This document shows, in pieces, positions 1 to 64,000 of a stretch of 64,000 nt of DNA. The DNA is from Glycine soja (taxonomy: Eukaryota > Streptophyta > Magnoliopsida > Fabales > Fabaceae), in NCBI RefSeq assembly GCF_004193775.1, contig NC_041021.1, positions 13,287,198 through 13,351,197 on the forward strand. Direction: 5' to 3'. A program made the position numbers and the translations under genes. The notes under the pieces are model-generated. The model was not told where the DNA came from. It made no database searches and worked only from the letters and a program-made list of their open reading frames with translations. Every line of letters starts with the position of its first letter. Position 1 is the stretch's first letter.

Positions 1-1390
1 CAGACACAGTCGTGTCCGATGGCACGCAGAGACAAAATTTGGTCATTCTGCACGCTTGTGTCATCCAGAGGCGGTGGGCCTGATGACACGCGGAGATACC
101 TTACGGTTATCCGCACCCTTTTGTCATCCAGAGGCGGCGGGCCCGATGACACGCAGAGACAAAATTTGGTCATTCTACACCCTTGTGTCATCCAGAGGCG
201 GCGGGCCCGATGACACGCGGAGATACCTTACGGTTATCCGCACCCTTGTGTCATCCAGAGGCGACGGGCCCGATGACACACGGAGATACCTTACGGTTAT
301 CCGCACCCTTTTGTCATCCAGAGGCGGCGGGCCCGATGACACGCAGAGACAAAATTTGGTCATTCTGCGCCCTTGTGTCATCCAGAGGCGGCGGGCCCGA
401 TGACATGCGGAGATACCTTACGGTTATCCGCACCCTTGTGTCATCAAGAGGCGGCGGGCCCGATGACACGTGGAGATACCTTACGGTTATCCGCACCCTT
501 TTGTCATCCAGAGGCGGCGGGCCCGATGACACGCAGAGACAAAATTTGGTCATTCTGCACCCTTGTGTCATCCGGAGGCGACGGGCCCGATGACACGCGG
601 AGATACCTTACGGTTATCCGCACCCTTTTGTCATCCAGAGGCGGCGGGCCCGATGACACGCAGAGACAAAATTTGGTCATTCTGCACCCTTGTGTCATCT
701 GGAGGCGACGGGCCCGATGACACGCGGAGATACCTTACGGTTATCCGCACCCTTTTGTCATCCAGAGGCGGCGGGCCCGATGACACGCAGAGACAAAATT
801 TGGTCATTCTGCACCCTTGTGTCATCCAGAGGCGGCGGGCCCGATGACACGCAGAGACAAAATTTGGTCATTCTGCGCCCTTGTGTCATCCAGAGGCGGC
901 GGGCCCGATGACACGCGGAGATACCTTACGGTTATCCGCACCCTTGTGTCATCCAGAGGCGGCGGGCCCGATGACACGTGGAGATACCTTACGGTTATCC
1001 GCACCCTTTTGTCATCCAGAGGCGGCGGGCCCGATGACACGCAGAGACAAAATTTGGTCATTCTGCACCCTTGTGTCATCTGGAGGCGACGGGCCCGATG
1101 ACACGCGGAGATACCTTACGGTTATCCGCACCCTTTTGTCATCCAGAGGCGGCGGGCCCGATGACACGCAGAGACAAAATTTGGTCATTCTGCACCCTTG
1201 TGTCATCCAGAGGCGGCGGGCCCGATGACACGCAGAGACAAAATTTGGTCATTCTGCACCCTTGTGTCATCCAGAGGCGGCGGGACCGATGACACGCGGA
1301 GACACCTTACGGTTATCCGCACCCTTTTGTCATCCAGAGGCGGCGGGCCCGATGACAAGTAGCGGCCAATGTGGTCATTCTGCACCCTTC
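1..1390 (+). repeat. 63/64-bp hairpin minisatellite in 3' UTR of element A
   Basis: About 22 units alternate between 63 and 64 bp and continue off the left edge. Each unit has two inverted repeats. The first is GTGTCATC...GATGACAC around a GC-rich loop. The second is GCGGA...TCCGC in one unit type (loop has accttacggtta) and GCAGA...TCTGC in the other (loop has caaaatttggtca). Long ORFs on both strands here only reflect the repeat period. The same family recurs, diverged, at 42890-44640, and in both places it lies just upstream of a PPT and LTR, so it belongs to an Ogre/Tat 3' UTR. Confidence 0.93.
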
Positions 1391-1894
1391 GTCAATCGCG
1401 GCCGACAAGCCCGTTGACACGCGGAGATTTACATCATCTTCCGCACTTACAAGATCTGTCATACTGACTTTTGAGTCATGCTGACGGGCGAAAATACCCG
1501 AGTGGTTATCCGTATAAACATTCTTTTGCTATCTGTAAGACAGAACGCTTGATAGCATGCAGAGACTGACATAGTCTTCTGCACCTTTTGTTCCTCCGGG
1601 AACAACAAGTCATTTGCATGCGGAAAGTTTATGGTCACCCGCGACTCTCGTCAACCGAGAGGAATGAAATTAGTATCATACCCTAATTTCGTCCGGGGAC
1701 CTTTGCTTGATGACATGCGACTTTTCTTTGGTCCTTGTGAGGTGCTTGGCACCCATCATTAGGCAATTTGTGAAATTCCGGGAACAACAAGTCGTTTGCA
1801 TGGGGAAATTTTATGGTCACCCGCAACTCTCGTCAACCGAGAGGAACGAAATTAGTGTCCTATCTTTACTTTCCTTTTATTTCCAACAAAAGAC
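1391..1894 (+). other. Rest of element A 3' UTR, with a 182-bp tandem duplication
   Basis: Degenerate hairpin units continue (TGCTATC...GATAGCA near 1530-1555, CTCTCG...CGAGAG near 1645-1662). The stretch from 1601 recurs from 1783. The first copy runs directly from the 3' UTR into LTR-start sequence (tcataccctaatttcg near 1677) and lacks the PPT. The second copy leads into the proper PPT and LTR. No gene seen. Confidence 0.7.
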
Positions 1895-1911
1895 AAGTAA
1901 AGAGGGGCAAC
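1895..1911 (+). other. Polypurine tract of element A
   Basis: AAGTAAAGAGGGGCAAC lies immediately before the LTR start TGTCATACCC. The same tract precedes the LTRs at 44988 and 56010. It is the expected plus-strand primer site for reverse transcription. Confidence 0.85.
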
Positions 1912-2340
1912 TGTCATACCCTAATTTCGTCTGGGGACCTTTGCTTGATGACATGCGGCATTTCTTTGGTCCTTGTGAGGTGCTTGGCACCCATCATTAG
2001 GTAATTTGTGAAATTCCGGGACATGCCGAAAAACAAAAGAAAATATTGATGCACAATCCGTAAGGTTCCGTGACACACCGGAAATCAAATGGAAGCATCG
2101 TTGCACAAATAAGTGAGGTTCTGTAACGTTCCGTAAGTCCAAAAGGGGATGATTATGTAATCCACAAGGTTCCGTAACATTACGGAAAGAAAACAAGTAT
2201 CGTTACGAAATTCGTAAGTTTCCGTAACTTTACGAAAAAAGAATCACAAAAAAAAGCAGAAGGGGGTGTACTTAGTAAAAATGGGGGTGCAAATAGCACC
2301 CAGGCCCACTTGGCCCTCCAGAATATTCCTCGAGAAGGCT

Positions 2341-2420
2341 GTTGCTTCTGGAGGAAGCAACCCTGCTCGCCTGGGCGAGCTGGGCGGCAAGCATCTCCCC
2401 TATTTTGATATAAATAGGGG
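2341..2420 (+). promoter_or_regulatory. LTR promoter: twin hairpins plus TATA box
   Basis: GTTGCTTC-tggag-GAAGCAAC (2341-2361) and GCTCGCCTGGGCGAGC (2365-2380) are perfect inverted repeats about 30 bp upstream of TATAAATA (2409-2416). The same arrangement is present in the LTRs of B and F and is eroded in E, so it is a conserved U3 core-promoter feature. Confidence 0.75.
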
Positions 2421-2614
2421 AGGAAGTGAAGAAGAAAAGGGTTCAGCCCCTTAGGCACTTCTCTCTCTTTCGAATTTGCTTGGAAAAATTGTTTCCGTGA
2501 AGAAAATCTAAGCCGAGGCGCTTCTGAAACGTTTCCATAACATTTTCCGTGAAGAATTTCGCAAAGGTTTCGACCGTTCTTCGACGTTCTTCATTGTTCT
2601 TCGATCTTCAACGG

Positions 2615-2620
2615 GTAAGT
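2615..2620 (+). other. Conserved splice donor GTAAGT in LTR
   Basis: GTAAGT follows a CTTCAAC motif about 200 bp after the TATA box. It is found at the same place in all five LTRs: 16963-16968 (minus), 45893-45898, 56657-56662 and 58031-58036. Function as a 5' splice site is inferred. Confidence 0.55.
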
Positions 2621-3550
2621 ACCTCGAACCAAGCTTTTTCGATTCATTCTATGTACCCATGGTGGTCCACATTGTCTTTTGTGTATTTCTATTCCCGTTT
2701 CATTTACTTTTTATACCCCCTCTTGACGTGCTTAAGCCATTTTACTTAAGTCATTGCTCGCTTAACCTAAAAATAAAATAAATTTCCACCGATCGTTTGA
2801 ATTGTATTATCCGTAAACTTCGGTTAAAATGAATTCCGACTGTTCGGTCGTGCCGTAACCACGTTGGAAATCAAAAAAGAGGTAAAAATAATATAATAAT
2901 AAAAAAAAACATCTTTTAGGTAAAATAAAGCGGAAAATCAATCGGACGTTTTCTCTTTGGGATTTCTCATTCTTAACCGAATTGACTAATAACTAAAGTG
3001 AAACTAAGGCTAAAATCAACTCGCCTGGTCAAGCTCGTCCATAAAAATAGGTTTTTGAAGTTTGTCATTTCAATTTCTTACTAAGTAAATGGATCGTTTT
3101 TTAAGGTCCAACGCCTTAAAATGGTGACCTTAAGTAAAAAGAATCACTTGATAAGAAAGAAATACGTAGGTCTGATTTCCTCATCGCAAATTGAGGAATA
3201 CGTAGGAGCAAAGGGAAACACCCTTGTCGACCACAAAAAGAGAAAAAAATATAAAAAGAGTAAAAAGGATATAAAGACATAAAAAGGGAACATAAAAATC
3301 AAGGTCATGTTTGCACATTCGATTAAAGGCTGCCGTCCCTTGGGACGGACGTGTGGGGTGCTAATACCTTCCCTGTGCGTAAATACAACTCCCGAACCTT
3401 TCACTTAAAAGTTCGTAGATCGCGTCTTTTCCAGTTTTTCCGACATTTTCCTCAAATAAACGTTGGTGGCGACTCCGCGCGTATTCCTTTCGTGGAACAC
3501 GCATCCCGCGAGTCACGCGTCGCCCTCCCGCCGAAGGGTAGGTTGTGACA

Positions 3551-5380
3551 GCAATGAATTCGCGGGGCTCCAGACTCATTGGTGGAGGACACATGAACAG
3601 CGCTAGGCAATGAATTCATGGGTCTCCGAATAAGATTGAGAATGGAGAATTGGCGGACAACGCTAGGCAATGAATTCGCGGGGCTCCAGACTCGTTGGTG
3701 GATGACACATGAACAGCGCTAGGCAATGAATTCATGGCTCTCCGAATAAGATTGAGAATGGAGAATTGGCGAACAGCGCTTGGCAATAAATTCGCGGGGC
3801 TCCAGACTCGTTGGTGGAGGCCACATGAACAGCACTAGGCAATGAATTCATGGGTCTCCGAATAAGATTGGAGAATAGAGAATTGGCGAACAACGCTAGG
3901 CAACGAATTCGCGGGGCTCCAGACTCGATGGTGGAGGACACATGAATAGCGCTAGGCAATGAATTCATGGGTCTCCGAATAAGATTGGAGAATAGAGAAT
4001 TGGCGAACAGCGCTAGGCAATGAATTCGCGGGGCTCCAGACTCGATGGTGGAGGACACATGAACAACGCTTGGCAATGAATTCATGGGTCTCCGAATAAG
4101 ATTGGAGAATAGATAATTGGCGAACAACGCTAGGCAATGAATTCGCGAGGCTCCAGACTCGATGGAGGAGGACACATGAACAGCGCTAGATAATGAATTC
4201 ATGGGTCTCCGTATAAGACTGAGAATGGATAATTGGCGAACAACGCTAGGCAATGAATTCGCGGGGCTCCAGACTCGATGGTGGAGGACACAGGAACAAC
4301 GCTAGGCAATGAATTCATGGGTCTCCGAATAAAATTGAGAATGGAGAACTGGCGAACAGCGCTAGGCAATGAATTCACGGGGCTCTAGACTCGTTGGTGG
4401 AGGACATATGAACAGCGCTAGGCAATGAATTCCTGGGTCTCCGAATAAAATTGAGAATGGAGAATTGGCGAACAGCGCTAGGCAATGAATTCGCGGTGCT
4501 CCAGACTCGATGGTGGAGGACACATGAACAGCGCTAGGCAATGAATTCATGGGTCTCCGAATAAAATTGAGAATGGAAAAATTGCGAACAGCGCTAGGCA
4601 ATGAATTCGCGGGGCTCCAGACTCGTTGGTGGAGGACACATGAACAGCGCTAGGCAATGAATTCATGTGTCTCCGAATAAAATTGAGAATGGAGAATTGG
4701 CGAACAGCGCTAGGCAATGAATTCGCGGGGCTCCAGACTCATTGGTGGAGACAAATGTACAGCGCTAGGCAATGAATTCATGGGTCTCCGAATAAGATTG
4801 GAGAATAGAGAATTTGCGAACAACGCTAGGCAATGAATTCGCGGGGCTCCAGACTCGATGGTGGAGGACACATGAACAGCGCTAGGCAATGAATTCATGG
4901 GTCTCTGAATAAGATTGGAGAATAGAGAATTGGCAAACAGCGTTAGGCAATGAATTCGCAGGGCTCCAGACTCGATGGTGGAGGACACATGAACAGCGCT
5001 AGGCAATGAATTCATGGGTCTCCGTATAAGACTGAGAATGATTTATTGGCGAACAACGCTAGGCAATGAATTCACGGGGCTCCAGACTCGTTGGTGGAGG
5101 ACACATGAACAACGCTAGGCAATGAATTCATGGGTCTCCGAATAAAATTGAGAATGGAGAATTGGCGAACAGCGCTAGGCAATGAATTCGCGGGGCTCCA
5201 GACTCGATGGTGGAGGACACATGAACAGTGCTAGGCAATGAATTCTTGGGTTTCCGAATAAAATTGAAAATAGAGAATTGGCGAACAGCGCTAGGCAATG
5301 AATTCGCGGGGCTCCAGACTCATTGGTGGAGGACACATGAACAGTGCTAGGCAATGAATTCATGGGTTTCCGAAAAAAGC
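3551..5380 (-). repeat. 116-bp hairpin array in 3' UTR of element B
   Basis: About 16 units of roughly 116 bp, each made of two related half-units (about 56 and 60 bp) sharing aacagcgctaggcaatgaattc. On the plus strand one half-unit pairs CATGAA...TTCATG and the other GCGAA...TTCGC around the same loop core. Between them lie CTCCA...TGGAG and TCTCC...GGAGA. The array is related to the 54836-55815 array on the opposite strand, which fixes the sense strand of B as minus. ORFs on the minus strand are repeat artefacts. Confidence 0.92.
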
Positions 5381-8300
5381 TTGTAGGACCGAATGGTCCA
5401 CCGGGTTTTTTCCACCAAAAAAAAGGAAAACATGCTTTTTGCAAAGAAAAATTAATCATTCGTGAGAGCACCATATCTTAGAGATGCAATATACTTGTGC
5501 CAAGGGTAATCTTCCTTGTAACCGAAAATGAAGGGCAGGAAGTCAACATTTAGCTTTTAAATGAACATGCATGGGAAACATCGGGCTAAGCTGAAAATAA
5601 ATCACTCATAGTGTATAAAACTCACACAGGCAAGTGTTTCACCCTATACCCAAACCATAACTGCGCCATGACTTTATTTTGCACACGATTTCCTATCGAA
5701 TCAAAAATCATACGTACTATCACGAATCAATAGGATTTTCTCGAGGGTAGTGTTTTTGGAGAGGAGGTTGGGTGTTTTGGTCTTTTCCTCTTTGTTCATG
5801 TGGGGTGGGATATCGCAAGTCGAGAACGACCTTGAATGGCAATTTGAAAGGAAGAAACACCAAAAATGGGTTTTCCTTTGCCGGCAGTCACTTACCTTGC
5901 CGAAAATTTATCTGGTCTGAAGATCTTCCCTTCTCTTTCTTTCATTGATCGAGAATTGCTTCTTTTCCATTTTTACTTCCGTTCGATCTTTGATCGGGAA
6001 TCCTTCCTTTTCTTTCTTTTTTATTGTTCTTTTCTTTATTTTCATCTTTTTCTTTTTCTTTTTCTTTCTTTCCATTTCTTCCTTTTCTTTTTCACTTCTC
6101 CTTCTCCATCCCTTTCTTTGGGAAATTGGGTTTTAGCATTCTATTCGCTCTCCCTTGAGGAGATTCCGCTGTCCTTTGCTTCGGGGGAAAGGATGAGGAT
6201 TCTTTTTTATAGGCCAAGGTTCAAAAAGGTCTAAGGTTGTGTTTCAATGGGGTCTTTTATCGTGGGAACCCAATCTTGATATCTGGGGCAAAACAAATTT
6301 GGGTGTCAAGGTGTCGATTTCGGGCCGAACTTCCATATTATTCCATAAGGCATGCGTGACAATGATGATTTGAAAACAACGTGCAAAATTAGTCATGGCT
6401 ACAGCCAGGTGGGCACTCAAGCATCCCGTTTATGGCATTGTGATACTACGGTTGGGAATTTACACAAGCAGACCCAATGTTTCCAAATTATGTTCTCCCA
6501 TCAATTCAATGAATTCATCCATTCTTATCTCGGTTATTCTGGAAAATAAACTCTTAGCGTCAGTCCCTTGTTTCCAGAAGATATGTTTGCTCTTTACGAA
6601 TGATTTATGCTTCTTAACTATAACACGTCGACCTTCGCGGTCTTTCTTTCTTTTTCCTTTTTGTTTCCTTTTTTATATTCACAAAATTATACACCTATGG
6701 TCTCCTAAGAATAAAAATTTTCCTTTGTATATCTACATTCTTATACATGACAAACTTTTCTGTATATGCATTGGAACTCTCTCTCTTTACGTCACACTGT
6801 CAAACCCTATTTACATTCAAAGATCTTTTTCATTTTTTTTTCTCCAACGCACACCTATGGTTCATACAAAAGTTTTTTTATATACACTCGTTGTTCACAC
6901 ACACAAGAATCTCTCTACACGTATTTTTTATAAAAAAACCCTTCTATGCACATTTTCCTTTTTCTTTATATATGCAGACATTTTATTCACAACACTTCTT
7001 TCTTTTTCAATTCTTGGTGTTATCATGACTTTTGTTTGTTTTATTTTTAGGACGACGTTCCTAAAGGAAAACTCTACAAGATTTCGGAACAAACATTATC
7101 AACAAATAACGAAGTAAGCACTAACGTAATAGTCCAAACAAAATATATGCACAAAACAAATGACAACCGTAACAACAAAAAACAAACATTAGTGCCTCAG
7201 TCATAGAAACAAGATAAATGATGGAACATACGAATTTGGGGATCCCACAGTCATGTGGCTTCGCATGCCACCGGACTCTTGGGTCACGGTAACAAAAGGT
7301 GGGGTGGTCGACAAAAGCAGGGCTTTTGCTCCTACGTATCCTCAATTTGTGATGAGGAACTCAGACCTACGTAGTTCTTGCTAACTGTGAGAATAAAAAT
7401 AGTCTCGGTGTTTTCTTCACCAAAATGCGAACATGCTTTAGTAAAGAGACAAAACTTCCAACTGATCAGAGCAACATATGCTTTTTGGATGAAAAACAAT
7501 GTGTCTATCGGGGAAGGAGAGTATGCTGATGAAATTTTCTCATAACCATAAATGAGATTTTGGATGTTAGCATTTCATTTCTAAACGACCATTTAGAGGA
7601 AACACTGGGTCCAACAAAGATAGGAGAGAATTACTCAAAGTGTATCAATCTCACACAGGTAAGTGTTTTATCCTAACTCCGAACCATAGATATGTCATGA
7701 CTTGATTTTGCAAATCATTTCCTATCAAATCAAAGATTACATGCGTGATCATGGATCAATAGGACTTTTTTCGGGAATGGTTTTTAGGTGGGGAACTTGG
7801 CTTTGAGTGTTTTTGCCTTTTCCTTTTCTGTTTTTGTTTAGTGCAGGGCGAGAAAGTCGCTTGCGCACAGGATTTTGGTTGGCAATCAAAGGGAGAGGAC
7901 CACTTTAGATCGTGGTTTCCTTTTTTTCTTATTTATTTGGTGACAATTCTGTATTGTTCAGATATTGTCTGGTCCAAAGACCTTTCTGCATATTTCTTTT
8001 GTTTTCTTCCGATCCTTGATCGAGAATTTTTCTTTCTCTTTTTTTTTTGCTTTCTCCCACTCTTTCATTGGGAATTTTCTTTCTTGTGTCTTCTCCCTTT
8101 CTTGGATTGGGAATTTTTTTTTCTTTTTGTGTCTTCTCCCTTTCTTGGATTGGGAATTTTCCTTCTCTTTGTGTTTTCTTCCGAGGGCAAGGATTGACAT
8201 TCTCACCCTGGGTCAAGGTTTATGGTAAGTTGGGATTTTGGCTCAAGGCTTGTAGAACGGCTGGTCATGATATATGTCAGGGTTTGGCCAGCGGTTCGGG

Positions 8301-8962
8301 GATAAAGGGGATGTCCTACATTATTTCCATGATACACATGCAACAATGATGATTAGGAAATTTTATGCAAAGCTGGTCATGCATGCACCTATGTGGACAC
8401 TCAAGCATCAAGTTTTTTATGGTCATGTGACACTAGGGCTAAGGATTCATTTTCCCTATTTAAGTCAACCCAGTGTTTCCAAAATACATTCTTTTATCAA
8501 CTTGTGCATTCATTCGAGTCCATTTTGGGCGTCCGGGAAAATTTTCACAGCATTCACCCTTCAGGTGTATACACATTCTTTCAAAAACTAGTTATGATCA
8601 GCGAATTTTTTTCAAAGAAAAGTTGGAAGTCATCTCTTTTCAAAAGCATGTTGTTTTTTAGCTAGACAACCTTTATTATTTTTTTTTTCTTCTTATTCTT
8701 TTCTTGCTCGCTCTCTTTTTGCTCTCTTTTTTTCATGAGGTATTTTGCTACCTAAACATACGTATATTTTTGTGAGGTAGTTTGCTATATACGTGCATAT
8801 CCAAGGTATCTTGCTACCTAAACATACATATATACATTTTGTGAAGTATTTTTGGTACATACATGCATATTCAAGGTATCTTTCTACCTAAACATACATA
8901 TATATATTTTGTGAAGTATTTTTTGCTACATACATGCATATCCAAAGTATCTTTCTACCTAA

Positions 8963-9012
<50 letters not shown>

Positions 9013-9282
9013 GTGAGGTATGACTACCTTCCGAGCTTGTGCTTGTTTTATTTAAATTCCTAGGATCATGAGCAACTAGGTGTGTCCTGCTATGACTTGA
9101 GAAACAAAAGTGATCAAATAACAAGCAGAGATTTAAAAGATACTAGGTTGCCTCCTAGTAGCGCTTCTTTAACGTCTTGAGCTGGACGCGTGATGGCTTG
9201 TCGGTCATTGACCTAGTACTTTGCTTACCTTTGGCTTTGGACTTGGTCGCCTATTGGTCGGCCATGGGTCCTAAGCAACGCT
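5381..9282 (-). other. Element B 3' non-coding region, two tandem copies
   Basis: This is the inverse of element F 52904-54835. Two diverged copies of the same segment follow each other (about 5590-7100 and 7625-8600). Both contain a 'cacacaggtaagtgttt' block, a pyrimidine-rich plus-strand block (5930-6115; 7920-8170) and a 'gacaatgatgatt' block. The CTACGTA hairpin module occurs inverted at about 7306-7375. Short ORFs rich in F, L and S come from the pyrimidine tracts. No gene seen. Confidence 0.7.
8738..9011. repeat. About 70-bp tandem repeat ending in (CA)n(TA)n microsatellite
   Basis: Three to four copies of a unit begin with AGGTA-tcttgc-TACCT, itself a small hairpin, followed by aaacatacatatata. 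The block ends in (CA)n at about 8967-8993 and (TA)n at 8994-9011. It lies within the second copy of the B 3' UTR. Confidence 0.8.
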
Positions 9283-10205
9283 CTAACCTTTTTGTGGATG
9301 AGCTGAGGTGAACTCTAGAGGTGATGGCGGTGCGTCTGTTGCCCGCTGTCGGCCATCCCCAGGCTGCTGTGGTGTTTCGCCCTGCGCCTGCCTGGGGACG
9401 CAGTACTTCTTGATGAAAGCTCGATTAGTAGGGGGCCTGATGACCTTGCTGGGGGCGACAGACACTCTGTAGAACTCACAGAGACTCGTAATTAGAGCTT
9501 GGCAACTCCAAGACCCTGTTGGACTTCTTCGGGTCCACTGGATGTCTTGCGGGCGCGATCCCTATGTCACGATGGCATGACCTCGCTGGGGGAACAGGCA
9601 CCCTGTAGGACTGACAGAGGCCCGTAACCAGAGGTGGAAACCCCAGGGCCCTGTTGGACTTCTTCGGGTCCACTGGGTGTCTGGTGGGCGCGATCCCTGC
9701 AAACAATAGATGACATCGGAAATCAATTGAGTCACGTGCATACTTACCTATGTCACGATGGCATGACCTCGCTGGGGGGACGGGCACCCTGTAGGACTGA
9801 CAGAGACCCATAACCAGAGCTGGAAACCCCAGGGCCCTGTTGAACTTCTTCGGGTCCACTGGGTGTCTTGTGGGCGCAATCCCTGCAAACAATAGATGAC
9901 ATCATAAATCAATTGAGCCATGTGCATACTTACCTATGTCATGACGGCACAGACCAACTGATACATCTGCAGGGGGAGATTGGCATTGTGGTTGCTGGGC
10001 AGAATGTTGCTAAATAGCAACGTCATCCATATCCATGTAAGAGTGGTCATGTTGGTGCGCATGATCCGCACTCGTCTTTTTGCAGCGGCACGGGTGAAAT
10101 CTTGCCCCAGTATGCATACTAGATGTGTGATAGCCTCCCTCTCTGGATGTGCTCGCACAGTTGGTCGCCCTCCAATATCAGGGGGTGGCCCAGGAACTGA
10201 TAAAA
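9283..10205 (-). pseudogene. Accessory ORF remnant of element B (putative plant transposon protein family)
   Basis: Minus-strand segments match the accessory ORF of element F at 51656-52903. About 10158-9934 corresponds to F's RRVRIMRTNMTTLTQIWM region and about 9890-9480 to its APTRHPLDPDKSNRALGF region. The second block is present three times: copies b and c are offset 187 bp (about 9590 and 9777), and a shorter copy a lies at about 9482. The N-terminal third is missing and stops and frameshifts break the frame, so no full product is possible. Each longer copy contains GTAAGT...TTTGCAG around coding-homologous sequence, which could be removed as an intron. The biochemical role of the family is unknown. 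Confidence 0.75.
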
Positions 10206-10305
10206 GGAAACTACTAGCCCCTTAACCGGGAGCGCAAGTCTCGGTTAAGCATCTAAGGGCAAAGGACCTTATATTCTCTTAAGGTGTGGATATGGAGCAC
10301 ACAGA

Positions 10306-10405
10306 AAATGAGGACGCGTAGCCCTCTAAAGGCGAGGGCGTGCAGCCCTCTGCAGGCAAGGATGTGCAGTCCTCTGATGGCGAGGACATATAGTCCTCTA
10401 AAGGT
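10306..10405 (-). repeat. Short (about 4-unit) 24-bp hairpin array in element B
   Basis: About four units of the 24-bp repeat seen at 19438-21463, in inverted orientation. Its flanks (10406-10520) match the left flank of the large array (19320-19437), so this is the same site in two related elements with very different copy number. Confidence 0.85.
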
Positions 10406-11238
10406 GATAGGTACTAGTACCCAAGAGTCCACCTTTATGAAAAAGCAAGAGATCGACTCATCGAGAGGGCCGGTCATCCAAAAAGATTGGACACGAGATG
10501 TAGGAAATCTATGCAGTTAACATGATTTTTAGGGTTGCAGACGCATGCAACCTTTGTCGTGAAATTTGGTAATGCTGACCACATATAAAACAATGCAATG
10601 CAATGGAAAGTTGTACAATGTTCATGACATTCTTTCCCTATTTTGTGATTTTGATTTTGATTTAATTTTTTTGGAAAACACAGATTGACTGTCCTTTTGA
10701 AAAAGGTGATAATTCATGCAATCTTATCCTATCTTTTGCAAATCTTTCCGGGAACTCCCTCAGAGTGTATATTCTGTTTGATTTAGTCACTTGACCATTT
10801 TGGAGTGACGACAATGGAGCCGTTTGACGTTTAATCCATCTATTGAAATTCCAGGGTTTTGTCTCCCTTTTTTCTTGTTTAAAAAATATCGATGGGTGAG
10901 AACTTTTGATCTGCCCCTATGTTCACTTGAGGCTCATGCACGATGCCCCTCATTGCCCCAGTGTAAGGCTTTGAGGTACCAATTGTTATCTTTCGTCATG
11001 ACCTTGTAGCTGGAACCTATTGGGTGAAAACTTCTAATCTGCCCCTAGGTTCGCTTGAGGTTTTTGCATGGTGCCTTTCGTTGCCCCAGTGTAGGGCTTA
11101 GAGGTACCAATTGTTGTCTTGTTTTTACAATCTCGTAGTGAGGAAGAATGAAAGAAGCAGTTCATTCTTGCAAAAAGAATTTTCCAAGGACGAGAAATAG
11201 TTGAAGGATTTTTCAGTTGATGGATTAAGTCAAATGAC
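10406..11238 (-). other. Element B non-coding spacer
   Basis: Inverse of element C 18600-19437. It contains two copies of a 'gaggtaccaattgttgtcttg' block (about 10973 and 11100) with 'gcccctaggttcacttgagg'-like sequence between. In an autonomous element pol would lie in this part. Nothing coding is visible. Confidence 0.65.
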
Positions 11239-12289
11239 TCCTATGTAGAAGCAAGATGTTTTGATGTCTTGATGATGCTAAAGGATCAAGTGCTTCTAAG
11301 TTTTATTCAAGACAAGAATCCAAGAAAATCAAGATATATGATCAAGTTGATCTCTAGAATCTTTAGGAAGAAGTTTCCAAATTGAAAAAAAAAAGGTTTG
11401 ACCAAAGAATTTCAAATTGAGATTTTCTCTCTGGTAATCGATTACCAGCAGCTGAAAATGTTTATCACAGTCACTAGAAATTCAAAATTTATAATGTGTA
11501 ATTGATTACGTATGGATGGTAATTGATTACCAACAGTTTATTGAACGTTTTAATTCAGATTTTAAAGCCTGTAATCGATTACACAAGTCTTGTAATTGAT
11601 TACCAGAGGGGATTTTCAGAAAACAATTGCCAAGAGTCACACCTATTCAAATGTTTTATGAATGACCATCAAAGGTGACTTGGAAACACGAACTTAAAGG
11701 GAGTTTTCATTGCCCAAATATTTTTATCCTTTCAAAGATTAAGAGTTTTTTCTGAACTGAACTGTCTTATCCTCTCAAAAAGATTCCTTGGTCAAGCACT
11801 TGCATATTCAATAAGGAATTTTGATTGATCTTCATTGCACAATCTATCTTTTTTTAAGGGAGATTTCTTCTTCTCTTCTTCTTATTTCTGAAAAGGGATT
11901 AAGAGACCGTGGGTCTCTTGTTGTAGAGGATTCCTAAACACAAGGGAAGGGTTGTCCCTGTGTAGTTCAGACTTTGTAAAAAGAGTTTTACAAAGAGAAT
12001 GGAAAATCTCAAGTGGGTTGCTTGAGGACTGGACGTAGGCACTGGAAGTGGCCGAACCAGTATAAATCAAGTTTGCATTCCTCTCTTCCCTTAAACTTCT
12101 TTTATTTATTGCTATTTATCTTTTGCTTTAAAGAAGTTTATTTTGAATTGTCTTTTGAGTAATTCATGTTTAAGGGTGCATTGTTAATCCAAAAAGAGAG
12201 AGTGAAAGTTTAATCGGGGAATAGTCTTCGTATCTTAATTCAACCCCCCTTTTTCTTAAGGTGACTGAGGCCATTTTTCCAACATCCTA
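11239..12289. mobile_element. Solo LTR of a Copia-like element with 5-bp TSD
   Basis: The body (11244-12284, 1041 bp) begins TGTAGAAGCAAG and ends CCAACA, flanked by TCCTA at 11239-11243 and 12285-12289. The uninterrupted site, gactcctattcttga on the minus strand, is preserved in element C at about 18586-18612. The body carries several TAATCGATTA motifs, and a 'gccgaaccagtataaa' block near 12046 is shared with the LTRs of element D. There is no internal region, so LTR-LTR recombination most likely left this copy. Confidence 0.93.
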
Positions 12290-12744
12290 TTCTTGAGAAC
12301 TCACTTCTCTCTAAAAAGACAAACTTTCTGGAATGATAAAATGAGGTCACATGAACGTCTTGAAAACACAGTCAATCAAATGCTTTTTTCTTTTGAACAC
12401 TTTTTTTTTTTATTTTGAAACTTATTTGTTTTGAACTATACTTGTTGTTTTACGGCACCCCAACCAACGTGCATGACAAGTAATCTCTGATTGACCGGTC
12501 TTGGAAGTCCAAACTCAGGAACACAGGTTGCTTGAGCAAACAGACCAATGGCTTGCACCCACATTCCGGTGAAAGTTGAATAAGCAAAGATGCGTTTGTG
12601 AGAGGATGAGGGACAAAGATATCAACTTTATCCATTTCATTTAACATTGTAACTATGGTTTACAATAATGGTACAAACTTGAAAATCCTGATGAGTCATT
12701 AGAGACATCTAACAACAACTTTCAAAATTTCCCCATGTGTGGCA
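12290..12744 (-). other. Element B spacer downstream of gag
   Basis: Inverse of element C 18150-18600 (shared block 'gtgggtgcaagccattggt'). No coding domain is recognised; short ORFs here are not conserved in frame between the two copies. Confidence 0.55.
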
Positions 12745-14505
12745 TCTCTTGTCAATGTCAGGATTTACACGTGATACTCCTCAAATTTCAGCCAGCCCGC
12801 ATCAATTAGACCTTGCACCTTACGCTTCAGAGCCCTACAATGCTCAATGGAACGCCCCGAGGATTCTCCGTGACAAGCACACGTTGCGTTCGAGTCGTAT
12901 TCTCGGAGAAATGGAGGTTGATGAACCTTGGCTAGGGTTATGGCTACCATTGAATTATCGAGTAGATATGGGAGCAAACCCTAAGGTTTTTTGCTGCAAA
13001 ATTCCCTTTTGGTTGGTGCTTCGGTTCGTGCTAAAAGTGGGGTTTAGCATTGGTTGTGTGGTAGGTGGGTTTTGTGGTTTGATTTAGGGATGGCCTTTGT
13101 GCATAATTGGGTGGTGGGTAAGGAGATGGGTTGTTATTGGCTGAGTAATGACATTGTTGGGTTGGTGGGAAACTTGGTCATATAGGAATGGCAGTCACAG
13201 CATGGGCTTCTCCCTCATTCTCACCCTCTTCGTTTGCCCTAGTTGTTTTGGCATTTATCAAAGCATGATGATCAGATTTTCCTCTTTTTAGTCCCACTTT
13301 GATCCTTTCGTTGGTGAAGACCATATCATCAAAGCTTGAAGATGTGTAGCCCACCATCTTTCCATAGTAGAATACTGGTAATGTGTCTACTATCATTGTC
13401 ATCATTTTTTTCGTCATTTAGGTGCCACTTGAGCTGCCAGGTTCTCCACCTTTGGGCGTATTCTTTGAAAGATCCGTGCCCCCTTTTTGCACATGTTTTG
13501 TAGTTGCATCCTATCCGAAGCCATTATACCGATGCTGCCTAACAAAGGCAACCATTAGGTCCTCCCAGGAATGGACTCGGGAAGGTTCCAAGTTAGTGTA
13601 CCAGGTAACAACTACCCCAGTAAGACTTTCTTGGAAGGAATGTATCAACAATTCCTCATCTTTTGCGTATGCCCCCATCTTCCGACAATACATCTTTAGA
13701 TGGTTCTTGGGGAAAGTAGTCCCCTTGTACTTGTCAAAGTCCAGCACCTTAAACTTGGGAGGGGTGATGATATTGGGTACTAGGAACAACTCTTCTAGGT
13801 TAGCAAAGGCATAATCTTCACCTTCTTCAATGGCCCTGAGCCTTTCCTCTAGATGATCCAACTTTCCCATTTCTGCCATAGCATGAGGGTTTTTATTTAT
13901 TGTGGAATGCAAGAGGTGTAGTTGTGGGTGATACTGAGGGCCTTCCAAAGGGTTTTGTAGGGGTATACCACCAATTGCTTGCCCTTCCGTGGCATATCCG
14001 AGGCAAGGCTTGAAGTCGGCTAGATTGTGGTGGGGAATTTCATGTGTCTCCTTCCACGGTTTAAGAGGCATGTGCATGATCAGTTTGGGGTTGTTGGCTC
14101 TCAATGGGTATAGGAATGGAGTTATTGACATTCTTATTGGGAGTGTACGCCACATTGGGTGGTGTATAGTTGGGAGGCAAGCCAAGTGGCAGGAAGGCAT
14201 GCTCGTTTTGAATTTGCACATCATGGGGTCGTCCGTACTTCCTAAATCTTTGCCTACCATATATGAGGTTGGATGATTCATTGGTTGAGATCAGATGGGG
14301 GCATCGGGTTCACCTTAGCAACAGTATTGGTAGCGACAACTGCAACCGCACTGGCTTCCATTATCTTCTTCATGATCATCTTGACCTCCATCATCGTGGC
14401 CATTTGCTCTTTCATGGCCTCCATGTCGGCCTTCATCTTCTCTTGTACCTCCTCTACTTCACCCATTACTCTAGCTCTAGCACAGGTTCGGTGAGGGCAC
14501 CGTAA
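12745..14505 (-). pseudogene. gag: Decayed gag of Ogre/Tat element B
   Basis: Segments in sense order: about 14466-14278 is a Met/Glu-rich coiled-coil-like start (KMKADMEAMKEQMATMMEVK). 14281-13511 is the capsid-like domain, with PPKFKVLDFDKYKGTTFPKN, MYCRKMGAYAKDEELL and FQESLTGVVVTWYTNL. 13417-13178 continues it (MMTMIVDTLPVFYYGKMVGY, ERIKVGLKRGK). A Pro/Asn/Gln-rich linker follows, and 12977-12765 is the C-terminal CACHGESSGRSIEHCRALKR block that in this family lies before the protease. Gag would form the virus-like particle. Frameshifts (near 13511 and 13178) and stops separate the parts. No protease, RT or integrase follows, so B looks non-autonomous. Confidence 0.85.
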
Positions 14506-16036
14506 AGCATTTTTTTTTTGTTTTTTATAACAATGATTAAGTTCTTTTTTTTTTCAAGGAAAGAATGTAATGAGCAATGCAACCAATGAAAAGTATGGAT
14601 GTACGCGAATGATGCATAGTTGAAGTATTGCGAATTTTTACGCAGGACATGGGGTTGAATCAATTTAGATTTTCAACATGGTCCATGACATCTTTGTCAA
14701 GGTGAAGCTGGAAGTAACAAGGATATCAACAATCCTAAACGTGTTTGGCAGTAGACGAAGCAATGATGTAACACGATCCATCTTTTGCCCCAATTTTTGC
14801 AAGATGGTTACTTCCATGCTTCAACTTGACTCATGAACCTTTTCGTAAAAGCACGAGCTTGGTTCAACCCCATAACCCAGGGAATGGCAATTTTGATCGC
14901 CAATACTTCAACAACATTTCATAGGGATGAAAGACTCGAGAATACGCATGCTACGCATGGAAAATGTAATTATGAGATTGAGATGCCCGAAGAGACATCC
15001 TTTCTTAATTAACCACGCATTAGGTACCATGCTCAATCATTTTGTTTTGTTGTTTTTGTTTTTTTTTTTTAATTTTAGAAATGGGTTTATGATCCCAACA
15101 TGGTTGACTCATGGTACCTAACACATGCAACTAAGAATGCATCATGAATTTTCATGCTTCCCTTTTTTTGTTTTTGTTTTGTAGAGGAAAATACAAGGAT
15201 CATGTATGAGCAAACATGTAGAACAAAAAGTATGTTGAACGCATATGCATGATGATGCAATGACTCATGCAAAATGGGAATGTGATAACGGACAAATGTA
15301 GGAACGATATGTTCATTATGATGCTGAAGAGATGTTTATGTGGTGCATGATATGAATGCATTTACGGACACGAGAGCCCAGAAAATCATCTCTCCTTACT
15401 GCGCATTTGGGGGCGCAGTGCCCCATGTGTGCAGTTAAGAAGACGATATGGATCTTTCGACTTCCCACGACAAAAGACGAGACCCACATACAACGCATGT
15501 GTGACGGCATGATGCAGATGCGCAAAAGCGCAATAGGGGAATGCACAGAGTACGGCAATATCCATAAATAATTATAAGCAAAGGCGTATATGACATTTAG
15601 GACTACATGCATGGCAGTGTTTAAAATGGCACGCAGCGTGTTTGCTCTGTGCCCCTATTTTAGGGACCTATAGGATAGTATCTAGGGGTCTCTAATAACT
15701 ACTCCCAACGATTCATAACTCACATGGCCATTTTCTAGAGGTATGGAATACCAGTGACAACATATTATAAAGAGAGAAAGCTCTAGACGAGGTTTCACTA
15801 TTATCAAGCAAGTCAGAGACCTACATGATGATAGATTCACCTCCACTCCTTAGATTCCCATGAACTCGGGTATAGGGCCCCCCTTTTTTACTCAAACCCG
15901 TGGGTGCTTAGAATGCAATGTAAAAATGTGAAATAGACAACAGTTATTACATTTTACACAATTCAACAAATGCACACACAAAGTTTCACAATTCCACAAT
16001 TCCTTAAAATAGGCCTAACTCTCTCTAAAAAAAACG
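14506..16036 (-). other. Element B 5' leader between PBS and gag
   Basis: AT-rich sequence with no coding domain. Minus-strand ORFs at 15087-15272 and 15316-15612 show no recognisable motif. In sense orientation this is the untranslated leader, where packaging signals would be expected. Confidence 0.55.
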
Positions 16037-16054
16037 TCCCCAGTGGAGTCGCCA
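16037..16054 (-). other. Primer binding site, tRNA-Arg type
   Basis: On the minus strand TGGCGACTCCACTGGGGA starts 2 nt inside the LTR end. It is complementary to ...CCCCAGTGGAGTCG+CCA, which I recall as the 3' end of a plant tRNA-Arg. Ogre-lineage elements use tRNA-Arg primers, which supports the lineage call. Confidence 0.85.
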
Positions 16055-16056
16055 AC

Positions 16057-17669
16057 TGTCGCAACGTGCCCTTTTGGTGGGCGTGCGAGGCGCGGCTCAC
16101 GGGTGCGCTTTCCAAAGGAGGAAAGATGCGCGAAGTCGCCACCAACGTTTATTTGTGGAAAACATCGGAAAAACCGAAGGAAACCGGTCGAAATGAAAAT
16201 TCTAAGTTCGGGAGTTGTATTTACGTTTGAGGAAGGTATTAGCACGTCTTACGTTTGTCTCAAAGGACAACAACCTATTTTTTAGAATTGTGAAATTGTG
16301 TTATCTTAACTTTCATTTTCTTTTTATTTTTTGAGGTCGACAAAAGTGGGGCTCTTGCGCCTACGTACCCTCCATCAAAGAGGAAATCAGACCTACGTAG
16401 TTCTTCCTTTAAGGGTGAATCAAGCGATTCTTTTTACTTGAAAGGTGATCATTTTAAGGCGTTGGACCTTAAGAACGATCCATTTACTTGGTAAGGAAAA
16501 CTGAGATAATAAACTTTCAAATCCTTTTTTAGTGATTTTTTTAAGGACGAGCTTGACTTGGCGAATTGATTTTAGCCTTAATTTCGCTTTAGTTATTAGT
16601 CAATTCAATTAAGAATGAAAAATCCCAAAGAGAAAACGTCCGATTGATTTTCGCTTCATTTTACTAAAAGACATTTTTTTTATTATTATATTATTATTTT
16701 ACCTCTTTTTTGATTTCCAACGTAGTTACGGCACGACCGAACGGTCGGAATTCATTTTAACAGAAATTAACGGATGATACAATTTAAATGATCGATGGAA
16801 ATTTATTTTATTTTTTGATTAGGCGAGAAATGACTTAAATAAATGACTGAAGCACGTCAAAAGGGGGTACGGAAAGTAAATGAAAACAAGAATAAAAATA
16901 CATGAAACAAAATGTGGACCACCACGGGTACATGGAATGAATTGAAAAGCTCGGTTTGGGGTACTTACCAGTTGAAGACCGAAGAAAACGATGGATGTCA
17001 AAGAACGGTTGAAAACCTTCGCGTAATTACTCACAGAAACGTTACAGAAACGTTATGGAAGCGCCTCGGCTTGAATTTTCTTCACGGAAACAATTTTCCT
17101 CAGCAAATTTAAGAGAATACGAAGTGCCAAGAAGGCTGAACCCTTTCCCCCTTCATTCCTCCCCCTATTTATAGCAAAATAGGGGAGGAGCTTGCCACCC
17201 AGCTCGCCCAGGCGAGCAAGGTTGCTTCCTCCAGAAGCAACCGCCTTCTGGAGGAAGAAACTGGAAGGCCCAAGTGGGCCTGATTGCTATTTGTACCCCC
17301 ATTTTTACTAAATGCACCCCCTTTACTTTTTTTGGTAATTCTTTTTCCGTAACGTTACGAAACTTTACGAATTTCGTAACGATATTTATTTCCCTTCCGC
17401 AAGGTTACGAATCCTTACGGATTATGTATTTACTCTTTTTTAGCTTTCGAAGAAGTTACGGAAACTCACGGATTGCGCAAAAACACCTCCTTTCGATTTC
17501 CGTCACATTACGGAATTTCACGGATCGCGTAAGCCTGCTTCCTTTTGATTTCCGGCACGTCTCGGGACTTCACATATTGTGCAACAAAGGGTGCCAAGTA
17601 TCTCGAAGCGGCCAATCAAAGGTTGCATATCATCAAATAATAATCCCCAGACGAAATTAGGGTATGACA
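16057..17669 (-). mobile_element. 5' LTR of Ogre/Tat element B
   Basis: On the minus strand it starts TGTCATACCC (17669) and ends GTTGCGACA (16057), 1613 bp. The TATA box is at 17166-17173 (tatttata on plus), the GCTCGCC...GGCGAGC hairpin at 17202-17217, the splice donor at 16963-16968, and the CTACGTA module at about 16336-16410. The next bases right (CCATT, 17670-17674) are inside a plus-strand gag homologous to B's own, so B inserted into a relative. Confidence 0.92.
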
Positions 17670-18140
17670 CCATTGAAGGAGGCGAATATTATTCCTTTGC
17701 TAACCTAGAAGAGTTGTTCCTAGTACCCAATATCATCACCCCTCCCAAGTTCAAGGTGCTGGACTTTGACAAGTACAAGGGGACTACCTACCCCAAGAAC
17801 CATCTAAAGATGTATTGTTGGAAGATGGGGGCATACGCAAAAGATGAGGAACTGCTGATACATTTCTTCCAAGAAAGTCTTACTGGGGTAGCTGTTACCT
17901 GGTACCCCAATTTTGGTGTCCTATGCTGACTTGCTCCCATATCTACTTGATAATTCAATGGTAGCCATAACCCCAACCAAGGTTCATTAACCTCCATTTC
18001 TCTGAGGATACGACTTGAATGCAACATGTGCATATCATGGAGGAGTTCTGGGACATTCCATTGAGCATTGTATAACCTTGAAGCGTAAGGTGCAAAGTCT
18101 AATTGATGCGGGCTGGCTGAAATTTGAGGAGAATTGCTTA
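17670..18140 (+). pseudogene. gag: gag fragment of Ogre/Tat element C
   Basis: The fragment begins exactly at the LTR of B, within the codons aligned to AIEEGEDYAF of B gag. It reads NLEELFLVPNIITPPKFKVL and MYCWKMGAYAKDEELLIHFF up to a stop at about 17926. An internal deletion then joins it to the gag C-terminal region (cgtaaggtgcaaagtctaattgatgc), which is frameshifted. Left parts of this gene must lie beyond the other end of B, off the window. Close similarity to 12765-14281 shows B and C are the same or sister subfamilies. Confidence 0.85.
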
Positions 18141-19437
18141 TGAATCCTAACATTGACAAGCGACACCACACATGGGGCAATTTTGAAAGCTGTTGTTAGA
18201 TGTCTCTAATGACTCATCAGGATTTTCAAGTTAATGCCATTATTGTAAACCATAGTTACAATGCTAAATAAAATGGATAAATTTGATATCTTTGTCCCTC
18301 ATCCTCTCATAATTACATCTTTGCTTCCACTGGAATGTGGGTGCAAGCCATTGGTTTCTTTGCTCAAGCGACCTGCGCTCTTGCTTCCAAGACCGTTCAA
18401 TCAGAAATTACTCGTGCTACACATTCGGTGAGGAAGCCGTAAACAACGAGTAAAGCAGAAAAGTTCAAAAAGAAAAGGAAAAAAGCATTTGATTGACTGT
18501 GTTTTCAAGTAAAATATAGACGTTCATGTGACCTCATTTTATCATTCCGGAAAGTTTGTCTATTTTAGAGAGAAGCGAGTTATCAAGAATAGGAGTCATT
18601 TGACTTAATCCGTCAACTAAAAAAATCCTTCAACTATTTCTCGTCCTTGGAAAATTCTTTTTGCAAGAATCAACCGCTTCTTTCATTCTTCCTTGCTACA
18701 AGGTTGTGAAAACAAAACAACGATGGTTACCTCAGAGCCCTACACTGGGGCAATGAAAGGCACCATGCATAAACCTCAAGTGAACCTAGGGGTAGATTAG
18801 AAGTTCTCACCCAATAGGTTCCCTGCTACAAGGTCATGATGAAAGACAATGATTGGTACCTCAAAGCCTTACACTGGGGCAATGAGGGGCATCGTGCATG
18901 AGCCTCAAGTGAACATAGGGGCAGATCAAAAGTTCTCACCCGTCGATGTTTTTAAACAAAAAAAAGGGGGACAAATCCTGGAATTTCAATGGATTGATTA
19001 AACATCAAACAACTCCATTTCCGTCTCTTCAAAATGGTCAAGTGACTAAATCAAACAGAACATACACTCTGAGGGAGTTCCCAGAGAGATTTGCAAAAGA
19101 TAGGATAAGGTAGCATGAATTATCACCTCTTTCAAAAGAACAGTCAATCTGTGTTTTCCAAAAAAATTAAATTAAAATCAAAATCAAAAAATAGGGAAAG
19201 AATGTCATGAACATTGTACAACTTTCCATTACATTGCATTGTTTCATATGAAGTCCGTATTTACCAAATTTCACAACAAATGTTGTATGCATCTGCATCC
19301 CTAAAAATCATGTTAACTGCATAGATTTCCTACATCTAATGTCCAATCCTTTGAATTTGGGATGACCGACCCTCTCAATGAGTCAATCTCATGCTTTCTA
19401 ATAAGGGTGGACCCATGGGTACTGGAACCTATTGCCT
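18141..19437 (+). other. Element C spacer between gag and 24-bp array
   Basis: Collinear with element B 12744-10406 read on the minus strand, without the solo LTR, so it preserves that insertion's empty site at about 18586-18612. No pol domain is present. No gene seen. Confidence 0.65.
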
Positions 19438-21463
19438 TAAAAGGACTATACGTCCTCACCTTTAGAGGGCTACACGCCCTCACCATCAGACGACTACATG
19501 TTCTCGCCTTCAGAGGGCTACACGCCCTCACCTTCAGAGGACTACACTTCCTCGCCTTCAGAGGACTTCATGTCCTCACCTTCAGAGGACTACACACCAT
19601 TGCCTTAAGAGGGCTACACGCCTTCACCTTTAGAGGACTACATGTCCTCCCCTTCAGAGGACAACACGTCCTCGCCTTCAGAGGGCTACACGCCCACACC
19701 TTCAAAGGACTACACATCCTCGCCTTCAGAGGACAACACGTCCTCGCCTTCAGAGGGCTCCACGCCCTCACTTTCAGAGCACTACACGTCCTCGCCATCA
19801 GATGGCTGCACGCCCTCGACATCGAAGGATTACCCGTCCTCGCCATCAGAGGACTACACGTCCTTGCCATCAGAGGGCTACACGCCCTCGCCATCAGAGG
19901 ACTACATGTCCTCGCCTTCAGAGGGCTACATGCCCTAGCCTTCAGAGGACTACACGTCCTCGCCATCAGAGGACTACATGTCCTCACAATCAGAGGGCTG
20001 CACGCCCTCACCTTCAGAGGTCTATACGTCCTCGACTTCAGAGGACTACACGTCCTCGCCATTAAAGGGTTCCACATCCTCGCCTTCAGAGGACTTCACG
20101 TCCTCACCTTTAGAGGGCTACACTCCTTCGCCTTCGTAGGGCTACATGCCCTCACCTTCAGAGGACTACACGTCCTCGCATTCAGAGGACTACACGTCCT
20201 CGCCATCAGAGAACTACATGTCCTTAACATCAGAGGGCTGCATGCCCTCACCTTAAGAGGACTACACTTCCTCGCCTTCATAGGACTACACGTCCTCGCC
20301 ATCAGAGGACTACACATCCCCGCCATCAAAGGGTTGAATGCCCTCTCCATCAGAGGACTACACGTCCTCGTCGTTAGAGGGCTGCACGCCCTCGCCATCA
20401 GAGGACTACACGTTCTCGCCTTTAAAGGGCTGCATGCCCTTGCCTTCAGAGGACTACACATCCTCACCATCAGAAGGCTGCACACCCTCACCTTCAGAGG
20501 ACTACACGTCCTTGACTTCAGAGGACTACACGTCCTCGCCATCAGAGGACTACACGTCCTCGCCATCAGAGGGCTGCACGCCCTCACCTTCAGAGGAATA
20601 CACGCCCTCGCCTTCAGAGGACTACACGTCCTCGCCTTCATAGGACTACACGTCCTCGCCATCAGAGGGCTGCAGGCCCTCACCTTCAGAGGATTACACG
20701 TCCTCGCCTTAAGAGGTCTACACGTCCTCGCCTTTAAAGGGCTGCATGCCCTCGCCTTCAGAGGACTACACGTCCTCGCCATCAGAGGACTACGAGTCCA
20801 CGCCTTCAGAGGACTTCACATCCTTACCTTTAGAGGGCTACACACCTTCGCCTTTGTAGGGCTACACACCCACACCTTCAGAGGACTACACAACCTCACC
20901 TTAAGAGGGCTACACGCCCTCGCCTTCAAAGGACTACATGTCCTTGCCTTCTGAGGGCTGCACGCCCTCGCCTTCAGAAGACTGCACGTCCTCGCCTTTA
21001 GAGGGCTACAGACCCTCACCTTCAGAGGACTACCCATCCTTACCTTCAGAGGACTACACGTCCTCGCCGTCAGAGGACTACACGTCCTCGCCATCAGAGG
21101 ACTACTCATCCTCGCCATCAGAGGGTTGCACGCCCTCGCCTTTAGAGGACTACATGTCCTCACTTTCAGAGGACTACACGTCCTCGCCATTAGAAGGCTA
21201 CACGCCCTCACCTTCAGAGGGCTACATGCCCTCACCTTCAGAGGACTACACGTCCTCACCTTTAGAGGACTACACGTCCTAACCTTTAGAAGACTACACG
21301 TCCTCGCCTTCAGAGGGCCACACGCCCTCGCCTTTAGAGGACCATACGTCCTCACCTTTAGAGGACTACACGTCCTCGCCTTCAGAGGGCTACACGCCCT
21401 CGCCTTTAAAGGACTACACGTCCTCGCCTTCAGAGGGCTACACGCCCTCTCCTTCAGAGGACT
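19438..21463 (+). repeat. 24-bp hairpin array, about 84 units
   Basis: Units are close to GAGGACTACACGTCCTCGCC plus WTCA. Each contains a 6-bp inverted repeat around a 5-nt loop. Units with GAGGAC in the left arm have GTCCTC in the right, and units with GAGGGC have GCCCTC. Because 24 is divisible by three, open frames run through on both strands, up to 530 codons. They encode only an 8-residue repeat (for example FRGLHVLA or ARTCSPLK) and are probably not genes. The array ends abruptly where truncated element D begins. Confidence 0.93.
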
Positions 21464-22167
21464 AAAAGAACGATCGACTAACCGCCTGAATTCTTTTGTG
21501 TCTCCCTTCTCCCTTTTCAAAGAATTCAAAATGACACAGTATAAGAATTCTTTTGATTCTTCCCTTTCCCTTAAACAAAAGATTTCAAAGGACTAACCGC
21601 CTCAGATATCTTTTGTTTCCCCTTCACAAAGGCTCAAAGGACTAACTACCTGAGACCTTTGTCTTAACACATTGGAGGGTACATCCTTTGTGATACAAGT
21701 AGAGAGTACATCTACTTGGGTTGTTGTAACTGAGAACAAGAGAGGGTACATCTCTTGTGGATCAGTTCAAGTGGAGGGTACATCCACTTGGTTGTTCAAA
21801 GAGAACAAGGGAGGGCACATCCCTTGTGGATGTTTGCTTGTAAAGGTTTTTACAAGGTTGAAAAGAAATCTCAAGGACCGTAGGTCGCTTAGGGACTTGA
21901 TGTAGGCACAGGTTGTTGCCGAACCAGTATAAAATTCTTGTGTTTGTCTTCTTCTTCCCTACACTTTTAATTTCCACTGTGCACTTTTAATTATCGCTTT
22001 TACTTTTGGTTAAGTTTCAATTATTGTTCTTTACTTTCTTAACTTTGTAGTAAAAACCTAATTAAATCTAGTAACATTAAGAAGGATAGATTTTAATTAG
22101 TCAAGGCACATCAACAATTAATTCAACCCCTCCTTCTTAATTATTCTGAGGCCACTTGATCCAACAA
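21464..22167 (+). mobile_element. 5' LTR of element D (left part missing)
   Basis: Matches about 26610-27314 of the 3' LTR, including 'gactaaccgcctgaattctt' and 'gagggtacatc' blocks, and ends CCAACA at 22167. The first roughly 900 bp are absent; the 24-bp array abuts the break. Confidence 0.85.
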
Positions 22168-22169
22168 GT

Positions 22170-22180
22170 GGTATCAGAGA
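22170..22180 (+). other. Primer binding site, tRNA-Met type
   Basis: TGGTATCAGAG two bases after the LTR end is the usual initiator tRNA-Met primer site of plant Copia elements. Confidence 0.9.
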
Positions 22181-22217
22181 AGGTATCTTGTAGAAAGTTT
22201 AACCACTTCAAGATTCA

Positions 22218-23311
22218 TGGCATCTTCAAATTCTTTGTTTCCTGAAGGAAATTCCATCCATAGGCCACCTATCTTCAATGGTAAGGGTTACCACTATTTG
22301 AAAACCCATATGCAAATTTTCATTAAAGCCATAGATTTAAACATTTGGGAAGCAATATAAATAGGACCTTACATACCCACTGTAGTAGATGTAAGTACTA
22401 GCACCACAACACAAAAACCTAGAGATAAGTGGACTGAAGAAGATAGAAGAAGAATCCAGTATGATCTTAAAGCCAAAAACATTATTACTTCAGCCCTAGG
22501 AATAGATGAGTATTTTAGAGGGTCAAATTGCACAAATGCCAAGGAGATGTGGGATACTCTCCAACTTACACATGAAGGCACCACTGATGTGAAAAGATCT
22601 ATAGTCAATACCCTTACACATGAATATGAATTGTTTAGGATGAACCCTAATGAAAACATCCATAGCATGCAGAAAAGATTCACACATATAGTCAACCATC
22701 TTGCCTCTTTAGGAAAAATCTTCCCTAATGAAGATCTAATTAATAAAGTTTTAAGATGCTTAAGTAGGGAATGGTAGCCCAAGGTAACTGCTATTTCTGA
22801 AAGTAAAGATCTTTCCTCTATGTCTCTTGCTACTTTGTTTGGAAAATTGCAGGAACATGAAATGGAACTCCAACGTCTTAATCAAAATGAAGAAATCGAC
22901 AAAAAGAAAAGAAGTATAGCACTTAAAGCCTCTTCATCAATGTAAGAAGAAAATGAAGAAGAAGAATCAGAAGATGAAGAAGACTTCTTACTCTTTGTGA
23001 AGAAGTTTCAAAAATTTGTCAAGAAAAGAAGAATTGAGAAGCGTCAGAACTTCAACAATGGAAGAAGATCTCAAGAAGACTCTCAAATTCTTAGATGTTA
23101 CAAATGCAACCAACTTGGTCACATCAAAGCATATTGTCCTTCAAATGAGGAATGGCCTGAGAAAAGTGATAAGAAAAGGTATGAAGAAAGAAGGACCAAG
23201 AAGGCCTACATTGCATGGGATGACAATGACTCATCTGACGGTTCAGAGAAGAAGATCAACCTTCTAACCAAGGACTATGAGAGTGATGAGAACATCTCTC
23301 AAGAAGATTAA
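22218..23311 (+). pseudogene. gag: gag of Copia-like element D (UBN2-type capsid, zinc knuckle)
   Basis: The frame starts ATGGCATCTTCAAATTC and runs to TAA at 23309-23311, about 364 codons. Motifs of the Copia gag family are visible: RPPIFNGKGYHYLKTHMQIF near the start, AKEMWDTLQLTHEGT in the middle, then an acidic stretch and the zinc knuckle CYKCNQLGHIKAYC (CX2CX4HX4C) at about 23095-23136. Three in-frame stops interrupt it: after WEAI (about 22357), after SREW (about 22777) and after SSSM (about 22942). The product would coat RNA and form particles; this copy cannot make full-length protein. Confidence 0.88.
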
Positions 23312-23606
23312 GCAAAAAGTAAAAGTATGATTTCCATCTTTGAAGAACTAGATACTTTAATCATGAAAAAGGTAACATCAAAACCATTCTCTTTTAAAAT
23401 TTTATTTTGATTGAAATTTTCCTTTCAATTAATTTGATTATGATGACTAACAAAATTTTATTTGTTTGTCTTGATTGATTGAAATTATGAGTATGCGTTT
23501 ATATGTTTTTGATTGAGTTAATATTCTTTCTCAAAGCATGAAGTTTCCTGTTAAATATTTGATAATGTCTATGATCATTATTCTTTAACACTTGTGTTGA
23601 TTATTT

Positions 23607-23677
<71 letters not shown>

Positions 23678-24138
23678 TATGCATGATTTTGAATGTAATA
23701 TGTGAATTACTTGATTAAGGTTCTTTCATAAAGTGTTTTTTTAAAAAATTTAATGTTAAATATATTTGTTTTAAAAAGGTATTTTGTTTTTCATTCAAAT
23801 CCCTTTTTCCTTAAAAGTTATTCATCATTTAGTTTTGGCTGAAATGCTCTCTGGTAATCGATTGCAACAATAGTGTAATCGATTACAGGCAATTAAGAAG
23901 GGTGTAATCGATTACCAAATGTTGTAATCGATTACAACGCGTCCCTGCTCCTATATATTCAGATTTCAAAATCTGAAAACTGCAACTCCTCATTTTCTCG
24001 CGAAACCCTTGTTCCCAATTCTTCTTTCTGCCATATCTCACTCATTTCTTGTCCAAATCACTCCCCACAAAGCCCAAACTTCATCTTTCTTCATTCTCTT
24101 TCACTTGAACCGATTGAAATTTCAAATAACTCCCTCAA
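23312..24138 (+). other. Element D spacer with palindrome cluster
   Basis: AT-rich and without coding domain. Four copies of the palindrome TAATCGATTA (or near versions) cluster at about 23853-23938, just upstream of the accessory ORF. 'cctatatattcag' at about 23951 could serve as a TATA-like element for that ORF. Confidence 0.55.
23609..23668. repeat. (AT)n microsatellite
   Basis: About 30 uninterrupted AT dinucleotides inside element D. Confidence 0.97.
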
Positions 24139-25248
24139 ATGGTGGAACCATCAAAGAAGCAAAAGGGTTCTTCGAGTCGAACCCAACGACATTCCGAGAC
24201 TCAAGAAACGCAGATTCCCTCCTCCATTTCCTCTTCCTCATTGTTCTCATCAGAAGAACAACGAATACAGTACACAAATCTTTTCTCTTCTCGTTCCATT
24301 ATTGATCCAAAATTCATTGACATGGATTTCTTTTCCAATGAGAGTTATGAATGCATTCAGGCATTTGAGAACTCCAATCTCATTCCTTTCATGTCTTTAA
24401 AATTGCTTGTTTATTCTGAATTAGTTAAAGTCTTCTATTCTAACCTTAAAATTCAAGAAGGCACTTTGATTTCTGAAGTTTATGGGATAAAAATGGTCAT
24501 TGACCAATCCCTATTCTATGACTTGACCCAATTATCTAGTGAAGGTGTACCATTTGAAGGTACATTGAATGATGATTGGAAATTTGATTTCTCTGTGCAT
24601 GATGCTCGCTGGTTGGTTTGCACTAACCAAGCAAATATGACTGGAAGGCTTCTTGCCGGTTCATTGGCTTTTGAAAGCCGCATCCTTCATTATCTCATTG
24701 TGTGTATTTTTCTTCCAAGATCTTCAAACCTCGCACAGGTTTTTGAGGAAGATCTTATTGTCATGTGGGCTTTTCATACAGGGCGACAAATTGATTAGGC
24801 ACACTTAATCCGATATCGCATGCATAAGGCATTGCGATTAAATGCTCCATTGCCATATCCACACCAAGTCACTCTCTTCCTTTAACACTTTAACATCCCT
24901 CTTGATTCTGAACCCTATGTTCCAATCAAGAAATCCTTCTTAATCGGTGCCACTGTGATTGCATCTTTTGGTTACCGTAAAGAGCATGATGGCTCTTGGG
25001 TAAAAAAGGGTGCTCAACCCATTGATGAAGAAGGAAACTTACCAATTGGAGAAAATTCCTCTCTTCTTCAAAGGATTTTGGACAGGTTCAATGGTCTTCA
25101 AGCCTATGTTGGTGAAAGGTTTGATGCTTTGGAATTACAAGTGGACGTGCGATTCGATGAGATGGACTCAAGGATCACCAAGGTTGAGGGAGATGTCACT
25201 TACATCTGCACATGCTTTTATCTACCACCACCACCACCATCGTCTTAG
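24139..25248 (+). pseudogene. Accessory ORF of element D (putative plant transposon protein-like)
   Basis: Begins ATGGTGGAACCATCAAAG with a Ser/Gln-rich head and runs to TAG at 25246-25248, about 370 codons. In-frame stops follow HTGRQID (TAG about 24796) and VTLFL (TAA about 24883). The middle, RWLVCTNQANMTGRLLAGSL and VFEEDLIVMWAF, resembles in layout the NMT...WM...LLLSNI region of the Ogre accessory ORF at 51656. The C-terminus, RILDRFNGLQAYVGERFDAL then DSRITKVEGDVTYI, looks like a coiled coil and ends in a proline run. I recall similar soybean proteins annotated with a putative plant transposon protein domain. Function is unknown. Confidence 0.65.
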
Positions 25249-25703
25249 ACTTTATTAATCTTTAGTATTATTAGTACTTTGATTTCTAGCCGTGTATTTG
25301 GCTATATTCTTATGACATTTGAACATTTAGTATTTCTTTTAATATTTGCTTAGTATGACTAAACATTTATGAATTATGTTATATGACTATGTGGTTTATA
25401 TTTTAGTTTGGTTTATTCATGTCTTGCTTCATGATTAGATTAGAATCTTTTATGATTGATTTATAATGGATGCTATGTGTATGATTTTTCTAAAATCATG
25501 TATGCTTTACGCACTTTGGCTTTTTGTTGATGCCAAAGGGGGAGAGAAAATAGGGATTAAATCAATAACTCATATAATTAAATAACTTAATTTCAAGTGA
25601 AGCTTAAACTCAAAAACAAAGGGGGAGAATATGGAGAATTAAGTGACTGATCGACTAGGAAAAAGAATGTGTATGTGTTTCCTGATTTCAGGATTGCCAT
25701 CAT
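25249..25703 (+). other. Element D 3' UTR
   Basis: AT-rich. Two 'aaagggggagaga' or 'aaagggggagaat' tracts (about 25537 and 25619) precede the final PPT. No gene seen. Confidence 0.5.
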
Positions 25704-25718
25704 AAAAAAGGGGGAGAT
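25704..25718 (+). other. Polypurine tract of element D
   Basis: AAAAAAGGGGGAGAT abuts the LTR start TGTAGAAACAAG at 25719. Confidence 0.85.
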
Positions 25719-27314
25719 TGTAGAAACAAGCTTCATGATGATGAATCAAGTTTATTCAAGTAGTTTTGATGATGACAAAGATGATGATAAAAAGCCCAAG
25801 AGAATGATTTCAAGATTGAGTCAACAAGTTCAAGATCAAGTTTAATTTCAAGTTTCATGAGAAGAAATCAAGAAGATTCAAGAATCAAGAGAAGTTTGAT
25901 TTCAAGATTCTAGAGAAGATGAATTCAAGATTCAAGAGAAGAAATCAAGAAGACTTCACAAGGGAAGTATTGAAAAGATTTTTCAAAAAACAAACATAGC
26001 ACAGTTTTGTTTTTCAATAGTTTTTCTCAAAATTTTCTAAGTTACCAGAGTTTTTACTCTGGTAATCGATTACCAGTTTCCTATAATCGATTACCAGTGG
26101 CAAAGTTTGATTTCAAAAGTTTTTAACTGAATTTGCAATGTTCCAATTGTTTTTTAAATGGTGTAATCGATTACAATATATTGGTAATCGATTACTAGTG
26201 TATCTGAACGTTGAAATTCAAATTCAATTGTGAAGAGTCACATCTTTTCATAAAATGCTTTGTGTAATTGATTACATGGTTCTGGTAATCGATTACCAGT
26301 GACAAGTTTTGAATAAAAAAGTCAAGAGATGTAACTCTTCCAATGGTTTTCAGGTTTTTCTCAAGGTTATAACTCTTCCAATGGTTTTCTTGACCAGACA
26401 TGAAGAGTCTATAAAAGCAAGACCTTGACTTGCATTTTAATATCTTTTTAACAATTCTTTAGAACAACTTTTGAGAAACCTTTGCTACTTATTCTTCTTC
26501 TTCTTCCTTTGCCAAAAGCTTTCTAAGTTTCCTGGTTTCCAAACCTTGCTCTTTCACAGAAAACAAAAGTGTGCTATATCTTTTTATTATTTTCTCCCTT
26601 TGCCAAAAAGAATTCGCCAAGGACTAACCGCCAGAATTCTTTTTGTGTCTCTCTTCTCCCTTTTCCAAAAGAATGAAGGACTAACCGCCTGAATTCTTTT
26701 GTGTCTCCCTTCTCCCTTTTCAAAGAATTCAAAATGACACAGTCTGAGAATTTTTTTGATTCTTCCCTTTCCCATAAACAAAAGATTTCAAAGGACTAAC
26801 CGCCTGAGATATCTTTTGTTTCCCCTTCACAAAGTTTCAAAGGACTAACCGTCTGAGAACTTTGTCTTAACAGATTGGAGGGTACATCCTTCGTGGTACA
26901 AGTAGAGGGTACATCTACTTGGGTTGTTGTAACTGAGAACAAGAGAGGGTACATCTCTTGTGGATCAGTTCAAGTGGAGGGTACATCCACTTGGTTGTTC
27001 AAAGAGAACAAGGGGGGGCACATCCCTTATGGATCTTTGCTTGCAAAGGTTTTTACAAGGTTGAAAAGAAATCTCAAGGACCTCAGGTCGCTTGGGGACT
27101 GGATGTAGGCACGGGTTGTTGCCGAACCAGTATAAAACTCTTGTGTTTGTCTTCTTCTTCCCTACACTTTTAATTTCCGCTATGCACTTTTAATTATTGC
27201 TTTTACTTTTGGTTAAGTTTTAATTACTGTTCTTTACTTTCTTAACTTTGTAGTAATAGCCTAATTAAATCTGGTAACATTAAGAAGGATAGATTTTAAT
27301 TAGTCAAGGCACAT
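25719..27314 (+). mobile_element. 3' LTR of element D (right end missing)
   Basis: Starts TGTAGAAACAAG after the PPT. It contains about five TAATCGATTA-type palindromes at 26060-26305 and a likely TATA box TATAAAAG at 26410-26417. A second 'gccgaaccagtataaa' block lies near 27121. Similarity to the 5' LTR stops at 27314, about 65 bp short of the expected CCAACA end, where different repeat sequence follows. Confidence 0.85.
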
Positions 27315-28436
27315 TAAGAAGGTGAATACATACATAATATCACTTACAAATAATGTGTGATGTTGAAAATGTCATTGTGATAATGTGTGATGTGTATGTA
27401 CATGGCGGGTGTAGTGACCGTGTTAGATATCCCTGGTGGGGTAAATGGAGTGGTTAAAGAGTTTTGAGCATTTCTGGAGGGGGATGACTTAGAATCTTTA
27501 ATTATCCACGGTCAGTGCATTGATGGTGCCAATGTTTCATACTTCATATTGCATGGAAATAGTATAAACATTTTAGTAAGTACTTGTAGTTTCTCATGAG
27601 GGGGAATACTTGTACTTGGGGGCATGTCACTCAGTTTGGAACTCCCTTGAGACTCAGGTTGATCACCATGGAGGGGAGTTGCCTGTGAACGACAGGGTGA
27701 CCTCGACACTTGCTGCCTAGTTTTCCTAAGTGAGAGTGTCGTGTGGACACGCTTAGGCTATTTCCTTGATGAATGGTACCACATTGCATTTGAGAGTTGA
27801 GGTAATGTGCATGCATCATACTGAGCATGATTGATTAGAATTATGGATGGATGATGACTACTTGTTGAGTGTATGTTGAAATAATGGATGTTTGTGTATG
27901 CTTATGGTATTTGTTAATGTTTTCTTACTAATTATGGTTATTTGACTTTTTTGTGTTAATTTCTTTTATAATAAACTCACCCTTACAATTTTTGTACTGT
28001 GTGGTTGGTACTTGTGATGATCGTGAACCTTTGTTCGTGAGAGCAGAAGGACAGCAGTAGAATACGTGAAGTGAGATTCTTTTGTGGAGCCACCAAGCCG
28101 ACGTGATGACATAGGGATTATTTTGGGAGAAAGTTGTGTTTTGTTAATCAACTCCTCCGTAGCTGGATCTATAATTCTTTTTTTTTAATTAAGGATGTTA
28201 GTCACAGATTTAATTATATGTATAAGCTAATTTACTTTTCATTATGTGAATGATGTGTGCTGAGTTACTATATCATATGTGTATTCATTTAAGTAATTGT
28301 GCGTTGTTTGGTGTATGTATATCGTGAAAAAAATTACTTTTATTTTTCATAAGCAAATTAATGGAGTTTTCATTTAAAAATTAAAATTTTCGGGGTTTAG
28401 AGTGGTGATATTGTAGCTACGAGGCGGGTCATTACA
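27315..28436 (+). mobile_element. LTR fragment, chromovirus-like (right end intact)
   Basis: Ends GAGGCGGGTCATTACA at 28436, typical of plant chromovirus LTRs of the TGTAACGACC...GGTCGTTACA kind. The inverse complement of this sequence is found at 32433-33416. The left boundary is uncertain. Small ORFs inside show no domain. Confidence 0.65.
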
Positions 28437-29854
28437 TCTCCTACCTTCAAGCTCTTATCTATGGCTTCCCATGATGGTGAGCTTGTTCTTGACTCATCTT
28501 CTCCTTGAAGTGGCGTCTCCAATCACCTTTCCTCCTTCTCCATTCCGCTGCCATTGATCTTCAAGAAGCAATGGACTCCATTGATGAAGAAGATCCAAAA
28601 GGCCTACATGCTCTACATGGAGCTACATTATTTGACATCTAACACTAGTATTGATAGATATGCATCCAAGTATATAATTGACATTCAACCTATTTCAATA
28701 CACATATGACAATCATATCTTAACTTCCTAATCGTGATTCTTGGATATTGAATGAGTTAGTAAAGTTTCTAATTTTATCGCAATAACGAGTAAAGCAAGC
28801 AAGATGTAACTAGAATGAACTCAAGGTTAATCACTACTATTAGCATGAACAAATGATGCCAACTAACCCGATGTTGTTCTTCATGCACCAAAATCTCAGA
28901 CAAGATGTTTATGATTCATATAATGTCTCTAAATCAGTGTTATCAATGGTGGACGATGGAACATAGTGGAAAGCCAAAATTTTGTTGTATATCCTTCTTA
29001 CGAATTTTAAAGTCCAATGCATTAGCGCAAAGAGATTATGAAATAAACAAAAAAAAACAAAGATTATGAATGATACCGATTATCGAAGGAAGTGATGAAA
29101 TGAAAATGGGAAACGAAGGAGAAGGAGAGAAGCGACTATTGAGCAAGAAGAAAAAAATGACAACATTTCTAGTGGTTAGCTGGAATATTGTGGTGAGTGT
29201 TACTAGATATGAGAAGAAGAAAAAAAAATATTATTTGCATTTATTTTTAATATCTATATTTAAAGAGAGTTTTTTGGATATAAAAAAGAGTTTCTCTAGG
29301 GAATATAAAGAGAGTTATACTACTACTACTATTAGATATGATGAGTATTTGATATTTTAATTATTTTTTATTATGTTTTATTATTTATTTTATATTTTCT
29401 TCAAAGAAAAAAAGTAAGATTCAAATAAATAAAAAAATTGGTCTGGTTGAATTTGCTTTATAAAATATATCATAGATTTTACTTGAATTTTAAACCAAAC
29501 TGACAATGGTGAATTTCATTGGAGTAAAATAGATTTACATTGTAATCACAAATAACCATTTGAACGACTTTAAGATAATTATTTTAAAAGTTAAGAAACT
29601 TATCATAAATATTTTTTTTATCAAAATTGAAAATTTGTTATATATTTTCACAAACTATTCTTATATCCATAAAAGAAACTCAATCGTTCATCTAAATTAA
29701 AGAGAGGAAGCAAGAATCGTATATTAAACAATGGGGTCAAGAGAGTGTGCGGTCCAAAGGATTTGTTGAAATATGAAGATAGTGAAAAAGTCTATAAGCA
29801 AAAAACTTACACAAGTTGTTAGACGAGACATTCAACCTAAAGAATTTGACACTT

Positions 29855-30135
29855 CATAAATCCGGAAAAAGAAAAATTATCGTGGAAGTAACAAAAAAAT
29901 CAATTAGTTGCATAAATCAACTAAGAGCATGGAAGAATTTGTTGTTCCCGTAGATACTTCAAACCTTGATTGGTTGGTAGTTTAGGAGAAAGAATTATGT
30001 TCAGATTTTTAGTGAAAGTAAAAAGAAAGACTATCGCAAAAGTCACAACAAAGAGGAGTCGCATTATCTAAGTAAGAGTATAACTGATTTTGTGATTCCT
30101 AGAGATGTTCCTTGTGCTGATTTAGTGATGGTATG
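29855..30135 (+). pseudogene. Unidentified coding-like module, two diverged copies
   Basis: Translation with frame changes gives related peptides of the form K-K-D/N-Y-R-(K/G)-S-(H/N)-(N/K)-K ... S-I-T-D-F-V-I-P or S-M-E-E-F-V-V-P followed by D-x-x. A third copy is at 31761-31952. The conserved basic stretch and F-V-(I/V)-P core suggest coding ancestry. I do not recognise the family. Confidence 0.35.
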
Positions 30136-31760
30136 TGACAATAATTTTTTTTTCAGATTTTTTTACGGGTCTTCTAGACCCTTATTCCAACTTTCTCACT
30201 GTATGTATTTTAGGTGGAAAAGAAAATAATTGTACAGTCCTTCAATAGGAAATAAATGAGAAAAAATTCACTCGGTTTTTTTTGCATGCATTTAGGCATG
30301 AGGAACGCGACCCTTGCCATGTGGCTCCCCAATCATCTTCTCCAGCATCTCTAGATTCGTGCCGCCCCACCCCGCGATAATAGAACGGCGTGCTTATCCT
30401 GCTGCGGTGCATCAACATGAAGAGATGTTGTTATTGTTGTTAATATGCAGAATTAGAATCGAAAAGTTAAAAAATTGTCATGAAATCCAAATACGGATAC
30501 GAGAGAAAAGGTTGTGCTTAATTATCAATTTCATTTTTAAATGATTTAACGTGATCTCAAAATTGTTAAAAGGTTGAATTTTATCTGAAATTTAAAAATA
30601 AATCAATTTAATTTTAAAGTTTTTAAAAAGTTTAATTTGTTTTCTTAAATTTTTAAAATTGAATCAAGTTGATCCTCAAATTTTTTAGAATTTGAGAATT
30701 AAATTGAACCATTTAAAATAATTTGAATATCAAACTATTTTATTTTTAAAAACTTGAGGATGAAACTGAAATATTTAAAAATTTATAATCAAGTTTATTA
30801 TTTTTAAGAACTTAATAATTAAATTAAATATTTTTAAAACTTGGGATCAAATTAAATGATTAAAAAATAATTAATGATCATAATTAAGTCAGACAGTTAC
30901 TTTCCACCGAAAACTCAAACAATAGGTGGATTCCAAGTGAAAAAGCGTCCATTGTTCACACCAAAAGAAGGGGTAAATAATTTCAATTTATTTACTCTTT
31001 TCTTTTAAAAATCTAACTGATTATAATAAAATTTCATCTTGGATTTTTTTTTTTCAATACGTTGGATTATGTTATGTCACTATGTGAGTCACTAGATATG
31101 AGAAGAAGAGAAAAACTAATCTGCATTTATTTTTAATGTCTATATTTAAAGAGTTTTTTTATATATAATTTTTTTATGGAATTTAAAGAGACTTATACTA
31201 CTACTATTAGCTATGATGAGTATTTGATATTTTAATAATTTATTTCTGGATTCCAAAACGTTTTTAGTTTTAATTAATCTTATTTGTCTATTTTTTCATC
31301 TTTATTTTTAAGAGTTTAATTATTCATAGTATAAAACAACTATAATGTTGTAACCTTGTCATGCATGGGTAAATATTTTTGTAAAATAAATTTTAAATAT
31401 AGTTTTCTCAAACTTTTTTAGTAAGAATTATTATTTATTCTAACTATTTACTTGTCAGTTATTGTTGTCTATTATTAGTGGTTGTTATATATATAGTAGA
31501 CTTTTAAAAAATATAATGAGAGAAATAATAATTAATTATATTAAGTTGGTTAGTAATTTAGAGTGAGAGTTTCGGATGGAGAAGTATTTTGAGAAAATCC
31601 AAATTACATGGATATGAGAGAGAGAATGCGGTTCGTTATCAATCTAGTTTTAAAATTATTTTCAATGGATTAATTTGATCTCAAAAATTTTAAAGATTGA
31701 ATTTTATCTAAATTATTCAAAACGAATCAATTTGGCTCTCAAATTTTTAAAAAGTTTAAT

Positions 31761-31952
31761 TTGATCCCAAAAATCTCTGGTGAAAGGAAAAAGAAAGACC
31801 ATTACAAAAGTCATAACAAAGACGAGTCACATTATCTAACTAGGAGTATAACTGATTTTGTGATTCCTCTAGAGGTTCCCGACCTTAATTCAATGATGGA
31901 CTTTGACAATAATTTTTTTTTAGATTTTTTTACCAATGTACGGGTCTTCTAG
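31761..31952 (+). pseudogene. Third copy of the unidentified (S)ITDFVIP module
   Basis: A 63-codon open frame includes SGERKKKDHYKSHNKDESHY and SITDFVIPLEVPDLNSMM. It is related to the two copies at 29855-30135. No start context, promoter or known domain is seen, so it is more likely a gene fragment than a gene. Confidence 0.35.
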
Positions 31953-32432
31953 ACCTTTAGTCCAACTTTCTTGGTGTATGTATTTTATGTTTCATATACA
32001 AGGAAAAGGAAATACTTGTACATTCATTCAACAAAAACTAAATGAGATAATATTCGTTTACTTTTTTTTTTCACGTATGTTATATTTAATGGGTTTTGAC
32101 AAAAAGGGAATTGAGATTCATAGTGTTGCGCAACATCAACAAGGTAGAGTTTGTTCTTTGGTTTCAGAGGCAAAAGGAACCTCTTGGAGGTCTTAGGTTT
32201 GTACAACACCAAGAAGGTGAATAATTTGTTCATAGATTCCAAAACATTCTTAATTTTTCTTAATCTTATTTGTTTCAGTCTATTTTTTAAAATTTTATAA
32301 TATGACTTATTTATAACTTTTTCATTTTCAAATACTACTTCTAAATTTTAAATAGATTTTGAGTTAAATCTATATATACTGTATCATATGGAAGATATTT
32401 TCAGAGGGTCCATCTGAATATTCTTCAACTAA

Positions 32433-33416
32433 TGTAACGACTTACCTCGTTGCTACACTATCACTAACTAAAACGCATAATTTCAATTTTTAAATGAAAT
32501 CTCCATTAATTTGATTTTGAAAACGAGAGTAAATTTTTTGTGATATACAATCACCAAACAGCACACAAAACACTTAATATACACATATATATGTATATCT
32601 TAAACCATTATACACCATTCACATGACAGAAAATAATTTAGTTTTTACATGTATCTAAATCTGAGATTTACATGCCCAGATAAAAAAAATCACGGGACCA
32701 TTATGGAGGACTTGATAAAAAAAAGCATAACTCTCTCCCAAAATAATCTCAACGTCATCATATTGGCTTGACGACTCCCACAAAAAGAATCTCCTTCCTC
32801 GTCATTTACTGTTGTTCATCTACTCCCACGAATGAAGGTTTATGATCATCACAAGTACCAATCACATGATACAAAATTGCAACGATAAGTTTACTATAAA
32901 AGAAACCAACAATTATCAAATTATCATAATTAGCAAGAGAAACAATAACAAGTACCACGATCATACTCAATTATCCATCAATTCAACATACACTTAACAA
33001 CTATTGATCAACTTTTCCATAATTCCAATCAATTATATTCAGTATGATGCATGCTCCTGACCTCAACTCTCAAATGCAATGTGGTACCACTAGTTAGGAA
33101 ATAGCTTTAGTGTGTCCACATGACACACACTCAGGAAAACTAGGCAGCAAGTGTCAAGGTCACCTTGTCTTGCACAGGTAACTCCCCTCTCATGGTGATT
33201 AGCCTGAGTCACAAGGGAGTTCCAAATCAAGTGACATGCCCCCAAATACAAATATTTTCCCTCATAAAAAACTACAAGTACTTACTAACAAAGCTTATAC
33301 TATTTTCAAGCAATATGAAGTATGCCACATGGGCACCATCAATGCACTGATCGTGGATAATTAAAGATTCTAAGTTATCCCTTCACACTAGAGATGCTTA
33401 AAACTCATTAACCACT
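32433..33416 (-). mobile_element. LTR fragment, inverted relative to 27315-28436
   Basis: Starts TGTAACGACTTACC at 32433, the outer end of the LTR. It runs as the inverse complement of the left fragment until the CACTA terminus at 33417 cuts it at 'ttaaccact'. Confidence 0.75.
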
Positions 33417-33840
33417 CACTACTATAAAATGACAATTCAACGACAGTCCTTAGTAGCAATCCACGATGGTTTTTTATCGTTGTCGTAGATAGTGTCATCG
33501 TATGTCAAATGACATTCAACTACGATTCTTGAACCATCTTAGTATCCTATTCTTCTAAGATGGTTCTATCCTTCAAATTGTCTTAGATTTACTCCCATGC
33601 GAAGATAGTAATGTCGTCGAAACCATCTTAGAATGGGCATTATTCTAAGACGGTTATGATGTCACAACCATATTCGAATTTGAGAGATTCTAAGACAGTT
33701 TGAGTGATGCAACTATCTTAGAATTTGGCTTATTCTACGATAATTTTGCCTTTAAAACCGTCTTAAAACTAGGCTCTTCTAAGATGGTTTTGACTATATA
33801 ACCGTCTTAAAAGATCACCTCTTCAAAGATGGTTTTTGGG
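33417..33840 (+). repeat. CACTA left terminus and subterminal repeats
   Basis: TIR followed by repeated (T)CTAAGA(T/C)GGTT and TAGAATTTGGCT-like motifs in both orientations; these are presumed transposase-binding sites. Confidence 0.75.
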
Positions 33841-34868
33841 CACAATCAATGTTATTGCTATTTCTTTTTTAGGTTTCAATGATATATCTCTTGTTGTGTC
33901 TCGTACATAATGATTATGAGATTAAAAACTAGGTAAGCATAACATCTCCACGAAACACAAATATAAATTTTAATGACTAGCCTGTTATGTATCAACAAAA
34001 GGAACACAAATAAAGCTAATATATGATGAACTCTAATGAAATAGAAAATACATATGTTGTTACTCAAATGTCAAATGCTACTCAACCATTAGACTTAAAA
34101 TACTAGGTAATAAAAACTAGAGAGTATACTCATTTAGGTTTTTTATACCTTAAGTCAAATTTGAGTCTGCAGGCCATATATAATCCATGTCAAAGTCTCA
34201 AAATTTGATTCCATCTCATCTGGGAGATTCTGACCTTGCATCTATATCCTTATCCTTGGTCTCTTGTGGCTTGTATAGTCCATTTTATTTAAGATTAAAG
34301 TTGCATGCCTTTGATAGAAAAATGACATTCTCATTGCCGTTATTGCAAATTAATTATGTTTTCATCCTGTGTGCATCAATGTGTCAATCAAGATCCTGAT
34401 AGCTGAAAAAATTTGCTAAAGTGAGAATTGGCAAAGGAAGTCTCGTGGAATGGTTGTAATTTCACAGGCAGGTTGATTACTGCTATCAACAGTGCTTTAG
34501 AATGAGAATCCTATTGAATCTCTTTCAAGGTTGACCCTTGCACATAGCTGTGGTTTAAACATTAAATTTGTCAATTATTGCACTTTCAATATATAGCCAG
34601 CATCAACTACCAACCAATAAGGGGGTGTAATCCAATTATGTACCTGAGATGTCGTTAATGCCAAATGAAAGTTTTTCATTTGCCATGATTACAAAGCTCT
34701 TATACTAGCATCATCAATTTCCCTTGACAAACAAATACAGATAACTAACAATTTTTAGTAAAAGGAAAATAAATTTCAATGTCTTCTGAAAAAAGAAACA
34801 TTGGTAAAGGTCATAATTGAATTTGTGGCTAGTTACTTTCGAAAGTCGAATATAGATATGATGCAATC
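33841..34868. other. CACTA interior without recognised coding sequence
   Basis: AT-rich; ORFs at 33876-34067 (minus) and 34187-34399 (plus) show no known domain. Confidence 0.5.
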
Positions 34869-35680
34869 CTACGAAGGAGGGGACCCATCACCAAAGCCAT
34901 GGCTAGGAGACTCCAGGAAGATTGGGCCAGGGATGCAGGAGAAGACCTTAGGATTCTCATGAGCCTTAGGGTAGATTTTGGGCCCATGAGCTAAGTATGA
35001 GCCCACTTATCTTTGTACATATTAGATTAGGGTTTCATTATTTTTTAGGCCTTGTATTTAGGGCTTCATAGTGTAGGGAGGGTACCCCACAAGTTTAGGG
35101 TACCTTAGTAATGTAGGATTTTTCAGCCCTTGTATTTTAGGACACCTAGACTAGTTTTTGTATTAGGGGTAGTTTTGTAATTTCACATGCATTAAGTGCA
35201 CTATTTGATGTGTGTTGGGAGAGAAATTTAATTGAATTGGAAGAAGCCCAATCCAATTAAATTTCGGACTAGCCAAAGGGGGAGGTGGGCATTTGCTTGC
35301 TAAACTTTATTACCACATCATTAGTCACACTTTGTGCATGTCTTTCATGATTTACATACCTCATGACACCTAAGCACACTTAGTGGAGAATGATTTAATC
35401 TTGGATTAGTGGGTTGAACCATAACTGAAATTCACTAATCATAATTAGTGAAATTTTGACTCCAAATTTGGATTCAGTAATTCAAATTCAAATTCAAGTG
35501 AAATTTGAATAGAAATTCAAATTTCCCTCCAATTTTGTGTGACACTTAAGCTATAAATAGAGGCCTTGTGTGTGCATTTTGAAACTTTGATCATTTGAGA
35601 AATTAGGCCTCAAAGTTCAGACCTCATTCTCCCTCTTCCCTCTCTCAAAATTTCGTTCCCCTCTAACGAGTTGCGCAATC
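34869..35680 (+). mobile_element. LTR-retrotransposon fragment nested in the CACTA
   Basis: A 41-codon frame, 34869-34994, reads RRGPITKAMARRLQEDWARD and ends at TAA. It resembles the basic tail that ends polyproteins of some soybean Ty3 elements. LTR-like sequence follows, with CTATAAATAG at 35551-35560 and a pyrimidine-rich leader. Borders and TSD were not found. Confidence 0.45.
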
Positions 35681-36447
35681 GAGTTTGTGGCGTTGGCGAT
35701 GTGAGAGTGCGCGGTTCGCAGAGGACAGGTAGGGTGTTTGGAAATGGAAGGAAGAGGGATTTTGATGGAAGAGGAAACGATGCGAACGTCGCCGTTTCGA
35801 AGCATTGTGTTCTCCGTGTTTCATTTCATTGAGCAATTTGAATCGAGAGTGAGTGAGTGCAGTTCTTGCCTAGCCACAGCTAAAGCTTCCTCCAACATTG
35901 AGCACTGAAACCTCCGAAGATGTAAATCTTTGTTCTTTGAGGCTTTTTGATTAAAAAAGGATGGGCCTAAGGTGGTATGAACTGGCTGAAAATTACTAGA
36001 GTATTTCTTTTCATTTTCTCTCTTACAATCTTTTCTATAGTACCATTTTATGAGCTAGTCTATTTGTCGTGCTGATGCTCAAGTTTTAATAATGGTGTTG
36101 AGATTTCAGATTTTGAAGAGAATTGGTTATATGTTGTTTGCTTGTTCTTTATGCAAAGTGCTGCAGGTGAAATTGATTTCATTTATGTAATATCTGGAAA
36201 TAACTTTTTAAGGCAAGTTTACGTAATTAAAAGTAAATTAATTGAAATAAAATTTGTAATAAATGGTAAAGGGAAAAATTATATTTATATGGAACTGATA
36301 AATTCGTTGATTATCCTTTGATTCCTATTGAGGTAAAACAGAAGTTGATGATTTGTTGAATTTTCCTTCTGATTATCTTTGTATTTTCACTTGTGACTTA
36401 CTGTTATTACAGAGTCTGAGCTAAATTTGTGTCTATGTTTATGTCAG
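35681..36447 (+). other. CACTA interior, possible captured 5' gene sequence
   Basis: 35690-35930 is more GC-rich than its surroundings and could be a captured 5' UTR or first exon. No product recognised. Confidence 0.35.
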
Positions 36448-37472
36448 GAGGAAAGGCTTCAAAGAAGGGCTGCAAGTGCCTTATGATGAGACTCGACCTG
36501 ATCATCAAGTATGCCTTTTTATTTATCAAACTTCAGTTTGCTTTTTGAAAATTCAAGCTTCATTTCTGGTCCATAGGAAGACAAACTATATCCTGTAGTT
36601 TAGGGACACTTTCAACTTTTTACTTGTTATGTTCATACCACATTTAACTCATAATATCATTAACATTCAACAGGAATCACTGAGAACTTTGAGGCATTGT
36701 TCCTTTCCTAATGTATCTCTGGAAGGCCTAATATCTGACCAATGGAAAGATATGGGATGGCAAAGACCTAATCCATCGAATGACTTTAGGTACACAAATA
36801 TGTTCTTATGAGAGCTCACGTGACATTTTGGTCACTTTTCCTATGTGAAAGAATTTGCTTATTAAATGTTATGAAAACAGTGTCATTTTAGTGCTGCTAA
36901 GGTTTATGGTAGCGTAAACAATTCACTAATTTAATTTATGGGATATAATTAAACCAAATCATTTTATTTCACATAATTTTGATGATCCTTCATATATCTA
37001 TTTTATTGGATAACTACTATGGATTAAATTCTGGTCATGGAGATCTATGTGTTGCTTGTTCCATAAAAACACAAGGACATGACTAGAGAGAACATCAATA
37101 AAGCACCAATTCTTTCAATATATTTATGGAGGATCCCAAATTAATATGCTGAGCTGATAATTTTTTTATTAGTTAACTGAATATTATATGAAAGCACTTG
37201 TTCATGAGACGTCAAGAGAGTAGATTCTTTCCTTATCTTTTAACCATGATCCCAACCTAATTGATATGGTGACTCCATAGTTTCTAATTAGTAATTGCAT
37301 ATTATATGAAAACGCTAGTTCATATAGACTTTAAAGAGAGTGCATTATGATTGACCTTTCCATTACCTCAAAAGTTTCTATTTCAAGGTATTGTGTCTAA
37401 TATCCAGATTTCCTCAGGGGATGTGGCTTCATTTCCCTTGAAAATCTATTGTTTTTCACAAGGAAATATCCG
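36448..37472 (+). pseudogene. Captured ELMO-domain gene fragment (three exons, introns retained)
   Basis: Exon A 36448-36508 encodes LQVPYDETRPDHQ. Exon B 36674-36789 encodes SFPNVSLEGLISDQWKDMGW and PNPSNDF. Exon C 37418-37472 encodes GCGFISLENLLFFTRKYP. These align in order with the plant ELMO (CED-12) domain, whose hallmark is D-x-W-K-(E/D)-M-G-W-Q and D-F-R-G-x-G-(F/Y)-I-S-L-E-N-L. Every intron has GT...AG ends and phases agree: the R codon is split between B and C. Exon A appears to change frame internally, between EERLQ and LQVPYD. The rest of the ELMO domain is missing. Introns show capture at DNA level, not from mRNA. It lies inside the CACTA termini. Confidence 0.85.
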
Positions 37473-38804
37473 GTATGCATTTTTGTCTTCTATTCTGCAC
37501 ATCTGAAAGAACTTGATGAGCCTTAAAAGTTGTAATTGGCAGGTGGTATGATACATGCAGGAGCCATGCTCATGTGGGATCTGCATATATATGTGATGGT
37601 TGGTACTTGGTGATATAGATACTGCATTGGACTATGAAGAAGGTAACTTTCTTCACATTATTAACTGATTGGAATATTTGTTATTTTGGCTTTGTTGTTC
37701 TTGTCGTTATATTATTGCTGCCATAAATTCATTGTATCTACAAGTTGCATAGCAAGCAATGATTATTTTCTGCTGCTGTTACTTGATGAGAACTCTCACA
37801 TTTGATCTGACCAAATACCAGTAATCCTAAATGCACATATAAGTAGTTGCATTCGTCCTTTTGGTTATAGCCTTATAGGTGACCGAACTTATGATGGTTA
37901 TCCCATTTTCATTCGTGGTCACTGCCCTAATTAAATTTATGTGGTCACTGGTCTCATTTTTAAAATTATATTCTAGTAAGTAGTGTGCTATGCATAGTCA
38001 TAGACTCATAGTCATAGTGGATGCTTTCTTCCGTTAATTAAAAGATGTATGGAACATATTTGTAAATTGAACCCCTCCCCCGTGGTCACGCATTACTCAC
38101 TAATCCTATGAATATGGGTCCACACTCAGATCAAGTGTTTTTCTGGGTGGTTGTTAGTTTAGGAGTAAGTGAGCTGAGCGGGTATAGACTATAGAAAACG
38201 ATTTTGGCAAAGTAATAAATAATAACACATAATGGTCTTAGATCACAGCTATTTGTAAGGATGGTTACCAACTCTCTTGGCATAAAATGAAAGGATCATT
38301 GAATGTCTCTTGCTCTAATCAGGGTCCACATTATTAGAGGTTACCTTACAAATCCTTCCCCTAGAACATGCTGGAGTGACTTTATCACGTAAACTAACAA
38401 GTCTATTAATGTAGGATGTTAACCTTTATTGATAACCAGTTTCTTGATTTAAATTGAAGACCATAGAGTGATGAAGATTGAATCGGGAATAACACTTTTA
38501 AGAATGTAGCTCATAACTGTAACAATATAGCTCTGTCACGGGCTCTAGCTCAAGCTAAGTGTGTGCCCCACCATATATAGAAAGGAGTTTTTTATATTAA
38601 AAGGACAAATTTTAAATACAGGTCTTTACATGTTATTTGTCCTGGTCTCTAATTAGAATTAAAATTTTATCCAGGTAATTTACCTAATAAAATTTTATAA
38701 TAAAGAATTATATAAATTATCAGAATTAAACCTAGATTAATTGTGCATATATATCCTGATTTTTTCAATGTTAGTATGTTGATAATTTTTTTCTTTTTGT
38801 TCAG
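37473..38804 (+). other. CACTA interior between captured exons
   Basis: A possible exon at about 37555-37630 (preceded by GGCAG, followed by GTAACT) encodes a peptide I cannot place. Otherwise AT-rich intron-like sequence. Confidence 0.4.
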
Positions 38805-38855
38805 GGAAGGGATATTCTTCAAATAAACCATCCCGTCGGCCCTTTTGGCACAAAG
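38805..38855 (+). pseudogene. Captured exon of mitochondrial cytochrome c oxidase subunit 5b
   Basis: A 17-codon exon, GRDILQINHPVGPFGTK, has TTTGTTCAG before it and GTTAGTG after it, phase 0 at both ends. Plant COX5b proteins carry a closely similar segment (G-x-x-x-x-x-I-x-x-P-x-G-P-F-G-T-K-E) before the zinc-binding domain. COX5b is a nuclear-encoded complex IV subunit. Neighbouring COX5b exons are not seen, so this is an isolated fragment inside the CACTA. Confidence 0.7.
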
Positions 38856-39494
38856 GTTAGTGTTATCACTTTTTGTGTTTTGTTCTCTTGCTCTGTTTTG
38901 TCTCTTGGTCACATTTTGGGGCCCTTATTTATAATATCATTGATTTTCCTTTTTTTTAAAAAAAAAATAAGTTCACTAATCTAGTTTTGCAGTTTAATAT
39001 GAGTCCATTTCAATCTCAAATTTATCTGTCTAATGGTTTAAAAAATGGTTCAAATATGTCCTGAAAATTTCAGCAAGCTTTATCCTTTGACATTAGCTTA
39101 TTGTGCCTTCTGAAACACACAACAACCTTTATTGTGAAATTGTAAAACTCTCATCCCCTTGATTTTGTAAAACACGCCAAGTCCTTCTATAGTTGCATTA
39201 TTGTTTGAGAAATCTAAGAAACACATTATTTTTTGCATATTTTTTTATTGGTCAAAATTTATTAAAAATAATGAAATTGATTAAATGTGATAGTTATAAT
39301 TCAAAATATAAGATAGTTATTTAATTTTTGTTGGTCATTATTTAATCTCATTTTTAGTTGAGATAAATTAGACAAACACTTTTAGAATAGATAACCAGGT
39401 GAATTTAATAATCCAAGGCTGACTAAAACGGCCTTCCAGTCTCACGCAGTTGATGCATGTAAAATATAATAATTAGCATATGTTTTCATGATAC
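38856..39494. other. CACTA interior, intron-like AT-rich sequence
   Basis: No gene or repeat recognised. Confidence 0.4.
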
Positions 39495-39620
39495 CTCACA
39501 GCGAAGTCCATTTCTTGAACGCAAGATGGTTATTGGCTTCATTTGCTGATCTTTTATCTCTTTTAGTTTTTCTCCGCAATTGAGACGTCGAAATGTGATC
39601 TTTACATTCCCGTTAGCAAG
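39495..39620 (-). pseudogene. Unidentified exon-like segment in the CACTA
   Basis: On the minus strand, CTTCAG precedes and GTATCATG follows a 126-bp open segment, exactly 42 codons in phase 0: LANGNVKITFRRLNCGEKLK, then EIKDQQMKPITILRSRNGLR and CE. The splice-like borders and clean frame suggest a captured exon. I do not recognise the family. Confidence 0.45.
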
Positions 39621-40219
39621 CTGAAGCAAACATGCGCGAGGAGATTCAATATGAGACAATGAAAATGGGGAAGGAGAGAGACATTGAATAAACCCCCGAA
39701 TTAGTATTTGCAATTGAGATTATATGCGTCCAGCATTTTAGTTTTCTAGGTTTCAAAAGTCTCCAATTAGCTGTTAATTTTTAAAACGACATTTACTTTA
39801 AAAATTACAGTAAAAAATAAAGTTAAAAAAATACAAAATGAAATACCTTTTTATGAAGTCAGAGACTAATGAAAAGTTTTTAAAATCTCACGAATTAAAT
39901 ATCCAATCCATATAATGTCGAGGATTAATTTATGAGTTACATGGATGTATATGAGTTAACCTAGAATACAAACTACAGAAAAATGAGTTAAACTTAAGTA
40001 GATATAGCTTAATTTGTTTGGTGAACCAAGTCAAGTATGTCATATATAATTACTATGTTTTATTCTTAGATGGATGATATACTAGCTTAACTTGATATTT
40101 TTTTTTTGGTGCTCAAGGCTAACCCATTTGCTTATGCTCCTTAAAAGCCATATAATTGCAAAAAAAACCCAAGGCTTTACCTCCTCCTTATCACAAACCA
40201 TATTATAGTGGAGAATTGA
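39621..40219. other. CACTA interior without recognised feature
   Basis: AT-rich; nothing supported. Confidence 0.4.
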
Positions 40220-40456
40220 AGCAAAAGGTGTGATGGTGCATGCTTACCACTGTTATTGTCTTCAACCTCCACACAAGGTACAACCATATTATATCACTTA
40301 CTACTGCGCTTAATATTGATTTCATATATACCATTTTATTTATTATTATTCATAACACATAATGCAGAGTGTTTGTAATGGGCCTTATTTGTGCACAAAA
40401 CACGTAAGATGTCACAGATGTGGATCCAATGTCCCTGGAAATGGACTAAGTGTGAG
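40220..40456 (+). pseudogene. Captured PHD-finger gene fragment (two exons)
   Basis: The exon ending at 40277 encodes AYHCYCLQPPHK and has donor GTACAA. After a 90-bp intron, exon 40368-40456 encodes SVCNGPYLCTKHVRCHRCGS and NVPGNGLSVR, with acceptor TGCAG and donor GTATGA. The Cys/His pattern and the C-G-S-N-V-P-G-N-G-L-S-V-R string match a plant PHD-finger protein family (nuclear chromatin readers). A stop-free frame is lost near the start (CDGAC then frame change). Only part of one domain is present. Confidence 0.75.
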
Positions 40457-40861
40457 GTATGAATTCTGAATAATTTAGCTTTGGTTTGATGTCTGGTGTT
40501 GGTGTGCCTAGTGTTGATGCCCATAGGAATGTTGCAAGAGGAATGCTTAGTTAGTTTTATGGTCAAAACATATACCCCTGGTAGAAACCAAGCAAAAATG
40601 TTTCGCTGGATTTGTATCAATTATTACCTTTATTTTATATGTTATAGTTGTATATCATCAACATTTGCCATGAAATTGCAATATGCTCAATGAGTTTCGA
40701 AAATGATAATTATAGCTTTGCGTTTATTTTTAATTCATAAATATTAAATACTTTATTTTCTCCATCTTTACTTAACTAAATGCTTGTAGAATGGCATGTA
40801 ATTTGTACATACCATCTTTACTTTTGATCTTCGGATAGCATGATCATTTAAAATTTCTTTA

Positions 40862-41291
40862 TTTAAAATTGCTTTCTAAGACGATTATTAGTAATAATCG
40901 TCTTAGAAAGTCAATGTTTTAAGACGGTAATTAAAAAAACCGTTTTAAAAAGTTTGTAATGAAACACTTTTTAAGATGGTTATTTAGTGATAACCGTCTT
41001 AAAAAATATATTTTCTAAGACGGTTATTACTGATAACCGTCTTAGAAAATTATAAGTATATCATTTTCTAAGACGGTTAATAACCGTCTTAGAAACTCGT
41101 GTCTGTCATTATTTTTAAGATGGTTGTTTCTTAATAATCCCGTCTTAGAAAATTTATATTTTTTACGAAGATTCTTACTACAACCGTCATAAAAAATGTT
41201 CTATTTTTAACGACATCTTATTTAACAACAATTCAAAACCATCATAAAAAGACCTTTTTAACCGTCGTTAAAAAACATTTTTTTAGCAGTG
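40862..41291 (-). repeat. CACTA right terminus and subterminal hairpins
   Basis: Tandem inverted repeats: CTTTCTAAGACGATTATT pairs with its complement around 'agt' at about 40872-40911, and later TTTCTAAGACGGTTA...TAACCGTCTTAGAAA at about 41063-41095. The element ends with the TIR at 41291. Confidence 0.75.
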
Positions 41292-41530
41292 AAGGCCTAC
41301 AAATTCTACATGGAACCACATTAAGATATATCAGTGTAAAGTCCGCAATCCCAAAAAACAAATCCACATTGATAAACAAGCATATATAGCTAAATGGTAG
41401 ACATCAATTGCAATTTGGTAATTACCTTTGAAACCACAAAGGTATATATCCCTAAAATATATCTTATCTTGTAACAAATAATATATCAATCATATATACC
41501 TAAGTCTAAGCCTAAACTAACAAGAGGCTA
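41292..41530. other. Repeat flank right of CACTA
   Basis: 'aaggcctacaaattctacatgg' resembles 28604-28626 left of the CACTA, so the same repeat family stands on both sides. No gene seen. Confidence 0.45.
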
Positions 41531-41677
41531 ACTCGGGATAAGGTGAACCTTTAATAGGTTTCTGACCATATTTTCTCCAGGCCCACAAATCAGACGAAAC
41601 TAATCTCTAGTCTGTTCGCTGTTTGCAACTGCTGGTCCAGGAATAGAAACACCCTTTTTAGCCTGATTCTTCTTGCA
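41531..41677 (-). pseudogene. WRKY transcription factor fragment (group IIe-like)
   Basis: On the minus strand one frame reads KKNQAKKGVSIPGPAVANSE. After a frameshift another reads SSDLWAWRKYGQKPIKGSPYP, which is the start of the WRKY domain with the heptapeptide WRKYGQK. D-(L/V)-W-A-W and K-P-I-K-G-S-P-Y-P mark group II, probably IIe. The zinc-binding second half is absent. The break lies near PYP(R), where group II genes have their domain intron, so an exon was probably captured. WRKY proteins bind W-box DNA; this fragment cannot. Confidence 0.85.
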
Positions 41678-42384
41678 GTAATTACACAACTAAAAAAAAC
41701 AATATATTATTGTAGGTTACTTAATTACTTATTGACTCTTAAACTCTGACCAAACAACGCGCAATATAAAGAAAGATATTAATAAGAATATTACAAAGAG
41801 AGATATATAGAATATTCAAGAATAAGTATGAGATCAAGCAATTTAATTTGGTTTTTTGCAGTGAGTGAAGGAATACGATTTTGTGATGATGAGATGATAA
41901 TGAATGAGGATAGAAGGAATAGGAATTTTCAGGTGGTTTAAAATAAGTTGCGTGAAAGCTCAGTGTGTGACTATTATTGTGTGTGTGACACACCGAGCTA
42001 ACTCCAACTACTCTACTTTTTTCATTAGGATTAAACCTACCATAAGCCTCATTAAATAAACCATGTTTAGTCCTCATGATAATATGAAACTACAATTTCT
42101 CAATTCTCATAATCTGATCAGCTACCTAGCTTAATTGAGCCAGTCAATGGAAACCTATTTGGAAAAGCACAATAAAAGGAACATAGGTACCTAACTCATG
42201 CCAAACCCTACTTTCTCTCTACAGTTTCAACTTCACCATAGTGACCACCACTTTCATAAAATTTCACCCCCTAATTCATAATACAAAAAATAAATTCAAA
42301 GTATATATGTGATTCATAATTTATGATTCTCATGCAATTAATGTACCTAGAAGCATGAATTAAATTTGATTCGCTGTGCACTTG
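41678..42384. other. Unassigned sequence between WRKY and isoamylase fragments
   Basis: A 112-codon minus-strand ORF at 41739-42077 (MRTKHGLFNEAYGRFNPNEK start) has no recognised domain. It could be the 5' part of a captured gene. Confidence 0.35.
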
Positions 42385-42562
42385 TAAGATAAACATCATG
42401 CAAGGTGAATCCATCGTGTGCAATAACAAACTTGAAGAAAAAGATTAAGAAGAGGTACCTTGAAATTGTATGAAACAACATCACGCAACGTGAATCCGTC
42501 ATGTTCAATAATAAAGTTAATACTATCATATGGCCTACGGTTGTTCACGTGTGAGATAAACA
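42385..42562 (-). pseudogene. Isoamylase (starch debranching enzyme, ISA3-like) fragment, motif present twice
   Basis: On the minus strand, exon 42459-42562 encodes [20 protein letters not shown] then [11 protein letters not shown], and ends at donor GTACCTC. Next, 42431-42385 encodes [16 protein letters not shown]. Both match the catalytic region around the HD motif of plant isoamylases ((V/I)-x-A-H-D-G-F-T-L-x-D-L-V-S-Y-N), enzymes that cut alpha-1,6 bonds in starch in plastids. The duplicated motif suggests joined exon pieces or a local duplication. No other isoamylase exon was recognised. Confidence 0.7.
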
Positions 42563-42889
42563 AACGAAGACAGGTAGTGATCATTATAGGATTTTACACA
42601 ATATATCTTAGATCAATAATTTCAATACAATAACTTATTGAGACCGATACACATAAAAAGGGCATGAATGGTGCATTTTGCTTCAAGGGTTCTAGAAAGA
42701 CCTGATTGATCATTATATTTATGAAGAAATTAGGTAAATATGACCAATAACTTTTAGTGAAGGAACACCGAGACTATTTTAGTCTCACAAAAGCAAGAAC
42801 TACGTAGGTCTGAGTTCCTCATCACAAATTGAGGATACGTAGGAGCAAAAGCCTCACTTTTGTCGACCACCCCACATTTTGCTATCGTG
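42563..42889 (+). other. Left junction and start of element E 3' UTR
   Basis: From about 42763 the sequence matches the inverse of element B 7240-7440, with the CTACGTA hairpin module (42796-42880). Left of that is unassigned DNA; the exact junction is not resolved. Confidence 0.5.
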
Positions 42890-44640
42890 ACTTGTGAGTC
42901 TGGTGGCACGCGGAGACACTCGATGGTTATCCACACACACGTTTTGCTATCCTGTGACCCGAGAGTCTAATGGCACGTGGAGACACCATATGGTTATCCG
43001 CACCCCGTCATTTGTAGACCCCAAGCCCGATTGACACGCAGAGACCAATGTGGTCATCTGCACCCTTTCCGGAGATGTCAGCATCTTCCAGCCGAGACTA
43101 TTTTAGTCTCACACAATTAGCAAGAACTACGTAGGTCTGAGTTCCTCATCACAAATTGAGGATAATTAGGAGCAAAAGCCTCGCTTTTGTCGACCACCCC
43201 ATCTTTTGTTGTCGTGACCTGTGAGTACGTTCGCACGTAGAGATGCCCTATACGGTAACCCGCACACACTCTTTTGCTATCTGTCAGACTCAGAGTTCAG
43301 TAGTATGCATAGACTAACGTCGTCTTCTGCACCTTTCGTCAACAAGGGGGAGTGAGCCTGTTGATGCGCAGAGACTAACGTCGTCTTCTGCACCTTTTGT
43401 CATCCAGAGACGACGAGTCCGATGACATGCGGGGGTACCGTATGGTAATTTGCACCTTTTCTCATCCTGAGACGGCGAGTCCGATGACATACGGGGGTAA
43501 CGTAAGGTTATCCACACCTTTCGTCAACCAGGGGCAAATGAGCCCGTTGACGCGCAGAGACTAACATCGTTTTCCGCATCTTTTGTGATCCAGAGATGGT
43601 GAGTCCGATGACATGCGTGAGTACCGTATGGTTATCCACACCTTTTGCTATCCAGAGACAGCGAGTCCAAAGACATGCGGGGGTACAGTATGGTTATCCG
43701 CACCTTTCATCAACCAGGGGCAAACGAGTCCGTTGACACGTAGTGACTAACGTTGTTTTCTGCACCTTTCGTCAACCAGGGGGGAAGCGAGCCCGTTGAC
43801 GCACAGAGACTAACATCGTCTTCTGCACCTTTTGTCATCTAGAGACGACGAGTCCGATGACATGCGGGAGTACCGTATGGTTATCCGCACCTTTTGTCAT
43901 CCAAAGACGGGGAGTCAAATGATATGCGGCGGTACCGTATGGTTATCCACACCTTTCGTCAACCAGGGGCAAACGAGCTCGTTGACACGCAGAGACTAAT
44001 GTTATCTTCTGCACCTTTCGTTAACCAGGGGTATTGTATGGTTATCCGCACCTTTTGTCATCCAGAGACGGCGAGTTCGATTACATGCGGGGGGTACCGT
44101 ATGGTTATCTGCACCTTTCGTCAACTAAGGGCAAACGAGCCCGTTGACGCGCAGAGACTAACATCGTCTTCTGCAACTTTCGTCAACTAGGGGGGAAGCG
44201 AGCCTGTTGACGCGCAGAGACTAACGTCGTCTTCTGCACCTTTTGTCATCCAGATACGGCGAGTCCGATGACATGCGGGGGTAGCGTATGGTTATTTGCA
44301 CCTTTTGTCATCCTTAGACGGTGAGTTCGATGACATGCGGGGGTACCGTATGGTTATCCGCACCTTTCGTCAACTAGGGGCAAACGAGCTTGTTGACGCG
44401 AGAGACTAACGTCGTCTTCTGCACCTTTCCTCAACTAGGGTCAAGCAAGCCCATTGACGCGCAGAGACTAACGTCGTCTTCTACACCTTTTGTCATCTAG
44501 AGACGGCAATCCGATGACATACAGGGGTACCGTATGGTTATCCGCACCTTTTATCACCCAGAGACGGCGAGTTAGATGACATACGGGATACCTTATGGTT
44601 ATTCGCACCTTTCGTCAACCAAGGCGAACGAGTCGACAGT
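42890..44640 (+). repeat. 63-bp-type hairpin array in 3' UTR of element E
   Basis: Two module types alternate irregularly. Modules with GTCATC...GATGAC are followed by GCGG...CCGC, and modules with GTCAAC...GTTGAC by GCAGA...TCTGC. The array is related to 1-1390 but more diverged and with many point changes. A CTACGTA hairpin module interrupts it at about 43128-43200. Confidence 0.9.
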
Positions 44641-44970
44641 ATCGGGATGATGTTGGTCGTCCGATTCTGATTATTTTTTAAAAAAAATTGTAGGTTTTAC
44701 TTTCGTCATCCAGAGACATTCAAGTCCGACGATGCGCAAGATTCTTCTCTGCTAGGCAGGGACAATCGAGTTCGATAGCATGTGGAAACGTCATGGTTAT
44801 CCCGTTTTAGCGCTTTCAAGGCACTGAAGTTTTGCTGACGCTCCTGCTGCCTTTTCTTTTCTTTCTGAATGACAGGTTCCGCTGGTTGGGATATTGATCA
44901 ACTGAATGATGTTCTGTTCGAACGAAATTAGTGTCTTATCTTTACTTTGCTTTTATCTCCAATAAAAGAT
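44641..44970 (+). other. Element E 3' UTR after the array
   Basis: Degenerate modules (GTCATC...GACGAT, near 44704) give way to 'aacgaaattagtgtcttatctttac', shared with A (about 1846) and F (about 55950). No gene seen. Confidence 0.55.
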
Positions 44971-44987
44971 AAGTAAAGAGAGGCAAC
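44971..44987 (+). other. Polypurine tract of element E
   Basis: AAGTAAAGAGAGGCAAC abuts TGTCATACCC at 44988. Confidence 0.85.
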
Positions 44988-45232
44988 TGTCATACCCTAA
45001 TTTCATCTGGGGACCATTATTTGTTGGCATGCGACCTTCGCTTGACTGCCTCAAAATGTTTAACACCCACCGTTATGTAATTTGTAAAGTTTTGCAACGT
45101 TCTGGAAAGGAAAAACAAGCATTGTTGCGCAATCCGTAAAGTTCCGCAACATTCTGGAAGTCAAAAACAAGCATTGTTGCGCAATTCGTAAAGTTCCGCA
45201 ACATTTCGAAAGTCAAAAAGAGCATTGTTGCG
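44988..45232 (+). mobile_element. 3' LTR of element E, left piece
   Basis: Starts TGTCATACCC. Three U3 repeats of about 57 bp (cgtaaagttccgcaacatt...cattgttgcg) lie at about 45075-45232. The LTR is split at TTGCG (45228-45232) by element F and resumes at 57573. Confidence 0.9.
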
Positions 45233-46799
45233 TGTCATACCCTAATTTCGTTCGGGGATTATTACTTGATGACATGCAACCTTTTATTGGCCGCTTCGAG
45301 ATACTTGGCACCCTTTGTTGCATAATATGCGAAGTCCCGAGACGCGCCGAAAATCAAAAGGAAGTATTGTTACACAATCCGTGAGTTTCCGTAACTTCTT
45401 CGAAAGCTAAAAAAGAGTAAATACATGATCCGTAAGGATTCGTAACCTTACGGAAAGAAAATAAATATCGTTACGAAATTCGTAAAGTTTCGTAATGTTA
45501 CGGAAAAAGAATCACCAAAAAAGGTAAAGGGGGTGCATTTAGTAAAAAGGGGGGGTACAAATAGCAATCAGGCCCACTTGGGCCTTCCAGATTCTTCCTC
45601 CAGAAGGCGGTTGCTTCTGGAGGAAGCAACCTTGCTCGCCTGGGCGAGCTGGGTGGCAAGCTCCTCCCCTATTTTGCTATAAATAGGGGGAGGAGTGAAG
45701 AGGAAAGGGTTCAGCCTTCTTGGCACTTCGTATTCTCTTAAATTTGCTGAGGAAAATTGTTTCCGTGAAGAAAATCCAACCCGAGGCGATTCCGTAATGT
45801 TTCCGTAACATTTCCATGGGTAATTACGCGAAGATTTTCATCCGTTTTTCGACATTCATCGTTCGTTCTTCGTTTTCTTCGGTCTTCAACTGGTAAGTAC
45901 CCCAAATCGAGCTTTTCAATTCATTCTATGTACCCGTGGTGGTCCCCATTTGTTTCATGAACTTTTATTCTTGTTGTCATTTACTTTCCGTACCCTCTTT
46001 TGACGTGCTTCAGTCATTTATTTAAGTCATTTCTCGCCTAATCAAAAATATAAAATAAATTTCCACCGATCATTTGATTTGTAATATCCGTTAATTTCTG
46101 TTAAAATGAATTTCGACCGTTCGGTCGTGCCGTAACCACGTTGGAAATAAAAAAAAGATGTAAAATAATAATATAATAATAAAAAATACCCTTTTAGTAA
46201 AATGAAGCGAAAAATCAATCGGACGTTTTCTCTTTGGGATTTCTCATTCTTAATTGAATTGACTAATAACTAAAGTGAAACTAAGGCTAAAATTAACCCG
46301 CCTAGTCAAGCTCGTTCACAAAAAAATCACTAAAAAAGGAATTGAAAGTTTATTATCTCAATTTTCCTTACCAAGTAAATGGATCATTTTTAAGGTCCAA
46401 CGCCTTAAAATGATCACCTTTAAAGTAAAAAGAATCGCTTGATTCACTCTTAACTCTTAAGAAAAAACTACGTAGGTCTGATTTCCTCTTCGATGGAGGA
46501 TACGTAGGAGAAAAAGCCCCATTTTTGTCGACCTCAAAAAAATAAAAAAGAAATAAAAGGTAAGATAACACAATTTCACAATTCTAAAAAATAGGTTGTT
46601 GTCCTTTGAGACAAACGTGAGAGGTGCTAATACCTTCCTCAAACGTAAATACCACTCTCAAACTTAGAATTTTCGTTTTGACCGGTTTCCTTCAGTTTTT
46701 TCGACGTTTCCCACAAATAAACGTTGGTGGCGACTCCGCGCATCTTTCCTCCTTTGGAAAGCGCACCTGTGAACCTCGCCTCGCACGCCCGCAAAAGGT
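45233..46799 (+). mobile_element. 5' LTR of element F, fused to RT
   Basis: Matches 56010-57567 until 'cacgcccg(c/g)aaaagg'. The last roughly 16 bp (gcatgttgcgaca) and everything up to RT are lost. It has the GCTCGCCTGGGCGAGC hairpin (about 45636), TATAAATA (about 45680) and GTAAGT (45893-45898). The CTACGTA module is at about 46466-46540. Confidence 0.9.
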
Positions 46800-49661
46800 A
46801 TGTGGTGGAAAGAAATGTGTGTAGACTATCGCGACTTAAACCGAGCCAGTCCTAAAGACAATTTTCCCCTGCCACACATTGATATATTGGTAGATAATAC
46901 GACCAAGTTCGCCCTTTTCTCATTTATGGATGGTTTCTCGGGGTATAATCAAATAAAGATGGCACCCGAAGATGTAGAGAAGACCACTTTCGTCACCCTA
47001 TGGGGAATGTTCTGCTATAAAGTGATGGCCTTCGGGTTGAAAAATGTTGGGGCAACCTATCAGCGTGCCATGGTGGCGTTGTTCCATGACATGATGCATA
47101 AGGAGATAGAGGTCTACGTAGATGACATGATTGCCAAGTCTCGGACTGAGGACGAACACCTCGTCAATCTCCGTAAGCTGTTTGGAAGGTTGCGGAAATA
47201 CCAACTAAAGCTAAACCCAACCAAATGCACCTTCGGGGTAAAATCGGGGAAGTTGCTGGGGTTTATCGTAAGTCAGAAAGGGATAGAGATAGATCCCGAG
47301 AAAGTGAAGGCCATTCTTGAAATGCCAGAACCACGCACGGAGAAGCAGGTTTGAGGTTTCTTGGGTAGGTTGAATTATATCGAGAGATTTATCTCACAAC
47401 TCACCCCTACATGTGAGCCCATTTTCAAGCTATTACGTAAGAACCAGACAGTCCTGTGGAACGGCGACTGCCAAGAGGCCTTCGAGAAGATCAAATAAAG
47501 CCTCGCGAACCCCCCAGTGCTCATGCCACCTGTAACAGGGAGACCTCTTTTCCTATACATGACTATGTTAGACGAGTCTGTGGGGTGCGTGTTAGGTCAG
47601 CACGATGATTCTGGAAAAAGGGAACAAGCCATTTACTATCTAAGCAAGAAATTTACCGCATGTGAGATGAATTACTCAATGCTGGAAAGGACGTACTGCG
47701 CCCTGGTGTGGGCGTCACATCGGCTTAGGCAGTACATGCTCAGTCATACCACGTGGCTTATTTCCAAAATGGATCCCGTTAAATACATCTTCGAAAACCC
47801 GGCTCTCACGAGACGAATTGCTAGGTGGCAGGTACTACTATCTGAATTCGATATTGTGTACGTCACCCAAAAGGTGATAAAGGGGAGCACTTTGGCAGAT
47901 TATTTGGCCCAGCAACCCCTCCAGGATTATCTGCCGATGCACCCGAAGTTCCCGGATGAAGACATCATGGCCCTATTCGAAGAGAAGCAAACGCACAAGG
48001 ACATAGACAAATGGATTGTTTGCTTCGATGGGGCATCTAATGCTTTGGGCCATGGAGTAGGGGCAGTCCTTGTATCCCCAGATGATCAGTGTATTCCTTT
48101 CACGGCTAGGCTAGGTTTTGATTGTACCAACAATATGGCCGAGTATGAAGCATGCGCCCTCGGGGTTCAAGCGGCCATTGATTTTGATGTAAAACTACTC
48201 AAAGTGCATGGAGACTCGGCTTTGGTGATACGCCAGTTGAAAGGAGAATGGGAAACTAGGGATCCGAAGTTGATACCCTATCAAACTCACATCTTAAGGA
48301 CACCCATCCATGTTTCAACTGGCCCCACACGGGGATCTACCGTACATCGAGTTCAGATCTCAGGGCAGGCCAGCGTATTGTTGCGCGATAGAGGAAGAGC
48401 GGGATGGGAAACCGTGGTACTTCGATATCAAACATTATGTTGAGAACAAAGAATACCCACCAGGGATTTCCGACAATGACAAAAGAACGTTGAGGAGATT
48501 GGCTACAGGTTTCTTTGTAAGTGGTACCATCCTGTACAAACGAAACCATGATATGACCCTCCTACGATGCGTAGATGCCAAAGAGGCGAACTTCATGATT
48601 GAGGAGATCCACGAGGGTTCATTCGGGACACATGCCAATGGGCATGCTATGGCCAGGAAGATCCTTAGGGCCGGTTATTACTGGCTCACTATGGAAAGCG
48701 ATTGCTGCGCACATGTAAGGAAGTGTCATAAATGTCAAGCGTACGCGGACAATGTCAATGTTCCGCCACATCCTCTGAATGTTATGTTCGCCCCTTGGCC
48801 TTTTTCCATGTGGGGGATAGATGTCATTGGGGCCATCGATCCCAAAGCTTCGAATGGTCACCGCTTCATTCTTGTGGCAATAGATAACTTCACCAAATGG
48901 GTCAAAGCAGCTTCTTATACTAATGTCACGAGAAGTGTGGTGGTCAGATTCATAAAGAGGGAGCTGATTTGTCGATACGGACTCCCTAAGAAGATCATTA
49001 CTGACAATGGCACCAATCTGAACAACAAAATGATGCAAGAAATGTGCGAGGATTTCAAGATCCAACATCATAATTCCACCCCTTATCGGCCAAAGATGAA
49101 TGGGGCTGTAGAGGCCGCGAATAAGAATATTAAGAAGATTGTTCAAAAGATGACGGTGTCATACAAAGATTGGCATGAGATGTTGCCTTTCACCCTGCAC
49201 GGATATAGAACCTCGGTACGAACTTCTATTGGGGCAACGCCGTATTCCTTGGTTTATGGGATGGAAGCGGTACTCCCATTTGAGGTAGAGGTTCTTTCTC
49301 AGAGGATAATAGCGGAATCAGGCCTAAAAGAGTCAGAATGGGCTCGAGCACGCTACGACCAACTCAACCTTATTGAAGGTAAGCGGTTGACAGCCATGAG
49401 CCATGGGCGCCTATATCAACAAAGGATAAAGAACGCGTTCGATAAGAAGGTGCGCCCGCGCAAGTTCAACGAGGTGGACCTTGTGCTGAAGAAGATGTCC
49501 CACGTTGTTAAGGATAATTGAGGCAAGTGGGCCCCGAATTATGAAGGACCTTTCGTTGTGAGGAGGGCTTTTTCTGGGGGTGCCCTGATACTCACCAACA
49601 TGGATGGCGAGGAGCTACCCTCGCCCGTGAACTCCGATGTCGTTAAGCGATATTACGCTTG
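46800..49661 (+). pseudogene. pol: pol of element F: RT, RNase H, archaeal RNase H, integrase
   Basis: RT from about 46806 reads CVDYRDLNRASPKDNFPLPH, FMDGFSGYNQI and the catalytic YVDDMIAKS; its N-terminus and the protease are deleted. Retroviral-type RNase H follows (about 47517-47760, ACEMNYSMLERTYCALVWA). Next is a second, archaeal-type RNase H (about 48010-48290: CFDGASN, NNMAEYEACALG, HGDSALVIRQ). Integrase has an HHCC finger (about 48605-48740) and the DDE residues WGIDVIG, TDNGTN and GAVEAANK. Breaks: TGA 47352-47354, TAA 47496-47498, a deletion and frameshift near 48300, TGA 49519-49521. The reading frame after that stop ends at about 49661. The copy is dead without supplied proteins. 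Confidence 0.93.
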
Positions 49662-50337
49662 AAGTCTGGGGTAATTGAGAGGGCTGTTGCATGTTCTTTT
49701 ACTTCTGAGTTTTTTGTTCTTCTTGGTTTCCTCCAGGGATTCCCTTTCATTGTATTTGTCTCGTTTCTTTAAAAGAAGAGAAGATGGGTGAGGCTTCAGT
49801 CCTCCCTTTGATTTTAAACCTTGTGTTAATAACTTGAGCCCTCTTTGCTCAGTTCATGGGGTGCCCCAAGCGCTTAGATTAAAATTGAACCTAACCAGCC
49901 TTCACTAAAAAAAATCATTGAATTAAAAAACATTCATGCATGCACGCACACATGCATATCTTGTAGTAACAGGGGCAGAATCGTCTTAGGCCACGGTCAG
50001 AAGTCGAGACAAGTTGACGGCAGAAATCAACCAAGGTAAGATGATGACCTGGTCACGATTGGCCGCATATTGTTTGTTTCCTACTTGCAGGTACTTAGGG
50101 ACGGATGCAAATGGAGGATAGGGTCACGACCGACCGATCGTCGTCCCTTTCCGGTGCTGGGTAAGCGGAGAACGTCGCTGCAAGGCAGCCCAGTATCCTT
50201 TGAATTCACAGTATTTATTACTATTGTTTGTTTTAAATAAGTAATCGACGTCTGATTCTAACTTAAGTAGGTTCGAGTAGGCAGACGCAAACCCGTAAAG
50301 GGGGGGAGGCATGTTTAATGTTTCCCAAAAAAAAAGG
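49662..50337 (+). other. Spacer between integrase and internal promoter of F
   Basis: No coding domain. Polypurine 'aaagaagagaagatggg' near 49772. An A-rich run (about 50327-50335) precedes the hairpin. Confidence 0.55.
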
Positions 50338-50386
50338 GTACAGGTTAGCTCGCCTGGGCGAGCAACCCCTGTACGAAAATATAAAG
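50338..50386 (+). promoter_or_regulatory. Predicted internal promoter of accessory ORF
   Basis: Nested hairpin: GTACAGG (50338-50344) pairs with CCTGTAC (50368-50374), enclosing GCTCGCCTGGGCGAGC (50348-50363), the same palindrome that precedes the TATA box in the LTRs. TATAAAG follows at 50380-50386. Downstream are a plausible leader and an intron before the ORF. Promoter activity is inferred from the shared arrangement. Confidence 0.55.
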
Positions 50387-50535
50387 GAGTGGAGGGGGAA
50401 CGTGTTCTTCACCCAAAAACTCTTCCCCCTCACTTCAAAAGCTCCCAAGCTCACGGGAACTACAAGAACAACAGCCCCCAAGCTCCATTGTTGAGTTTTT
50501 GCTTCCCTTTTCACGCTTTAATTCTCTCCCCACAA

Positions 50536-51652
50536 GTAAGTGCAATTTCCCTTGGTTATTTGGCTCTCCATTGATGTGTTTTGGTGCTTTAGTTGCTTAT
50601 TTTTCACAAAATTCATGAAGCAATTCACATCTGAATCCATGCTTGTTTTGTTGAGTTGAGGGTTTGTGTGAGAAGGCCTTAGGCCTATGTTGTATTCTGA
50701 AGCAATGGGGCATGCCACATTGCCCCCGTTCTCTTGCAATTTATGTCTAAACATGCGCCCACCGAGTGCTCGTTGAAATGCCCCAATGACATATGAATGT
50801 GATTTTGTAAAATCGGGATTGTGGGACTGTTTTATATATATGGGGACAGCATAGGGGATTCGAAATGGGTGCCCAAATGCAATTCCAAGCTTAGAAACCC
50901 AAGCTCTTAGCTTCAATGCAAGGCCACATACTTATGACTAAGGACCTAAATTTTGGTTTTGGAAGTAGGAAGGCATGAAAATTAGGACATGATTGTGAGA
51001 GTTTTTTTACTCGAATTTGGCTGCCCCATGAGGGATACTTTGCACCTAGGTAGCGTGGAAAATACTTTTCAATGGTATGTAAATATGTGTGTAAATATAG
51101 GTAGCATGGAAAACACCTTTCAATGGTGTGTATATATGTGAACATATGGCATGAAATTCCTTGCAAAGTGTGAATGAGTATCTTCCTAAATGAATATTGA
51201 GGTCGCTTCCTAAATGAATGTATGCTGGCATGGAATTCCCTTTTGAATGCAAGTGTGTGCATGACGTAATTAGCTTTCCAACATGCATATAAATAAATGT
51301 GAGTGAAACAATAAAAGTTTGTATGATATATGTTTCAAATATGTATAGGTAGTTTGTGATAGCAAATGTTTAGGATGTGATTAGGTGTAAATTTTGACTC
51401 AATGCCTTGAGCATGAGAATGTGTGTTCTTTTCAAAATGCATATATATATGTATGGCAATTAGAATGTGTTGGATGTCCTTGTACGTTGACATAAATAGT
51501 AGGATATTCTACACATACGCATGTGCATAAATATTTTACCTTAAAAGTGTGCATGAGTTCATTCTAAATCGGAGGGATTAGCATGTCATTTTTGTGTTAA
51601 GATAAGCATTATCTTGTAAAACTAACTTCCCAAAATGTTTGTCTTTTTTTAG
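50536..51652 (+). other. Predicted 5' UTR intron of accessory ORF
   Basis: Donor GTAAGT at 50536-50541 and acceptor TTTTTTTAG ending at 51652, 4 nt before the ORF start. The 1117-bp interval is AT-rich with stops in all frames, and includes short repeats of 'gtagcatggaaaacaccttt' type near 51050-51120. Confidence 0.55.
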
Positions 51653-51655
51653 GAA

Positions 51656-52903
51656 ATGGCCCCAAGGAAGCTTGCCTCAAAGAGATCCAAGAAAGACAAA
51701 GCGGCTGAAGGAACCAGTTCTGCTCCCGAATATGATAGACACCATTTTAGGAGCGCTGAGCACCAGTAGCGCTTCGAGGCCATCAAAGGATGGTCATTCC
51801 TCCAGGAGAGACGCGTCCAGCTCAAGGATGACGAGTATACCGACTTCCAGGAAGAGATAGTTCGTCGGCGGTGGGCATCGCTGGTTACCCCCATGGCCAA
51901 GTTCGACCCAAACATAGTCCTCGAGTTTTATGCCAATGCTTGGCCTACAGAGGAGGGTGTGCGAGATATGCGATCTTGGGTGAGGGGTCAGTGGATCCCT
52001 TTCGATGCAGATGCCCTCAGCCAGTTCCTGGGATACCCTTTAGTGCTGGAGGAGGGCCAGGAGTGCGAGTATAGCCAGAGGAGGAACCAGGCCGATGGGT
52101 TTGATGAGGAGGCCATCGCCCAGTTGCTGTGTATACCGAGGCAGGATTTTGCCCGGATTACTGCTGGGAGACGCGTGCGAATCATGCGCACCAACATGAC
52201 CACCCTGACCCAGATATGGATGACGTTGTTGCTCAGCAACATCCAGCCCAACGATCATAATTCCGACCTCCCCCTGCCAAAGTGTCAACTGGTGTACGCC
52301 GTCCTAACACAGATGAGCATTCACGTGGCTCAGTTGATCGCTGATGCCATTTATCTATTTGCAGGTATGGCGCCGACCAGGCACCCTTTGGACCCAGATA
52401 AGTCCAACAGGGCCCTGGGATTTCCCGCATTGATCACAGGACTTTGTCAGTCGTTCGGAGTCCCCGTCGCACCTAGCAAGGTGATTCGGCCACCCATCAC
52501 CTGGGCTTTTATTGAGAAGTATTGCACGCAGAGACCGGCCCAGGGTGATGCACCACAGGCCGCAGACGCGCCGCCACCTCATCAGGCTGGCCTAGCTGGG
52601 TCATTTGATTCGGAGCAGTATTTACGGCATGTGGTTCGCTGGCAGGCGGCCAACCACCGGGCGCACGTGCAGACCCATGACTGTCTTTACCAGCTGAGCC
52701 TCAGCCTGCAGAGCCAGGGTTTTACTTCTTTTCCATGCCCTACTCCGGATCAATTCAGGGCAGAGGTCGCATGGCCCAGAGATTGGCCTGAGGCCCAGGC
52801 AGGGGAGGCACCCGCAGAGGCTCCCGGCAAGGCAGATGAGGCCCGCGAGGACGAGGAGATGACCAATTTGCTTGATTTCTTAGGAGGGAGCGGAGCTACA
52901 TGA
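51656..52903 (+). pseudogene. Accessory ORF of Ogre/Tat element F (putative plant transposon protein family)
   Basis: The frame begins ATGGCCCCAAGG right after the predicted splice acceptor and ends at TGA 52901-52903, 415 codons. A single in-frame TAG at 51767-51769 (codon 38, after RSAEHQ) separates a basic N-terminus (KLASKRSKKDK) from the body. Main blocks: EFYANAWPTEEGVRDMRSWV, SQFLGYPLVL, RRVRIMRTNMTTLTQIWMTL, APTRHPLDPDKSNRALGFPA, and an acidic C-terminus ending EDEEMTNLLDFLGG. The family is common in soybean repeats and lies between integrase and 3' LTR in Tat elements. Its function is unknown. With only one stop it may be recently inactivated, or translated from the internal ATG at 51893. 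Confidence 0.85.
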
Positions 52904-54835
52904 TTGGGAGATCCTTAGATCCATATTCTCTTTTATGTTTCCTCTTTTATCTGTTACGTATCATTTTATTTTTTTTAACTAAGGGACTAACGTTTGTTTC
53001 ATTTTGATTGACTTTTGTTTTGTGCATACATGTCGTTTGAACTGTTACGTTAGTATTTACTTCGTTGTTGTCAATAGTGTCTGTTGAAATTCCGGAATCA
53101 CGTAGAATTTTTTCACTTTTAGGAACGTCGTCCAAAATAAAAATAAAATGAACCAAAATCATGATAAAAAAAGAAAGAAGCGTTGTGAATAAAATGTCTA
53201 TGTATATAAAGAAAAAGGAAAAAATGTTTTTAAAAGGGAAATATGTATAAAAGGATTTTTGTGTGTAAATGATGCGTGGAAAGGAATTCTTGTGTGTGTG
53301 AGCAATGAGTGTATATAAAGAAACTTTTGTATGAACCACAGGTGTGTGTTGAAAAAAAGGAAGGAAGAGAAAAATATTTGAACATGAATAGGGTTCGTAT
53401 ATAGACTGTGTGACGTAAACAGAAAGAGTTCTAATGCGTGTACAGAAAAAGTTCGTCATGTATAAGAATGCAGATATACAAAGAAAAGTTTTCCTCATAA
53501 AGGGCCATGGGTGTATAGTTTTGTGAATATAAAAATGAAACAAAAAGGAAAAAAGAAAGGAAGACCTCGAAGGTCGACATGTTATAGTTAGGAAGCATAA
53601 ATCATTCGTAGAGAGCAAACATATCTTTTGGAAACAAGGGATTGACGCTAAGAGTTTATTTTCCTGAATAACCGAGATAAGAATGGATGAATTCATTGAA
53701 CTGATGAAAGAACATAATTTGGAAACATTGGGTCTGTTTGTGTAAATTCCCAACCGTAGTATCACAATGCCATAAACGAGATGCTTGGGTGCCCACCTGG
53801 TTGTGGCCATGACTAATTTTGCACGTTGTTTCCAAATCATCATTGTCGCGCGTGCCTTGTGGAATAATATGGAAGTTCGGCCCGAGACCGACACCTTGAC
53901 ACCCAAATTTGTTTTGCCCCAGATATCAAGATCAGGGCTCCCACGATAAAAGCCCCCTTTGAGACATAACCTCAGACTATTTTGGACCTTGGCCTATCAA
54001 AAGAATCCTCATCCTCTCCCCCGAAGCAAAGGACAACAAAATCTCCTCAAGGGAGAGCGAATAGAATGCTAAAACCCAATTTCCAAAAGAAAGGAATGGA
54101 AAAGGAGAAGTGAAAAGAAAGAAAAAGGAAAAGATGAAAACAAAGAAAAGAACAATAAAAAAGAAAGAAAAAGAAGGATTCCCGATCGAAGATCGAAAGG
54201 AAGTAAAAATGGAAAATAGGAGGAAAACAGAGTAATTCTCAATCAATGAAAGAAAGAGAACAGAAAATCTTCAGACCAGATAAATTTTCGGCAAGGTAGG
54301 TGACTATCGGCAAAGGAAAACCCATTTTTTGGAGGTTCTTCCTTTCGAATGGCCATTCAAGGTCATTCTCGATTGGCGATATCCCGCCCCACATAAACAA
54401 AGAGAAAAAGGCCGGAACACTTGGCTTCCTCCCCAAAAAACACTACCCTCGAGAAAATCCTATTGATCCGTGATCGTACGTGTGATCTTTGATTCGATAG
54501 GAAATCGTGTGCAAAATAAAGTCATGGTGCAGTTATGGTTTGGGATTAGGGTAAAATACTTGCCTGTGTGAGTTTTTTATACACTATGAGTGATTTATTC
54601 CCAGTTCCAGCTTAACCCGATGTTTCCCCTGAATGTTCATTTAAAAGTTGAATGTTGACATCCTGCCCTTCGTTTTCGGGTACGAGGAAGATTACCCTTG
54701 GCATAAGTATATTGTTTCTCCAAGATATGGTGCTCTCGCGAATGATTTATTTTTCTTTGCAAAAAGCATGTTTTCCTTTTTAGGTGGAAAAAACCCGGTG
54801 GACCATTCGGTCCTGCCAACTACTTTTCTTCGGAG
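52904..54835 (+). other. Element F 3' UTR before the array
   Basis: Inverse of element B 5381-7130. It contains a purine-rich stretch (54090-54240), the sense-strand equivalent of the pyrimidine tract in B. ORFs on the opposite strand (52947-53906, 53977-54246) are low-complexity. No gene seen. Confidence 0.65.
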
Positions 54836-55815
54836 CCCCATGAATTGATTGTCGTTCATGCATCCTCCACCCACGAGTTTGGAGCCATGCGTAGTGATTG
54901 CCTAGTGCAATTCTCCATTCTCACCTTTTATTCGGAGCCCCATGAATTGATTTGTCGTTCATGCATCCTCCACCAACGAGTTTGGAGCCATGCGTAGTGA
55001 TTGCCTAGTGCAATCCTCCATTCTCCAATGTGTTCTTCACCGTCAAGTGCGGACCCTCTTGACTGGGAAATGTGGTCTTTGTTATTTTCCCGATTGATTC
55101 CTCCACCAACGAGTTTGGAGCCATGCGTCGTGATTGCCTAGTGCAATTCTCCATTCTCACCTTTTATTCGGAGCCCCATGAATTGATTTGTCGTTCATGC
55201 ATCCTCCACCAACGAGTTTGGAGCCATGCATAGTGATTGCCTAGAGCAACCCTCCATTCTCCAATGTGTTCTTCACCGTCAAGTGCGGACCCTCTTGACT
55301 GGGAAATGTGGTCTTTGTTATTTTCCCAATTGATTCCTCCACCCACGTGTTTGGAGCCATGTGTAGTGATTGCCTAGTGCAATTCTCCATTCTCACCTTT
55401 TATTCGGAGCCCCATGAATTGATTTGTCGTTCATGCATCCTCCACCAACGAGTTTGGAGCCATGCGTAGTGATTGCCTAGTGCAACCCTCCATTCTCCAA
55501 TGTGTTCTTCACCGTCAAGTGCGGACCCTCTTGACTGGGAAATGTGGTCTTTGTTATTTTCCCGATTGATTCCTCCACCAACGAGTTTGGAGCCATGCAT
55601 AGTGATTGCCTATTGCAATTCTCCATTCTCACCTTTTATTCGGAGCCCCATGAATTTATGGTCGTTCATGCATCCTCCACCAACGAGTTTGGCGCCATGC
55701 GTAGTGATTGCCTAGTGCAATCCTCCATTCTCCAATGTGTTCTTCACCATCAAGTGCGGACCCTCTTGACTGGGAAATGTGGTCTTTGTTGTTTTCCGGA
55801 TCGGTTCCTTCACCA
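54836..55815 (+). repeat. Mixed hairpin array in 3' UTR of element F
   Basis: About four copies of a unit near 240 bp. Inverted repeats: CATGAA...TTCATG, CTCCA...TGGAG, GTCAAG-tgcggaccct-CTTGAC, and GGGAAA...TTTCCC. It is related to the 116-bp array of B (3551-5380), with extra modules inserted. Confidence 0.85.
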
Positions 55816-55992
55816 AACATGTGCATATATGAATATTATGTTATCGGTGTTTGTTGTAGTTTGTGTTTGTTTTGTGTTGTGCAGAGAAAGAAGAAGAAGA
55901 GATGGAGGTCGTCATGGACTAATTGCGGAAAGGGCGAAGACGGACAAAATCAGTGTCTTATCTTTGCTTTCTTCTTATCTCCGATAAAAGGT

Positions 55993-56009
55993 AAGTAAAG
56001 AGGGGCAAC
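55993..56009 (+). other. Polypurine tract of element F
   Basis: AAGTAAAGAGGGGCAAC immediately before the 3' LTR. Confidence 0.9.
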
Positions 56010-57567
56010 TGTCATACCCTAATTTCGTCCGGGGATTATTACTTGATGACATGCAACCTTTGATTGGCCGCTTCGAGATACTTGGCACCCTTTGTTGCAC
56101 AATATGCGAAGTCTCGAGACGCTCCGAAAATCAAAAGGAAGTATCGTTACGCAATCCGTGAGTTTCCGTAACTTCTTCGAAAGCTAAACAGGGTAAATAC
56201 ATGATCCGTAAGGATTCGTAACCTTACAGAAAGAAAATAAGTATCGTTACGAAATTCGTAAAGTTTCGTAACGTTACGGAAAAAGAATCACCAAAAAAGG
56301 TAAAAGGGGGTGCATTTAGTAAAAAGGGGGTACAAATAGCAATCAGGCCCACATGGGCCTTCCAGATTCTTCCTCCAGAAGGCGGTTGCTTCTGGAGGAA
56401 GCAACCTTGCTCGCCTGGGCGAGCTGGGTGGCAAGCTCCTCCCCTATTTTGCTATAAATAGGGGGAGGAGTGAAGAGGAAAGGGTTCAGCCTTCTTGGCA
56501 CTCCGTATTCTCTTAAATTTGCTGAGGAAAATTGTTTCCGTGAAGAAAATCCAAGCCGAGGCGCTTCCGTAACGTTTCCGTGGGTAATTACGCGAAGATT
56601 TTCATCCGTTCTTCGACATTCAACGTTCGTTCTTCGTTTTCTTCGGTCTTCAACTGGTAAGTACCCCAAACCGAGCTTTTCAATTCATTCTATGTACCCG
56701 TGGTGGTCCCCATTTGTTTCATGAACTTTTATTCTCGTTGTCATATACTTTCCGTACCCCTTTTTGACGTGCTTCAGTCATTTATTTAAGTCATTTCTCG
56801 CCTAATCAAAAAAATAAAATAAATTTCCACCGATCATTTGATTTGTAATATCCGTTAATTTCTGTTAAAATGAATTCCGACCGTTCGTTCGTGCCGTAAC
56901 CACGTTGGAAATAAAAAAAGAGGTAAAATAATAATATAATAATAAAAAATACCCTTTTAGTAAAATGAAGCGAAAAATCAATCGGACGTTTTCTCTTTGG
57001 GATTTCTCATTCTTAATTGAATTGACTAATAACTAAAGTGAAACTAAGGCTAAAATCAACCTGCCTAGTCAAGCTCGTCCACAAAAAAATCACTAAAAAA
57101 GGATTTGAAAGTTTATTATCTCAGTTTTTCTTACCAAGTAAATGGATCATTTTTAAGGTCGAACGCCTTAAAATGATCACCTTTCAAGTAAAAAGAATCG
57201 CTTGATTCACTCTTAAGAAAGAACTACGTAGGTCTGATTTCCTCTTCGATGGAGGATATGGAGGAGCAAAAGCCCCATTTTTTTCAACCTCAAAAAAATA
57301 AAAAAGAAATAAAAGGTAAGATAACACAATTTCACAATTCTAAAAAATAGGCTGTTGTCCTTTGAGACAAACGTGAGAGGTGCTAATACCTTCCTCAAAC
57401 GTAAATACAACTCCCGAACTTAGAATTTTCGTTTTGACCGGTTTCCTTCGGTTTTTCCGACGTTTCCCACAAATAAACGTTGGTGGCGACTTCGCACATC
57501 TTTCCTCCTTTGGAAAGCGCACCCGTGAGCCTCGCCTCGCACGCCCGGAAAAGGGCATGTTGCGACA
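56010..57567 (+). mobile_element. 3' LTR of element F
   Basis: 1558 bp, TGTCATACCC...GTTGCGACA. U3 has palindromes such as TTACGAAATTCGTAA. The GCTCGCC hairpin is at about 56410 and TATAAATA at about 56453. GTAAGT is at 56657-56662. The TTAAGG...CCTTAA region (about 57153) carries one change in the loop, and the CTACGTA module is at about 57223-57290. TSD TTGCG follows. Confidence 0.95.
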
Positions 57568-57572
57568 TTGCG

Positions 57573-59070
57573 TAATTCGTAAAGTTTCGCAACATTCCAG
57601 AAAGAAAATAGGTGTCGTTACGAAATCCATAAAGTTCTGTAACGTTTCGGAAAGGAATCAACAAAAAAACACAAAGGGGGTGTATTTAGTGAAAATGGGG
57701 TGCAAATAGCAACCAGGCCCACTTTGGCCTTCCTGAGGGTTCCTAAAGAAGGAGGTGCCTTCTGGTGGAAGCAACCCTGATTGCCTGGGCGAGCTGGGCG
57801 GCAACCACCTCCCTTTTTTCTCCTAAAAATAAGGGAAAGAAGGTAGAGCCAATTGTTCAGCCCTTCTGGTATTTGAGGATTCTCTCGAAATTAGTGAGAA
57901 AAATTGTTTTCGTGAAAAAAATTCAAGCTAAGGCGCTTTCTTAATGCTTATGAGACGTTTCCATAAGCGATTTCGTGGAGATTCTTCACTGTTCTTCATC
58001 GTTCTTCGTTTGTTCTTCGGTCTTCAACCGGTAAGTTTTCGAAATCGAATCTTTCAATTCATTCTATGCACCCTTAGTGGTCCCTACTTGTTTTGCGTAC
58101 TTTTATTTTCATTTCGTTTGTTTTCCGTACCCCCTTTTAACATGCTTTAACCGTTTATTTAAGCCATTTTCTTACCTAATAAATGATAAAATGAATTTCA
58201 ACCGATCATTTGCGTTTTAATCTTGTTTAATCACTGTTAAAACAAAATCTATTTGATCGTTCACACTGTAACCTCAGTTAAACCATAAAAAGCAAAATAA
58301 TAATAAAATAATCAAAATATCTTTGAATAAAAGAATCAAAAAAATCAACCGGATGTTTTTTCTTTGGAAGTTTCCTTGAATGAATTGACTAATAACCAAA
58401 GTGAAACTAAGGCTAAAATCAACTCACAAATCAAGCTTTGTCCGTAAAAATCACTAAAACCTATTTTAAGGTCCAACGCCTTAAGCGATCCTCTTTGCTT
58501 TTATCAGTTAATATGGACCGTTCAAAAGCATAAAATCAACCCATAACTTTACCGCTTTTGAAAGAACTACGTAGGTCTGATTTCCTCATCGCAATTGAGG
58601 ATACGTATGAGCAAAAGCCCCGTTTTTGTTGACCACCCCAAGAGATTGTTAATGGTCCAACGCCTTAACGTTTCTCTCCTTTCAAAAACCAAGAGATCGT
58701 TAATGGTCCAATGCCTTAACGTTTCTCTCCTTCCAAAACCAAGAGATCGTTAATGGTCCAACGCCTTAACGTTTCTCTCCTTTCCAAAAATCAAAAGATC
58801 ATTTAATGGTCCAACGCCTTGAACGACTTTTGTTCGGTTAAAATCGATCTTGCGGAAAAAGATCAAAACAACTTAACCAACGTTTAGTTTTAAAAGAACT
58901 ACGTAGGTCTGATTTCCTCATCGCAATTGAGGATACGTAGGAGCGAGGGAAACACCCTTGTCGACCACAAAAAGATAAAAAAATACAAAAGGCATAAAAA
59001 GACATAAAAACGTAAAAAAGGGAAAATAAAACTGATCGAGGCCGTACTCGAATCAAATAAACATTAAAAA
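57573..59070 (+). mobile_element. 3' LTR of element E, right piece (truncated by G)
   Basis: Resumes the LTR begun at 44988. The promoter hairpins are eroded (GATTGCCTGGGCGAGC) and the TATA region reads CCTAAAAATAAGGG. GTAAGT is at 58031-58036. A block of about 55 bp around GGTCCAACGCCTTAACG is repeated about four times (58640-58830). Two CTACGTA modules flank it (58563-58640, 58895-58975). Athila-type element G begins at 59071. Confidence 0.85.
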
Positions 59071-60160
59071 TGCAGTATCTAGGAAGTGATCCTAGGTCCT
59101 CTCCCAACGAGCAATGATCAACCAAACGTTCATAACAGATAGTAATAAAACAATAACGAATTGGGGGGGGGGGTTGTTTGTTTTTTGTAAAGTAAACAGG
59201 AAGTAAATTTGAATTAGAAAATATCAGAATTAAAACACGTTGTTTCCCCTTGATTCACAAGTAAGTCTCTTATCCTAGGTTACGAGAATTTATCCTTAAT
59301 CAGTTCAACAAATTAATCAAACTCTAAATTAAATTACTAAGCGAAATTTAACATAAGGCATTCATTATGTAATTAAGCAATACATACACCAATTAATCAT
59401 GAACAAACTTATCATTAAGCATGAACGTAAATTAAGCGCAGAGACAATTAATCAAGCACTAAGCATGCATGGATTAATAGCAACAAATATAGAGTAATTG
59501 GTGAAGAGGAAAAACTGAATAGAATTCAATTGTAATAATGAAACCTCAAAGAGAGTTGTGCTTGATCCTCAAGAGAAAACAACACTGCAGACTTAGCCTT
59601 CCATTAATCAGTAGAAACGAAATTGTAGATTGAAGCAGAAAACGAAATTTTATTGCTACGTGAATAGTAAAAACTGGAATTGCAAAACCTAAAATTTTTC
59701 TTTGTCCCTAAAACAAAAAAGAGAGAGGGAGAGAGAGAGGGAGCCTAAAACTAGAACCTTGGTGTTGTTATATAGTTTTAAGCCCCAAAGCTTACAAATC
59801 TGTTTTAAGTCCAAGCCCATAAATAAAATAAAATCTAGATAAGATAAGATAAAATCAAGATGAAATAATATCTAGATGAAATAAAATCTAGATAAGATAA
59901 GATAAGATAAGATCTAGATGAAATAATATCTAGATGAGATAAAATCTAGATAAGATAAGATTTGGTAGAATAAAATTGTCTGCTCTCTTTAAGTCCAAGC
60001 CCAATTACTTATAATTCTCCTAAAATTAAATTAAAAACACAAAATTAATCCAGTAGGCCCAAATGATAAAACTGCATAATTAATTTGACAATTAAGGCTA
60101 ATTAGTAATTAAAATGGTGACAAAAAGGGTTAAGAAATAGGAGAAAATGATGACACATCA
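59071..60160 (-). mobile_element. 3' LTR of element G
   Basis: Minus strand starts TGATGTGTCATCA (60160) and ends GATACTGCA (59071), 1090 bp. Repeated ATCTAGAT palindromes separated by (A)GATAAG units occupy about 59830-59960. A G-run (59162-59173 on plus) lies near the end. Confidence 0.75.
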
Positions 60161-60176
60161 AATCCCCTCACACTTA
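60161..60176 (-). other. Polypurine tract of element G
   Basis: Minus strand AAGTGTGAGGGGATT directly before the LTR start. Confidence 0.7.
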
Positions 60177-61691
60177 GCCTTTTGCACTCCTGTGCAAAAT
60201 AAAAAAAAATGGTGACAAAAAGGGTAACATATTTCTCAATGAATCTCAAGGGACAAATCCAGAGACATTAAAGAGAAACAAACAGACACAACAAGAATTA
60301 CATATTTCTCAATGAATCTCAAGGAATGAAAAGAATAGGTAACATGCAACACGTAAAGAGTTAAAGAGTGAAGGCCGTCATGAAAATCATCCAAGCATCT
60401 CAAACATAGTAAGATAGTAAATCAGCTCAAGAATGAAAAGTGATAAAGCCTCACAAGATATGCACTCTATCTCTCAAGTGTCTAGGCTACTATTTACTCT
60501 CAAAGCACCCATGAAAACAAACACCACATAGACTTGACAAGACTCTAAAATTGACAACCACATCACGAGCACATGCACATGAGGATCAAAAGGTCTTTTA
60601 AGGTTGTAATGGGGCCAAGGACAAGATAGATGAAAGTATGGGATGGTTGCTAAAACCCAAAGGAATAGAGGAGCATTGGGGAATAAGTGGGAAGTAAGAA
60701 AAGTAGTAAACCCCAAAACCAAAATTACAAATTAAGCTTTAAAAAGTAACCGAAACAAAATCAACCAAGTCCTCAAACCAATTCAAGTCTTCAAACCAAT
60801 ACCTCATTTATTCAACCTCGTTTTTTTCTATTTTTTTTTTATTTTTTTTGAACGTGAACAGTAGCAATTGAAAGCATTTTAAAAATAAAGCAACAATTAG
60901 GCAATATATGTATATACATCAAGCATGGCCAACAAAAACATATCATCCAATGAAACATACCTCCCCTTCACACTTATTCCCAAAACAATTCCAAAGCTCC
61001 AAAATTCCTTAAGGGTAGGGTGAGATCATGGTTTTTCACTTAAGACTTGTAATGAGCTTCAAAACAAATAAAGGGGAACATAGGCTCAAAGGGGCTATCA
61101 AAGGAATTAATTCAAGGTAGGCTCATTTGGCTAGAGGCTTATAAGAACAAAATGCCTAAATCATCTCCCAACATGCATGGGAAGCAAGAAGTATCAACAA
61201 GAGTAAAGTCAAGGCTATTGTGCAAGCAATCAACGGGGCAAAACACACAGAATAAAATAGATGATGATGGCTCAAATTCTCACCAAGGGTAAATCTATCA
61301 CTTTCAATTCGAACTTTCAAAACTAACTTGACATGTAGAGAAAAACAAGGATTTCAATTAACAAAATGCCAAGAAAATCCTATTTCAAAAACAATTACCC
61401 ATTACCTGTACATAACCTATAATTCTAAGAGAAACATGCAATGTTGTACACAAAACATAAAACCAAAATAACCAAAATAAACCTAGAAAGCCTAAAAAAA
61501 ATTAAACTAGAAAACCTAATAAAATTAAACTAGCATACCCAACAAAATTAAAGAACAATCTTCTCCCCCCCCCCCCCCACACTTAAACAACACATTGTCC
61601 TCAATGTAGCACAATCAATAAAGAACAATCAATAAATTTGGACAAGTGCAATAAAAGTAAAGAAGGAGACAGAAAAAGAAAACTTCCTAAG
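60177..61691 (-). other. Element G non-coding region between pol and PPT
   Basis: AT-rich. The minus-strand tract 'aagtgtgggggggggg' (about 61565-61585) is a second PPT-like run, as known after pol in Athila elements. No accessory ORF is recognised; 60474-60722 has no domain. Confidence 0.65.
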
Positions 61692-64000
61692 TCATGGTGG
61701 AAGAGAAGTAGGGTGAAGTAAGGAGGTCTCCTCCACCACTACATCCACTAAGGAGGGATTTGTGAGGAATGGTTTCAGCCGGTGTCCATTGACCTTGAAG
61801 CCCTTATCTGTGGATTCACTTTTGATCTCAACTGTACCATAAGGAAAAACATCAGTCACCACAAAAGGACCAATCCACTTTGACCTCAACTTACCACTCA
61901 CGAGTCCGAGCCTAGAGTTATACAATAAAAATTTTTGTCCAACCATGAAGTCCTTCTTAGCTATCAAACTATCATGGAACTTCTTAGTCTTCTCCTTGTA
62001 GAATTTGGAATTCTCATAGGCTTATAAACCAATTTAATCTAGCTCACTTAGTTGCAACTTCCTTTCCTCTCTGGCCTGATCAATAGAGAAGTTGCAGGTC
62101 TTTATAGCCCAGTAGGCTTTGTGCTCTATCTCTATAGGAAGATGACATGCCATGCCAAAGACAACCTGATAAGGAGACATTCCTATGGGTGCTTTGTAGG
62201 CAGTCCTATGCGCCCAAAGAGCATCATCCAACCTAGTGCTCCAATCCTTTATGTTCGGCTGCATAATCTTCTCCAAGATCCTTTTTATCTCCCTGTTTGA
62301 AATCTCAGCCTGCCCATTAGTTTGGGGGTGGTATGGTGTGGAAATTCTGTGCACGACCCCATACTTTTTTAGCAAGGCATACATGGATCTGTTACAAAAA
62401 TGGGTGCCTTGATCACTAACGATGGCTCTAGGGACTCCAAACCTGCAAAACAGATTAGATCTAACAAAATCTACAACAACCTTAGCATCGTTAGTTCTGG
62501 TGGGTTTGGCTTCCACCCATTTTGAGACATAATTAACAACAAGGAGAATATAAACAAAACCAAAAGAGATAGGGAAAGGCCCCATAAAATCTATACCCCA
62601 GACATCAAACACCTCACAGAATAACATGGGTTGTTGAGGCATTTGCTGTCTCCATGAAGGTGAGCCGCCTGCTCTCTGACAAGGCTCACAAGTGCTACAT
62701 ATTCTCCACGCATCCTTGAAGATGGTGGGCCAATAGAGACCGCAGTCAAGCACCTTGCGCGCTGTTCTCTGTATGCCAAGATGACCACCTGGTGTGGAAG
62801 AATGATAGAATTGTAGGACCGAGTCAATCTCATGGTCTGGAATGCATCTCCTAATAACCTGGTCACTGCATAACTTCCATAAATAGGGGTCATCTCAAAT
62901 ATACTGCTTAGCATCGCTCTTAATTTTATCATTTTGAGCTTTAGATGCTAAGGGAGGAAAAACAGAAGCAACTAGATAATTCACAATATTAGCAAACCAA
63001 TGAGTGGGGAAGGAATCAAAAATACTATACAGAATGTACAAATGGTCATCTGGAAAAACATCTCAAATGGGTGAGTCCTTAGACACACGCTAAATCCTAC
63101 TCAGATGGTCAGCCGTAAGGTTCTGTGCACCACTCCGATCATGGATCTCCAAATCAAACTCTTGGAGCCAAAGCATCCACTGATCAATCTAGGCTTTGAT
63201 TCAGCCTTCTTCAATAGGTACTTCAGAGCTGCATGGTCAGTATAAACAATGACACGAGTACCAAGCAAATATGAATGAAATTTTTCAAGAGCGAAAACTA
63301 TTGCTAATAGCTCCTTCTCTGTGGTAGTGTAATTTGCTTGAGTAGCATCCAAAGTTTTGGAGGCGTAGTAGATCACCTGAGGCAACTTATCAATTTTTTG
63401 AGCAAGGACAACCCCCAATACGTAATTGGATGCATTGCACATTAGCTCAAATGGGGCTGTCCAATCAGGTGCCTGAATGATAGGGGTGGTAGTCACCACA
63501 CGCTTGAGGCAATCAAAAGCCTCTTTGCACTGGTCATCAAAATCAAACTCCACCTCCTTTTGCAGCAGATTGGATAATGGAAGGGCCACATTGCTAAAAT
63601 CCTTGATAAAGTGCCTATAAAACCCTGCCAAGCGCTCAAGCATTTGATCAATGAATGGCAGGGGAAAATGATCTTTTCTGGTTACCTGGTTTAGCCTCCT
63701 ATAATCATTGTAGACTCGCCACCTGTTCTGCACTCTTGTGGGAATAAGCTCATCCTTTTCATTCTTGATCACTGTGAGGCCTATCTTCTTAGAAACCACA
63801 TGGACTGGACTCACCCACTGGCTGTCAGAAATGGGGTAGATGATTCCAGCTTGTAAGAGCTTGGTCACTTCTTTTTTCACCACATCTAGAATGACGGGGT
63901 TAAGTCGCCACTGTGGCTGCCTCATTGGCTTAGCTTCATCCTCTAAAAGTATCCTATGCGTGCAGGTAGATGGGCTAATACCAGGAATGTCTACTAAAGT
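61692..64000 (-). pseudogene. pol: pol of Athila-type element G: RT/RNase H and integrase
   Basis: Minus strand from the window edge: RT N-terminus ([35 protein letters not shown]). An in-frame deletion near 63624 joins it straight to [20 protein letters not shown], so the RT palm with its catalytic aspartates is missing. RNase H follows ([30 protein letters not shown]). A frameshift lies near 63190, before [13 protein letters not shown]. Integrase has the HHCC finger (about 62830-62660), [18 protein letters not shown] and the [12 protein letters not shown] glutamate, and ends [10 protein letters not shown] (about 61770). Stops occur near 62893 and at 62034 and just below. The protein cannot work. 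Confidence 0.9.

Follow-up and report, generated by a model that had tools for sequence, protein, structure and literature searches.

The window, as we call the whole stretch of 64,000 nucleotides of Glycine soja DNA analysed here, contains five tandem repeat arrays and one small array in or beside LTR retrotransposons, named elements A to E (Table 1). TRF reproduced the array coordinates of a preliminary description to within about 35 bp. That description took the five arrays to be unrelated-looking, which self-BLAST and unit alignment contradict. Arrays 1 and 4 form one 63-bp family (unit comparison), arrays 2 and 5 form one 116/236-bp family on opposite strands (self-BLAST and units), and array 3 represents a 24-bp family; there are therefore three families. 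Array 1 continues beyond the start of the window, and its period of 127 also occurs in many of the loci fetched from elsewhere in the genome. Each unit of array 2 is built from a 56-bp half and a 60-61-bp half, and this array (element B) is interrupted by element C. Array 3 holds 84 full units with no indels, and array 4 is flanked by diverged 63-bp units.

Table 1. Arrays, hairpin examples and retrotransposon features of the window.
Feature	Position	Strand	Context and evidence
Array 1, 63/127-bp family	16..1357	+	Upstream of element C 3' LTR; TRF, units
HP1 example, GTGTCATC/GATGACAC	692..723	+	Sequence, fold
HP2 example, GCGGA/TCCGC with inner ACC/GGT	724..748	+	Sequence, fold
LTR, read as element C 3' LTR	1912..3550	+	Self-BLAST; PPT-like stretch just upstream
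Array 2, 116-bp family	3551..5374	-	Element B 3' region; TRF, units, reverse homology to array 5
HPb example, CATGAA/TTCATG form	5104..5132	-	Unit reading, register
HPb example, GCGAA/TTCGC form	5165..5191	-	Unit reading, register
Small 24-bp array	10310..10404	-	In element B beside Transposase_32-like piece; TRF, homology to 18589-19576, tblastn
LTR, read as element B 5' LTR	16056..17669	-	Self-BLAST
Array 3, 24-bp family	19434..21464	+	Inside element E; TRF, units
Array 4, 63-bp family	42873..44633	+	Upstream of element D 3' LTR; TRF, units
Element D LTR, start	44988..45232	+	Self-BLAST; split by element A, resumes about 57573
Element A 5' LTR	45233..46798	+	Self-BLAST
Element A ORFs (RVT_1, RT_RNaseH, RVT_3, rve, Transposase_32)	46773..52900	+	Pfam
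Array 5, 236-bp form of 116-bp family	54823..55816	+	Element A 3' region; TRF, units
HPb example in array 5, CATGAA/TTCATG	55177..55199	+	Sequence, arm table
Element A 3' LTR	56010..57567	+	Self-BLAST

The defining mark of Tat retrotransposons is an additional RNase H of archaeal type that follows the RT-RNase H. RT_RNaseH and RVT_3 share one ORF in element A, which agrees with this mark for that element (Pfam matches). The two LTRs of element A are 95.15% identical, and TTGCG flanks the element on both sides within the LTR of element D. Beside the element B 5' LTR, the minus strand carries the PBS-like TGGCGACTCCACTGGGGA, which we take to be the PBS. An aRH is also named in the accessible part of PMC7004042, where the 3' UTR repeats of Tat/Ogre elements are described as hypervariable, downstream of pol, built of family-specific units, subject to fast turnover and a seed of satellites. 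The arrays studied here are alike in position, in family-specific units and in quick turnover.

Tandem repeats lie between pol and the 3' LTR at arrays 1, 4 and 5 and in 40 of 40 PPT-anchored loci, as in Tat elements. The genome of 1,013,641,977 bases holds 3715 matches to the PPT-LTR start, and 56 PPT-anchored loci were fetched from it (40, then 16; two were misplaced). Placement in 3' UTRs, suggested earlier, stands for these three arrays but not for array 3, which is internal to its element. Array 3 and its small relative adjoin gag-like or Transposase_32-like sequence with no PPT beside them, and a 24-bp array lies 3.8-5.0 kb upstream of the LTR in at least 13 of the 40 loci (5 kb was fetched per locus). 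Since 24-bp arrays are internal to elements, a 3' UTR location of all arrays is ruled out. A coding role for the 24-bp repeat was also rejected; one frame is SPSEDYTS-like but has stops, and variation by codon position, scored by hand, has no third-base excess. The idea that the 63-bp unit descends from the LTR start was set aside as unproved; GATGACATGCG is common to both, and the best profile match reached E=0.0085 over 16 bases. Rfam returned no known RNA family in the window at gathering scores, and a search of IMG/VR for relatives gave no result.

Soybean Gmr9/GmOgre, of the Ogre lineage, carries minisatellites A-E in tandem, interleaved arrangement between the coding region and the 3' LTR, and its [ABAC]n repeat has a length of 26+38+26+37 = 127 bp (PMC3305785, available text). 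More than 3,200 copies are reported for a genome size near 1 Gb. From repeat lengths, we infer that the arrays of the window resemble these minisatellites. Position agrees, and the 127-bp period and the thousands of PPT-LTR-start matches would be compatible with that family, whereas the 24-bp and 116-bp families fit none of the A-E lengths. The accessible text covers the order, number and map of the minisatellites, with no occurrence of hairpin, secondary structure or pairing. Hairpins and secondary structure are likewise unmentioned in the part of PMC7004042 at hand. Both sources call the function and origin of such repeats unknown or undetermined, PMC3305785 stating this of function.

The preliminary description held that every array is built of inverted repeats whose arms change together, with pairing conserved rather than sequence. 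By reading, arms co-vary in the 63-bp family (TGTCATC/GATGACA, CGTCAAC/GTTGACG and TGCTATC/GATAGCA) and in the junction hairpin of the 116-bp family, but in array 3 at only one pair of six. Conservation of pairing over sequence was borne out for hairpin HP1 of the 63-bp family and, by register rank only, for hairpin HPb of the 116-bp family, but not for HP2, the inner HP1 stem, five of the six 24-bp pairs or the folding of arrays 4 and 5. Pairing conservation is thus not a property of every array.

HP1 was compared over 33 fetched loci and arrays 1 and 4. Units exceeding 15 gap columns were removed, which reduced 542 units to 473 (297 distinct); some remnants and a short unit that lies at 44010 were also left out. 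HP1 is paired at 92.2% over the 297 distinct units, the best among 1071 registers. When pairing-preserving double changes were ranked among 1159 five-pair registers (units limited to those with at most 10 gap columns, and column pairs to those with at least 40 changes), the six top registers (650-1298; next 575) all lay on the HP1 diagonal. In raw double cells, one poorly paired off-diagonal register stood above HP1 (224 vs 196). Fifty new units from at most 10 loci served as validation; HP1 was 85% paired and had 30 double cells, compared with 0-11 for slid stems, and three off-diagonal registers matched it in double cells (31-32 vs 30).

Each HP1 change was then counted once on a tree of units, such trees being distorted by recombination. 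On branches leading to several loci 29 of 46 changes kept pairing and 17 broke it, while on single-locus branches 26 of 81 kept it and 55 broke it (p=0.0009; slid control stems, p>=0.22). Among recent changes within the same array, pairing was kept in 11 of 26, with zero double changes, whereas for loci separated by 17-25 differences it was kept in 896 of 1051 (random expectation, 0.49; units limited to at most 10 gap columns). The pairing bias of HP1 exists between lineages and is absent in recent changes, and pairing rather than sequence is conserved in this hairpin across loci, new units and tree-counted events. G-U occurred in 98 pair-by-locus cases at HP1 against 50 for A-C, an excess that was not significant when counted on the tree (p=0.09). 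On the tree, HP2 gave no significant result (p=0.17) and the inner HP1 stem tended in the opposite direction (p=0.06); no G-U excess was seen at HP2 (20 vs 31 loci). An excess of pair-keeping changes on replicating lineages was found for HP1 only.

In the 116-bp family, units with more than 30% gaps were removed (295 to 142 distinct). HPb occurs in three compensated forms (ATGAA/TTCAT, ACGAA/TTCGT and GCGAA/TTCGC) and ranks first of 3321 registers by pairing, on which its probable retention in replicating lineages rests; its tree event test gave p=0.65 on a small number of independent changes (about six shared events). Array 2 has two junction hairpins, and for that of the form GCGAA/TTCGC unit reading found no counterpart in array 5. 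In array 3, pair 12-20 covaries (79 of 84 standard pairs vs 61.6 expected); the other five pairs show no covariation (p>=0.35, or >=0.28 with Watson-Crick pairs only). G-U exceeds A-C at this covarying pair, both genome-wide (2335 vs 1024) and in the sample (31:9, vs 52:49 at control pairs). For the 11-21 control pair of this family, 238 G-U cases were counted.

Folding against permuted-column tandem arrays on the sense strand distinguished arrays 1, 2 and 3 (2, 1 and 1 of 100 permutations as stable as the real array) but not arrays 4 and 5 (33 and 15); each array was represented by a portion of its length (14 units, 8 dimers, and 40, 14 and 3 units of arrays 1 to 5). Arrays of the 40 loci fold more stably than non-array windows. 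A generic covariation score, computed with our own R-scape-like scripts rather than R-scape itself, gave no pair with E<0.05 in the 63-bp or 116-bp family under two tree nulls. The refuting test proposed in the preliminary description, covariation corrected for unit phylogeny, comes out divided: the generic score is nowhere significant, but the pairing-specific event test detects HP1.

These patterns hint that folding rather than sequence mattered while the elements were copied. Our preferred reading, tentative and put just short of an even chance, is that selection on pairing, not sequence, kept HP1 and probably HPb in replicating lineages, with decay after insertion. The arrays would correspond to the hypervariable repeats that Gmr9/GmOgre-like Tat retrotransposons carry in tandem, with short stem-loops in their units. 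Replicating lineages would have accepted changes more often if the pair remained, often with the partner also changed, and stems in inserted copies would decay freely. The likeliest agent would be selection on sense-strand genomic RNA, RNA being the presumed selected form, where many stem-loop copies may serve Gag binding, packaging or dimerisation.

A bias of copying is possible, if rather doubtful. Hairpins could pause reverse transcriptase, with template switching re-amplifying hairpin units and fold-back copying of an arm renewing pairing, so that lineages keep pairing through array formation and not through function. Like an RNA function, this bias predicts the observed contrast of shared with private changes. 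Units at about 1640-1860 in the window fuse pre-PPT sequence to duplicated LTR-start sequence, and 164/183-bp arrays of this kind occur in many loci; repeats therefore form across the 3' UTR/LTR border. Abnormal strand transfer is a published idea for the origin of the repeats (PMC7004042, part available). However, fold-back copying should yield Watson-Crick pairs immediately, and G-U is common at HP1 and at 24-bp pair 12-20. Arrays of units without HP1 amplify too; units lacking its 5' arm were amplified in three loci (L049, L050 and L062).

Inheritance with unit shuffling alone, in which a few unit types differing at both arms spread and covariation reflects common ancestry, is unlikely. It fits the lack of significance of the generic scores under tree nulls, the single covarying pair of array 3 beside five that break freely, the non-paired columns that covary equally strongly in the window alignment, and the dependence of HPb on about three forms. 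It is at odds with the HP1 event test, which separates shared from private branches where slid stems do not, and with the lead of the HP1 diagonal in kept double changes. That the arrays, by virtue of their hairpins, give rise to small RNAs or serve as decoys is very improbable; stable local hairpins are present and the rest is conjectural, but at 5-8 bp the stems are short substrates for Dicer-like enzymes.

Selection on pairing would invite comparison with retroviruses, in which several short stem-loops in genomic RNA act together in packaging and dimerisation. The proposed array may be analogous in this joint action; the retroviral stem-loops, however, are found close to the 5' end and do not form tandem arrays with tens of copies. 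In the available part of its account, Retand has such arrays in about half of recent elements, non-autonomous copies are common, and origin and function are called unknown. Retand typically has antisense TRP28 ORFs, unlike the window, where the ORFs scanned gave no such Pfam match. The same text has no match to hairpin or secondary structure, and two to 'palindrom'. Literature searches on hairpins and compensatory change in LTR retrotransposons, Tat elements among them, found no paper on the question, judging by titles and abstract openings. Relative to the Tat/Ogre 3' UTR repeats of PMC7004042, pairing conservation is the added property.

Tat/Ogre 3' repeats seed many plant satellites, and a pairing signal makes the question of their function testable. 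Pairing that is kept across lineages and lost after insertion offers a sequence-level handle on that function. More broadly, and with considerable doubt, Tat 3' repeats may be RNA stem-loop arrays kept by pairing selection alone. Stem sequence, monomer length and family would change while each replicating lineage keeps an array acting in genomic RNA, for example as a multivalent site of Gag binding or dimerisation, through which pol-less copies could better compete for particles. Pairing kept between lineages but lost in inserted copies would also account for the fast variation of the repeats despite their presence beside the PPT in every one of the 40 sampled loci, and satellites born from them would begin hairpin-rich.

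The window consists of LTR retrotransposons nested in one another (elements A, B, C, D and E, which carry arrays 5, 2, 1, 4 and 3, respectively); it lies at G000:C20:13287198-13351197 of the 1,013,641,977 bases searched. Element A (45233-57567) interrupts the element D LTR and has TTGCG on either side. Because its ORFs match RVT_1, RT_RNaseH, RVT_3, rve, and Transposase_32, its domain set is consistent with the Tat lineage. Element B, on the minus strand, carries Transposase_32-like pieces and a gag-like ORF (Retrotrans_gag, E=0.0015, 19.2 bits, under the curated 24.1). The RT, RNase H, and integrase pieces of element A have no match on the element B side (1-16056), so element B looks non-autonomous. 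Element C appears to be nested in array 2 of element B, since its LTR ends where the array starts. A copia-type element (21464-27320), which matches copia gag and whose LTR copies share 94.19% identity, lies at the end of array 3. The minus strand at 62034-64000 holds a further Ty3/gypsy element, encoding integrase and RNase H domains.

Tandem arrays and LTRs of the window
Feature	Position	Strand	Basis or family
Array 1	16-1357		63-bp family
Array 2	3551-5374		116/236-bp family, strand opposite to array 5
Array 3	19434-21464		24-bp family
Small relative of array 3	10310-10404		24-bp family
Array 4	42873-44633		63-bp family
Array 5	54823-55816		116/236-bp family, strand opposite to array 2
LTR	1912-3550	+	self-BLAST
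LTR, 5' LTR of element B	16056-17669	-	self-BLAST
LTR of element D, split	44988-45232 plus about 57573 onward	+	self-BLAST
LTR pair of element A	45233-46798 with 56010-57567	+	self-BLAST, 95.15% identical

Tat/Ogre-type arrays themselves are already known, and the 127-bp period here corresponds to the [ABAC]n order of Gmr9/GmOgre minisatellites in soybean (PMC3305785). The terms "hairpin" and "secondary structure" have 0 occurrences in the three closest papers on these arrays (including PMC3305785), and a literature search covering few subscription papers returned none on pairing conservation in such arrays by title or abstract start. All five arrays of the preliminary description are present, but self-BLAST and unit comparison place them in three families rather than five unrelated-looking ones. 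Forty loci, all on contig 1, were picked from the first 100 listed among 3715 matches to the polypurine tract (PPT)/LTR-start junction; 16 validation loci were added later. A TRF array (score at least 150) ends no more than 525 bp from the LTR start in 40/40 loci. These LTR-adjacent arrays belong to the 63-bp family in 31 loci, the 116-bp family in seven, and neither in two (L014 and L047). The latter two and L061 of the later set have further hairpin units, e.g., AGGACTCAAAGTCCT and AAGACGACAACGTCTT; L014 loosely resembles the 24-bp unit (8 windows with at least 17/24 matches). In 13/40 loci, 24-bp arrays are located 3.8-5.0 kb upstream of the LTR; this family is therefore internal.

Two other kinds of tandem unit were observed. 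At about 1640-1860, units fuse pre-PPT sequence with a copied LTR start, so that the duplication spans the 3'UTR/LTR border; such arrays (164/183 bp) occur in L011, L012, L015, L017, L019, L022, L025, L028, L031, L036, L039, L040, L043, and L060. On the minus strand at 9440-9949, units of about 186 bp each contain a Transposase_32-like ORF piece and a 50-nt stretch, intron-like by sequence (AGGTAAGTATG...TTTGCAGG, at 9933-9882 and 9747-9696), and are putative repeated exon-intron units. Arrays of this type (182-190 bp) are found in L017, L018, L033, L037, and L046.

In the 63-bp family, stems of the main hairpin (HP1) keep pairing while their letters change in replicating lineages; inserted copies do not. 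A sequence-only nhmmer profile found 542 units in 33 fetched loci and arrays 1 and 4 (473 near full length, 297 distinct), with HP1 pairs 85-98% standard. Alternative pairs were C-G for T-A (22 loci), T-A for C-G (23), A-T for T-A (12), and A-T for G-C (9). Among 1071 registers, HP1 has the highest paired fraction (0.922). Its 196 double-change cells compare with 6-54 when the stem is slid, although one unpaired-looking register (0.32 paired) has more (224). By pairing-preserving double changes, the top six of 1159 five-pair registers (650-1298; next 575) all lie on the HP1 diagonal, in a comparison whose control retains all relatedness. Ranked on kept fraction alone, the HP1 pairs take places 26-218 among 1243 column pairs, since a T column can pair with either A or G; the mean over the stem is 0.79 vs 0.28 elsewhere. 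The validation loci (at most 10 of them) yielded 50 new units, which were 85% paired at HP1 and had 30 double cells vs 0-11 in slides; one register was slightly better paired (0.862) without double changes, and three off-diagonal registers had 31-32 double cells.

Altered HP1 pairs in near-identical units of one array were still paired in 11/26 cases (random placement 0.36), and zero were altered on both sides. For units of different loci separated by 17-25 differences, 896/1051 were still paired (random 0.49), including 483 of 503 changed on both sides. Such comparisons share ancestry; therefore, a FastTree tree was also used to count each change once, averaging over 25 reconstructions. About 29 events were kept and 17 broken on branches leading to at least two loci, vs 26 and 55 on single-locus branches (odds ratio 3.6, p=0.0009). 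Sliding HP1 by -2, -1, 1, or 2 gave no contrast (p>=0.22); the second hairpin, HP2, was not significant (14:13 vs 27:48, p=0.17), and the inner HP1 stem ran in the opposite direction (5:16 vs 22:22, p=0.06). A generic covariation score (custom scripts in the manner of R-scape, two tree-based nulls) found no pair at E<0.05 (best HP1 pair E=0.9), and paired columns were not outstanding by generic score in the window-only alignment. The outcome that the earlier proposal named as refuting it, no significant covariation after correction for unit phylogeny, was thus obtained with the generic score, whereas the event test of kept pairing alone picks out HP1.

Thirteen sources (11 loci plus arrays 2 and 5) supplied the 142 distinct units of the 116-bp set. 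The inner five pairs of the junction hairpin of this family, HPb, are 94-99% paired, as ATGAA/TTCAT in 13 sources, ACGAA/TTCGT in L020, L024, L032, and L051, and GCGAA/TTCGC in L013 and array 2. HPb has the highest paired fraction of 3321 registers, and the four registers with most kept double changes all lie on its diagonal. Recent changes were 4 kept, 5 broken, and 0 double; double changes between loci 15-40 differences apart were 98 kept and 5 broken. The tree event test showed no significant contrast (kept:broken 3:3 on multi-locus vs 9:17 on single-locus branches, p=0.65), and because independent events are few, HPb is only suggestive of pairing conservation.

Array 3 shows no unit-by-unit maintenance of pairing. 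Across its 84 units, pair 12-20 is A-T in 48, G-C in 30, and other in 6 (79 standard pairs vs 61.6 expected); the remaining five stem pairs show no association (p 0.35-1.0). Rare changes are no scarcer in the arms (3.3 and 2.7 per column) than in the spacer (3.1) and loop (4.0). Among 314 distinct units from array 3 and other loci, pair 12-20 is again prominent (standard in 298 vs 240.6 expected), pair 9-23 is marginal (p=0.0135), and the others have p>=0.17. All 84 units are exactly 24 bp, with zero indels despite much substitution, and one frame reads SPSEDYTS/SPSEGYTP, interrupted by stops.

Fold z-scores compared 130-nt windows with dinucleotide shuffles. Plus/minus-strand means were -2.79/-2.77 for array 1, -1.44/-1.90 for array 2 (sense = minus), -5.32/-2.77 for array 3, -1.04/-0.92 for array 4, and -0.48/-0.98 for array 5, vs a background of -0.62/-0.62. 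Under a stricter control on part of each array, with unit columns permuted alike in all units and tandem repetition preserved, 2, 1, 1, 33, and 15 per 100 permutations of arrays 1-5 were at least as stable on the sense strand (antisense 2, 4, 29, 12, and 22). Across the 40 loci, sense/antisense z for the three families was -2.77/-2.17 (63-bp, 29 loci with usable windows), -4.45/-3.13 (24-bp, 13 loci), and -1.28/-1.91 (116-bp, 7 loci). The remaining arrays gave -2.29/-1.60 when 3' (21 loci) and -3.20/-1.01 when internal (25 loci). Non-array windows gave -1.25/-0.97 close to the 3' end (38 loci) and -0.50/-0.02 elsewhere (40 loci). Hairpins are therefore a general feature of these arrays, though a weak one in the 116-bp family, and outside that family they are stronger on the sense strand; non-array windows show the same strand lean in 31/40 loci. 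Internal arrays outside the 3'UTR (L009-L048 and window 8738-8969), mostly 70-bp AT-rich repeats, fold strongly on the sense strand only.

We infer that pairing is kept at the RNA level because G-U is tolerated by the covarying 24-bp pair and, less clearly, by HP1. Since the two 24-bp arms offer mirror-image contexts, a G-U:A-C ratio of about 1:1 is expected from mutation alone. Discordant states at pair 12-20 are G-T 31 and A-C 9, vs 52 and 49 at control non-CpG pairs 8-24, 10-22, and 11-21 (Fisher p=0.005); all six pairs together give 110 and 117. By locus, G-T occurs in 18/20 and A-C in 6/20. Genome-wide exact matches number 2335 G-U and 1024 A-C, a contrast whose nominal p we give no weight because same-array copies are not independent. 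HP1 has 98 G-U vs 50 A-C pair-by-locus cases (16:9 on shared vs 21:31 on private branches, p=0.09); HP2 has no G-U excess (20 vs 31).

The main rival is a copying bias acting through hairpins, which would leave nearly the same traces; in its favor, the pre-PPT/LTR-start units (L012, L022, and others) show that repeats do form across the 3'UTR/LTR border. Amplified 63-bp-family units in L049, L050, and L062 lack the HP1 5' arm, so not every unit needs the hairpin. Our preferred guess is that array RNA may serve as a multivalent stem-loop site for Gag, because the arrays vary in number and sequence yet adjoin the PPT in 40/40 of the loci sampled, and because copies in which no pol was detected carry 24-bp arrays.
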